Shown here piece after piece: positions 1-64,000 of a stretch of 64,000 nucleotides of DNA. A model generated the notes under the pieces. It saw only the letters and a program-made list of their open reading frames with translations. It ran no database searches and was not told the origin of the DNA. A program made the position numbers and the translations under genes. Source of the stretch: Phorcus lineatus (Eukaryota > Mollusca > Gastropoda > Trochida > Trochidae); the NCBI GenBank assembly GCA_921293015.1, contig OV121093.1:28964622-29028621 (forward strand), read 5' to 3'. How positions within the stretch are numbered: position 1 is the first letter of the stretch; each line of letters opens with the position of its first letter.

Positions 1-3000
1 AAAATACCTTTAATCAAAATGGTGATAACCCTACTGTACTCAGGATGAGAAGAGAAATGATTGATATGATACATGACTCATTATTAACAAACTTTAATTC
101 ATGAAGCATTGTTTCAGTGCTGCTATACATACGAAGAATATTTACTTCCGACTTATCAATCAAGTAAAACCTTTCATGAATCTGCGGTATAAAACAAGTA
201 AGATAATCGTTTATGAAAGTAAGATACATAACTTCAACTCTTAACTTTGTGTTTATCTAAGGTGTCCTTTAAAGGCCATCAGTTTATAATTTTAACGAAT
301 GTTAGCAGTTACATTTACATGTACCATCCAAAAATCTAACAGGCTTGCATTACATCTTATTTCTTATATATCTTACTACTAAACATTACAGTGGAGGCGA
401 ATATGCATTATCTCCAAACATTTTGCATGTTACCCAGGAGTTTTCTGTCGTTGTTACATCACTGAACCTCGTACTGTTTGACACATTTGAATTAAATATC
501 ATATTATTCACGTTAACCATGAAATAAATCAGATAATTAAGTCTTTTTTTTCTCATCTGTAGATATTCAATAAGCTGTAAATATTTCAATATGAATTTAA
601 TGCTTGAACTAATGTTTGATATGTGCTGATGCCATCATTTTCAACGTGTATTTTTTGTGTTGAATCCTGAATAGTGAAGATTTCTTGAAATTGAATATTT
701 ATCTGCAATGCGATTGGAATTGGTCTCGATGAATATGAAAATACCAATATTGCAATAAATACATCAATAATTGCGCTTTTGAAAATAATTAGCTCAACAT
801 TAGACAGGTGATTTTCGCAAAATAAAACATTTACATTGTTTTCAACTTATATAGGCTTTTATATAGTAACATAATTATTATCAAAATAAGAATATATAAA
901 ATTAAATCTAAATACATTAAAACTAGGCACTATGTTTTTCCAAAACTTATTTTTGTAAATTACTTAAGCATTTGACAATGATTTAGACAAATACATTGGT
1001 CTTTTTTTATTCTTTGATTCAGTTTGACATCAAATAGAAAGGAAATAAACACATCTAACCAAATCTATATTTGCCACCTACATGTAACGATGTCGAAATT
1101 ATCCGATCCATTCACATGTATATTAGCTATATAAACCTCTTACTTTCCATATGTGTCTTTGTCTCTGCTGAAAATAAGTTTAAAAAGCCATGTTTGAGTT
1201 GAGGTTGTTTGCTGTAACCATTTACCTAAAGAGCATCACAAAAGTAATTTTCGGAGACATCTAATACTTATTGATCAAGAATCGGCGTTGCAGTAACTAA
1301 ATCATTGATAATAAAGCACCCCCGATGCGACGTGTACGGGGTGCACTTGATTTGTTTGCGATTTATTAAGTGGCTTTACTGAAACTTTAAACCGTGTTAA
1401 AATTTGAATCTACTGTAAACATTACAAAACGATTGATGCAATTGAACAACCATTTTCTCCGCAAAAATAATTATTTCAATTGAGTTGCATTTGCAAAGCT
1501 GAGACCATGACTTAAAGGAAACCTCTAGAAACAATTGACCTCAATTTGAGATTATGTCATATCTGCTGGCGTTTCGACTTTTAAATGCGATGCAGGACTC
1601 CCGTTTAAGAGATTGTCATTATATTATATTAAGTTACAAAGTCTTTAATTGCAAACTTTGAACTTAATCATGATAGTAATCCATACACGTATGAAGTTGA
1701 TACTATGAAGTTGGTATGAAGTTGGTCGAGGAGTATGCCAATCTTATTTAACAAAGAAAATCTTTGTCTTCACGAATCAAATAGCACAATTTGGCAAAAT
1801 ATACAAAACTTAGACTAACTTTATCGAGAAACTTTTATCAGTTATCAGAAAACGCAAGGGTGAAATTCGGAGATGGTTAGATGCATAAAAAAGTTGATAG
1901 ACATAATCACAAGAATTACAAAATATGGTCTCACTGTAAAGCGCCTGTTGATTAAATTCGACTTTCAGTACTAAGCTTAAAACCTGTCCAACATTCGATG
2001 TTTCCCAAAGCAAATTAACATCAATATGATACTTAATCAAAATATCTAGATGTTCATGAAGCACTTACAAGATTAGTTTTTTTTAAATGCTCCCCCAATG
2101 GATGTTACATTTACATGTACAAGTATGTATTTTGCATATTATATATTGGTCTTGTAAACAATATTTCCACATGTTGCTAAGGGTATAATTGTATACAAAA
2201 AAATCATACCTGTAGCAACAAGAAATTACAAAATAAAATACAGATCCATAAATTATTTCTAATCCATGCCGTTTATTGTATTAACAGTTCATTATTTTCA
2301 AGAATCCATGCTCATTGACTTTCCGGGTTAGGAGGAGTGTTAAAGTAGTTTCAGATTTTAATAATACAAGCGTGAGTACTTTTTAAGGATGAGTAGATCA
2401 ATCTTGGAATATATTAATAGGATTTCAAAACATGTCAATTATGAATATTTTCGGACTTCTAATTAATGAGTATGCACTGATTTGAAGGTGCACTCCTTCA
2501 ATTCTGACTCAGTGCCTGTATAAACATGACTAAAGGGGATTTTTGAATTCTAAATGGTTGCTAATAATCTTAGAACTTGCGATGTTCATTGCACGAGTAG
2601 AGTATGACGCGTACATGATGAACATGTGTAGCACGCACAGAGCACGTGGTTGCCTAGCGCAACACTTTACGCAAAGGATTTACGAAGCACTTTATTGTAC
2701 AAGTTCACTTCATGTGGGGTATAGCTTTGTGTCCAATATCTGAGCTAGTCTCCGTTGAGCACATAAAGGTATTTTGAGTGCAGGATTTAAGAAATATGCG
2801 ATATGATACAAATTCCTTCCCTATTGTAAATTTCATGTATGGAAAATGTATTCTGAGTTGTTTATTCAGAGCCGGTTTATTATTGTTAACCTTTAAATCA
2901 TCCTTCTCAAACTCACAAGCAGTGACTTATTTTTTAAGAATTATTAAGTGATCATGATTGTTTAGAAATGTTCAATAATTTAAGAGTTTTCTAAGCTATG

Positions 3001-3160
3001 TGTGTAGGATGACGTAATCAGCGAGTGATGGGGATTGGATTAAAAAGAAAACACTAGAAATATCTGGACACATTAAATGTACCTTTGCATCAATATTGTT
3101 AGTTTGTCGTTGATGTGATTTTAGAACATTTATATGATTAATTGATCAATCAAACTTATG
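1..3160. other. AT-rich non-coding stretch, no gene seen
   Basis: All open frames here are short, lack family features and have no convincing splice borders. The DNA is AT-rich with many A/T runs. A small GC-rich inverted repeat (GCACCCC...GGGGTGC, 7-bp stem) lies at about 1317-1345. No RNA gene or known mobile element was recognised. Confidence 0.6.
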
Positions 3161-3164
3161 ATTC

Positions 3165-3310
3165 TTACCTTCACAAAGATGAAACCGCTGTCCGCCCCCT
3201 TGGTATATTTCACGTGATGTTGATATTCATGTGATCTCGTGTCAGTAGTTCATATCTGTCTATCATTGAGGTCAACTTGCTACTGTTATCACACGTTATC
3301 TAAGCAGAGT
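3165..3310 (+). repeat. Duplicated block, left copy
   Basis: This stretch aligns by eye, in the same orientation, with 34045-34190. Shared landmarks in order are an ACCTTCA start, CCGCCCC, TTTCACGTGATG, ATCATGTCAGTTG-like words and a GGTCAACTTG...CTGTTATCACA end. It is non-coding in both places. The right copy lies beyond the 5' side of TRIM B, whereas this one lies beyond the 3' side of TRIM A, so it is either an interspersed repeat or the edge of an older duplication unit. Confidence 0.55.
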
Positions 3311-3706
3311 GTATATTCATAGTTCAGCAAGTGGTTTAATGTGTTTATTGGATAGCGTTTTGAGTATTTACATCAGACATACTGGGAAGTTAAAACATGA
3401 CACTACAAAACATGAATCCTTTCAAAAATGAAAAAACAGCACAAGTTTTAGGAAATATGAAATGTGACATTTTTATTGTTTGAGAAGTGGTTCTGTTTTA
3501 AATTTGAAAATACATATCCGAAGATGGTCAACATAATTTTGGGTAAATGTGGCATCTGTAGGTGTTGTGTATTCTTTTCTTAAAAATGTCACTCAACGTA
3601 TTTTTATTAAACATTTTTGTACTTACTTGAGGATGTCAGCAACTCCTTTCCGTAACAATACAAGTCGGCTCAAACTGAAAATCTTGTGACGTAGCGAAGC
3701 GCAATG

Positions 3707-3714
3707 TGACGTCA
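3707..3714. promoter_or_regulatory. CRE-like palindrome TGACGTCA
   Basis: This is a perfect cAMP-response-element octamer, with a half site GTGACGTAG about 20 bases to the left. No gene start was recognised nearby, so a function is not supported beyond the motif match. Confidence 0.2.
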
Positions 3715-4446
3715 TAGCTGCTTGTATACATGGCGTTGTATAGATAGAACAAATCCCGTTGCATTCTTCTTGAGTGTATGTTTAACGTGATGACAAAGAT
3801 GTTAACTCGTATTTAAATTCTATATTTTTGACACATTGACGCAATAGTCAAACATTATTTTTGCGTCGGCACATGTGATAATTGAAGAAAGGCAATAATT
3901 TGTTTAAATTTGGATGGATAATACGGGTAAATAAGTAACCAGTCTGTGATGTACTGCATCTGGATCAAACTTTGGTCAATATCTAGATATATATACATAA
4001 ATTTTGTTGACTCATTGTAATCATACACTGCGACGATGATTAATTTGATATTAAAACATTATGAGTTATATCCAAAGCCCACTATACCGAGTTTGAGGAA
4101 TGATGTGAATGTTATAACGCAGATGATGAAACGTTAATGTTGCAGTCATGAGACTGATATAAATATCCTTGTGTTATGTTGTTATTGATAAAAGGCGTCT
4201 CATGGTCTTGTGATACGAGCTTATCATGTTGTATCGAGTCGGGACATCCCGAACAGATGAAAATCAAACAAATTGTATTAGATATTAAACATATCTAGAC
4301 CCCTTTCAAACTTAAGTATGTGTTGTAACAAATTAAAATAATAGAATTCAAATTTGTAAACCCTTATCTTTTATTCACTTACATTATAATTGCTCATCAG
4401 AGAAACCATTTTAAGATAAAAAAAAATTGAAGGCCCATTGATTGAC

Positions 4447-4545
4447 AAGCAATAGACAACGCACGTGCTGCCCGTGCAGGTACACGACGCTCGACCTGTC
4501 AACCAATCGACTGGATCAGTAGGGATTGCAACACAACATGAAAGC
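4447..4545 (-). repeat. GCACGTGC-palindrome element, copy 1 (minus)
   Basis: Read on the minus strand this contains ACTGATCCA..., a GTCGTG block, CTGCACGGGCAGCACGTGCG and flanking TTGACA words. The same order of motifs occurs in the plus-strand copies near 6.5, 16.05, 16.5, 20.85, 23.97 and 27.7 kb. The core is an E-box palindrome. Non-coding. Confidence 0.4.
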
Positions 4546-5039
4546 AATGTTATCATTTTGTTGTAGGAAACATATAGTACCATTGATGCGATTCGGTTTG
4601 AATGTGTTTTTGCTTTACGATAGTTTTAGTTTTATTTAATTCAAATTAATTCTCTTCGTTAATTAATGCCTCTAACTTGATAACTTTGACAAAGGTTTTG
4701 TTTCATGATGTCAGCGGTATGACACTAGTTTAAAATTCTGTATAAATATTACACTGCAATATCTTTCACGGGCAAATATTAAATATACATTTTAACAACA
4801 TGTAATGCTTATACATTTGAACATCAAACTGATAAAGACACGTGTAAGTTAATAGTATGAAGGAGATCCCTATTATTGTGGGTCTTATCATTATACATGT
4901 ATATTCTCATCAAAATTCTGTCAGGAAAGAAACATTTTTAGACATGCAGGTGTCCCTATTATCGGGGTAATTAGAATTGAATTGATAGATTATTATCAGT
5001 GAATGAAATCAACAGAGTAATATTATCATCAAGAAACTA

Positions 5040-5240
5040 AATGTCCAACATTTCAACATCTCAAAAAGGACTTTCCTGAATAGATTTTGTTTACACTCCT
5101 TTAACATTAAAGGCTTGTCTAATACATAAACACTTCTGAGGGACCTAACTCAGTGGGCAGAACATCCGCCTTAGCGTGTGATAGCACACTATATTAAGAA
5201 TATATGTTACTTATTGCTCGACACTCAGCAATGTAATATG
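5040..5240 (+). mobile_element. tRNA-derived SINE (family 2), internally deleted
   Basis: The element has the same upstream arm (TCAAAAAGGACTTT..., CTAATACATAAACACTT), the same box-A-like CTAACTCAGTGGGCAGA and the same tail (TTACTTATTGCTCGACACTCAGCAAT) as the copy at 25795-26035. The middle of the tRNA-like head, including box B, is missing here, so this copy cannot carry a complete RNA polymerase III promoter. Confidence 0.6.
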
Positions 5241-5519
5241 GAAAACCGCCATTGTACACCATATTGTGGACACTAAAGAGTTCTTATTATAGAATCAAAG
5301 TGCCAATTCCAGATCACTTAAGTCTCTAAATATATTATTTTTCCTTTGCAAATATCATTAACAACAAAAACTGGAGTCATGGGCAATGTAGCTCACTACC
5401 CTTTGCATTGTTGATGGTTAAGACTAAGTCACACACCTGATAGTTCTTCAGGTAAAAACCAAAACTGTCACCTAAAACCATAAATCATGATACACAATAG
5501 AAAACAGATTCTATGAAAT

Positions 5520-5648
5520 GAAAAAGCAACGAGTAACTGTTTTCTACATCAGTTCTCTACTGCCGACAAAGTTGCTGAGGTTGGCGGGATTGGAACCACG
5601 GACTTCTTGATCCGAAACCGAACGCGCTAACCACTACGCTATCCCGCC
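5520..5648 (-). mobile_element. tRNA-derived SINE (family 1), minus strand
   Basis: The head (about 5583-5648, read on the minus strand) starts GGGCGGGATAGCGTAGTGG, a good box A, and ends with GGTTCCAATCCCGCC, a good box B. A full cloverleaf does not form because the 3' acceptor half is missing, so this is a SINE head and not a tRNA gene. The body that follows (CTCAGCAACTTTGTC, AGTAGAGAACTG) also occurs at 26435 and 47388. The head recurs at 63922. Confidence 0.7.
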
Positions 5649-6128
5649 CTCAACCAACAACCAAATATGGTCTCATATTTACAAATTTGGATCACGTAAG
5701 TCTAAGGTATATCCACACAAAAAATCCCAAATATTCCCAACATTTTTTGAGAAAAAATTATAAAAGTTTACGTCGTCGGACGTTGTTTAACGGAACCGAA
5801 CAATGAGCCGCACCATAGGATCATCTGACCTTTAAGATTGTGTCAGCATAAAAGTGAATCTGTGTTAGAAGGAAGACTTATATTTTCAGACTGTTTTGAG
5901 TATGTCATGTTTTAAAGGTAGAGTGCTAAAAACAATGTCAAACTTAAGGCATGAAACTAAGATCATCGACTTAACTGTAATAATCATAACACAGAAACAG
6001 AGAAGTTTTCTTAAATGAAAAATATTTATTTGACGATTTAACAATCACGTGTCTGACCTTCTACTACCAATTAGTAAAACGTTTGGAGGAGAAATATACA
6101 AGAGTCAACAAGCGTACGCGTTTGACGA

Positions 6129-6190
6129 CAACAGACATGCACGTGCCAAGCTTGCTCATTTCACACGGGTCTGCACGTGCATGTCTGTTG
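6129..6190. repeat. Perfect 18-bp inverted repeat with 26-base loop
   Basis: CAACAGACATGCACGTGC at 6129-6146 is the exact reverse complement of 6173-6190. One further base pair (6128/6191) extends the stem outward. Both arms contain the GCACGTGC palindrome. The hairpin lies about 0.75 kb beyond the 3' end of TRIM A and has no coding context. Confidence 0.8.
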
Positions 6191-6240
6191 TTGACCTTCG
6201 GAAAGATGTTTTTTTTCTAATAGTCAAGTAGAGCTTTGCG

Positions 6241-6650
6241 CCCGTTTCCTTATCTTTTACTTGTAGTAGTAAGGTCATTGTAGAGGTCAAACAATAAAGG
6301 AATATGTTATTATAACGAAATCAATAAACAGAGTCGTAAATGAAACCTTCATTTATGACTTTCCACTTTCCTCTTGAAATGCTTCACCCTTTAAATGGTC
6401 TCTCATTATACAACCCTTCTATTTCTCTTCGTATGAAATTCTTACAGTTACTGGTGGAAAATCTCACTCTTACTATTTCAACTACATCCGGTCAGTTTGC
6501 TACATCGGCACTGATTCACCAGACACGACAGTGGAGATAACTCTGCATGAACTGCACGCTTTACACGTGCTGCCCGGGAGTTGTTTATACTTGTTACATA
6601 ACTGAAATTCCGGCACAACTTCTGTTCATGTATTTGATGTTAACACGTGA
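6241..6650 (+). repeat. Duplicated non-coding block, left copy
   Basis: This block aligns by eye with 15771-16140 in the same orientation. Shared landmarks are GTCATTGTAGAGGT, AGTCGTAAAT, CTTCTATTTC, TGGAAAATC, ACTGATKCACCA and ACTCTGCATGAACTGCACGC followed by a CACGTGCT word. The GCACGTGC-type element (about 6505-6580) is part of the block. From about 6605 it also matches the 3' flank of TRIM B (29880-30110), so the duplication includes the sequence downstream of the TRIM gene. Confidence 0.6.
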
Positions 6651-6952
6651 ATGGGATAAGATAAATAAATCATTTTTTACACTTTTTTATGTTTATGTTC
6701 AATCAATGAAAACTTTTTTCAGGCGTTGATAAATAACTAACTCCTGACATTTGATAATTATTGAATATCTTAAAGTCATATTGAATATGAAAATAAAGTT
6801 ATTGCATTTTTTAAAATGGAAATCATATAATTTGAAGTAAACAGTTTAACAAATAAGCATTTACAAAACATATCGGTTTGGAGTTGTTAAATAACAACCC
6901 GATTGGTTTCTATGGTCACTCATACAACCTTCGCTAAACATTATATGCAAAA

Positions 6953-9098
6953 CTAAGCAAATCTGTATTTGTGTAAACCCTTGTTGCACAATGCAACACA
7001 CAGTTTATCTCCATCAAAACACAAACCAGTTGGACACTCGTAACCATCACCTTCAGTCAGTATGTCTCTGATAAACTCTCCCGACTGACTCAGTTGAATC
7101 ACTTTGTGTGCATTACAGTCAGCTACAAGAATGTCTCCTGTAGAGGTGGATGTGATTCCCCATGGATCTCTCAATGCTCTGTCCCCAGTAGGTGTGCATG
7201 TGAATACAATGTCACCAGACCGTGTCAGACAGATGACAGACTTCAGACCACGGTCTGACACCAGGATAGTGCCTTGTCTGGTTACATGTATGTAGTGAGG
7301 ATTGATGAAGCTCTTTCCTATGCCAGGAAGTGTTGTGAAGGTCTTCAAGATGGTTCCCTTCATATCAATCAGATCCACAGAGGGTGGATTATAAGAACCT
7401 GCCACCAGTGTTGACTGATCCAGAGTAGACAGACCCTTGTACTTCTTACTTGTCTGTATTGTAGACAGGAGTTCCAGGTCAGGAGTAACAGCAACTGTGA
7501 TGATACGTTGAGAAAAGGGAAGAGACACAGCTTCCTTACCTTCACTGATAACTGTCAAACACCAGGGACTACCAGACACTTCGAGTACACTTGAACATGA
7601 CTGTCCTTCTTTAGTGTAAAATGATTTCAGACGTTGAGAGTAACCATCAGCAAAAACTGTGACTTTTGTTCCTGCTATTTTCATGACTAAACAATCTGTT
7701 ACATAACAATTGTCACTCACATTAAGTTTAGCGTCGCTAACTTCAGCTAATACAGGTGCTGCTGTCAGGTCTATGTTATCAATCTGCTGAATGTTAAAAT
7801 CCACCTTGTTTATCATCACATCCATAATTTCAATCTGTTTCTTCAGTTGAGCAAGGTCGTGTTTAAAGCTGATGTCAGCTACATCTGTTTTGTCCTTCCT
7901 CTGTGTCCCTGTGACGTCAGCTCCTGATCCAGACGACAGATACATCTCAAACAGCTGCGCCTCATCCTCCCACTCCAGGGCCTGCTGGATGGACTGAGAC
8001 TGCTGCTGGTACAGCTGTAGATCAATTTGTTTTGTCTTCATCTTGGACCTCAACTGCTTCTTGTCCAGCTCTGTTTGATCTTTCACCTTCTTAATCAGCT
8101 GATCTTCCTTCTGTTTCAGTGCATCAATAGCTTCCTTTATCGTTGTCCTTATATCTGATTCAAGCATGGTCCTTTCATCCAAAAGCATTTTTGTCTGCAC
8201 ATCAATATTTTCAATTTCTCCATTTGTCAATTGAATTTTCTCAGTTAGATCTTGTTGACGTACCTTGAGTCTTGATTTGACCTCTGTCAGCTGTTCCTTG
8301 ATCGTGATGACCTCTTTACATGTTCTATGAGAAATACTGCAGCAGACAGTACACAGGAGTTTGTCACAGTCTTTACAGTAAAGCTTCATTTTCTCCTCAT
8401 GTTCCTTGCAGACCAATTTCTTCTGTCGAGATTTTCTCTCTGTGACTGGTACAACTTCATGAATCTTGGAGATAGGAATTTTACTGTGTAGTTTCAGACA
8501 GCCATCACAGTAAAAAGCTTCACATTCCCCACACCAGTGTCTGGCTGGGGTTGTCTCCCCTTCATCTCTGCATACCTTGCAGTGGTCAGAGCCTGAAAAT
8601 AACGATGTAAATCTTGCATAATCTGTGAAGAATGACATGATATAATTATGTCATATACAAATCAAGCATTATAATGACCAATGATTATTATAACGTTAAT
8701 GTAAACATAATAAAGATTAGCGGCTTCATATAATCAGCACACTGGTACCGTTATATCCCTCAGTGCTCAAATGTTAAGAATCAAAAGAGAATATTAAGAA
8801 TGTTGTTAAAGGTACCTTGACCAACAGTGTCCATGAGTCCAGTTAGAAGCAGGCCTGGTTTTAGCTGCCCCGCCCACTCTTCCACAGGTCTGTCAGGGTG
8901 AGGTACTGGGGTCTCTTGTCTACACGTGGGACAGGGGATGATTTTGTTCCTCACAGCTTCTGCATTAGTCAGTAGATATTTCCCCAGACAATTCTCGCAG
9001 AAGGAATGTTGACATGTAAGGGTTACTGGTCGGTGATACACTTCCATACACACGCTACAAGTCAGGAAGTCATCCTGAAGCTTCCCTGCTGTCGCCAT
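6953..9098 (-). CDS. TRIM protein A: RING, two B-boxes, coiled coil, NHL-type propeller
   Basis: The coding sequence is complement(join(6953..8592, 8816..9098)), 640 residues. The splice is supported by CAAG|GTACC at 8816 and TTTTCAG|GC at 8592, which join in phase and rebuild a Gly also implied in paralogue B. Exon 1 carries a RING: Cys14, Cys17, Cys29, His31, Cys34, Cys37, Cys56, Cys59. Exon 2 encodes B-box 1 (Cys99, Cys102, Cys115, Cys118, Cys123, Cys126, His130) and B-box 2 (Cys156, His159, Cys167, Cys170, Cys175, Cys178, His183). A coiled coil follows at about 195-360, then a propeller at about 375-640 with NHL-like strands such as GTILVSD and GDILVAD. TRIM proteins of this layout are cytosolic ubiquitin E3 ligases, and many act in antiviral or antibacterial signalling. 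The substrate is unknown. The start ATG is in good context (AAAATGGCG), just after an acceptor in the 5' UTR (TTTTACAG at 9120-9113). Confidence 0.92.
8593..8815 (-). other. Phase-1 intron of TRIM A
   Basis: This 223-base intron separates the RING exon from the B-box/coiled-coil/propeller exon. It begins GTACCTT and ends with a pyrimidine-rich tract and TTTTCAG. The intron of TRIM B is at the same codon and in the same phase and is 237 bases long (31871-32107). Confidence 0.9.
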
Positions 9099-9599
9099 TT
9101 TGTATTGTAGACCTGTAAAATTGACAAATGAAATGTCACGGCTAAGTGAGAATTTAAAACAATGTTGTTTGGTCTCTTTAAATTAATTTTTCAATGACTA
9201 ACTATATCTAAACTGAATGGGTAGACATGACCAGACATCATCTAAGTCTGATTTCAAACAACAAAAGACAACATAAATAAAGGTTTGATTTTACTGGGGG
9301 TTGTAAACAAAGTGTGAATGTGCTAAGTGAACATAACGCATGTATGTAGGTCATAACCAAGTACAAAATCATCTCTCTTTCCAAAAAGTAGAACTTTTAT
9401 ATAGAATAGAAAATTACCAACATCACACACAGTATCTTGCATAACGAAAATGAGGAGCGATACCCGCCCTTAATGGGCCACAGAGTACGTTGTCGTCAAA
9501 TTTGACAAACTTCATAAATGCTGTTATTTAATCGAGAAGTATAGGTTGTTTCAGGAAAACGGTATCCCAATGCTTATAAGTTCAATATAGTGACAATAG

Positions 9600-9790
9600 A
9601 CCGGTTCGTGTTGTGATTTGTGATCGAAAACCGGACAGTACCATGAGCCAATGGTTCAAACATAATTTTCGGAAACAAATTTTAGCAGACACAAAGACAA
9701 ACATTGGTTATCAGTGTTAAGTAGGTTAATTAACTAATATACACGTTAAATTGGCACATATTGCGAATCTTTAACAGTTTTCCCATTATC
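9600..9790 (+). repeat. Repeat carrying the GAAAACCGGACA motif, copy 1
   Basis: This aligns by eye with 52170-52340 in the same orientation: ATCGAAAACCGGACA, CAAAGACAAACAT, TAAGTAGGTTAATT and CACGTTAAATTGG-like words occur in the same order. Here it falls within the presumed 5' UTR intron of TRIM A. It is non-coding. Confidence 0.45.
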
Positions 9791-10276
9791 ACTGAAAACA
9801 AGAAAATATCTTAATTTGGGCATTTTAGAGATAAAAATGCAAGTTTAGGGTAGTCATTTCAAACTAACTGAGGACCTAAGTATTTTGGCTCTCACTAAAG
9901 TCATATTGAAAACCTTGAAACATACTCTGTGTCACTCGAATAGACACCCGTGTAGACCCTCAACAACATTTTATTTCTTTTCATTCTGAATAGGGTAGCT
10001 GACATTCCGCCATATCCATGCTAACAATGCAGAAAAATTGTATCTAGTTACATGACACCCTCTCAATATGATAAACCTACGTTATTTGTTTGTCTCAACG
10101 AAGGTCTGTTTATCATTGTAAAGGTTTTTAGTTAAACCGAAAGTGAAAATAGAAACTTGCGACTACAGTAGAGTATTCGTGTATTAAACCGATTTGTAGG
10201 TATTTGTTGCATTTCATAAGAATGCTGTTAAAACGTCAGATATTTATACTGATGAGAACCAAATAAACGATCGTAC

Positions 10277-10400
10277 CTTAAGATAGGATGTGTCTGAACT
10301 AAGAGTTGTTCTCAGCACACACTGTGTACCTCTCCATGACTGTCACTTCCCTCTCGCCGTCTCGGCTGTCAAGCTCGCTGCTAGGCTGGTCACGTGACTG
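10277..10400 (-). promoter_or_regulatory. Probable 5' UTR exon and promoter of TRIM A
   Basis: On the minus strand this is a locally GC- and CpG-richer stretch ending in TTAAG|GTACGA at 10277, a good donor that could join the 5' UTR acceptor at 9113. A second possible donor (GAGAG|GTACAC) lies at about 10328. At 10389-10398 is GTCACGTGAC, a 10-bp palindrome identical to the CLEAR/E-box consensus bound by TFEB/MITF-type bHLH factors in other animals. No TATA box was seen. The start of transcription cannot be placed from sequence alone. Confidence 0.4.
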
Positions 10401-12946
10401 TCTGTGTGTGGCCCTGAATGAGCGTACAGTGTAATACATTTATGACAAGTTAATATGTGTTTGGAGTTATCACCCTGTTAATTTGATTTGTGTTAGTTAG
10501 AGCCATATTTTAACCCTCGTAACTCGTAACACAAGAAAACACAAAGTGTTGTTCCTTTCGAGATAAGTTATGGTATGATGTGAGTATGTGAAGTGTCAAC
10601 TATACAGAGTATGCATTTCTTATTCACAGTTTTAGCTAAGCTCTGTCATTTATATAGCGAGTTTATATGTGACTTTGGCGTCCTTATTCGACTTCTGCAC
10701 GCATAGTAATAAATAACAGGAAGTCATTCATTTGTTATTTGGGGTGAATGTGTGTGATGCTTTGAGTTTTTGTCACCATATACGTGCATTACTATTCAGT
10801 TTGTATTAAAGCCAAACTATGTATAATGAAAATAACAGTGCGTATCTTAGCTTTTTACAATGCTACTCCAATGTTTTTAGTTCAGTTCCATCCATGCTTC
10901 ATGTTACAATTATATTTCCCATCATATGAATCGGTTTAAAATAGATAACACCTAGAATGATTAAAAAGTGCTCACACAAAACTGACCGCAAGTGATTTTT
11001 GCTTGACCCATTGTTATTTCCTCTAAGATTATGGATAAACTTGTGAGTTGTAGTGGTCCTTTAAATAGATTTGTAATTAACTAATGATTTTTGTATGATT
11101 TTTTAAGAAATATTTGTATAAAGTCAGCCCTTTAAACTCCGAAAATAACCTTATATATATACTTCAATTGAAAACGTGATTGCTTCTTAAATGGACGATT
11201 TTAATCATGTAGTTTTTGAGAGAGTCGATTGTGAAAAAACTGCAAAAAATTCCAACACGGTCTAGTGTTATGTGATTCACACAGTTTAGTTATCAGACGG
11301 AAAAATCGTGTTTGTTCGAATTACACAAATGTCCAATAGTCCATGAAAAGATATGTTTAAGAGAAAGTTTTATCTGTAAAACATAACACCTTCGAGTGAT
11401 TTGATACATGAGTTTTGACATTACCGGTACTACCTTCATCAGCTATTTCATTCATGATTTCCATTCATAAGTTTTCGTTTCTAAGCACACGAAAAACAGG
11501 AATTTTCATAATATAATCGAATACAATTTATTTTTCCTTGTGGTTACATGCAAAAAATTTCTTTCCTTTAATAACTGAAATGTCCGTAAATAAATACAAA
11601 AACGATACAATCTAGGTTAAATAAGTAACAAAGTTAGGTCTGCTAGGTCTATCGGGACTCATGTAAACAAAGATGGCGTCACCCGTAAAAATCAATGATT
11701 TGGTCAAAATCTATGGAAAAGTTAATGGACGAGTTGTGAATGTTATTTGCCTTTGAACACTTTCATCATATATGTTGTCAAGACTTTTCAGGGGGAAAAG
11801 CAATTAAGTACCTACTGTAGATATAGACTTACTGTTTAGCCTATTGTCCAAGCCATTGTACAGTGACTTGTCATCTGATGAAGAATAGTTGCGATTGAAT
11901 GAAAAGCTTCTTTACCTGTTGACAGTTTTTGAGGCATAAATTTCAATGTTATTCCCTTTTGAGACCAAATGTTACGTGTGCCATTCAAAACGTGTCTTGT
12001 TCATCCGTTGTTTCAGAACAGTTCTCCACGTCACGACCCGCCTGGAGTGACAGCCGACTGGCGTTGAGCCGAGGTTTAGGTCATGTTTATCAGTTCCAAA
12101 TGATTTGTTACAGATTTGTAGCTGAAACCATGTCTTTAAATGAAATGAATTAAATATTTTTTGTTTTCAAGGCTCGTGACAAAGCAAAATTATTTCACTC
12201 AGGACATAAACTTGATATGAAAGGGGAAGCTCGCTTGATATCCTATAAATCAATAACTACAACTTCCTATTTCATTGTCCTTCTTTCCCATAATGTGCTC
12301 CGATGAACAGGTACTTGTAGAAGAAATACCACACTCGGTCTACGTCGTCAGTACTGAAGCGTTCGTAAAATATTACATTACACTTGACATTTCTCCCTGC
12401 ACACATTTCCCAAAACATGACCTCCAGCTTCTTGAACCTCGATACACTCGTTACTGAAATACTACTTAGTGTATCATCTGAAGAATGGTTACAATCTATC
12501 TGCAATGCTTCTTTAAACTTAACCCACTGCCTCATCAAACGTATTCACTACATGATGGAACTCGAACTAGATATGGTTAGCCTACTTGTTCAACATAACC
12601 AAAATTTTATCTTAAATGGCGAAAACATGCAAAGTCCTTGAATCCCATGTGCTAAAAATTCTTTTTCTACCATTTTTTACTTAGTTATGCAGATAATAAG
12701 AAAATGGTTTCCGTTCAACAACCAATGCTCGTTCGTCCTGGAATGATCGACCTACAAAAACACAGCCTAAGATTGACTGGACTACTGCACTGACCTGGAG
12801 TGATGGACATGAGTCTGTGTAACAAAAAGTCAGCTCCGCACAAAATGATTTTGTTAATTACTGAGAACGGCATGTCTTGGAACTATTGATGTCAAAATTT
12901 ACTCACCAGGATAAAAAGTTGAAATGAGCTTAATACATAATCTTTA
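10401..12946. other. Non-coding stretch with degenerate duplicated segments
   Basis: No gene was recognised. About 11830-12090 and 12440-12850 share a weak repeated pattern (ATCTGAAGAATGGTT..., AATGCTTCTTTA...) with each other and with 47690-48190. The open frames here have no family features and differ between the copies, so they are not called as genes. Confidence 0.5.
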
Positions 12947-13555
12947 CCCAGCAGGCAATCTGACGTTTTATCAACGTTAAAACGACGTCGCGTAGCAACG
13001 TTGAAATAACGTTGGCATTTGATTGGATTTGTAATTTGCGGACGTCGAAATCTGATGTTGTTTTGACGTTGAAGCCAAGACGTTGTATTGACGTTGAAAA
13101 GACGTGATTATGAAAATGTATGTTGTCAGTTCTGAACATAACTGAAAAAATTAAACCTGTTGAAAAATACCATATATCTTGTTAATTCTAATTAGAATAG
13201 GGACAGAGTTACCTCCCTTTATTGTGAAATTGAAAGAAATTAACTTTTATTTATCTAAATCCAATATTAATAACACCTTTAAATGTCAATGATAGCTTTT
13301 CGTTTTTGCATTTTTTATTTCATTCTTTAAAACAATACATAACTTATTTGATGTTATTAATAATAGTGAAATGTTATAAAATTAACCCATTGTCAGTTTT
13401 AAGTTGTTTTGATAACGTTGAGACAACGTCAAAAAACAACCAAATTTCAACGTCAGGAACCTAACATTGTTCCGACGTCGAACATTAGTTGATCGACGTC
13501 CTGACCTGAAATCAACCAAATTTCGACGTCGAAATGATGTCAGATGCCTGCTGGG
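12947..13555. mobile_element. Non-autonomous DNA transposon (MITE-like), TA-flanked
   Basis: The element is 609 bp with imperfect terminal inverted repeats: TTACCCAGCAGGCAATCTGA at the left and, read inward from the right, TTACCCAGCAGGCATCTGAC. If the flanking TA at 12945-12946 and 13556-13557 is the target duplication, the termini are CCCAGCAGGC...GCCTGCTGGG. The outer 150-200 bp on each side are packed with short AACGTTG and ACGTCG words in both orientations, and the centre is AT-rich. No transposase frame is present. The superfamily is not assigned. Confidence 0.85.
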
Positions 13556-14282
13556 TAATTACATCGTTCTTTATGCACAAGATCATTCCAAACACTGAAC
13601 ATTGGAGCTTTAAGAGTCTGTGATTGATTCAAGATTCATATCTTTGGAATAATTTTTGTGTATAGGTGTTTGATTTCATTAAATATCTGCATTTCATTTC
13701 ATTTGCGATTTTTCCTTACAACCACATCCAATGTCGTATGTCCTGCACTGCTCATCTGGTGGTGGCGTTATATGACTATCAGTTTTGCACAAATTGGTGT
13801 AACTATTTGCTGAAAAAGGCATATATTTGAGTTAAAACAATTCCTATCATTAGAAAAAAAATTCTGATGACCATGTCAAAAGAATAAGATAATAAGTTTC
13901 TTCTAGTGTTTAAATGTGAGTCCAACCAGAAATGAGTGTCAGAGGCAAAAAAGAGTGGACACACGTTTTGTCGTGGATACGTTTCTTGGCTTATTAAAAA
14001 GAGATATTTGACAAACTGATGTTTTAAATGTTGCTCAGATGTCCACGATGATATTTCTATTTCTATTGGAATCCTGACTCGTGTCATTGCTCTGTTAAAC
14101 GTTTATTTGGCTTGGGGTTTTGTTTTAAAATTCGTAGGTTGAAATCTGAAAACTGAAAACGGCTCTTCTTTACAGTGATCTTGACATCTTTGTCATCTTA
14201 AGTTTAATATTGTCAGGAAAGGGGATAGGCGGATGAAGATAAGACCAATTGTCGCCTTAAGCTGTGCAAGGCCACAGGACAA

Positions 14283-14545
14283 AAACTAGTGGAATCTGTT
14301 CACCGGATTCCTTCCGGATCCCAATGGATCCCAGCAAATTTGGGATCCGGTGCCGGATACCTCAACAGATTCCGGATCTGGCCCGATACCACTGGATACC
14401 TCACTGGATTCTTTCAAATGGGTATACTGAGATCCGGTACCGGATACCTCAATGAATCCAGGATCCGGCCAGACTCTCAATGTATACCTCACCGGAACCA
14501 GATTAGCAGACATTACAGGTATCCGGTGCCGGATACATGACCAGA
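14283..14545 (+). repeat. GGATCC/GGATACC-rich repeat, plus copy
   Basis: This stretch is built of degenerate short units around CCGGATCC, GGATACCTCA and CCGGTGCCGGATAC. It matches, in inverse orientation, 58756-58952: both share TAGTGGAATC, GGATTCCTTCCGGATCCCA and GCAAATTTGG in order. The open frames on both strands result from the repeat and are not genes. Confidence 0.75.
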
Positions 14546-14569
14546 TCCTGTCTCACTGCTAGGAGTAGT

Positions 14570-14880
14570 GTTTTGAAATGTCATTACAACATGAATATAA
14601 TTACATTGACCATGTCAATAAGCTTTCAAATAAACCCCTGCCACATCCTCAATTTTGGGTGTAGGATATATTTGTCTTAATTCTACAATCAGTACATTCT
14701 CAAAATTTAGATCCCTAGCATAATTTGTCTCTGGACAAATATGACAGAAGATTTTGAGTAACCTGCCTTCCCTATACAGGGCAGTCTGATGAGCTAAAAT
14801 TTATAACTACTGTGGTTATTTTTCACTTCAGATATAGACAAATTTCTCTGTGTTACCCACAGTGAAAAAACTAAAAATAC
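14570..14880 (+). repeat. Interspersed repeat, copy 1 (second at 56660-56945)
   Basis: The two copies share CATATCAATAAGCTTTCAAAT-like text, then ATCACTAGCATAATTNGTCTC, GACAGAAGATTTTGNGTAAC and GTCTGATGAGCTAA, in the same order and orientation. Non-coding. Here it follows the GGATCC-rich repeat directly, while at the right end the two are about 1.8 kb apart and in opposite relative orientation. Confidence 0.7.
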
Positions 14881-15770
14881 TTTACATTACTTGAAGCCTT
14901 AACCTTGAACCAATTTACTAGTACAAACATGCAGTTGCAAATATGACACTTTGAAATCACTGAACATCAAAACAGAAGCCATAAATTAAAGCAACATACC
15001 ATTTAGATAGTGAACAAATGTAACATTGTTATATTTTGGATCACACTAAAAGTACAATCTTTTTTTGCCTCTGTGTCAAGTTCTTAGATGAGTACTATTG
15101 ACAAAAACTTTCTCCACAAAAATTGTCATTCTCATTCTCCTAAAATATTCCTAGGTGAGGTATACATATACAGGTATACAAGAGTTTTCATATTCAATTG
15201 AACCTTTTAGTTTCAGAGAGCTAAGTAGAATATTCCACAATGGTATTCACACTTAAAGGCACAAGCTTGAGCACACAGAACAGAATCTGTCCGCCAAGTC
15301 ACATGGTACCTTGACCTCAATTAGATTGAAACGGAAAGTTTCTTAATGCAGCAATGTCTAAATGAATGTGCTCTTCGTGTGTGAGTCTAATTCGGAGATT
15401 GTATGCTCCTGTAACAGGTAACAGGGAAAAGGACCATGTACCTCTGCGTCTTCTGAATGTCCTTAATTTGATTCAATAGGCTAAACTGGAAGAACTGGCG
15501 ATGGACCATCATTTGGAATCTTGTAAGACTCGACTCTGAATGCTATTCTTTACATCAGACATTCATTCAGACACGTTTTTCACTTTGACAATACATGGAC
15601 AAAGTTTCAGTGTAGACATTTCCTGTTCTGTCAAAAAACTCACATCTTGATACTGATTAGTTAGGGCATCGTGGTTGCTTCATTGTGTTAATGAAAATAT
15701 AACCATAAGACATACCAAAATTTAGCAAAATTATCTGCTCAGAGTACAATAACCTATGTCAAGATTTTCC

Positions 15771-16140
15771 TATTTTCCCATCTCTTTTACGGTATTTATA
15801 ATGTCATTGTAGAGGTAAACCAATAATGGAACTTATATTCATATCAACATTAATTACCAAAGTCGTAAATACTAATTGCACTTACAACTCTCTGATCTCC
15901 CCTTGAAAATGTTTTGTTTTTCTTTTTAAAGGCATCTCTTGATATAGACCTTCTATTTCGCTACTCCTACAATTATAACAGCTACTGTGGAAAATCCTAC
16001 ACTTAGTACTTCAACTGTACCTTTCACTTCGACACCTCGGTACTGATGCACCAAACTCGACAGCGGAGATGACTCTGCATGAACTGCACGCTTTTCACGT
16101 GCTATTGATGTTTTATAACTGAAATAACGGTGTACATGTA
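15771..16140 (+). repeat. Duplicated non-coding block, right copy
   Basis: This is the counterpart of 6241-6650. It contains the ACTCTGCATGAACTGCACGC word and a CACGTGC core at about 16070-16105. No coding potential was seen. Confidence 0.6.
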
Positions 16141-16511
16141 TAACCTCAAATAGCTCGAGCAAAAATGAACCTTGGAGTTATTCAGGCTCCTCTCAAAGTA
16201 CTCTTTTGCCACGTGACTGTGCGAGCGTATTGTGTTTTTAGTACACAAATTTGCATGACTTTCGTTGTAAACGTACTGTCTTATGATGTTAAAAGATCAA
16301 CGTAAATATTAAATTATTTCCTGTCATGTTTTCATAATTTCTATACAAATGAATCGTCAGAGATCATCATATGATGATTTATGAAAGTATATAAAAATGT
16401 TCAATATCACATGTGATTGAAGAATACTAAGTTGTTTCATTTCAAATATTCAGTTGATAAACCACATTTTAACTCAAATCACCATGACAACAGACACATG
16501 TACCGACACTA

Positions 16512-16585
16512 TTGCACTGATTCAACTGCCTTCTGAAATTGACACGACCAGCACGTGCCGCATGCTTTTGACGTGTATCGGTATT
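16512..16585 (+). repeat. GCACGTGC-palindrome element
   Basis: The motif order is GCACTGATTCA, TGAAATTGACACGACC, AGCACGTGCCGCATGCTTTT, then GACGTG. It is closely related to 27670-27745 and more loosely to the copies at 6.5, 16.05, 20.85 and 23.97 kb. Confidence 0.55.
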
Positions 16586-16589
16586 TGTC

Positions 16590-18165
16590 GTAATTTAGAA
16601 AAATATCCCTCACTTATTTAGTCCAGTACACCCAATGGATACGATACCAAACCGATTTCTTAACCAGCCCGCAGAATAATAGATATACATAAGCTGCGTT
16701 ATGACAGGAAAGGGTTAAAACTACTATCCTTGCTTGTAGCCAACTGCGCTGACAACGGTTTACTTTTAAAAATTAAAGGCACTTGATCACCGTTATGTAG
16801 GTGATTTGAAGTAATTTTGTTTCACAAGGTTTTCTCTTTTAATTTTGGGAGAATTTCGTTCTAAAAGTATGCACATTAAGTTTGATCTCGAATTACCTTT
16901 ACATCATTTAGATTTCTGGTGTTGAATAACAGAAATAATGGAAGAACCAAAACCTGTTATCTTTCCGTCACAGTTTTTAACCATATTGCATATAGTTTAA
17001 GAAATAATAGATATTGAAATACATATATTATTAAAACATTTTAAGCAGATATGACAAGATTATAAAACTTGGATTTTGCCGTTAGTATTAACATTGTATA
17101 ATCTGAAACTTGAAACTGAAAAAAGAAACAAAAAATTGTATAAGATGTAAACATAAACAATCAAATAGCAATCTTGTTACATGAACAACACTTTAATACT
17201 CACCATTAACTATAAATTAGACCTCTAATGTAATAATATTTAGAAAGAAGTAAAATATAGACACCCACTGGAGTTGTGTTTGAAACTACCTCCCATTGAT
17301 AAAAAGAGAATCTTATTGCAAGGTGCTATCATTTTAACGGGCAGTAGCACACTTTTTGAAGATTTCTTACTAAAAATTTCCATAAGAAACATTTATCTTC
17401 TAAGTCTCAAAACAGCTCATTTCTCTTTATCAAACTTATCACCCGTGTCTGAGAAGGAAATAATCAAGTATCAAGCAAAATCCACTGGTGACCATTTTTG
17501 TGTGAACACCTCTAATCATTTGAGGTAAGGAAACGAGTTCGCATCCATCCGCTTAAACGATCATGGTACATTGGTTTTAAAACATTGTTATGATATTGGA
17601 AACAGTCTTTTCGTTTTCTTACAAATCAATTTTTTCATCTGAAAAAGCGTCCCCCTTAACACTGTGTAACAAAGAGGTGACCATGGGGCTTTGATGCTTT
17701 TTGAAGATTAAAACAACACGCAAACAAGTGCATTTAAGTTGACTGTCTTCTGTTGGATGAATTTTTTATCTTGAAAGTATCATGAAATTAGGTTTCTATG
17801 ATTTTGAGTAATTCCCTGTCTTAACAAACCAGGGCAATCATAGTCCTTGTTGTCCTTTTCTTCTATCTGCATAATAATTGTTTGAAGAATTTTATTTGGA
17901 GATAGTTGTATGTTTGACGAATGTTTGTATGTAACACGGTTAATTCCTTTAAAAATTTACTGATCTCACTCAAAAGTAGCATACCGACTCTAGTCGGATA
18001 GTAAAGACGTCAGTGTGAATGATTTCCGGCAAATTCAATCATGTAATGACGCCTCGTGAATCGTACAAATCAACCAATTAGAGTCGCGTATCCAGCACAT
18101 TCATTGTAGAATACGAAGTTGATATTAAAATCGATCGTTTAAATGATCAATGCCTTCAAAACGAG
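16590..18165. other. Non-coding stretch, nothing recognised
   Basis: The DNA is AT-rich. A single 84-codon open frame at 17274 has no Met-context, domain or splice support and is not called. No repeat family was recognised. Confidence 0.5.
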
Positions 18166-18169
18166 CCTG

Positions 18170-19130
18170 GTAAGTAAAACAAGTACAGATAGATTAAGAA
18201 CATGACTGTATGATAATGTACATCTGTAACTTGTGTGTGTAAATGTAGTGATTATATGTCTCCGCAGTGTAAATGCATATGTGGAGGAAATCAGAATATC
18301 GGAGCTCATATTACCGCACATGATTGCATAATATAGACCGAGGCCTTCCTCGGACATCACTTGACCCCACAAGCGGGTGCAGACAATGTTTGTGATAACA
18401 CGAATGTCGTGATACCTGATCGCGAGATAACACTAACATTATCACGTTCAGTTCTACAAAGCAAGGCTTATGTGAACATTGTCTTCCCACTTCTCATATG
18501 CTCATGTGCTATACATATAAACTTGTATTCAATTCAAGGGGTAACATTTTCTGTCACACAGACATATGTAACAAAAGAGATTTTGAGATCACCCCTCCCT
18601 GGAATTCGAACCCGGGACTTCGGGTCAGAGTCAGGCTGTCTACCGATTCAGCTAAAGTGATATACCTCTGACCAAAGCCTCTAGGAATGATTTTATCCAC
18701 CCTGCTACACATACATAACTGGATGACTTTCGTTTCAATTATTTCATTTTGATTTCTCAATGATTTATACCTGTTAAATAATGTCTATATATCAGTGCGG
18801 GGAACGCCTGTGTCTATCTTTAGCTCTTGGATTATAAGTGAACAATATTCTGAACTCACAACAGCGCATGTGATTGCGAGTCGAACCGAATCCTACCTAA
18901 AGAAACGAAATACCTGAGCCCCCAAAGACGGGTGTCTGACTGTGATATCACCGACTGTATCATGTTCAGTCGTGTACTGCAATGAAGTAAAGAGCATTAT
19001 ATTTCTTGGCGAGTATAGAGGTTATTCTTGTATGTTTAATTTGACTTTGAAATCATTTAGCTTTTATGTCTAGTAAGAAAAGAATCACAGCGGTTCGAAT
19101 TGCTGACTTAATACAAAGATAAAATAAATA
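18170..19130 (+). repeat. Segmental duplicon A, 5' part
   Basis: This aligns by eye with 35895-36825. Shared landmarks include GTGTGTGTAA, CCGCAGTGT, GAGCTCA, the tract GCGGGTGCAG (GCAGGTGCAG in the other copy), CGCCTGTGT, ACCGAATCCTACCTAAA, TGAGCCCCCA, CGGGTGT and TTGGCGAGTATAGAGGTTAT. A third fragment is at 59310-60290. Within this copy a tRNA-like SINE (18558-18705) is inserted that the other copy lacks. Downstream the homology runs, with gaps, to the propeller gene. Confidence 0.75.
18558..18705 (-). mobile_element. tRNA-derived SINE inserted in duplicon A
   Basis: On the minus strand there is a box A-like TAGCTGAATCGGTAGA and a strong box B, CGGGTTCGAATTCCA, 30-35 bases apart, without a complete cloverleaf. 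The insertion is absent at the matching site of duplicon B (about 36345-36365), where the flanking text is continuous. Confidence 0.6.
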
Positions 19131-19139
19131 TTCTGTATT

Positions 19140-20720
19140 TTTGCACTCGTTTATGTTGTATTGTCTCTATGTCTGGTTTTAATAGAACTGCACTTTGAAA
19201 TAGTCGGGGTGTCCGGTTTTCGATCATTGTTCAGCAACAGAAGTTTGTTCTCTATATAACAGTCCGAAATATTTCAAATTGGATTGCAATCGGTGATTTC
19301 AACACAAAAACGATGTTTATTTTGATTTTTCATCAGGTCAAATCAGCTTACTGAATCTCTGTGGATAAGATAATGACCGCGTGTGTAAGATGATCCACTA
19401 AATTCTCAAGTTAGGAAACACGGAGGAAAATACTTTCATTTTATTTGCTTACAGTTTTTAGAACTTGCAGTGAACACATTTTTTAAATTCAGAAAATTTG
19501 TTACATGGTGCGATTTGAAGTTTTGTAGCTTGCTTTAAAACTTCTGTTTTTCTATATAAACATTTCACGTGATAATGGCTGATATATTACCCACGCGACG
19601 CGCAATAATGATTCTCTCAGTACTACATGTGTTAACTTGAAAAGTACTTTTTAGGTTAACACAGTTTCTCAAATACTACTACAAAACTCATTATAATCAT
19701 TAGCGTTTAGACTTGTTACAAGATGTTCATCACCAGCAGATCTTAACCATCTATGATTATGGCGTTTTTATGTCAAGGCTTTAAATGCAAATGACTCACA
19801 ATATACCAATCACATCCATTTGGACAGCTTTTATCATCTTCACGTCATCCCATTAAACGCACTAGTGCACACCAATATTTCGTTAACACAACGATTGCAC
19901 AGATTCTGCATATCTCTCGATATTATTCAAGATCATCACTCAAGTAATCTACCTCGTAAGTTATTTAACGAATATTTACGTATTCAGGTAGTAAAGGTGA
20001 TATTTAAAGACCGGAAGTATTTAATGTTACGCTACAATAAATCCGCGTGAACTACGATATCGGAAATATTAAGATTTTGCTCATAACCAAAAAAGCGGAA
20101 ACGGCAGCCGCTTTGGTCAATCTAATAGCAATGCTAATGCTGTGTTATTAAATCGGTTTATGTACAACATTGCTTTCATAAAACATAATTCATTCTTTGG
20201 TCTCAGTTCAGAGTTTAGGAAAATTCAATAGCTGCTCATAATAATAGTTCAGCCGCGTTTAACTGTCTTTTAGATATCCGTTTTGTGCACAGCTAAACTT
20301 AGATTTTTCATATGTCCAAGCCGACAGCGGCTGTCTAAATTTTTTCATTGTTGACAGCAGGTCAATTGTAAAGAATTTTAAGTATTTCATTGCATCGATA
20401 GAAAGGTTAAGTGAATGCATAAGTCCTCTTAAACCTTAAAATATACAATTTAAACCGTAAAATCGTGCACTAGTGCCTTTAAAGTGAGCATGTCGGGTCA
20501 TTTACTGTGTTTTAACAGACACTGTGTTGAGAAACAAGAACATCTTCAGGATATGATACTCAACAATTACAAACTGTTGATAAAGTTATGTTTTGTAAAG
20601 GGTTGACTTCTGAAGATCAAGATTTTAATGGACCAAATGCGCCAAATCAGACTAAAGTGTGTTGATTTCCTCAACTTCAAAATCTTAATTTGTAAGCGCC
20701 GAACAATACCGTGAAATGTT
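19140..20720. other. Non-coding stretch, part of duplicon A with copy-specific insertions
   Basis: A short match to 37010-37130 is visible at 19785-19850 (ACCAATCACAT, TTCATCATC words). The remainder has no counterpart in duplicon B and no gene. TGTCCGGTTTTC at 19210-19221 is the inverse of the motif at 9626 and 52186. Confidence 0.45.
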
Positions 20721-20724
20721 TTGA

Positions 20725-21758
20725 TATGTTTCAGTGTGATTGACAGGCTGTAATTAACATTTTGTTCAACACTGCTCCTCGTGCACCACAGTTTGGTGTG
20801 AAAACATCATGAATAATTATTGACACGTTGCACCAATTGACCCGCCTTCTTCGTCGGCGATTTTGAGTCTTATTGATTTTGCACGTGTTGCATGCTTTTC
20901 ACGTGCGACTGGAAACACTCCGTTCTAATTGTTTCCCATTGCAAAACGATGTTTTTCAATCGTAAGACTTAGCTTACAACAACGTTACATGATTGAAGTG
21001 AAATGTTTTCTGAAAGCATAACTTGAAGCAAGCTTATGTTGATAAAATCAGTTTTGTGTATATCCTTATTTTCTTAACTAAGATAACAAAGTAAAAAATA
21101 CGACCATCTTAGTATTATGACACATGTGATTGAGTCGACATATTTCTTGCTCCAGATGAGGGTTACAAATAGAGGCGTCCGACTTCCATTCTCCAGTCAA
21201 CTCTCTGGTTTTTCGACTTCTTATCTAGAACTACTGACTCTGAAACTCTGTTTACTCAAACTCTGAAACTTTAACAATTGAGGATTATAATGCATAGAGT
21301 CTGTAACAATGTTTATACTAAATATCTCCGCCCTTTAGATGAATACAAAGATTGCACTTTAGGCAAGTGAAAAATACTTATTTACATAAAATTACCTTTA
21401 ATCATATAAACTTTGAAATAATTCAGTAATGAAAAGTTATGAGAATTAACTTGACAGCAAAAACGTGCCAAGTTAAATCCGTTTCTATTCAAAGGTAATG
21501 TTAAAATACCTGTCATTTCAGTATTAATATTTACTTAAGTTTTGCCGATGTCTTTTGATATAGCAATAGTCATTTATCGATTTCTTTCACAATTTTTGTA
21601 ATATGTGTTTGAATGACTTGAGTTAAACTCGACTGTATCAACACGTACACCTGTTTTGTTTAGTGAGTACATATTTTGTTTTGGGGTGTACATATTTTAC
21701 TGTGTAGGAGAAGGTTTATGATCCCGTAAGTCCCACATGACATCTTTTCTCAATTCAG
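20725..21758 (+). repeat. Duplicon A, segment upstream of propeller gene A
   Basis: This aligns with 37130-38245: AACACTGCTCCTCGTGC, TGGTGTGAAAACATCA, TTTTTCGACTTCTT, ACAAAGATTGCACTTT, ATAAACTTTGAAATA and GACATCTTT...CTCAATTCAGAA are in the same order. At about 20831-20912 it contains a GCACGTG...CACGTGC element of which copy B keeps only the first few bases. The block ends exactly where the open frame of propeller copy A begins. Confidence 0.75.
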
Positions 21759-23105
21759 AAAGACGACTCCGTTGAAAAATTGATCCAGTCTCAGGTTCTC
21801 TCCGAGGTGGGGCACCTCAAACGTGCCAACCATCAGATGAGGAGAGAACTGCATCAGATGAGGACAGCTCTTGAACAGATTGAGGAGGACAACAGGGCGT
21901 ATCGAGATTGTCTACAGAGAGGTGAGAGACAAAACACTGAACTGTCCGATAGTTTTGTAAAATCTGAACTCTTAACATCTGAATTAGCACGTCATGATCG
22001 ACAAATCAGGGAACTTAATCACGAACTTAGAGACACGAAGGATGCATGTGAACTGTCATCTAAAGCTTTCAATAAAGAAATAAATCATGTACGTGATTTG
22101 TCTACATTTCTGAAATCAAAAACTCTGAAAAATACGCTTGCATGGCATGAGCGTCAAATTAATGAACTCAATTTAACTCTGAGAGAACAAACTGATTCAT
22201 GTAAATCAAGGAATTCTACAATCAATAAGAAACCTGATTCAGTGTTGAATAAAAGACAAACAACTTCAGTGTCTCCGACCTCTACTGCTGCTGTACCTAG
22301 AGCTATAACAACATCTAAACCAAGCACAGAGAGAAGTCGGATCCTTGTTGTACCATCTGAATCAAGTGACCATCCTCAGATGCGACAGTTCAATATCATC
22401 AGGAACTCGTTTGACAAATATTCTTATCTGGCTCCTGATTATTATATGTCTGCACTCTATGTTTCCAAAATAAACTCTTTGATAATTAGTCTTTACAACC
22501 CCGGCAGGATCATCATCTCAGAACTTAACACTTCCAAAACTGAAACAATAAAACGCAATGTTAGTACAGTAGGAATGGCAGCCGATGAGGAAAGGGGAAT
22601 TGTTTTCCTCACAACATTTTATCCTACTAAATCAATCAGTAGAATGTCATTGCAGGGGGGAAACTTTACTACCTTAGTGGACTTGTCAGGTTATGATATG
22701 AATCCTCGTGCGATGGCTATAAACCCATCAACAAAGACAATATATGCTGGTAATTATTTTAAACTGTTCAAAGTATTCTATGATGGAACTGGTTTGAGGA
22801 CACTTGACACTGGTTCTGGTATCAACGCAGTAACTCTGGACATCACCAAGGGTTTCCTGTACTACACCAAGGGAGTGAAGCTGATGAAAATGTCATTTTC
22901 TTTAGAGATAACTAGTGAAGTGACACAGTTTAACTTTTCTATTTGGAATCTGATTTTCCACCAAAATAAAGTGTATTACACGAGCTGGAGGAAATCCCCC
23001 GGTGTACTGGGAGTAGTGGATGTAGAACATAACGGTGTGTCTAGAACACTTCAGACACTGAATGTGACTGGTGTGAGTTTCTACTCTATTTGTTTGATTC
23101 CGTAA
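21759..23105 (+). CDS. Coiled-coil/beta-propeller protein, copy A, 5'-truncated
   Basis: The frame is open from about 21741 to the TAA at 23103-23105. From 21759 it encodes 448 residues that align throughout with residues 92-532 of the intact copy at 38614-40212. No Met or signal peptide precedes the conserved region, since DDSVEKLIQS directly follows CTCAATTCAG. That sequence could be a 3' splice site, but the same CTCAATTCAG is present in non-coding DNA about 650 bases upstream of the matching codons in copy B, so a deletion fusing upstream DNA to codon 92 explains it better. The remaining part holds heptad-like coil (first about 150 residues), a Ser/Thr-rich linker and a propeller of about 245 residues with no frameshift or stop. 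It is either a very young pseudogene, a gene that now uses an upstream exon, or a copy that makes a non-secreted protein. An ATTAAA poly(A) signal follows at 23214. Confidence 0.75.
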   Translation, partial: KDDSVEKLIQSQVLSEVGHLKRANHQMRRELHQMRTALEQIEEDNRAYRDCLQRGERQNTELSDSFVKSELLTSELARHDRQIRELNHELRDTKDACELSSKAFNKEINHVRDLSTFLKSKTLKNTLAWHERQINELNLTLREQTDSCKSRNSTINKKPDSVLNKRQTTSVSPTSTAAVPRAITTSKPSTERSRILVVPSESSDHPQMRQFNIIRNSFDKYSYLAPDYYMSALYVSKINSLIISLYNPGRIIISELNTSKTETIKRNVSTVGMAADEERGIVFLTTFYPTKSISRMSLQGGNFTTLVDLSGYDMNPRAMAINPSTKTIYAGNYFKLFKVFYDGTGLRTLDTGSGINAVTLDITKGFLYYTKGVKLMKMSFSLEITSEVTQFNFSIWNLIFHQNKVYYTSWRKSPGVLGVVDVEHNGVSRTLQTLNVTGVSFYSICLIP

Positions 23106-23213
23106 CTACACTCAACATGGTTAGATATAGAAGCCTGAATTTATCTATGTATTATTTTGTTTATTCATACTATTATGTTCAATTCTTGATTATTGTTTTT
23201 GCAATGTTTGAAC

Positions 23214-23219
23214 ATTAAA
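23214..23219 (+). terminator. Poly(A) signal ATTAAA
   Basis: This lies about 110 bases after the stop of propeller copy A. The matching ATTAAA follows the stop of copy B by about 67 bases (40279-40284), and the surrounding text (CATTAAAATTA) is shared. Confidence 0.5.
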
Positions 23220-23539
23220 ATTAGCATATCACAGCATGTAAACAACAAGTGAACATGTTCATAAATTCATTTTCAAATCTTGTAATTTAAGTAATGAAGC
23301 AATGTATGGAAGAAGTTGCCATATGAGAACCATATTTCTTCTCTCGTAAATATGTCTTAAATATTTATGTTTGTTGTATATACATTTGAATGCCTTTTTA
23401 CGGGAAACGAATTGGGAAAGTTCAATACTTATCTCTTAAAATGTAACAATGCAGGTACGTATTCATGTTGTGGTTAAAACATTTTGTGCTGGAATTTATA
23501 AACGTTTGTTTTTAATTTACCCCTAATAAGGTACACTCA

Positions 23540-25790
23540 TGTCCTGCTAGGATAGGCCTTATCGCATTTCCCGTATTATTCTGTGTTTGTCGTCAAGGCT
23601 GCTTTGACTGATAATCAAATGAGAACTCGTATTAGAATTGAACATTTTTTGCTGAAGAGGAAGCTGCACTATAATCACTTGTTGCCAGCAAGGTTTAAAT
23701 TAGCCAGAGATAGAAACTGAAGCAGTTAAAAGCCAAGCGTGGGAAGATGGGTTAAAATCAATCATACAAGCGCATATGAATAAATCTTTAACTCGGTCAC
23801 GGTAAGCTCGACATTAATAATGTAGCGCCATTGGAATTCAAATTAAAAAAACAAAAATAATTTTCTGTGTGTTATATTCTTACTTCTTTTATATTCCATA
23901 TTTTTGATAAATGTATTGGTGTAGAATATCAGACAGATGAATTGAAATTTTTGCACTGATTGACCCGCCTGCTCAGTCAACAAACAACACTCTTCACATG
24001 TTGCACGCTGTTCACGAGCTGTCTGCTCTGCTACAGGAATCATATCTCCAGGCACAGTTGTATAACTTTTCGTAAAGGTCTGTCTTATTCATTTATTTAG
24101 TAAATATGATTAATTGAATAAGACGATAAAATACGATTTTTAAATACGATTTGCTTGGGAAATATACACTGAAGTAATTTAAGACGTACTCTGGACAAAA
24201 TTTCATGACAATAACTTAATATGTCACAGAAATATAATTGTTAAATTTCTACAATGGTACAAATTCTTCTACTTTCTAATGAATAGAAACGTTCACTTAT
24301 TCTATATCTATAATTCTAATTTTTGTTTAGCATCTTTATTATTCTCTCTTAACATAATGATGTAAGATAACATGAATTGAATGTAAATTTTACAGACGCT
24401 TCTTTGTCTTGCAGTAATCAGTCTTTCTGTTATGAATGCTTACTTGCTTCAGAAATATATGTGTCACATCATCACAATCATTGTTTCTGTATGAGAACAT
24501 GTAGATTGATCCTTCAAAGATTTGGATAACAAACCTGATTTGTTCGTTGAAGGACACATTCGTGTTTCAACAAGAAAAGCCTTTAAAAAGGCTAAGTTGA
24601 AGGCACCCTTATTAGGCTAGGAAATACTGCGAAATCATAGGGTACAAATAAGATAGGATTTTCATTAAGGCAAATAAGTAGATTAAGGCCATTAATAGAA
24701 CAAAATACCTTCATTTTATCTTTTATTTAGAAAAAGTTATACAATTATTTGTTTACTGAATCAAATAATAGAATAGTGAGGCAAATTTGCAGTTAAAAAT
24801 ATACATTTATATTTCAAACAACAATCACCGATTTATCCCTTGGAAATGGATCTATTTTTAGAATATAGGTCACCGCTCACAGTTTTCGATTCTTTTGCAA
24901 ATTCATATTACCACATGTATCACTAATTCTTTCTCAACTCTCAAGGATTGACAGTACAAGATATATTAAATTACTGACTAGTAGTTCACTGCCTATATCT
25001 TTGTCTGTAACAAAGCGATATCACACAAGTTGACTCGCCTTTACTTATCAACTTGTAGCTCTCCTTGTTTCTCGTGTGTGCCGTTGTAAAGGAGGGGTTT
25101 TTACTGATATGGAATAGAGTTTTCTAACCTTTCATGCGACATTTACGCGTCTAATTTATTACGCGTGTGGTCATGAAGAACTGTACCGTCTTATTTATTC
25201 TTAAACACCACTGTTCCCTTTAAAATTTGAGATTTGCAGAAACAATCGTTTTCCGTATTAAAGGTTGCCAATTATTTCGGAATACCCACATGGTCACGTG
25301 GTTCTAAATTTAATACAGATGTGTTCATTGGTTTACGATATTGTCGAAATACAAAGAGGCTAATTATGATTGGTTGAAAGTTCTTTTGAAAATTTCAAGT
25401 GTAATATAGAGAGAAATTTCGGGCCTCCAACCAATAATAGTTCCATTAACGCATCGACATCGTTTGGAAAGCCAGAATATACTGATTGTTTCATACTGTT
25501 AATCATTTATTTTTGCCGGATGTTATTCTCGTGCAAAAATTACTGATTCGCGGGGTTTAATTCTCGCGCATGTCGACTAAGCAAAATTTGGTGAGCAAAA
25601 CTAAATGAACCGTGCATAAAAGTATAAAAATATACATTTTGTTTTAAGAATTGTAATTATCATGCCATGACTTAATCTTAAATTTATTGGGACAATGTCT
25701 AAAATTTCGGAACCAACTAAAATACTAATTTGATTCATACAATAGTTTTCTTTAATTGTTCCGATTCTAAATTAGCCAATTTAACTTGAA
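23540..25790. other. Non-coding stretch
   Basis: No gene was recognised. A GCACGTGC-type element with divergent core (TTGCACTGATTGACCCGCCT, then TGCACGCTGTTCACGAGC) lies at about 23950-24030. An AT-rich region follows. E-box CACGTG occurs at about 25294. Confidence 0.5.
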
Positions 25791-25794
25791 ATGA

Positions 25795-26035
25795 CTTATG
25801 ACCAAACACATCATTATTTCAACTTTTTAAAAGGACTTTGCTGAATTGATATTTTTTATATTCCTAAACATACCAACCGCTTGACTAATACATAAACACT
25901 TTATTTGGAACTAACTCAGTTGGTAGAGCGTCCACTCCTCACCTGGGAGGCCGGGGTTCGATTCCTAAGCGTGCCATAGCAAACTATGTTAAAGATATAT
26001 TTTACTTCTTGCTTGACACTCAGCAATATAAGATA
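25795..26035 (+). mobile_element. tRNA-derived SINE (family 2), fuller copy
   Basis: Box A is CTCAGTTGGTAGAGC (about 25915) and box B is GGGGTTCGATTCC (about 25952), with an acceptor-like GTGCC end. A leading arm and a tail are shared with 5040-5240. The head resembles a tRNA but the arms do not pair as a functional tRNA. Confidence 0.7.
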
Positions 26036-26434
26036 AAACATCACTTGAACTGGCCCGCTGCTTGTGCCGAGATTGGTGTAATGACAAGCCAATAAGTAAA
26101 TAGTAACGGAACCCCACCTCGGGTTCAAGTGTGAAACTAACGGACTCGTCATTCATGATTCGTGAAAGGGATGGTCACGTGATTACCCGGGTGTAACAAG
26201 TCGTTTCATGACTATCCTTGTATCTGTTCTGTTGCCCATCATTAACTTCTGTAAACCTTGCTGCCAACCTTCACATTTCGTTGTTTTTATGCAATAATCA
26301 CGCGGATGAATTGTTGCAATACTCAATGTGTCATTTGAGTGTCGATGAAGGGTGCTGTCGTTCTCTATCTTATATTCCGAACAGAGCACAGACATTCATT
26401 TTTATATACCACTTACCTTTCCTTCTTCAAAAAG

Positions 26435-26695
26435 TGAATCCCGCCAGGGGCTCTACAACGTTGTCTGCAGTTAAGGGCTGTTCTACACGCAGTCAGGTTT
26501 GGGTGCAATGCTACACTGAATTTAAGCGAAGTACCACCCATGGTTCGCTAGGTCCAGCCGATGTTCGAAGTGTTCACCGCAATTCATAGCCACAATGGTG
26601 TTGTGGGCTTTCATACTGCAATAACACTAGGAGCCGCTATATAAGTGAAATACTCATGAAAGAGGAGTTAAACACCAACTCACCTCACCTCAAAA
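26435..26695 (+). mobile_element. SINE (family 1), head lost
   Basis: It begins at the box B remnant (GAATCCCGCCAGGGGCTC). The body CTGTTCTACACGCAGTCAGG, TTTGGGTGCAATGCTACACT, AGCCACAATGGTGTTG is shared with 47388-47655. It ends with a GTTAAACACCAACTCACC tail of a type common in molluscan SINEs. The open frames across it are by-products. Confidence 0.75.
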
Positions 26696-26699
26696 AGCG

Positions 26700-29600
26700 A
26701 AAGAGGCGTCCTTAAAGAGTTAAGGGTTAAGAGACTTACTAAGCCCTGCTGACCAAGCTCAGTCGTTGTGTCACTGTGGTATAATTATCTTCGTTTGTAT
26801 TACACACACAGACTTTTCAATACTTGTACTGTTTAAACTGTTCTCTCTTGTTTAAATGCCCAACTTACATTTCATTAAGATTGCTATTGTGTAATTTGGA
26901 AGTTTAAGTTTGGAATAAATATTCAATCGCAATGCACATACTTTAAAACATCAAAATCTAACAATAACATAATATGACGAACTTTCTTTTTAAAACACAT
27001 CCATAAATTTGTTCAATGACCCACGGCCGTCATTTGTACCCTCAGCATTAACTACGCACGCAATATAAAATCTATGCAGACATGTTCTCAAATGATTTGC
27101 CTTTCTACTCCAACTCACTTAAACAAATAAATCTTTGGGGTTATTTAATGAGAACGGCCGAAAGACGATTTTCACGTCCAACTTTATGCTGAGAGGACAA
27201 ATGACCGCCGTCGCCCTTGACCCTAAGGGGGGTGTGGCCGCAGCGAGCAATCAGAAATCATAAGCTTCTGTTCTAAATTCGTCTGTGCTTTAACACTAGA
27301 TGAAAAATCATCGAAATAAGTATCAAATTTCAAGAGAACTTAACATATATCATGACATTAACAATAAACATCAACTTTTCATTTTACAGTTTATACTTTT
27401 ATTTAACAATCTGTATAATATCAGTATATCGGTACAAACAGAATGTTTATTTGGAAGGACACTGTAGCGATATGCGCGTGTCATTATCCGGGTTTCGATC
27501 TAAAATAACTACTTTAACCTTTATTTTTCCACTATACTAAAATTATAGGCATTTAGAAAGTGATTTCCGAAACAACCACTACGTTTTGATTGAATAAAGC
27601 CATTTGTAAAGTTGGACATATTTCACTCTAACAGCGTATTCTGGCCCCTTTAACATACACATGGCACGATACTTCTGCACTGATTCACCCACCTCGTGAA
27701 ATTGACACGACCTGCACGGGCCGCACGCTTTTCACGTGCATCAGCCTCACGAAGTTGTCAACAATTTAAGTTTACTTTTCATACATATTTCTGTACATTT
27801 ATGTCTAATTATGATGACCTCACGACGATATCATTTCATATTGTTTTTAATTTTTATAATTTGTATAAGTTTTCTCCATTATGTTGTATCCAATTTGGTG
27901 AACCAGGACATATGAGCCTTTTTAAGTGAAGAGACGGTCTTTCTTGTGAGCAATTGAAAGGCTGGGGATTTTCTTCATCACGTCGAGCCTGTCTCCACCT
28001 CTAACCTTTGCTGTTTTAATGCAGCAACTACTCCAGCGAAATGTTGTAATATTGAGGGAGGGCGAGGTCGATCTCCTTATTATTTTCCGAACAAAACACA
28101 AGCATTCATTTTTCATAAATGACCTATTTAATTTTCTTCAAAAAGCAAAAGAGGCGTCCTTAAAATCTCACTTCAAGCATGAAAGTCTGGGGTTGAGAAG
28201 AATTGTTTAGCTGCAGTGACACTGTGATATAACTGTAGGGTTTAAATTGAAGTTGTATTTACGATTCGGGTTAAAACGAATCTTGCCAAAACATTTACAG
28301 ACAGATGTGGATACTTTGTATCTGCTGTGAGAAGGGAAATCCTTCCCGACGTGCGATACTGATTACAATGCAGGGCTCTTCCCGCGCTTGTATAGCAGTA
28401 TCGGACCGGGGTCAACACTTTCTTAAAAACATATTTCATGAAATTGTTATAGATACACCTCAACTAAAATTTCCCAAATTGTGTATCTTGGTTGGTTAAT
28501 AAGATGTGTATTTACCAGAGGTAGGCAGTTCAGATCAAAAACTTAAAGTCATAGAAACTTAATTATTTTACTATATCCTGATCAAAAACCAACTCAACAG
28601 AAGAAAGCTAACCGTTTTCCGCGAAATTCGTTGGGGAAATGTACTTTATTGCCCAGAAAGGTGTGTACTGTTAGTTGTTGTTTTGATCTCCCGACAGCAG
28701 CTAAGCCCCACCTATTTACTGGTTGACCCCTTTTCTGCATATTCAAATATGTGTGTCGGACACGAAGTGGCTAAGCTCCCCTGAATATCTTAGGGACCAG
28801 TCGTTAAAAAGTGTTAAAATGTTTAACTTAAACAGTTGTAACGCAAAGCATTCTTAAAATATCAACTTTTGCAAAATATTTCAAGCACTTTATAGTGCAA
28901 ACGAAAAGCTTTCCTTTCTTTTTCAAATAGGATCTGTATGCAATTAACTCAAGAATAAGCGTCAATTTCTAGTATCAATTTTTCATTTAAAAATGTCATA
29001 GACTTAACCATGGCCTATTACAAAATTGCTCCCCGCACATCGATGTAACGCAGCTAAAAACAAAACTATACTAACTGTCTATATGCATTTTCAACTTCTT
29101 TCTGCAAAAATCTAGAAAAATTAAAGGTCTCATTGTTTGTGAACATTATGTGTATTTTTAGCTAATTTGTTTTACTATTTCATGCATATTTATTGAGGTA
29201 TGTATATATGTATATGTATATGTATAGATACAGCAGACGGTCAAATTAATTCAGATGTTATTAACAAGGCTACTATCTATTTACTAAGTTTATCTTTCTT
29301 GAACTACTCTTTAGATTACAAAGACATCACAGAAGAAAACCCCCAAATGTTTAATGCACTGTACTAAAACTATTGAACAAGTGATATTGATACGGCCAGT
29401 CCACATGAACTCAAAATTAAATGAAATATTTTACAACGCCTCCCGTACTTTTATTGATCAACTGACTTGCTGTGCTCTGTGAACAATCATTGGTCCCTAT
29501 CCCATAATATTTATTGAAAGAAATTTAGAAACATTATTAATGCTGTCGCTAGTTTGTGGTGGTGTTAATAGAACATATCATGATCATGTGACACACCATT

Positions 29601-30220
29601 TTCTAAAATATATTCCCCTAAAGTTTCCCTGACCCTCAATCCAATGTGTCACGTAATATTGTGTCATCGCTGTGTTCAGAACCAACAGCTGCGGTTCGAT
29701 ATTTATTTAGATGATTTAAAATGATAACCCAAAATGTATCCGGGCCTTTTCAAAAAGCGCACAGGGAAGCACATATCCACGTGTCGGAGAGTATTACATA
29801 TTATTAGATGACGTCATCAAGATAAAGTTTTATCTGACAGTAGGAGATGCGCATTAGAACTCCGAACTACCTACTGAAATACCGGCACAACTTGTGTGAA
29901 AGTGTGTCATGTTAAATCATGAATGGGATAAGATCAACAAGTCAGGTTTTTAAAAACTAATAGATCACTGACAACTAATTTTTCAGGTGTTGATTAAAAC
30001 TAAATTCTTGACATTTAATAACTATTAAAAATGGTTGTAATAATATTGCATATGAAAACACTGATAATTGCAAAATTGAAAAATATATCATATTTGAAGT
30101 AGACAGTAGCAGTCATAATATAATACAAGTTACCCAAACTTATGTTAGGTAATTTACTTTTTATACAAGCGTAATAAGCCGATTTGTTTCACAAATACTA
30201 CCTTCATTTGAAATCCTACA
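26700..30220. other. Non-coding stretch
   Basis: No gene was recognised. A GCACGTGC-type element is at about 27670-27745. The last about 340 bases (from 29880) are the 3' flank shared with TRIM A (6605-6850). A short run of TATATG/TATG words is at about 29205-29225. Confidence 0.5.
27670..27745 (+). repeat. GCACGTGC-palindrome element
   Basis: The motif order is TGCACTGATTCACCCACCTC, TGAAATTGACACGACC, TGCACGGGCCGCACGCTTTT, CACGTGC. It is the copy closest to the consensus of this short repeated element, and TGCACGG and CGCACGC words flank the palindrome. Confidence 0.6.
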
Positions 30221-30227
30221 TGCACAA

Positions 30228-32390
30228 CTAACCAAATGTGTATTTGAGCAAACCCTTGAGGTACAATGTAACACACAGTTTATCTCCATCAAAACACAAA
30301 CCAGTTGGACAATGTAAACCATCCTCTTCAGTCAGGATATCTTTAATAAACTGTCCTGACTGACTGAGATGAATCACTTTGTGTGTGTCATAGTCAGCTA
30401 CCAGAATGTCTCCTGTACTGGTGGATGTGATTCCCCATGGACCTATCAGTGCTCTGTCCCCAGTAGGCGTGTATATGAATACAATATCACCAGTCCGTGT
30501 CAGACAGATGACAGACTTCAGACCAAAGTCTGACACCAGGATAGTACCTTGTCTAGTTACATGTATGTAACGAGGATTAATTAAGCTCTTTCCTATGGCA
30601 GGAAGTGTTGTGAAGATCTTCAAGATGGTTCCCTTCATATCGATCAGATCCACAGAGGATGGATTACCAGAACCTGCCACCAGTGTTGACTGATCAAGAG
30701 TAGACAGACCACTGTACTTCTTACTTGTCTGTATTGTAGACAGGAGTTCCAGGTCAGGAGTCACAGCAACTGTGATGATACGTTTAGATCCAATAAGAGA
30801 CACAGCTACCTTGCCTTCACTGATAACTGTAAAACACCAGGGATAACCAGACACTTTGAGTGCACTTGAACATGACTGTCCTCCTTTAGTGTGAAATGAT
30901 TTCAGACGTTTTGAAGAATAATCAGTAAAAAGTGTAACTTTAGCTCCTGCCAATTTCATGACTAAACAATCTGTTACATAAAAATTGTCACTCACATCAA
31001 GTTTAGCGTTGATAACTTCATCTAATACATGTGCTGCTGTCAGGTCTGTATTATCAATCTGCTGAATGTTCAAGTCCATCTTGTTAATCATCACATCCAT
31101 CATTTCAATCTGTTTCTTCAGTTGAGCAAGGTCGTATATAAAGCTGATGTCAGCTACCTCTATTCTGTCCTTCCTCTGTGTCCCTGTGACGTCAGCTCCT
31201 GATCCAGACGACAGATACATCTCAAACAGCTGCGCCTCATCCTCCAACTCCAGGGCCTGCTGGATGGACTGAGACTGCTGCTGGTACAGCTGTAGATCCA
31301 TTTGTTTTGTCTTCATCATCGACCTCAACTGCTCCTTGTCTTGTTCTGTTTGATCCTTCACATTCTTAATCAGCTGATCTTCCTTCTGTTTCAGTGCATC
31401 AATAGCTTCCTTTATAGCTTTCCTTATATCTGATTCAAGCTTGGACCTACCGGACGCTAAGGTTTTGGTTTGAGAATCTAGCTCTTTGTTCTGGACACTT
31501 ATCGAATCAATCTTACCAGCCAGATTTTGTTGGCTGTTTTGAAGTCTTGACTTGACCTCTGTCAGCTGTGCCTTGATTGTGACGACCTCTTTACATGCCC
31601 TATGCTCTATACTGCAGCAGACTGTACACAGGGGTTTGTTACAGTCTTTGCAGAAAAGATTAATTTTCTCCTCATGTTTACTGCATATGAAATTCTTTCT
31701 TCGGATAGGCGATGTTCCTGAATATTTTACAACTTCATGTTTCTTTGAGTTGGGCATTATGCTGTGCAGTTTCAAACATCCATCACAAAACAGAGCTTCA
31801 CATTCATAGCACCAGTGTTTTGCTGGAGTTTTCTTCCCTTCCTCTGTGCATACTGAACAATTGTCAAGTCCTGAAAACCAAGTAAATAACTCAATTGATA
31901 GAACATAATTGACATGACAATATTACATTATGTTGAAACTGTCAATGTGTTTACACATTGGCGGCATCTGTGTATAATTATAAATGAGTATCAAAATATT
32001 GACTATCCCATAAATAGTAATTTATTCAAATCATTCACAACTGACTTTCACTGAAGGCAAATTAGGAGTAACACATTTTCCATAAAGAAGGTTTATTCTA
32101 TGGCTACCTTGTTCAATTGAGTCCATTAGTCCAGTTAGAAGTAGTGATGGTTTTAGCTGGCCGGCCCACTCTTCCACAGGTCTGTGAGGGTGAGGCACTG
32201 GGGTCTCTTGTCTACACGTAGGACAGGGGATGATTTTGTTCCTCACAGCTTCTGCTTTAGTTTGCAGGTATTTTCGCAGACAGTTCTCACAGAAGGAATG
32301 TTGACATGTAAGGGTTACTGGTCGCTGATACACTTCCATACACACACTACAAGTCAGGAAGTCTTCCTGAAGCCTGCCTGCTGTCGCCAT
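30228..32390 (-). CDS. TRIM protein B: RING, two B-boxes, coiled coil, NHL-type propeller
   Basis: The coding sequence is complement(join(30228..31870, 32108..32390)), 641 residues. The donor is CAAG|GTAGCC at 32108 and the acceptor TTTTCAG|GA at 31870. The phase-1 junction restores Gly95, as in TRIM A. Exon 1 is 283 bases in both genes. The RING ligands (Cys14, Cys17, Cys29, His31, Cys34, Cys37, Cys56, Cys59) are intact, as are both B-boxes (CSVC...HWCYEC...FCDGC; CSKHEEK...CKDC...CTVCC). The frame stays open upstream of the first internal Met (31775), which confirms the longer exon. The coiled coil and propeller follow. Most residues match TRIM A. The differences cluster in the linker between the B-boxes and in the first part of the coil, whereas the second part of the coil is nearly identical at the DNA level. 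Expected role: cytosolic E3 ligase with unknown target. The 5' UTR acceptor is at 32405; its upstream exon was not found. Confidence 0.92.
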
Positions 32391-32419
32391 TTGGGATTGT
32401 AGGTCTGTAAAATAATAAG

Positions 32420-34040
32420 AATGTGTGACACATGATATATGTCACATTTCATTGATTATTTGTGGCGTCATCATTTTCTAATCAGTGAGCTAATTGTCAT
32501 TAAACGAATTACAAAAACATAATTAAAGGATGGTTTAAGCATATCATAATACCTGAAGGTGGTTCCTATCCGGGTTATAAATTGTGGACATTGGAATATA
32601 TGATACCAGAAAACAGGTGGCGTTCTCTTTACCATTTGAACAAAAACCTGGTCATTAAACTCCCCCTAAAGATATTCGGAACTACAAAACCCGCAAATAT
32701 TTTATTACACAACACTGCAAAGAGCTTAACAGACTCATCGCATTGACTAGACTCAATAGGTTTATTATAATGATAGCTAAACCCTGCTTAGAGCTGAACA
32801 ACTGAACAAAGCGCTTCTTAAATATTATTTGAGTTAAGTTTTTAGCTATCTGGCAAAGTACTCAATAGAATACACAAATGAAATGAAATATCATGAACTG
32901 AATTCGTCAATTAAATTATAATATTTACTTATTTTATGAAGTCTAAGAAGTATATTTTTACCAAACCATGTAAGCGAAATATTAATTGTTTTTATTCCTT
33001 GAAACTGTTTGCTTTCTAAAATTGTATGAAATGTATTTTCCAATCTTTCCAAAACACCTCTGAGTAAAGTGTCTTGTCATTTTTGGAAGCTTAACTTTTT
33101 ATGTAATTCAAAAATAGCAATATGCCCAGAAATAGCTTTGTTGTTTATATCTTGGGTTCACTCTGACAATATGTTAAGATTGTAAACGATATCGACAAAT
33201 ATCAAGTTTCTAATCATGGATACAATGAGCACTAAAACTAAACTAGTAAAAAGCTATAAAGTGTCGTTAACATTTTAATCTATTAAAAATCAAACCCTCA
33301 TTTTGATCGAAAACGTATCTGATCTGATATCAAATGTAGATTAGTTGACAATTAGCATGCAAGCGTTGATGTTAACTGTAATTCTATTGACTGTCATATC
33401 TCAAACATAGTTTTTGTGCGAAGAAACTATTATCGGAATGATTGACACAGAACATGCTTTGCACAAGTTACGTGTACATTTCCTCGCGATGCTCATATAT
33501 ACAGAAATCGCCTTACACTACATAGTTGTCATTTCATCTTCATGTTAATACATTTTTCAATTTTGCAACTTTTTACAATTTTTATGCATTATGAAACGTG
33601 CACTAAAAACTGGGGAAAACATATTTAAAAAATCAAGTTATTTTGTAAAATACTTGCTTTACATTTGATAAAAGACGTATTTCACAGTTGTACAAATGCC
33701 AATATTACACTTATTTACTTCAGATTCACATCGAGTGCAGAAATTATCTAGTTTGAACTACGGATTATTTCATACAGTTTTTTGGCGTCACAGTATTGTA
33801 TTATCAGTGGGTTATTTTCTAGTCAGTACTGATCTCTTACTGTGCGAGGAAAGAGATGTTTTTGGTGTTTTGATTTTGTGATACAAGGCAGAGAAAGGAT
33901 ACGTCACACGTACAACAAGAAACATCATAACTAATGACTAACGACAAAAATATGACATATAATAAAATGGATAATACACAAAGTGTATTATTGGCCGTTG
34001 GTGAGACTTGAGTACAACATTACTATTGATTAAACGTTTT
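32420..34040. other. Non-coding stretch upstream of TRIM B
   Basis: This should hold the 5' UTR intron and promoter of TRIM B. No GC-rich exon like the one at 10277-10400 and no GTCACGTGAC palindrome was found. No other gene was recognised. Confidence 0.45.
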
Positions 34041-34044
34041 CTTC

Positions 34045-34190
34045 TTACCTTCAAAAAGCTGAACCTGTTATCCGCCCCTCAGATATCTTTCACGTGATGA
34101 TAATGCTAACTTCATATCATGTCAGTTGTACACTGTTATGTTTATCATCCAGGTCAACTTGCCTCTGTTATCACATGGTATTTGTGCGGT
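34045..34190 (+). repeat. Duplicated block, right copy
   Basis: This is the counterpart of 3165-3310 in the same orientation, with CCGCCCC, TTTCACGTGATG and GGTCAACTTGCC words. Non-coding. Confidence 0.55.
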
Positions 34191-34589
34191 GTCAATCGAG
34201 ATGCATTTGAACAAGGTTTAAAAGGTGGTTATATGCATTGGAATTGATTTTGTATACATTTCAATAGATAAACAATTTTGGCTGAAACCAACGTATTTAT
34301 TTAGCTTTTGCAAAGTCAACAAACGAAAAACTAAAATCTGATTTTTTTTTCTTAGACGTCAGATATAACTTTCCATCATAGTTACTAAAAGGTTATATTA
34401 TTTGTATTAAAAAAAGGTAATGAACGATGAAATTCAAGGATCCCGACTGGTATTATCGAACCCGAACATTTCTTATATATAAGAAAATGACCTAGTCTGA
34501 CGGGTTTGAACGCAAACTAATTGAGTTATGGCCCCTTATTTCATCGTCTTCACAATAAACACTGCTCTCCTGTTGAGGAGTAAAGCAAT

Positions 34590-34735
34590 TATTATTTGAG
34601 TGTTGAATAGATACAGTTGAGGGATACAGCTATTATTATTTGAGTGTTGAATAGATACAGTTGAGGGGTACAGCTATTATTATTTGAGTGTTGAATAGAT
34701 ACAGTTGAGGGGTACAGCTATTATTGTGGCTGTCT
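34590..34735 (+). repeat. 44-bp tandem repeat, about 3 copies
   Basis: The unit contains TTTGAGTGTTGAATAGATAC and AGTTGAGGGGTACAGCTATT. TGAGTGTTGA recurs at 34597, 34641 and 34685, an exact 44-base period. No coding role was seen. Confidence 0.85.
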
Positions 34736-35894
34736 GTTAGGTCTTTGTAGCCAAAGGTGTTAGTTGGGATTAGTCCATGATACTGGAGGGTAACGGTTTT
34801 TATTCTGTCTGTCTGTCGGGTTCTTGTAACCAAGGTAGAAGTGGGACACACTTCATGATTGCAAAAGCTCTTTACTATTTCTCTCTGTTCGACTGTCAAT
34901 CTACATGTAACACTTATCTATCATTGTTCACCATTTCTGTTTCAATATACGTGAGGCGAAGTTATCACTAGGTTTGATATGAAGTAGGTTATCAGTCAGC
35001 ATTTATCACGTCATGTAATGACAGGTCAACTTGACATTAGCCACCTACCAGCAGTGTCTACCTACTTTTGAAATAATAAGTTTTGAATAAATATTTATAT
35101 TCTTATAACTTCGCCTCCCTATCAGCATTGCAATGTATTAAGACTTATATAATTCCGTATTATCAATCTGACCAAATTGGCCTCCACTCATCTATATTGC
35201 TATATTGCTATTTGTAAATATCTTATCACATTGAATCCCAATTTTTTCATACTAATATTGAAACTGGTAATACCGTTCAGTGTTTCAGCTATGAGAGAAT
35301 TCAGTGTGTGTCTTGTCTGACAATGTTTTTACATTCCGTTTAGACAAATCCGAGAAAAAGATATAACTGTGATAGTGATATGCATTTTAAGGCCATTAAA
35401 AGTCGTATTTCGTTATTTTTAGACAGAAATCTTTAAACTTAGATAAGTGTTTGATATCAAATCAATCTTCTATCTGTAGATTCAACATATTGATAATATT
35501 TTAAATCACATTCAAAATACTTTAAACAAATACCTTTGTTCATTGTACATCGTCTTAATTGGAAGTAGTCATTGTAGATTCATATCTTGCTGTACTTTGA
35601 TGGTATATCTTTAAATGCAGTTTTATTAACTTATGCATTCTGAAGTCAGTAACAATAACACTTCCATTAAACAAATATTGGACGAAAATGTCCTGCATAA
35701 AACTTCAAATTTCATTCCAAATTTTTTTCATTAATTGATTTTGAAATTTGTGGTTTGTGTATAAAATATGTCTAAAGAAAACAATCTAAAAATTGTATTT
35801 TAGCCGTCACGTAGACGAAAAAACTATCCGTGTTAAAAGCTAGCATAGCTAAACCGAGCCTTTTTCTTATATGTATCTACATAAATATATAATA

Positions 35895-38245
35895 ATGCAT
35901 ATATGTAACGTGTGTGTGTGTAAGTTTCGTAGTTGTGTCAATGGAATCATTTTGTAATTATTTCATTCCGCAGTGTGGTTCTTTAAATGCTTGTGTAGAG
36001 TGAATCAGAGTTTGAGAGCTCACATCAGCGCTTATGATTGCGAGATAAAAACCGAAGCCTGTCCCGGGCACGTGACATGAGTCACAACAAGCAGGTGCAG
36101 TTGGTGTGATAACATGGACCTCATGATACCGAAGTTCGGAGTTTTCTGACCCTGTGCGTCACATGATTAACGCTCAATATGGGTTTCTGAAGATCTCATT
36201 TTTTTTTAGTTTGTGGTCACTGATTAGTTTTTTAGTTATTTCTTTACAAAATGAGTTATTGTTTAGTGCCGATATGTCAAAAGTTCAGACTGAATCGGCC
36301 TGCGCTATAAACATACACTTGGTTTTAACTCAGGGAGTAACTTTGTCATGACACACACATACATACATGATTCTTTTGTTTCAATTAACATCTTTTGGTT
36401 ATGATTTGTTAACGATTTGTACATGTATAACAAAATCTATATGGGAGTGTGCTGAACGCCTGTGTGTATTTTTCACTCAGTATTAACGAACTGTATTTTG
36501 AACTCACAGCAGCGCATGTGCGAGTCGGACCGAATCCTACCTAAACAAACAAATTACATGAGCCCCCACACACGGGTGTTTGACTGTGATATCACTGACT
36601 GTATCACGTTCAATCCTGTACTGCAATGCACAAGTGAACATTATATATCCACGTTCACCTTGACTTATTTTACAAGGACAATCATGTACAGACTGCATGC
36701 AGTTGGCGAGTATAGAGGTTATATTAATGTTCAATTGACTTTGAAATCATTGTCTATGTCGAGATAGAATAGTATCACGTAGGTTCGAATTGCTTACATA
36801 ATTCAAAGATAAAAATTACATTACGAAAAAGGGGGGTTATCATTGAACACAGTATCAGTTTAACATATATAAAGAGTACCTATAAGTATTATCATGAAAT
36901 CTGGCACTGCCTTAATAATTGAATTGTATCCATTAATAAAGAAAAACTAATAACAATAATGAGTCTTTAATTCGTAGCAGTGGTATTCATAAAACTTCAG
37001 ATGTGAAGCGCTTCATGTCGGCACTTTAAATGCAATGGAGTCAACATTCCAATCACATATTATAGCTATAGCACGTGGATTTCATCATCGTCAACATCTA
37101 AATCTGTTAGCATCTTATAAGTCCTCGAAATGTTTTGTTGTGTCAGTATGAGTGACAAGGCTGATATCAACATGTTTCTATTTTCAACACTGTTCCTCGT
37201 GCTCCACAATTTGATGTGAAAACATCAGTCAGATGAATTGACACTTTGCACCGAGCATGATTTTGAGAATAAATATAAATGTTTCCAATTACAAGACATC
37301 ATTGACATAATTCACTAAGATGTGTTGTCTGAATGCAGAGCTGGTAGCAATCCTCCACTGCTAAGGTTATTTTTGTGTGTATATTCTTATGTTCATGACT
37401 TAGATGACAGAGTAAATAATACGATCATCGTTGCTTTATTACACGTGACATGTTGTACATACATTTCATGCTTCAGCTACGGATTACAAATAAAGAGGCA
37501 TCCTACATCCATTCTTCACTAAACTCTCTGGTTTTTCGACTTCTTTTCACCCTGGATAAATGATTTATACAATGTAAAGATTTGGTAACTATGTGGTAAC
37601 TAGTTAGAGTCACATGGCCACATCCTTTTAAATGATTACAAAGATTGCACTTTGAAGGCAATTTAATGGCAACTGGAAATTACTTATTAAATGACATTAC
37701 TTTAAAATCTCACATAAACTTTGAAATATATCAGTGACGAAAAGTGAAAACAGTTAAAGGGGCAGTGAAAACGCGAAACAAAAAACTGTTTTTAAAACAA
37801 ACGTAATGTAGGATACCTCACATTCCATTATTACCTTTTAGTTTCGCAGATTGCATTGATATAAAAAAGTTATTTTACCAATTGCATTGATAATAGCTAC
37901 GATTATCTGATAGTGGATTTTTCATCCTGATATATAAAACAAAAGACAAACGTCTGAAATCTTTTATACAGACCTATCAGCTTATCTTAAATATATACTA
38001 AATATTTGGTGACCATGAGTCCTAATTGAATGAAGCCTGATAAGCCACAGAACCAATAACGCTATTCGAATTGTATTCGAATTGTATTTGACTCTGAATT
38101 CGCTTGACTCTGATTTAAGCTAAACTTGATTATATCACATGTTTTCTTTTGGGTGTATTTTACTGCATAATAATCTGGAAAGAATTTGCACAAGCTCAAT
38201 AGTTGAATGTGACATCTTTCAAAAAAAATCTCAATTCAGAAATAT
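35895..38245 (+). repeat. Segmental duplicon B
   Basis: This aligns, with gaps, to 18170-21758 and continues into the propeller gene and its 3' flank (to about 40500, matching about 23530). It lacks the SINE present in copy A at 18558-18705. Sequence just upstream (35170-35340) also matches 59310-59500. The open frames inside are not conserved between copies. Confidence 0.75.
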
Positions 38246-38504
38246 AGACATGAAGAAAAATCTATTCAGGTTATTAAGTCAGAAAATCAAATACCTTGTT
38301 TTTGTTCACAAAAATTATTATCAGATTGAAAACGATATCCTCTTTGGTTAGAAATATCAACGAAAATGACATGACTACTTGCATAATACATGATGTCAGT
38401 AAGGTAAACATATCTAGATATACAAGGTCGAGTCAACAACACCTCAACCAATGTGATGATTGGACATTTGCCAACTTCACACGGTGTGTACATGTCTGTC
38501 CCTG

Positions 38505-38512
38505 TATATAAG
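38505..38512 (+). promoter_or_regulatory. TATA box of propeller gene B
   Basis: TATATAAG lies 109 bases before the ATG at 38614, a fitting distance for a start site near 38535-38545 and a short 5' UTR. The stretch is absent from copy A, where it falls in the deleted segment. Gene C has a TATAAATA at 50487, 115 bases before its ATG. Confidence 0.6.
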
Positions 38513-38613
38513 TCAAGGTTGTTTTGTGAATATAAGGCACACAACAGGTGCACATTGCACTTGTCTGCTGAACGAGATAAAGTAAACAGCTCGGCGTTAG
38601 TGTTTCATACACC

Positions 38614-40212
38614 ATGGAGTTTTACATGTTATTATCTGGGTGGATCATTGTTTCCCTTCTGTCTGGTGTCAAGGGTAATGATGACATGGAACAGCTTAAT
38701 GACAGAATGGATATTATCGAAAGTACAACTGATATTCTGTCAGAAAGATTTGATGCATTTGAAAACAAGATGTTGACTGATAAAGCTGATATCAGGAACA
38801 AACAGGAAAAAAACATTCTCAAAATCAAGACAGACATAAAGAAGAATATCCGGCGATACATCACTGAGTCCTTGTCCGATATACTGAGAGATGAGTCTGT
38901 AGAAGAACTGATTCAGTCTCAGGTTCTCTCCGAGGTGGGGCATCTAAAACGTGCCAACCATCAGATGAGGAGAGAACTTCATCAGATGAGGACATCCCTT
39001 GTACGGGTTGAAGAGGACAACAGGGTGTATCGAGATGGTCTCAAGAGAGGTGAGAGACAAAACACTAATCTGATGTCTTGTTCTAAGCTTCTGGTTAAAT
39101 CTGAACTGTTTACAGCTCAGCTAGCAGATCGTGACCGACAAATCAGGGAACTTAATCAGAAGCTTTTAGAAAAAAACGATTCGTGTGAACCATCACCTAG
39201 AGTTATAACTAAAGAAATAAATTCACATCTTGATTTGTCTACATTTCTAAAATCCGAAATTTTGACAAATAAGCTTGCAAAGCATGAACGTCAAATAAAT
39301 GAACTCAATGAAACTCTGAAAGAACAAAGTGATTCATGCATATCAAGGAATTCTACATACAATAAGGAAACTGATTCGGCGTTAAATACAAGACAAACAA
39401 CTGTGTCTACTGCTGCTGTACCTAGAGCTATCACAACATCTAAATCAAGCACTGAGAGAAGTCGGATCCTTGTAGTACCAACGGGTTTGTCAGTTCACCT
39501 TCAGATGCGACAGTTCAAAATCATCACAAACTCGTTAAAGATATATCCTCATATTTCCTATAAGTCTTATCAATGTGCACTATATGTTTCCAAAATAAAC
39601 TCTTTGTTGATTAGTCTTTATAACCACAACAGGATCATCATTTCAGAACTGAATACTTCAAAAACTGAAACAATAAAACGCAATGTTAGAACATTAGGAA
39701 TGGCAGCTGATGAAGAAAGGGGAATTGTTTTCCTCACAACATTTAAAACAGTCAGTAGGATGACTTTGCGTGGTAAAACCTTTACTACCTTAGTCAAAGT
39801 ATCAAGTAGTCCTAATGCTATAGGTATATATCCAAAAATAAAGACAATAAATGTTTCTGCTTCTGATGAACTGTTTAAAGTATTCTATGATGGAACTGGA
39901 TTTATATCAATTGACAGTGGTAATTACATGTACGGAGTAACTCTGGACATCACCAAGGGTGTCCTGTATTACAGCAAGGGTACGAAGTTGATGAAAATGT
40001 CCATGGCTTCAGAGATTACTAGTGAAGTGACAAAGTTAAACCATACTTTTGGTGATCTGATTTTCTACCAAAATAACGTGTATTACACTACCTTGAGTCA
40101 ATTCCCCAGTGTATTAGGTGTAATAAATGTAGGACATAACGGTATGTCTAGAACACTTCAAACACTGCATATGACATATGTGTCCTTCTTTTCTATATGT
40201 TTGATTCCATAA
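38614..40212 (+). CDS. Secreted coiled-coil/beta-propeller protein, copy B (intact)
   Basis: This is a single-exon gene of 532 residues. The ATG at 38614 is in an ACCATGG context and follows a TATA box. Residues 1-21 form a signal peptide (MEFYMLLSGWIIVSLLSG core) with no second membrane segment, so the product is predicted to be secreted. Residues about 25-250 are charged heptad-like coil, with two related segments that include RQIRELNQKL and RQINELNETL. Residues about 255-285 are a Ser/Thr-rich linker. Residues about 285-532 form a propeller of six weak blades; strands such as GMAADEERGIVFLTT and GVTLDITKGVLYYS resemble LDL-receptor YWTD-type blades. No named family is recognised. The layout, oligomerising coil plus ligand-binding head, would suit a soluble recognition protein; that is inference. 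ATTAAA follows at 40279. Confidence 0.85.
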   Translation: MEFYMLLSGWIIVSLLSGVKGNDDMEQLNDRMDIIESTTDILSERFDAFENKMLTDKADIRNKQEKNILKIKTDIKKNIRRYITESLSDILRDESVEELIQSQVLSEVGHLKRANHQMRRELHQMRTSLVRVEEDNRVYRDGLKRGERQNTNLMSCSKLLVKSELFTAQLADRDRQIRELNQKLLEKNDSCEPSPRVITKEINSHLDLSTFLKSEILTNKLAKHERQINELNETLKEQSDSCISRNSTYNKETDSALNTRQTTVSTAAVPRAITTSKSSTERSRILVVPTGLSVHLQMRQFKIITNSLKIYPHISYKSYQCALYVSKINSLLISLYNHNRIIISELNTSKTETIKRNVRTLGMAADEERGIVFLTTFKTVSRMTLRGKTFTTLVKVSSSPNAIGIYPKIKTINVSASDELFKVFYDGTGFISIDSGNYMYGVTLDITKGVLYYSKGTKLMKMSMASEITSEVTKLNHTFGDLIFYQNNVYYTTLSQFPSVLGVINVGHNGMSRTLQTLHMTYVSFFSICLIP

Positions 40213-40278
40213 CTCTACTCAATATGGTTGAATATAGAAGTCTGATGTTCTCTTAATATCATCATATTACTATTGGTC

Positions 40279-40284
40279 ATTAAA
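40279..40284 (+). terminator. Poly(A) signal ATTAAA
   Basis: This is 67 bases past the stop codon of propeller gene B, in sequence shared with the 3' flank of copy A. Confidence 0.5.
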
Positions 40285-40519
40285 ATTACCAAAACTTAAT
40301 CTATTAAATAATGAAGAACTGCATGAAAGAAATTGCAATATGAGGACCATTTAACTACTCTTGTTGATATATTTCTCTTATTTTCCTTGAGTATTCGTTT
40401 TCATTTGCAACCATTTAGGAAAATTAAGTGATAATCTTAAGCAGTGCAACAACGCAGATACGTTTTCATGTTGTGATTCAGACTTATAACGCTTGGTTTT
40501 AAAAAGTTTTTCTAATGTA

Positions 40520-41170
40520 TACAGAAAAGGTAAAAAAAAGTAAAACACTATCATTTTGTTTTTAAAATATAATTCCTGGGAAAGTTTTTTTTTTCTTTAT
40601 CCCTGATGATATTGTTTATGATTGAGTTTTTACATGTAATGCCTTGCGAGGGAATATGTGACAGCCATATGAATTTAGGTACAGGCTCAAAATAAAACCT
40701 TTTTGACAGACCAAAAAAGAGAGTCTTTTTTTTTAAAAAAACACAAAATTTTGCAAATAACCTCAAAGTGTAGAAATTTGCAATTTGTGTGTGTTTTAGT
40801 GTTACCTTGAGTTAGCATTATAGTCCCAAGAATTGTTTCTTTCATCAAAGGCATAATACAGTTAATATACTAAGCTTTTTTATACCCGAGGACATGATCC
40901 GGTAATCGGTAAGCCAAGTTCAAAGGTAGCCAAGTCGTCACTTTGCTATCCCCGAAGATAAGTGGTCCTTAACACTAGTTAAATTGGCGCTATCCTCCCT
41001 GCAGTTTTTAGACGGCCCCATATTTTTGGAAGTTTAGTCAGCCCTATTTAAGTCTTTAACTTTGAGTCAACGTCATGGTCCAGAGGGGGTTGAGAGAATT
41101 AGCCAACTCCCTTGGTAGCAAAGGACCGATTCAACTCTCTGGCGAGCAGGGCAAAAACTCAACAGACCTG
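40520..41170. other. Non-coding stretch
   Basis: No gene was recognised. The last 80 bases before the minisatellite hold degenerate relatives of its unit (CAACTCTCTGGCGAG, CAACTCAACTCCCCAAGAAT). Confidence 0.5.
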
Positions 41171-41174
41171 GCCA

Positions 41175-42790
41175 ACTCAACTCCCCAAGAATCATAGGGC
41201 CCACCACACTCTTCGAGAATCAAAGGGCCCACCAAACTCTTCGAGAATCATAGGGCCCACCAAACTCTTCGAGAATCATAGGGCCCACCAAACTCTTCGA
41301 GAATTAAAGGGCCCACCAAACTCTTCGAGAATCAAAGGGCCCAGCAAACTCTTCGAGAATCAAAGGGCCCACCACACTCTTCGAGAATCAAAGGGCCCAG
41401 CAAACTCTTCGAGAATCAAAGGGCCCACCACACTCTTCGAGAATCAAAGGGCCCACCAAACTCTTCGAGAATCAAAGGCCCACCAAACTTTTCGAGAATC
41501 AAAGGGCCCACCAAACTCTTCGAGAATTAAAGGGCCCACCAAGCTCTTCGAGAATCATAGGTCCCACCAAACTCTTCGAGAATCATAGGGCCCACCACAC
41601 TCTTCGAGAATCATAGGGCCCACCACACTTTTCGAGAATCAAAGGGCCCACCAAACTCTTCGAGAACCATAGGGCCCACCAAACTCTTCGAGAATGAAAG
41701 GGCCCACCAAACTCTTCGAGAATCATAGGGCCCACCACACTCTTCGAGAATCAAAGGGCCCACCAAACTCTTCAAGAATCAAAGGGCCCACCACACTCTT
41801 CGAGAATTATAGGGCCCACTACACTCTTCGGGAATCAAGGGCCCACCAAACTCTTCGAGAATCTTAGGGCCCACCACACTTTTAGAAAATCAAAGAGCCC
41901 AGCAAACTCTTCGAGAATCATAGGGCCCACCACACTCTTCGAGAATTAAAGGGCCCACCAAACTCTTCGAGAATCAAAGGGCCCAGCAAACTCTTCGAGA
42001 ATCAAAGGGGCCACCACACTCTTCGAGAATCAAAGGGCCCAGCAAACTCTTCGAGAATCAAAGGGCCCACCACACTCTTCGAGAATCAAAGGGCCCACCA
42101 AACTCTTCGAGAATCAAAGGCCCACCAAACTTTTCGAGAATCATAGGGCACACCACACTCTTCGAGAATCAAAGGGCCCACCAAACTCTTCAAGAATCAA
42201 AGGGCCCACCACACTCTTCGAGAATTATAGGGCCCACTACACTCTTCGAGAATCAAAGGGCCCACCAAACTCTTCGAGAATCTTAGGGCCCACCACACTT
42301 TTAGAAAATCAAAGAGCCCAGCAAACTCTTCGAGAATCATAGGGCCCACCACACTCTTCGAGAATCAAAGGGACCACCACACTCTTCGAGAATCATAGGG
42401 CCCTCCACACTCTTCGAGAATTATAGGGCCCACTACACTCTTCGAGAATCAAAGGGCCCACCAAACTCTTCGAGAATCTTAGGGCCTACCACACTTTTAG
42501 AAAATCAAAGAGCCCAGCAAACTCTTCGAGAATCATAGGGCCCACCACACTCTTCGAGAATCAAAGGGACCACCACACTCTTCGAGAATCATAGGGCCCT
42601 CCACACTCTTCGAGAATCATTGGGCCCACCAAACTCTTCGAGAATGAAAGGGCCCAGCACACTCTTCGAGAATCATAGGGCCCACCACACTCTTCGAGAA
42701 TCAAAGGGCCCTCCACACTCTTCGAGAATCATTTGGCCCACCACATTCTTCGAGAATCATTGGGCCCACCAAACTCCTTGTAAATCATAG
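41175..42790 (+). repeat. 28-bp minisatellite, about 57 copies
   Basis: The unit is roughly GAATCAAAGGGCCCACCA plus AACTCTTCGA. Almost every unit has GGGCCC and CTTCGAGAAT, the latter being an inverted pair of heat-shock-element half sites (nTTCnnGAAn). Common variants are CATAGGG, CACACTC and CAGCAAAC. Both edges decay: at 42780-42880 the units drift into CAACTCTCCGAGGATCAAAG-like forms. The basic AATCAAAGGG unit has no stop in any plus-strand frame, and three units make 84 bases, so a 158-codon frame at 41112-41588 reads as a 28-residue repeat. This is treated as a by-product, since the CATAG variants introduce stops. Confidence 0.95.
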
Positions 42791-42879
42791 GGTCGACTCA
42801 ACTCGACGATGAACAAAAGACTGACTCAACTCTCCGAGGATCAAAGTAGCGACTTGATTTCCTGAGGATAATAGGATCG

Positions 42880-45260
42880 ACTAAACACCTACTCAACCAT
42901 ATACTCCCTGGTGTGATGAGTCGACCCTATACCCCTATGTTAACCATATGAGCGAGTATACACTAGTGGAAATTTATATGGTATCCGCACATGTGTTCTT
43001 GAGTGATTCTCGACGTTGATAAGTCAGTAACCCAGGGTGAAATAAGAATGGTTGACGGGACTATTTTGACGTCTCGTGCATACTTTTTACATTTATATGA
43101 AGATTAAATTCTAACACATTGTTTGAAATTCATCAAAGTGTTTCAGTTACATTGTCATTTACAAGATTGGTATCTCCCTCCTTAAAATAGGCGTTGTCGT
43201 TGTTTGTAAACAAACATTGCTGCCATCAAAATATTCATGAAAACATCAAAACATATGAATATTAACGATACATAGATATTAAATTAGATTTGATCATCAA
43301 GGCTCAACATGAAACCACCCACATTAAAGCAACGACTGTTCAAACCATACACTATTACAGTTGTCACTGCAAAATCGTACAGGTCAGATACGACTCCTGA
43401 TGGTCTCGATCCAGTTCAAACAAACTTGCTCCAAACAAACATATGCATAAGGGCGTCCTCTCCCACGATATATGCAGTGAAAACGCAAGGTAAAATGAAA
43501 TGATAAACCTAAGATTAAGAAGAATGATTCCTCTACCATATTAATTCAAACTTACATTTGGTGGAGGCATTAGGCTAGGAAATAGACAAGAGAATGACGC
43601 TTGTGGCAGGTGACTCGCCCTAACATGAGTTCAAAAAGGGAATAACAACCTCTTCTGGACTGACCACTAAAATAACTACAAAGCTTAGAACAAAGATCGA
43701 AGGGAATTAACTCTGCTATTAAGTGACAGAAAATCTTTAAAATCTTGTGACAAGACACTATACTCTTTTTTTTTTTTAAATCTGACATAACTACATATTG
43801 TAATGCTGGATGAAACAATTGCATTTTTTTAAAAAATACTTATAAACTTTAAATTTTAAAAACATTTTTGTTCATAAATGATATGAATAAGAAATGTATA
43901 GGATTACATAATCACAGTGGCATTAAAGCATATAATTGAAATAAAGAAAATACTTTAACTTTGTTGACAAATGGTCATATACAACATTAACATATTTTCA
44001 TGCTGTTCAACGGTTCCTCCTTGCCCAACTCCCATCAATTTGGATTTTATGAAAAGTCATTAAAGGGGCACAGAGTATGTTTTGTGCGGGTAAAAATATG
44101 TAAAACTCGAAAAATGGTGTTATTAATTATTAACTTGTGGTTGTATCTGAAAATTACCATGTTAATGCTTGTCAGTGTTATTATGGTTAGAAAAAAGTAG
44201 ATTAAAGTTAGACTAAAATTATCTACAGCAAACACAACAACAAAATTATGGTATGGTAGTGTTAAGGATATCAGTAGGTCACAAACAAATGCAACGTAGA
44301 ATTTCAATCTCGTAACATTTATCGATAATGTCTTTCTTTTGGCATTCAAGGTAAGTTGACTTCACTAATTAGCTGTTCACTCCTGTTGAGTTGTCTACAG
44401 GTAGCCAGTTTTTGTAAGCTTTTATCCTCTTGTTTAGATTGCAAATAAATCATTTTTTTCACTCATTGCTTTTCTCTTACTTTTATTGGCTTGATGAAAG
44501 TCAAATGAAATTATCTTTTCAAATAATGAAACACTTTTTATAATGTTATTAATATTTCTTAATTTTCTCTAAAGTAGATGCGTCGACCTCATGCTCTGGC
44601 ATGATGACTGTTATTCAGATATAAATTCATAAATACAGCTATTTCAGTACAGGGTTCAAATACCCTGTCTCCTCATTTCTAAACACTTTATTTAAAATGT
44701 TCCTTATATGTTTGGTGTCAGCAATTTAAGGATAAATCAACGCTTGACCAAGTGTTCACATTTATTGTAGTTCTAAAATTTGTGTCATAATTATTTAATC
44801 ATATTTCTCAAAATGGTCATATCTTTAACCTGGTTAGTCAATGAATTAAATTTCCGGAGGCGACCCAACTGTTTGTTAATAAGTATAAATAGACCTAAAC
44901 ATGGTAACCCACAAGGATAAAGAACACTTTATTGTTTCAGTATTCTACTCTACTAGAAATAACTAATTGTACCTTTATCATATATTTGTCGAGCCTCTCA
45001 CTATAAATAAACAAAAAGCTTGTCGGGGTAAAAATCTTAGTTGAGGTTTTGAAAGTTTGAAAGACATTTTAAAAACCTAAACCTAAACGTGGCTTGGAAC
45101 GACATCTTAAACTGAGCTGGCGAGGTCTTACTGTTCATGCAGAAATCAGAAAGTCCTACCAAACCTCCACGCAAAGCTTTTTTGCTGATGTAATATACAT
45201 TTTAAAGATGAATGTAAAGACAATCGTCTATACATATGTCTCGAGCCCTTATGTTGAAAG
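42880..45260. other. Non-coding stretch with weak exon-like signals
   Basis: A 60-codon frame starting ATG at 43309 ends in ACGCAAG|GTAAAA at 43489, and TTCAAG|GTAAGT occurs at 44349. These could be donors, but no matching acceptors, conserved domain or partner exons were found, so no gene is called. Confidence 0.4.
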
Positions 45261-45264
45261 TGTA

Positions 45265-45345
45265 AAGACAATATTGACCTCTAGTGTGATTCGAACGTGT
45301 GAAGTCTCATGCTTCTGACACCAGTTTAGCGCAGACAAAACCTAT
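45265..45345 (-). mobile_element. tRNA-like SINE fragment
   Basis: On the minus strand GCGCTAAACTGGTGTCAGA resembles box A, and ACGTTCGAATCACAC resembles box B, 30-35 bases apart. No complete cloverleaf forms. Confidence 0.4.
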
Positions 45346-45359
45346 TCATAAGCTGTCCA

Positions 45360-46450
45360 ATCGGCGATCAGGTTAAGCAGGGTAAACGGGACTTATTTGC
45401 CCCTATATACTGTTGAAGGTTTTCCCGGAGTCATTGTGATTGAATAGTGGAAATTGTGTCAGAAATTGCGGGCTACGAGGGTGCTTTCAGACCGTTGTGG
45501 AGAGGAAAGCTCCCGATAGTGACTGGACAATGTTTGTCAATAAAACATGGGTTAGATAAATATCAATCTAGTTAAAACTAGCTGTATCGTAATAAGTCCC
45601 GAAGTCCATTTATACATCTAGCGAATTACAGGTCCATTCCGTGTCGAGCAGGCGCAAACATCATCCAATCAAAAGAGTTCTGGCCCAGCTCTTCGTGTTG
45701 CGGGTCAATGCGATTGTTTCACTGTTCTCAAGCACCTCGATTACAAAATCCGAATGTCACCAATGTTTTGCAATGAATTGTGTAGAAAAATATGATGACA
45801 GCATGAATTCTGTGATGATAATGTTAAAGGAATAGTTTTGGGTTGGTTAGTTAGTAATTTGTGCAAAAGGAAATCCACACATTAGGTCAAACAATGAAAA
45901 AAAAAGGTTTTATGGATAAATATAGACAAACGTTCTCACCCCTCAAACGCTCCCCTAGCAAATTTTAACCATATTTGAATATTGAATGTTATAACTTCTT
46001 TAAAGTTTTCCGACTTCCAGCTACTTTTCACACAGCAACGCTTTCTACAGAGTAGATTATTTAGGATAGTTTTACAAAGTACTCTATGTTTATATTTCCA
46101 TGCAACCATTTCGATTGGTCTTATTGATATATTACAAATTATGACTTCCGTTTTCTTCAATAAGATCATTTCAAAAATTCCAAATTACCCTTATTTTGTC
46201 ATAAGTTATTTTCAAAAGATATATATTTGAGTAATTCGAAGTGATAACATTTACAAGCAGCAAGATAGTCCTAAGATAAAAAGCCCAGCTTGACATGATC
46301 AGCTTGAGTTGGTCATGTTTCTGTTATTCTTTTTGTATATTATGTTGTTTTTTGTCATGAAAATGTTGATATGATATTATCATCACCATTACAATTTCGT
46401 GACTTCTTATTCTCTTTATAGATTTGCAAATCTTTCCTTATAGCTACCTC
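45360..46450. other. Non-coding stretch
   Basis: No gene was recognised. A GC-richer segment at 45360-45535 (GTTAAGCAGGGTAAACGGGA, CTCCCGATAGTGACTGG) stands out and may be SINE body. Confidence 0.4.
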
Positions 46451-46452
46451 CT

Positions 46453-46928
46453 TGTGACTGGCTGTCCTCAGGTCACACATAACCAGTTGTATGTAACTAA
46501 CTGGCTGTCCTCAGGTCACACATAACCAATTGTATGTTACTGACTGGCTGTCCTCGCGTCACACATAACCATTTGTATGTTACTGACTGGCTGTCCTCAG
46601 GTCACACATAACCATTTGTATGTTACTGACTGGCTGTCCTCGCGTCACTTATAACCATTTGTATGTTACTGACTGGCTGTCCTCGCGTCACACATAACCA
46701 TTTGTATGTTACTGACTGGCTGTCCTCAGGTCACACATAACCAATTGTATGTTACTGACTGGCTATCCTCAGGTCACACATAACCAGTTGTATGTTACTG
46801 ACTGGCTGTCCTCAGGTCACAGATAACCAATTGTATGCTACTGACTAGCTGTCCTCAGGTCAAACATAACCTGTTGTATGTTACTGACTGGCTGTCCTCA
46901 GGTCACGCATAACCAGTTGTATGTAACT
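46453..46928 (+). repeat. 43-bp minisatellite, 11 copies
   Basis: The unit holds CTGGCTGTCCTCAGGTCACA, CATAACCAGTTGTATG and TTACTGA. Variants are CTCGCGTCAC for CTCAGGTCAC and ATTTG for AGTTG. The array abuts the TIR element that begins at 46925. Confidence 0.95.
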
Positions 46929-47142
46929 GAGTGAGTGAGTGAGTTGGGGTTTTACGTGCTTTGAACAATATTTCAGTTATTAAACACTTGGATGACAAGC
47001 ATCCAAAAGAGAGTGGACAGATCAGGGAGAAAGGGATCGAAAAATTAAGGAAAAGACGGAAAGAAAGGCATAGTGAGAGATAGAAAGCTGGCTTCTACCC
47101 ATCGGCCTGTCCAGCTTGGGAAACCCCAACACACTCACTCAC
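46925..47142. mobile_element. Small TIR element with GTGAGTGAGT ends
   Basis: The left end TGAGTGAGTGAGTTGGGGTT and the right end, read on the minus strand as AAGTGAGTGAGTGTGTTGGG, are imperfect inverted repeats about 218 bp apart. The interior has no coding frame. Ends of this kind (GTGAGTGAGT next to TTTTACG) are common in marine mollusc genomes. Confidence 0.7.
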
Positions 47143-47387
47143 TTCTCATTATTATCTCATTTAACTGATTGTGCGCTTTCATGTATCTAGTTAACAAATC
47201 TTAATCACGCAAAATAGTACTCTCAGTAACGTGCTTCACCTTGGATGTGTTATAACCTTGTAGTAATAAAATACTTGTATTGAATGGAATTTCATTTGAA
47301 TTTTGTTACCAAAGAAAATACCCAATATGTTCCATGTCACACACTTTGCCTGTCTATTTTACCATCTAAATGAATGACGTCTGTCAT

Positions 47388-47655
47388 TGGTTTGAATCCC
47401 GCCAGGGGCTCGGCAACTTTGTCTAAAGTAGAGAACTGTTCTACACGCAGTCAGGTTTGGGTGCAATGCTACACTGAAATTCAGTGCAGTACCACCCTTG
47501 GTTCGCTAGTTCCAGCCAATGCACGCAGGTTTCACCGCAATGCATAGCCACAATGGTGTTGCGGGCTTTTTCCCTGCAATAATACTAGCAGCCACGATAT
47601 AAGTGAAATAATGTCGAAAACGGCGTGAAACACAACCTCGATTCACCTCACGTCT
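47388..47655 (+). mobile_element. SINE (family 1), 5'-truncated
   Basis: It begins at box B (GGTTTGAATCCCGCC), then CAGGGGCTCGGCAACTTTGT, AGTAGAGAACTGTTCTACAC, the GCAGTCAGGTTTGGGTGC body and a tail ending in CGATTCACCTCACGTC. The GGCAACTTTGTC/AGTAGAGAACTG part links this body to the tRNA-like head of the copy at 5520-5648. Confidence 0.75.
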
Positions 47656-47689
47656 CTCATTATTTTCTGTATTTGGAACTTTCTTCGAA

Positions 47690-48190
47690 CGATGCACATT
47701 CCCTGTATATTCCAATCTTCAATACTGAAATCGTTTCCTTTTCTTCTTAACTGAGCCAAAACTTAGAATACTAGAATACGTTCAATACACTATTTTGAAT
47801 GCATTTTTGAACAAAACCCTCTGCGTCATCTAACGTCAGTATTCACTTTATGATCCAACTTTAAAGAACTACATGGAAGCTAACTAGTTCAACATATTTA
47901 AAACTTATGTTTTTTTTGTAGAGATATCATCTAAATTCTTTGAAAAACACAATCTGAAATACAAATGTTTTTTAATTTTGTATTTCGTAGATTCCATTGT
48001 GATTTCAACTTTCTGTTATTTTCATTCTCTGAGGAAATAGAAAGTGGATTTCTTACAGCAACCCAAGTTTCTTCGCCATGCACTGGTCAATCTACAAAAC
48101 TCAGCTTGAGATTGACTGTATTGCTTCAATTGACTGTACTTGAGGCAGTGTGACAATGAGCTCAGCTCGGCATGTTTCAAACTACTGTTG
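47690..48190 (+). repeat. Degenerate duplicated segment
   Basis: This matches 12440-12850 loosely: TTTGAATGC, AACAAAACCC, CATCTAACGTC, ATTCACTTTATGAT, TTCAACATA and CTACAAAACTCAGC..GAGATTGACTG words are in the same order. The coding potential is not conserved. Confidence 0.4.
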
Positions 48191-48219
48191 TGGAAAAAGA
48201 GTAAGTATCGATCCAATAA

Positions 48220-50480
48220 CTGTTATGCTTAACTTTTAATATACAAATTCCACATCTTCATAGAAGTTTCTATTCAATTCTATTCTATTCCTTTTATGGT
48301 GCAAATTATAAGAATTGAATGTCAGTTTGTATATTTGCAAAGACATTCAAACTATCATCTGAACGTAGTCGTGCGGTTAGGTCCTCTGGTTGCTATGTAC
48401 AGACAACCACCTATTGGGGTGCGAGTCTTGACCTTTTATTACCATAGTTATAACAACAAGAAACACTGAAATACAGGGATACCATAAATTAAAACATCAT
48501 TACATGAACAAACTATTGTTATATATTATCATACCATAATTGCAAAAAATGGGAACATATACATATAGAAACAATATGATTGATGGTACTTTATGTGCAT
48601 AAAATCATATCTGAATCATTAAACAACATCATTTACGGATTTTGAAATGAGTCCTCACTTATAACATTAATACATTTGCATAAATATCAGATTAAAATAT
48701 ATGGTATACATGTATCCCTTCTATTTGAACGCTGAAGTAACACAATAGTTCAAAACAAGTGGTTTGGTATTTTATCTGGCATTTTATCCGCTCTAAAAAA
48801 AACCTGGATTTTATCTAAACCTCCAAAAATAATATCGATATGTTAATAAGTTTTCGATCTCGTATATAAGGACCACGTCTGATCAATTTTGAAAACATCA
48901 TTATTGGAAATGATAAGAAAACAAAGATATGAAGTTCTTTCACACTTGTTTTCAGTAAAGGAGTTTGTTAAAGGTATTTTTCACCAATTTTATAAATATT
49001 TCAGTTATTTGTGAAGAAACCAATAATAATTTGTGATGACAATTTCGTGTTTATGTTACGTTTGCCCTTTTGTCTATTCATACGGAATAGCTTCACATAA
49101 TCACTAAATTACAAGCAGTGATTAAAACAATGTATTCAATTCCATTCATAATAATATCATGAAGTGTAGGTTACGAACAGTGATTCAAATAAACTATTAG
49201 ATGATATTGATCACAATGTAATTAAATTTGATCGATTTGCAATTACAAAATCACTTCCATATACATCGACTTTCAAACAAACACAACGGCATTATGTATT
49301 ATCAGTATCATTGAAGCTATGTTATACACATATTTATAAAACACTGGATTTCGTTTATTTGCTTTTACATAATCCCAAGACATGATATCTACAGTAAAAA
49401 AATGTGTTAATATTTATGTTATATTTATTCATAAAATATCATTTGACCATGTCATATTCCCTGAATGTTGGTCAACATGTGTGATTAGGCTCGTTAAAAA
49501 AATGAAGGGGAAGGAATTAGAAAATTAAATTATCGCCCTATTTTACTAATATCTTAGTAATTATTGCAATTTATATCTAGCAAATTTTAAGTTGTCAAAG
49601 AAATGCTAATCAACATTTATTTTGTGCATATGTTTATTTTGAAATCCCCTTGATAATATATGGTGTGTGTGACTCCGGCATCAACTTCTGCATAGTAATA
49701 TTCTAAGTAAATGTTTGTACATTTCGACATATGTATCTGCTTGCAGCCTGAGTCGAAGTATATATTGTCTACTTCTATTCAGTCAAAGCCACTCATAGAT
49801 AAAGAGTAAAAAAAGTTGGTAGAAGAAAAATGTTGACTAGCACAAAGACCACCCACAGAACACTATCAGAAGCAAACATTACCGCAAATTGATTCATTGC
49901 CAGATCAACCTGACTAAGGTTGGAGCATCAGACGTGTGTGGACAACCGTAAAAGGACCATCAAAAGGGTGTATAGATTTGCTGAAATGGAGAGTTTATGT
50001 AGACAGCGGATGTCTATGCGGATGCAAGTATGTCAAATCTGAAATGGCTTAAATTGAGGATTGAACTTGTCATTGGAAATTATCACGAGAAAAGGCCATT
50101 CTTCCGGTTGAGAGGGGTCTTATTCTCCTTTTATCTTTTCCTCTTATACATTGGCATTATGGATTAAGTACAAGATCAAGTGAGGTCTTAAATTTTGTGT
50201 TTTATTAGAGGTAAACGTTTACTTATAACAAGTTGTGCTACCATTTTTACCATTTTGATTTTTTCTGGCGTTTGTGAACAATGTTAAAATAAAAAATAGA
50301 CATAAATGAAAAAAATGTTTTAAAATTCGGCTTCATAAAAATATATTGAATATTTCCTTTTTGAAAAGAGGAAGAAATATGAAAAGCCTGGTTGGACACA
50401 ATCTTAATGTAGGTCTCATTTCCATTAATAATTAATCACTTACGTTTGTTAAAGTGTCTGGTAGCTGTCACGCATTCCAT
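48220..50480. other. Non-coding, AT-rich stretch upstream of gene C
   Basis: No gene was recognised. A tRNA-like string (CGTGCGGTTAGGTCC ... GGGGTGCGAGTC) at about 48367-48428 is too weak to call. Confidence 0.5.
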
Positions 50481-50486
50481 CTATGT

Positions 50487-50494
50487 TATAAATA
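50487..50494 (+). promoter_or_regulatory. TATA box of propeller gene C
   Basis: TATAAATA lies 115 bases before the ATG at 50602. Spacing is close to that in propeller gene B, although the surrounding sequence differs. Confidence 0.5.
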
Positions 50495-50601
50495 TATTTT
50501 CTGATATCGCATCATCATAAAACACGTTTTGGTGTCTGCTTATTGGAACGCCACTGCCAGGAAAAGATAAGATAGTGGTAAGATCAACTCCTCTAGCAAG
50601 A

Positions 50602-51771
50602 ATGTATGCATGTTATTTGTTACTTTCAATTTCATTGACAGTGAAGGGGATAGCACATTATAAACTAGTAGAATACATCAACGAAGTTTCTGTAAATGTC
50701 TCAAGAGATGGGTATCTGAAGACAACGAAATGTGAAACATTGCTCCAGTGTGCTGTAGCCTGTGTTTCTCTGTCCGGCTGTAGTCTCGTGGATGTAAAGT
50801 CAGGGGATATGTATTCAAGACCAGGGAACGCTCTTGAGAATACAGTTCAATTAGTAAGATTCCTTAAGGTTGCTTCAATGTCCTCGCTGAATACCATGGG
50901 TGATCGGAATGATCTTGCACTTCGCACAATCAAGAGAAATCTGAATAATTTGGAAATTCAAACCATTGTGTTTGTGGAAGAAAATGGAAAGACGAGGCCG
51001 CTTCGTGTAGGGACGTTTTTGCCTGGTACCACATCCGCCCTTGAAACAGATATAAGAGTGGAGGGTCGTGTGTTTTCAGTTCTTTACCATCGGCCAACCC
51101 ACACCGTGTACTGGTCATGTAAATCTGGTATACGAGGACAGGTGCTTGAGACCGGCTCAAAACCCTTTACTCTTAGTGAAACCCCTGCACGCCATATGGT
51201 TATATCTCAAATGCAAATTTATTTTACAGACTCTGACAGCATATTTCGTAAACTGTTGGGCCTAAAAGAAGAGACAAAAGCAAAAATTCAGACAACTAAA
51301 AAATATTCAAAAATTAGAGCACTAGATGTTGATAATGACATTCTCTTTTGGACACTTCAGGAATTTGGAAGGTATGCTAAAGTTATGTATGCTAAACTTC
51401 CCATGAAGACACCAAAGACATTCAGTCACATCAGCGCTCGGTCTATGAGTGTTCTCAGTGTGAGTACATTCGAGGACGTGAGGATATACAGCTGGTTATG
51501 GAAGAATGAGTTGCAACTTTGGATCACAGGTAGCAACGTGGAGGATTATACAAGTCGTTGTACCTCAAATCATGAAATGAAATTGAAAGAACTTAACAAA
51601 ATTCAGATGTATCAGTCGTACTCTTTCATCAGCTTGGAATACGAAAGCATTGAAGAAGGTTACTACTTTATTACAAGACAAAAAGTCTATAAGAACTGCA
51701 GTCTCGGGGAAAATATCAACTTGACGTATAAATCAAGTTCTACATGGCCAGGCATTTTTACAATTGTGTAA
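50602..51771 (+). CDS. Secreted PAN/apple-like plus beta-propeller protein (gene C)
   Basis: This is a single-exon gene of 389 residues. The frame is open nine codons further up, but the first ATG, at 50602, opens directly with a signal peptide (MYACYLLLSISLTVKG), so it is chosen. Residues 44-60 hold four Cys spaced C-x5-C-x3-C-x5-C (Cys44, Cys50, Cys54, Cys60), as in PAN/apple-like modules, with a likely N-glycosylation site at Asn32. Residues about 130-389 form a propeller with YWTD-like strands: HTVYWSCKSG, IYFTDSDSIFRK, RALDVDNDILFW. There is no coiled coil. It is a distant relative of the propeller genes at 21.8 and 38.6 kb in the head domain only. Secretion and carbohydrate or protein binding are inferred from domain type. 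Confidence 0.8.
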   Translation: MYACYLLLSISLTVKGIAHYKLVEYINEVSVNVSRDGYLKTTKCETLLQCAVACVSLSGCSLVDVKSGDMYSRPGNALENTVQLVRFLKVASMSSLNTMGDRNDLALRTIKRNLNNLEIQTIVFVEENGKTRPLRVGTFLPGTTSALETDIRVEGRVFSVLYHRPTHTVYWSCKSGIRGQVLETGSKPFTLSETPARHMVISQMQIYFTDSDSIFRKLLGLKEETKAKIQTTKKYSKIRALDVDNDILFWTLQEFGRYAKVMYAKLPMKTPKTFSHISARSMSVLSVSTFEDVRIYSWLWKNELQLWITGSNVEDYTSRCTSNHEMKLKELNKIQMYQSYSFISLEYESIEEGYYFITRQKVYKNCSLGENINLTYKSSSTWPGIFTIV

Positions 51772-51774
51772 ATA

Positions 51775-54700
51775 GATTTAATAATTTATGGCGCGCAGCA
51801 TGTGGTTCTTAGACTAAAGCCTATGCTAATTAACAAAACAAGTAACAAGAATAGTTTTCCTCAACAAAGGCATTCCTTTGAGACTTTTAACAAACAGCTA
51901 GGAAATTATCTCTGCGACTCATGCGTGATTACTTTTCAGCTTTTTATAAGGAAATTTTTGATCACCACTTGAGCAAGTTGTAAGAAAGCTGTCCCATTCC
52001 GTTATGTTGAAATGGATGTCTGCTGTTAAAGAGCCACTCAGTGAGTTGCTGGTGTCATGTATGCCGAATTTAGGCATACTGTTTTGATTAACTAGACTGT
52101 TCACCAACTTCTGGTGAAATGTTATTTTCAAGCATATCATTTCGGTACAGTGCAATTATGAAGATATAAAGTCACAGTGCTGAACGAAAACCGGACAATG
52201 ACCAATTTCAATCACATCAATTTTGATTGAAATGTTTTAAAGGCAAACAGAAAGACAGCAATGTAATGTTTGATAGGTTAATTCTTTTAACTAGTTTTCA
52301 CGTTAATTGGATGAGGGCAATCGTTAATAGATTGATGGTGTTTGGCCAGATTCTGAAGTACGGTTCTGCGGTACCAACAATGATTTCTTTAAAAAAACGA
52401 CCTTTTTGCAAATAATTAAAATAGTTAGTTCTGAAATCGATGGAGAACATAACCTTAGATATATTTTACTTTTAAGTGTTCAACTCCTTTCGTTGTGCCT
52501 AAATATCGTTTTACAGTCAATTGTGTCGTAATAAGAATATAACGTTGCTGTTTCGGTTTTTAATGTTTATCCTATCGTGACTACAATCAAAATCCATAAT
52601 GACACCTGATTTTGAAAACATTAAATGTTGGTTGGGCTGTTCTTGTAGCTTTATGTTTGGTAATTTAGAAAATATTTGATTATGTTTCGTCCTTTCTTTA
52701 AACAGGTCAAACATATTTTAACAGTCTTGCTAACCAAATTGTCAAGGATATGAGGAGCCAGCATATTTCATCCTCTGAAAAGTGTGTTTCTTAAAAATGA
52801 CTTTGAGTTTTATGACTATGAGTTTTATAGCCACAGAACCATGTTTCTGTTTTGGCAATGCAAGAGTTTTGTCTTGCATCGACAAATTTGGTAATCATAC
52901 AACGTTCCTTAAGCTGTATAGTCTTTTTCTTAATTCCCACAGCATTGACAATTAGTAAGTCCTTGTAATCGAGGTACTGATGCCAAGATATATGTCATCA
53001 CAAGGACGTTCCAAAGAACTGAGATTGTTCTTGGCTACTTATGTAAGTGGTGAAAACGTTGAACGCTGAGCCAAAGGGGCAGCACATTTCTAAACTTAAC
53101 CCCTCCTTACACGAAATTTCAGATGTCCTGAGCCAATGGGTATAGACAGGGAGTCGAAATCTTAGTAAAACGTTTATCCTGCAGAAAACAAATAGCGATA
53201 ACAATTGTATTTAATTACTCACTGGTAGACATGTGTTAACCATATTCATCTATATCTTAACGTCTTAGAATTGCCAGTGAAATATAAAATTACTAAAAAA
53301 AACTAAGATTGTTAGTGAATTATTATGCCGATTGGATAAAAGAAACAAATATGATCATTAGACAAAATTTTTCTTGTGAAGGTAGTGATTTCTATCCCGA
53401 AAGAACAAAATGAAAAAAGTAATGAAAAGATGTCAAGAAGCTCATCATAGTAATAATGAATTAGAACACAAGAACAACAAATAGTTGCAACTTAGGCAAC
53501 TTTTTAACAGAAAGTAAAACCATTGTAAACAGCACTAGAGTAAAGACGTAAACAAAATCAACTAAATTTCAATATGTTAATTACGAGACGTTAACCACTG
53601 TAGATCACTTAGATGGAATTTTCACATCTTTTACGCGGGACGAAGACACTCCTGTACATATTTCTTAATTTGCAAATAGCCAATTTGTATAAACTCCCTG
53701 ACATTGCTTTTATTTATATAATGTTCTTTAAAGGAAGGTCCGCATACTAGAAATATGTTGCGAGTACTCAATCCAGCAACTTACATCACCATCAAGACTT
53801 AGACTTAGTGTTTTTTTACGTTGGTACCATATTCGGATAGATTCACCAGTATCATTTGCAATATGTCCTATCCTAGCTGCTCGACGCTCAACAAGAAATA
53901 AATAATGTATTTGTACACCTTCAAGTAACCCGTCTTACCTTTCTTTAAAAGACATCTTCACAAAATATATGGATACCATAAATAGATATTTCCGTAACAT
54001 TTGTAATGTAGAACATATTCAATGTTTTGATAGCATTTCTTTCGGTTTAATAAACTAGAATAACTTTGCAACCAAAATGTGTCTTTTGTAAATGTTTGAT
54101 TTCATCCTCTCAAAAGTAAATGCTGCAGGCAGGAGGTCTTTTAGACACAATTGCTGATTTAAAGTGGTTAGACGTCTGAAGATTGATCGGTTGTTTTTTC
54201 TTGTATATGATTTGTTATTCTTGCTTGAAAGGTTGCTCCAACACGTCGAAACTGATATTCATAGTTTATTATCAATATGACAAAACGATAGCTGTCGATC
54301 AAAATTGTTTTGTCTCTAACTGGATATTTTGATGTTTTATAAATACAATATTTACATAAAAACATTCCAAAATGTTTATGCTGTAAAAGAACCCTATTGA
54401 TTATAAAATACCTTCGGAAAATGTATTATGGAAGGAATTAGAACCTTATTCGTACACAAAGTTGATGATTTAACTGATAGAAATAAACTATTCGTGTGTT
54501 ATTTGTGTTTGCATATTACATACGTAAACTCTGAATTGCGTGGTGATGATTCAAAATATTTACACAAAAACCTCCCCCTATATTTTCCCCCAAAATCAAC
54601 CGTATTTAAATTTAAAAACACACAACTGGTAATCGATATTTTCAAGGTTGATGTGAATATTGTTCTTATAGAGCCGATCATGTACATCACATTCAGTACC

Positions 54701-56655
54701 GTTACACATACACAAAGAAGTAATAAAATGTGTAAATTGCAATTAGTATTTCATAGCTCATAAACAAGGTTTCATTTTCACGGTAGAATCATAAAAACGA
54801 ACAAAGTTACATCGGGAATGCTGTTCAGAAGCAAAAAGCCAAAATCTTTTTAAATTCTCCGGGTATATTGTAGCAGAACATTAGAACTCAAAGCGTTGAA
54901 AAAACAAACTATAATCTGTTATTAACTGAAGTCTTTATGGACTCAAAGAACAAACAATATACGTGAATAAAACAATCCTTTTTACTATGCAAATACTTGA
55001 AATAGTTCAGTATTATGCAACATTTGATTTGTTAACTCTTTTTTTCAAAGTCAAATATGTAAGTGAAGAAAAAAAGTCGGTAAAACAAGTCAAACGGAAG
55101 GATACAATGTGTTTTGTTCCTAAATGATTACTTTTCATCTTATGATTGTTTATCAAGGATTCATTTTTTTTATTGGTTTGTTGTTGTTTTAATCCATCGA
55201 TTCTGTGGAGCATTTTTTATTTAAAACTAAGTGCATGTAGCAGTTACCCCGTCGCGCCTTTAAAGTGGCACAGTATATATTTCATATTTTTATTTGGCTT
55301 AAATAAAAGCACACATACCTTGGTTTGATGTCAATTGAAATATTGTCAAAAAACTGCTTCTTTTCTCTATGAATGCCTAAATTTTCTCGCTATTTGATTA
55401 TAGTAGAAAAATCGCCATATTGATTTTAATCAGTCAAAATTATGCATTTAATTTCATTAGTAAACACTATCAACATATATTTTTCCTCGTAAGTGTTGTA
55501 AATAAGTTTCAAGAATTACGTTTTAGTCATTGACGAACGGCATTGTCCGGTTTTGGGTCATGAATTACAACTTAAAAGTGTTTATTGTTTTCATACTGAA
55601 CTGATCAGAAGTATGCTAGTGATTTGCATAACAAACCAACTCTTTTGGATAAAATATAATCATTTATGAAGTGTAACTTATTTGACGCCAACAACCAACT
55701 CTGAGTCCTTTTAATAATGAAGGTTATCTCCTGTACAGATACGTGTTCACAAACTGCACTATATTCTAGATTACGGTAGATTTGCTGAGTGTTGATCATT
55801 ACTTATATCTGTTAATTATCTATATCAAGGAAATGGTGGTGCGCTTTGTAAATGTTTTGAAGGCCCTCCGCACCGGGTATCAACTGGAATTACAAAAACC
55901 GAGATGTTTTATAATTAAGATAAAGTTCGCTCTACCCCAATGTGTTTTGTAATAAACTACCGCCCCCGTGCGTTAACGTTATAATAGTTCAGGGCAAAAC
56001 AATACTTTATTACAAATATAATATAAACTAAATACAATATAGTATTTATATTGCTCACATTAATAATCAAGGAACAGGGCTAACTGCTGGCTATTCCAAG
56101 TATAGAACCCACCCCCTAGTTTAAAACGACATATAGTTGGTTAAAGCTTTAATTACTGCAAGTTTTTTTCATATATTCAATTTGGAATTATATTTTCTTC
56201 TTATGTGTTTCTTTAAAAACTTAAACAAACGAATTAACACCACAAAGAATTATGGGTATTGTTTATTTTGGAAGCGTGATGGTGGACTCAATCCGGACAT
56301 CTATTTTTTCCTGCTGTCATAAACGTTGAAGGTGATACTTTAATCTCTAAGTAAGCAGACTGTTGCGGCTGTACACCCATAATTACTTAATTATTAGGTT
56401 GACCTTATCACATTGTACCTGGTAGAGACGGTCGACGTGAACCAACATCACAGTCACACGGGGCGCCGTGACCTGACGTGAAACAAAGCGGACACTCGAC
56501 AGTCGACAAGCATTTGTTTTCCATTCTTCTTTCTGGTAAATAGAACTAGATTATTCAAAACTGGTCTCAGACTGCAGACTTAACGATGTGGGTGATAGAC
56601 TGTAACGTTGCTAACTATTCTTTGTTCAAGTCTGGCTCTTAATTGTAATACTGAC
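51775..56655. other. Non-coding stretch
   Basis: No gene was recognised. 52170-52340 repeats 9600-9790. The longest frame (111 codons at 54428) has low-complexity AT-driven composition and no recognised domain. TGTCCGGTTTT occurs inverted at 55544. Confidence 0.5.
52170..52340 (+). repeat. Repeat carrying the GAAAACCGGACA motif, copy 2
   Basis: This is the counterpart of 9600-9790: GAAAACCGGACAATGACC, AAAGACAGCAAT, TAGGTTAATT and CACGTTAATTGG words are in order. Confidence 0.45.
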
Positions 56656-56659
56656 ATGA

Positions 56660-56945
56660 ACTTCAGCTTGTTTGAATCGTTATTTGAACATGAAGATTAT
56701 TACGGGTACATTGATCATATCAATAAGCTTTCAAATAGACCACTACCACAGCCTTAATTTCGGGGGTCATTCTACAAAGAATACTTTATGAAAATTCAGA
56801 TCACTAGCATAATTGGTCTCTGAAAAAAGGTGACAGAAGATTTTGGGTAACTTTCCACGCCCATATTTGAAGTTTAGTCTGATGAGCTAACTTCAGATTT
56901 AAAAATATTTCTCTATATGTCCACATTGAAAACTGTGGCCTAAAT
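56660..56945 (+). repeat. Interspersed repeat, copy 2
   Basis: This is the counterpart of 14570-14880, in the same orientation, with CAATAAGCTTTCAAAT, ATCACTAGCATAATT, GACAGAAGATTTTGGGTAAC and GTCTGATGAGCTAA. Confidence 0.7.
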
Positions 56946-56949
56946 GAGT

Positions 56950-58755
56950 TGTCAATACACAAGCGTTTTATGGCCCCCAGTTGCTGATTTGAGTGCGGCA
57001 TGCAACAAAAGGTGTATAATTACATGAGACTAACTGATGTAATAAGAATTGATTTGACCCACTATAATATTTCTTATAAAACTGACGCTGTGTATCAACT
57101 TTTTAATGGAATCATCAAAATATCATTGGTTTAGTCCGAATACACTTACACAACAACAAAAAATAGTTGAATTAAGTAATCAGATTTATGTTTTCATATA
57201 TCAGAACAAATGAATTTCTTTTACATATTAGCTGCATACAGTCAGAGCTAGATCGACATAATAGGTATAGTATATACTGCTAGAGCTTTCGTGTTAATTT
57301 CTTTAAAATTGATAATAAAAAATCGCTTGTAAAATGAATTGCCCTATCGTTTGTTTTGGTTTAAGTTGAAGGGCTCCTAAAAATAAAAATAAATTGATAG
57401 AGAAACGAATTGTCAGATTGGAGAATTGTAGAAAACGAACAAAATAAAGTCAAATTGTACAGTAAATTGGGAAAGTCATTCACGGACAGAACGCCAAAGG
57501 GCAGTTGGGAGTGTTTAATAGAACATATCTTAGTATTCTTGAAAATTTGTTTACATGATTTTGTCTGCTATGAATAAAGTTCATAAAGTGTGAAAACTAT
57601 TTATTCTTATAGATTTTATCACTAGCGCTTGGGGTCGATAATATGATTTTTTATTGAGTTGAAACAAATTGTTGACATAGTTTGTGATTTTCACTTGACT
57701 ATCTTTGTGGACTTGCTACAGTTGCAATCTTCTGGGCTACTTTTATTTTAAATTTTCTTTAACTGAGCAAATCAGTTAATTGTTTTTCAAAAATAGTTTT
57801 GTTGAAAAATTATAGGAACTAGCTAGGGTGGCTTAAAAACAGGCTCACTGCTTATTACAAAACGACATATTTTTAATAGCACATGAACGCAAATACTCAG
57901 AATTAAGAAATCATGTAATCAATATAGTAAGTGTATAAGTTATAAAACATACCAGAAATTGTTGAAAAAAGACAGAAGTATTGGAAATCAGTTTTGATTT
58001 TATATTTATTCATTGTTTTCAATTAGATTGACCCAGTCAAACAATCAGCAATTACTTATCGCTTAAACCAAGAAAAAAAGGATATTAATTAGGAAAGATG
58101 TTCACATACTTTTACTGTTTCTGACTGCTAGTTAGCAGGTATGTGACTATGAAGCAGAGACAGAAAAGAATATGGTCTTGTCTTCATTCTCATTTCGGGT
58201 TCTTCCAATAATTTAGAACTAACAGGAATCGAACAGCACTGGACATGTACAGTGGATAAAAAAATCTGAAAAAGCACAAAGGTCCTAAGTCACTGACTAG
58301 AAGTCTATTTTTGACTCACCCAAAAAATTAGATAAAACTGAAATTTTGCTAAAAATGTTTTTGTTTTCAATTTCAAACAGAGCTGTGTGACTTAGTGCAG
58401 AAAAAAAAGTCAATGTTATTTGACACAAGATGATTTTTGAAACCATGATGTGAATCATAATTCACATGACACACTGGCAGACAGCGGAAGTAAAATTAAT
58501 CAGTCACTAACTTTTCCATCTAAAAACCTCTTAAGTTAATTGAGTTGGTTATTCTTTACGTATCCCTATATTAATCATTTATTAATTAATTATGAAATCA
58601 TCTTGATTATTATTAAGCAATTTTGAAAACAAATATCTCATTGGGTAAGGGAACCCAATCAATCATCTATTGTTATTGGTAATGGGAATACCATTTTTCA
58701 TATGAGAAATAAATTGATTTTAGTTGTAAACATTTCATAGTTCAATTCTTGTCTA
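56950..58755. other. Non-coding stretch, nothing recognised
   Basis: The DNA is AT-rich with no gene, splice-bordered frame or repeat family recognised. Confidence 0.5.
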
Positions 58756-58952
58756 CTGTAGCAAGAAGAGATCCTGTGGGTATCTGGCAACGGATCCCTT
58801 TAATCTCATCTACTCGGGATCCGTTGAGGTATGCGGTGGAATCCGGCTGGAATCTGGATCCATTAAGGTATCAGTCACCGGATCCCGGTATACCAAATTT
58901 GCAAGGATCTGTTGGGATCCGGAAGGAATCCAGAAAACGGATTCCACTATTT
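58756..58952 (-). repeat. GGATCC-rich repeat, inverted copy
   Basis: On the minus strand this matches 14283-14545 (TAGTGGAATCCG, GATTCCTTCCGGATCCCA, GCAAATTTGG). It is shorter and ends about 60 bases earlier. Non-coding. Confidence 0.75.
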
Positions 58953-59309
58953 TTTGTCGTGTGCGAGATGAAAGTTTACCATGGATGCGTGATCACGAGG
59001 GAGCAGGGAGGAAGATCGGATATATCGTCATTCAATTGTTATGTCATGAAAACACTATACATTTATTGTGTGATAAAGTACTTTTTTATTGTTCTAACCG
59101 CTAGGCATCTTAGAATAGGGAATAATTTAAGACTGAATTGTGTATGACGTTTTCTTCCATTCTAAAATAACACATCATGTATTCACAATTGCATATAATA
59201 ACATTTGTTGATCACTTGTTGTGTATAAATGTACTCGAGGTAAAGTCAGCAGTGTTTACCAATTTTTGAATAAGATTATTAAGAGTAGTTATCATATTAG
59301 AAATTATGA

Positions 59310-60290
59310 GAATATGATTCTTTTAACCAATTTGACCACCACTCAATTATTATGATTATTTGTTTAAACTGTACATTGCTTTTTGTATATAATCTCTAAC
59401 ATTGAAGCCCAAGTTTTTCTTATTAAAAATGACAAGATGATAATAGTGTTCAGTGTTTTATCTTTGATAAAATTCAGTGAGTAAACTGTAAATTCAATAT
59501 TCTGAAAATGAACCAAGTGTCGCAGTTTCAGAACACAATGTGTTGACAATTCTCTCGGCTACTAGTTATTGTGAATATATATCTTGATGTAGGAATATCT
59601 ATCACATGTTCTTAAAAACAAAGTGTAGTCAATTTCATTTCGAAATTAGTAACAGGCACAGTGATAAAACAAACTTTGCAATATTGGCCCCTAAAAATGC
59701 CTTAAATGAAACTCTCATTCATGAAATTTCTTTTACTATTTTTTTTCCAAAAATATTGTCCAATTTGTTTAATTTTATTGTCCACATTCTGGTTACCATG
59801 TGTATGAATATGTATAAGTGTGATGTCAACATAAAGCTAATAATCTAAGAATTTTTGTTTAGCTTTCCCGTAAAATACGATGTTATAGGCGATCTGTTTC
59901 AATGGCTCGCGCTTTCAGCCCCTTCAGTCTATGTATTTACATGAATATAATATAATGTTAATTTAGTGCTTATGTCAATAGAATCATGTTTTTAACAATC
60001 GTTTCCGTAGTGTGGTTCTCTAAACGCATATGTAAAGACAGTCAGAGTTTCACAACTCACCTCATCTGATTGCAAGATATAAGTCTACGTCTACCTCTCA
60101 CCTCTTATGACAGTGTTTGTGATAACACGAACGTCCTGATACCTGAGCTAACACTGTACACGTGTCGTTCGTCACCCAATGCTTATGTGAAAATAACTTC
60201 ATTACCAATTCACTATGACATGAGGACAGTTAAGCACACACTGCGTGTAGTTGTCAAATATCCAGGTTAAACAATATGTTCTATTGATAT
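59310..60290 (+). repeat. Third fragment of the propeller-gene duplicon
   Basis: The left part matches 35180-35340 (CACATTGAATCCCAA, GTTCAGTGTTT, AATTCAGTG words). The right part matches 18220-18490 and 35930-36150 (GTAGTGTGGTTCTCTAAA, GTTTGTGATAACACGAA, GATACCTGA). No propeller gene follows; instead an unrelated candidate gene begins at 60896. Confidence 0.6.
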
Positions 60291-60895
60291 GACTATCTAC
60301 TAAACTCTATATCTGCACACTTTCAGCTTTCTTACACCATGCGTTGTATCAATAATGATATGAGTCTCTGATAATCACTATTTCTTGAGTTTATAAACTT
60401 TACACATATTCATTGTTAAACAACTCTTGGTCAAATGACAGTAGGGTTGAGCTGAAACAAATTTAGAGCTATTATGATATATTCCGTTATATATATATCG
60501 CTGATTGCAAAACCGAGTATGTTTATCTCCTAAATACAACCCATTCACATCATGCTTGAACACGTTCATAACTACAGTAAGCGACAATGCACGAGAAACG
60601 GTCTCTTAACTTACTTAAAACCATAATGTCCCCTTTAACATTACGCCTATGGGAAAAAAATGATATGTCTTCAAATGAAAGAGCAGACTTCGTACGATAT
60701 ATTTAGCGCGATTTTACCGACAGATTGTATACAGAAAGAGCGATTTCAACGGATTTAAAAATCCCGCTGGTGGCCAGCGGAAATTCGCTGTTGACATAAT
60801 CTAGGTCAAAGCCCAGTGCGCATGTCCGGACATAAGGGAATCACCAACGTAACTGGTTCGCGCGTTTGTATGCGCACAGTGACAGCATAAACAAA

Positions 60896-61008
60896 ATGGC
60901 TGCACTTGCTGAGTTTGTCTGCGGGCGAATTTTGAGCGATGTAATTTCCCGAGGAGGACGGCTGGGCTTTAGTCACGAGACGCCGAGGAAACAACTGCTA
61001 AATGCCTG
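60896..61008 (+). CDS. Candidate first exon of an unrecognised gene
   Basis: ATGGCTGCACTTG opens a 113-base coding exon (MAALAEFVCGRILSD...) ending in GCCTG|GTAAGA, a near-consensus donor in phase 2. The ATG has a purine at -3 and G at +4. It sits in the most CpG-rich patch of the right half of the window (about 60700-61000), as expected of a housekeeping-type promoter. Splicing to an acceptor at 61686 (TTTTTACAG|GTCTAAATCC) would add 16 residues and a stop, giving a 54-residue protein. Splicing directly to 62203 would create a stop, so an exon may be missing. No family is recognised. Confidence 0.5.
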
Positions 61009-61276
61009 GTAAGAATTGGTAAATTCCAAAGATAATCTTGCTGTGAACGTCGCAAAATTGAGTTTTTCATTGCGATTGACACTAGAATATGACCCGTCAG
61101 TCACCGAGTCAGTTTGAGTAACATGCCATGTCGTCATATGGTCATCATTTATTCAAAGTAGTTGATTTATTCAAATAATAGTGACAGGCTACACACTGAT
61201 AGTTCACAAGTACTTCTCTTCTCAAGTGTCGGCATATTCATGTAAAAACTCGATAGTTTTCTATATCCATAATCCA

Positions 61277-61278
<2 letters not shown>

Positions 61279-61313
<35 letters not shown>
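61279..61313 (+). repeat. (AAT)n microsatellite
   Basis: An uninterrupted run of about eleven AAT units. Confidence 0.95.
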
Positions 61314-61315
<2 letters not shown>

Positions 61316-62202
61316 CTTTATTGCCTTTTCTTGATTGTGTTACATCACCACAGTGCTTAAATACAAATTTACAGTCACATGCAATATTCATGTACATGAA
61401 ATTAATTATTTCAACATTTATATGTCGCCGGATGTATTTCCTAATACATTTTGTTTAGATTGCTTCATTTCTCTATGCTCGGTTACAAGCAATAAAGGAT
61501 ATATTGTGTTAGGAATAAAAGATATTGGACAGATTATGATTAGATTCTATTATGAAAAGTATCATATGATGTTGTTCAAATCTCATGTCTATTTCACTCT
61601 TAATTGTTAAAAAAGGTCCACTTCAATTCAGTTATTAATCATAACTTACATAACAAAATCATTATTTAATCATTGATTTTTACAGGTCTAAATCCTTTCA
61701 CATGGACAGATGGGCTATATACTTGCTTCAGGGATGAGAACACACTGGATGAATGATTATTTTTATCTGCTTCAGATGTGCGTATACATTACATAATGAA
61801 GTCCGAATATTAACATTGGTTTTCTCAATTAAAACTAATAAAATTATTAATCTAGTATTCATTAAATTTGTATCAAATTAGTAGAAAAATAAAAATATTT
61901 TTATGCAACATATTTTTCAAGAGAAATCTGTTTAGTAAACAAGTATAAATTACTATTTGTTGTAATTATTCATCGAAATGTATGATGCTTTTGTGTATAT
62001 GATTCTCAGTGATATGTTGATTTTACTTTATCTCAATTATATAAAAATTAATGAAGTGAGCCTTTATAAAAATGATGAATAATCATAAATGTAAAACAAT
62101 TTTGTCTTTATCTTGTAGATTTATTTATTGTGATTTGATTTTGTATGCTCTTGAGTCAGCAGAATTTCAAATTAATAATAATCATTAAATCTCTGCAAAT
62201 AG

Positions 62203-62302
62203 ATGTGTGAGGGAATTACAGGAAGTGCCACAGATGTCCATATACACTACCAGGATTCAGAGTCTGTGACCTTCTTTTTGGATGGCCTGAAGCAAAGCTT
62301 GG
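62203..62302 (+). CDS. Candidate internal or alternative first exon
   Basis: The exon is bordered by CTCTGCAAATAG| and |GTGAGT. It has one open frame only, starting ATG (MCEGITGSATDVHIHYQDSE, ending FFLDGLKQSL plus one base), and is richer in GC than its surroundings. It may be read from its own ATG. Two downstream acceptors fit in phase: TTCATAG at about 62846, which gives GKKNDS and a stop, or TTTCAG at 63465, which opens a further 59 codons. No family is recognised. Confidence 0.45.
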
Positions 62303-63465
62303 GTGAGTTTTGCAATTGGCAAGTACAAATGTGTAGTAAATTATTGGACTGTGCAATAAATATTGCAAGAATTTTTTTTTTATTGCAATACATCACAGTA
62401 AATAATTTCAAGTCATATTTATTCAGAAAGCTTGTTCTGATTTGCTTAATGTGTAAGAAAAGCTCTTTTGCAGTGCCAAAAAAAGTGATTGTTAACAATT
62501 TCAATCAAAATGTACTTGCATGCTTTATCGTTTAGTAATGGTCGTTATTTTGAAAGATCTCAAGGCATTTTATCAAATGTATAATGTTCTTAACTGAAGA
62601 AAGAAGTATAAAAAGTTAGATATAGAGTTCTTTCAATATATTGCAATTTATTGCATTGTAAAAACTTGTTCAATACTCAGTCCTAGTTATTTAATTAAAA
62701 TTTATCATTAAAAGCATTTTATCAATTATTTAAATATTTGAGCCATTTCACTAAGAAACATTTGGTTTTTATTGTTTCTGTATTAAGTTTTTTACTCAGA
62801 AAACAATGTACTTTATTTTGAATAAACATATTGTTTTTATTCATAGGCAAGAAAAATGACTCATGAATGCACAAGACTATAAACTCATGAAAATAGAAAT
62901 AAAATTGAATTTAGCGGGTGTTTTTTATTTATCATTTTTATATATTTTAAACCGATGTTCAAATAACTAAGTTTTTCACAACTAGGCCTTTTTAAAGGTA
63001 AAAATTATTTTTTTTAGCAATAGTGTGATTTCTTATAATTTCTTGTTTGTGTACCATATCACCCATGACAGTTCTGTATTTCTCCACAAAATTTTAATGA
63101 TTGATACTGACTAAATATATTTGAACATTGACCTTTGATAAAGTCACCTTTTAATGAAATCTCAAGTCTCTATTCTGAATATATTGAATAATTATAGGCT
63201 TGTAATCAAAGATACAAATCAAGGGTGCCAGTTTTCTTATTAGGTAGAATCAGTCTTCGAAAAAAAATTTGTTTTTTTCAGTGTTGAATTTATATCAAAA
63301 CTTGTTTTTTAATAGTTTAAGATGAGGTATTAACTTCAATTTGTGAGTTAGGACAAAGGTAGATTTTATATTAAAATTACATTGAGTTTGTTCATATTCT
63401 GCCCTGATTCTGAAATCAGCATGCTTATGGTAGTCAGTATCTAACCTTTCTTGTTTATGTTTCAG

Positions 63466-63647
63466 AAAGTATGAAGAAAGCTGTTTGTAGCAGATCACCA
63501 CTGTTCTGTAACAAGTTTTCATCAAGAAATGTATGGAAGAAGAAGATAATTGTTATTTTCTTTCATCCTATAGCAGACCCATCATGTGCTTTTGGGACTA
63601 TCATGGAGACCAAAATGAACTTCTTTATGTGTAATTTAATCAAGTGA
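63466..63647 (+). CDS. Candidate terminal exon
   Basis: After GTTTATGTTTCAG| the phase that continues the exon at 62203-62302 stays open for 59 codons (SMKKAVCSRSPLFCNKF...) to a TGA at 63645-63647. The coding quality drops after about codon 26, so the true exon may end at AGAAAT|GTATGG or continue differently. Confidence 0.35.
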
Positions 63648-63921
63648 CATTTACATATTAATGTGATGAGTAACTTTACCTAGAGTTTATTTGAAAATCT
63701 GTGGGAGACCAAGGTTCGAAGCTTATCAACTCTATTATGGTCATGTCATTGTCATCTTAACCTGCTTATGTCATTAAAGTGTACATATTATTTTTTAAAT
63801 CAGTAAAATAATGTTTTCAGCAGTAAATAAATAAATTCACTGTCAGGCCTATGAAGCCAGATGGGTTAATGGCATAGCCCATTATCCATTATCAGTGAAC
63901 TTATTTTTTTCTTCTCAACTG

Positions 63922-64000
63922 GGGGGCTGGATAGCGCAGCAGTTAGCGTGTTGGGCTTCAGATCAAGCTGTCTGTGGTGTGAATACTGCCACAGACTCAG
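63922..64000 (+). mobile_element. SINE (family 1), head only, cut by the window edge
   Basis: The sequence GGGCTGGATAGCGCAGCAGT (box A) and GGTGTGAATACTGCC (diverged box B), with GATCAAG between them, follows the minus-strand copy at 5583-5648 closely. Confidence 0.65.

Follow-up and report, generated by a model that had tools for sequence, protein, structure and literature searches.

In the gastropod Phorcus lineatus two neighbouring gene families show the same pattern of diversity, a signal of diversifying selection gathered on one face of the propeller which each of them encodes. The window, which here means the whole stretch of 64,000 nucleotides that was analysed (C25:28964622-29028621), contains two units, in each of which a minus-strand TRIM gene with RING, B-box, coil and NHL parts stands head to head with a plus-strand gene for a coil followed by a propeller. 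By analogy, the locus is best read as a putative recognition repertoire like the finTRIMs of fish, carried on NHL and YWTD-like propellers. The genome searched comprises 958 Mb in 74 contigs. Propeller genes are abbreviated P and TRIM genes T, and copies are named by their window position in kb, unit 1 being T7-P22 and unit 2 T30-P39.

Genes of the Two Units

The features of the window are listed by position.

6953..8638, minus strand: main exon of TRIM gene 1 (T7), with two B-boxes, coil and NHL propeller (about 6956-7702)
8784..9182, minus strand: RING exon of TRIM gene 1, best Pfam RING 4.6e-11
9183..21740, no strand: unit 1 spacer; a copy at +217 kb covers 88% of it at 94% identity, and a partial one at +100 kb has 5,759 bases at 80%
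18200..21593, plus strand: flank upstream of propeller gene 1, common in pieces to 35879-37894
21741..23105, plus strand: propeller gene 1 (P22), a truncated copy that lacks residues 1-86 and with them the signal peptide
29308..38677, no strand: unit 2 from TRIM 2 to the start of propeller gene 2, with a copy at C25:28118700-28128699 (93-95%)
30228..31922, minus strand: main exon of TRIM gene 2 (T30), Pfam zf-B_box 6.8e-10, NHL 1.3e-8
32034..32441, minus strand: RING exon of TRIM gene 2, best Pfam RING 3.4e-11
38614..40212, plus strand: propeller gene 2 (P39), 532 aa, with hydrophobic N terminus, long coil, Thr/Ser-rich linker and C-terminal beta-propeller
50575..51771, plus strand: A-type gene, a third type in the array, encoding 398 aa without a Pfam family, four copies in 304 kb, one of them partial

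Both TRIM genes have the parts of TRIM-NHL (RBCC-NHL) E3 ligases. Pfam places a RING finger in a separate exon of each gene and finds B-boxes (zf-B_box 3.9e-9 and 6.8e-10), the TRIM model contains a coiled-coil helix at 109-234, and the C terminus is an NHL propeller. The RING exon and the main exon are presumably spliced together. The original prediction had called a TRIM gene in both units, which stands with the addition of the separate RING exon at 8784-9182 and 32034-32441.

The coding part of the propeller gene is one long exon. Its hydrophobic N terminus, judged by eye from the translations and absent in P22, points to a protein that is probably secreted. A secreted propeller gene had been proposed for both units, but the copy in unit 1 is truncated and the signal peptide is gone with residues 1-86. 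None of the propeller protein copies scanned reached the cut-off of a Pfam model, the best being DUF5050 with 5.8e-5 (22.9 bits, cut-off 27) and GAS with 1.1e-4, and a PDB sequence search gave no match at E 0.1. Homology between the NHL propeller and the P propeller was not detected by a profile comparison based on shallow alignments (probability 0.2%). The P propeller shares 15-18% identity with the YWTD propellers of LRP4, LRP6, the LDL receptor, and nidogen, from which it differs by the long coil ahead of it. In structure scores, for which the aligned range is partly poorly modelled, other propeller kinds were only 1-2 Z units below YWTD (YncE 18.6, WD40 17.8). From the model a YWTD-like type is therefore likely, though not settled.

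Directly past propeller gene 2 a 28-base tandem array with 57 copies occupies 41188-42776, where long open frames look like a by-product. An array of 11 copies of a 43-base repeat is found at 46455-46930.

Homology between the Units

By blastn the TRIM genes of the two units match over 6601-8599 with 29873-31877 at 82% and, in a second piece, over 8813-9121 with 32105-32413 at 89%; the TRIM exons are 82-89% identical and the homology includes a short 3' flank. On the propeller side a patchy collinear series connects 18200-23519 with 35879-40519 at 67-80% identity. E-values of the pieces range from 0.0 for the strongest to 6e-4 for the weakest listed. All 40 scored matches of the piece 18170-18600 are located on contig C25. 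The homologies which had been claimed from the sequence, including those of the noncoding flanks, are thus real, as the flanks fall inside blastn matches, and the orientation with TRIM minus and propeller plus holds in both units.

No collinear homology was found by blastn between the spacers from TRIM to propeller flank (9122-18200 compared with 32414-35879), and when the whole TRIM-propeller spacers of the units were compared the collinear match amounted to 1,043 bases, 17% of the shorter one. Because the spacer is common only near the propeller gene, the two units do not represent one cassette cleanly copied, and their being two copies of such a cassette is ruled out by spacers that are unrelated outside the propeller-side flank. 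Silent divergence between the units (NG86) was 0.24 for the TRIM main exon, 0.35 for the RING-exon frame, and 0.34 for P, values which do not decide between joint and separate copying of the two units.

Copying of the Pair

Each pair has been copied together with its spacer elsewhere on the contig. T7-P22 recurs at +217 kb, where 88% of the spacer is present at 94% identity and 3.3 kb on the P side match at 99.5%; the main exon of P is missing from this copy. It recurs again at +100 kb with 5,759 spacer bases at 80%, and this copy extends beyond P, the following spacer being covered to 63% at 85%. T30-P39 recurs at -875 kb, where 10 kb match 29308-38677 at 93-95%, TRIM and spacer included. A 99% identical P copy at 28128636 had predicted the place of the paired TRIM, which was then found there. 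Unpurged haplotypes are disfavoured as the source of the near-identical copies, which share a contig and do not have the same exons (the copy at +217 kb has no propeller main exon) or the same NHL ends, with 5-7% difference in unit 2.

The pair thus co-duplicates in part, but not strictly. In 304 kb around the window the successor of a TRIM gene is another TRIM in six of 12 cases and a propeller gene in five, one of them a remnant; it was not read for one. P70 comes after an A-type gene. A TRIM stood before the propeller gene in five of six cases, which is not above random order when the remnant is counted as a propeller gene (p 0.22), so that gene order alone carries no significant argument for pairing. 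Spacers are 6-13 kb long, and the limits of the copied blocks do not coincide with the pair; other neighbours have been copied in blocks as well. An obligate cassette, with one TRIM always adjacent to each propeller gene, does not agree with 12 TRIM and 7 propeller genes. From the original prediction of a co-duplicated cassette there remain the pairs copied with spacer at +100, +217, and -875 kb, but not the derivation of units 1 and 2 from one cassette. It had named independent duplication with no conserved pairing elsewhere as evidence to the contrary; the independent duplication is seen, the absence of pairing is not. A count of pairs in the 304 kb gave uniform orientation and adjacency not above random level.

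The Array and Its Genome Neighbourhood

The 304 kb contain 12 TRIM genes, all on the minus strand, 7 propeller genes including one remnant, and 4 A-type genes, the latter two types all on the plus strand. The A-type gene with its flank (50322-60618) has a duplicate at 91999-102274, outside the window but in its numbering, with 97% identity over 10.3 kb, and this duplication carries neither a TRIM nor a propeller gene. Broken copies (P22, P70, P122, p239, T-14, and T138) stand beside intact ones.

Genome-wide there are at least 81 propeller places, at least 54 of them on C25, at least 21 on C15, at least 4 on C29, and at least 1 each on C16 and C9. These are lower bounds, obtained by scoring 81 of 408 candidates (86 matches, of which 5 are small fragments of places already in the count). 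The places on C25 form three stretches, each on a single strand (5 of 5, 37 of 37, and 12 of 12), a uniformity which fits tandem growth and an inversion of the last stretch. L038 (C25:29321614) and L039 (C25:28829971), two propeller genes separated by about 490 kb, are nearly identical by eye and look like another recent long-range copy. Relatives on C15, C9, and C29 (L043, L044, L045, and L042) have 41-57% identity, with clusters on C15 and C29.

Sequence Exchange inside the Genes

In bins of 100 bases T7 and T224 are 95-100% identical at 7.8-9.3 kb and 89-97% at 7.2-7.8 kb, and no bin below 7.2 kb exceeds 75%. The drop falls within the part that encodes NHL, so that the recent copy has its edge inside the NHL region and the two TRIMs have different ends. 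Among 11 TRIM copies the identities of the front half and of the NHL half are uncorrelated (r -0.09). Silent divergence in TRIM is about 0.95 at the B-boxes and 0.33 at the C-terminal end, with a minimum of 0.05-0.06 over the first NHL blades; dN/dS is 1.1-1.3 in those blades and 0.65 at the C-terminal end. Gene conversion in which residue differences are kept would fit this profile of silent divergence. Exchange in P is milder, with a correlation of 0.49 between coil and propeller identities in 13 copies.

Signal of Diversifying Selection

Codon site models were written in Python and applied as the tests M1a/M2a and M7/M8. For the NHL domain (246 codons in 11 of 12 TRIM copies, T138k being left out for a frameshift) 2dlnL was 191 for M1a/M2a and 202 for M7/M8, with 11-12% of sites at omega 6.7-6.8, and on the front-half tree the signal was 225. 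For the P propeller (14 of 18 copies, four on other chromosomes being left out) the values were 93 and 121, with 13-16% of sites at omega 3.4-3.6, and 6 copies gave 47. Stop codons were masked, and columns were dropped at more than one gap in the 11- and 6-copy sets or more than two gaps in the 14-copy set.

In the control regions 2dlnL was 13.2 for the TRIM front half, a weak signal (p 0.001), and 1.8 with 5 copies or 2.9 with 13 copies for the P coil, where P22k had been left out and M7/M8 was borderline in 13 copies (6.1, p 0.048). Null simulations without selection reached at most 8.7 in 40 runs. With four recombinant segments, and modelling neither biased conversion nor synonymous rate variation, the highest of 58 null runs was 17.1, compared to 194 for the real data by the same procedure. 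The original suggestion of recognition-type proteins is in line with this mark of diversifying recognition in both families.

Position of the Variable Sites

The top face of a propeller is made by the D-A and B-C loops of its blades. With a blade registration by the NHL motif, whose limits were initially set when the variable columns were already known, 18 of the 19 NHL sites with posterior above 0.95 fell into D-A/B-C loops and one into a C-D loop, while none of 130 strand codons was affected. In P the D-A/B-C loops contained 15 of 18 sites, an A-B or C-D loop one, and strands two. When strands were taken from the AlphaFold2 model, 14 of the 19 TRIM sites were found in D-A/B-C loops, four at ends of A or B strands, and one in C-D; the contrast between the faces had p 0.002 with two strand limits set by hand, and in the best-modelled stretch 390-550 the loops of the two faces differed by 8 of 45 versus 1 of 28 (p 0.07). 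The B-C residue positions agree with a HMMER alignment to TRIM3 NHL. For P residues 362-532 AlphaFold2 strands put six of seven sites on D-A/B-C loops, one of these six being in the poorly modelled C-terminal tail and labelled D-A by hand; the other 11 sites lie before residue 362, where the model is poor. According to the available part of PMC9070667 the top surface of known NHL domains binds RNA.

Comparison with Known Systems

The closest precedent seen appears to be the finTRIM family of teleost fish, for which the accessible sections of PMC2657112 describe B30.2 loops under diversifying selection (M1a/M2a 208). As far as these sections go, both are large, recently duplicated, clustered TRIM sets in which the loops of the recognition end diversify (208 versus 191) and the front part gives a weak signal. 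The recognition end is B30.2 in finTRIM and NHL here, making the present set finTRIM-like in its probable working and not a member, and it has a linked, probably secreted family, whereas those sections describe none for finTRIM. The expanded array and the hypervariable NHL face distinguish it from TRIM2, TRIM3, TRIM71/LIN41, Brat, and Mei-P26. In the extracts at hand, plastic NHL RNA-binding surfaces are described between proteins and not as a repertoire within a genome, and a search of open-licence papers yielded no report of TRIM-NHL proteins under diversifying selection. Extracts of PMC8382680 list a bivalve-expanded B-box orthogroup among immune-type expansions; it has the B-box expansion in common with the TRIM array, which does not establish that the family is the same.

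Interpretation

The interpretation which we consider on balance probable is that of a mixed array with a co-copied TRIM/propeller pair, in which both families have been diversified on one propeller face for recognition in innate defence. The window would be one section of a large mixed array of genes, lying on a single chromosome, that may have grown by tandem and segmental duplication, with the head-to-head pair among the pieces copied whole; TRIM and propeller neighbours would have been copied together because they are adjacent. The TRIM protein would be a putative cytosolic E3 ligase whose top NHL face binds varied targets for marking by ubiquitin, its neighbour a putative secreted, coil-multimerised protein binding varied targets with its top propeller face, and both would serve innate defence. 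It is possible that the two proteins act together. Judged by analogy, defence appears the likeliest cause of the diversification.

The pairs of both units, copied with their spacers, their head-to-head order, and the same face diversified in both families would also be expected of functional partners, a secreted protein and a ligase whose genes stay linked and are amplified as one unit, possibly from a divergent control region common to both. This is rather unlikely in view of the unequal numbers (12 to 7), the runs of TRIM genes, an adjacency not above random order, the other neighbours inside the copied blocks, and spacers of 6-13 kb. Any recognition arms race gives the same sequence pattern, and own-kind recognition (allorecognition, gamete or symbiont recognition) might drive both families in place of defence. 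We regard this as unlikely too, and a little more so, since the antiviral TRIMs covered by the available sections of PMC2657112 are known precedents for diversification at one end of a ubiquitin ligase, and no result among those tested points to reproduction.

The selection signal might finally be spurious, the product of gene conversion or of constraint relaxed while the array decays, as the exchange is strong, the identity matrices of the TRIM halves are uncorrelated, silent divergence is uneven, and several copies are broken. Against this, the recombinant nulls, within the limits of their model, stayed far below the real data, the NHL strand codons are all spared, and the signal persists on the front-half tree, so that an artefact is very improbable. 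More speculatively, and doubtful at present, this could be a two-compartment recognition locus, in which linked arrays of intracellular NHL ligases and secreted propellers have hypervariable faces and the repertoire would be renewed by crossovers in the TRIM exon, which would copy the pair and at the same time swap the NHL end.

Most of what is known of NHL domains concerns their binding of particular RNAs or proteins. If the NHL face in Phorcus is hypervariable for binding, the NHL fold would have become a recognition repertoire as well, as B30.2 did in TRIM5 and the finTRIMs. A second, adjacent family, without a Pfam name in the copies scanned, has the same diversity pattern.
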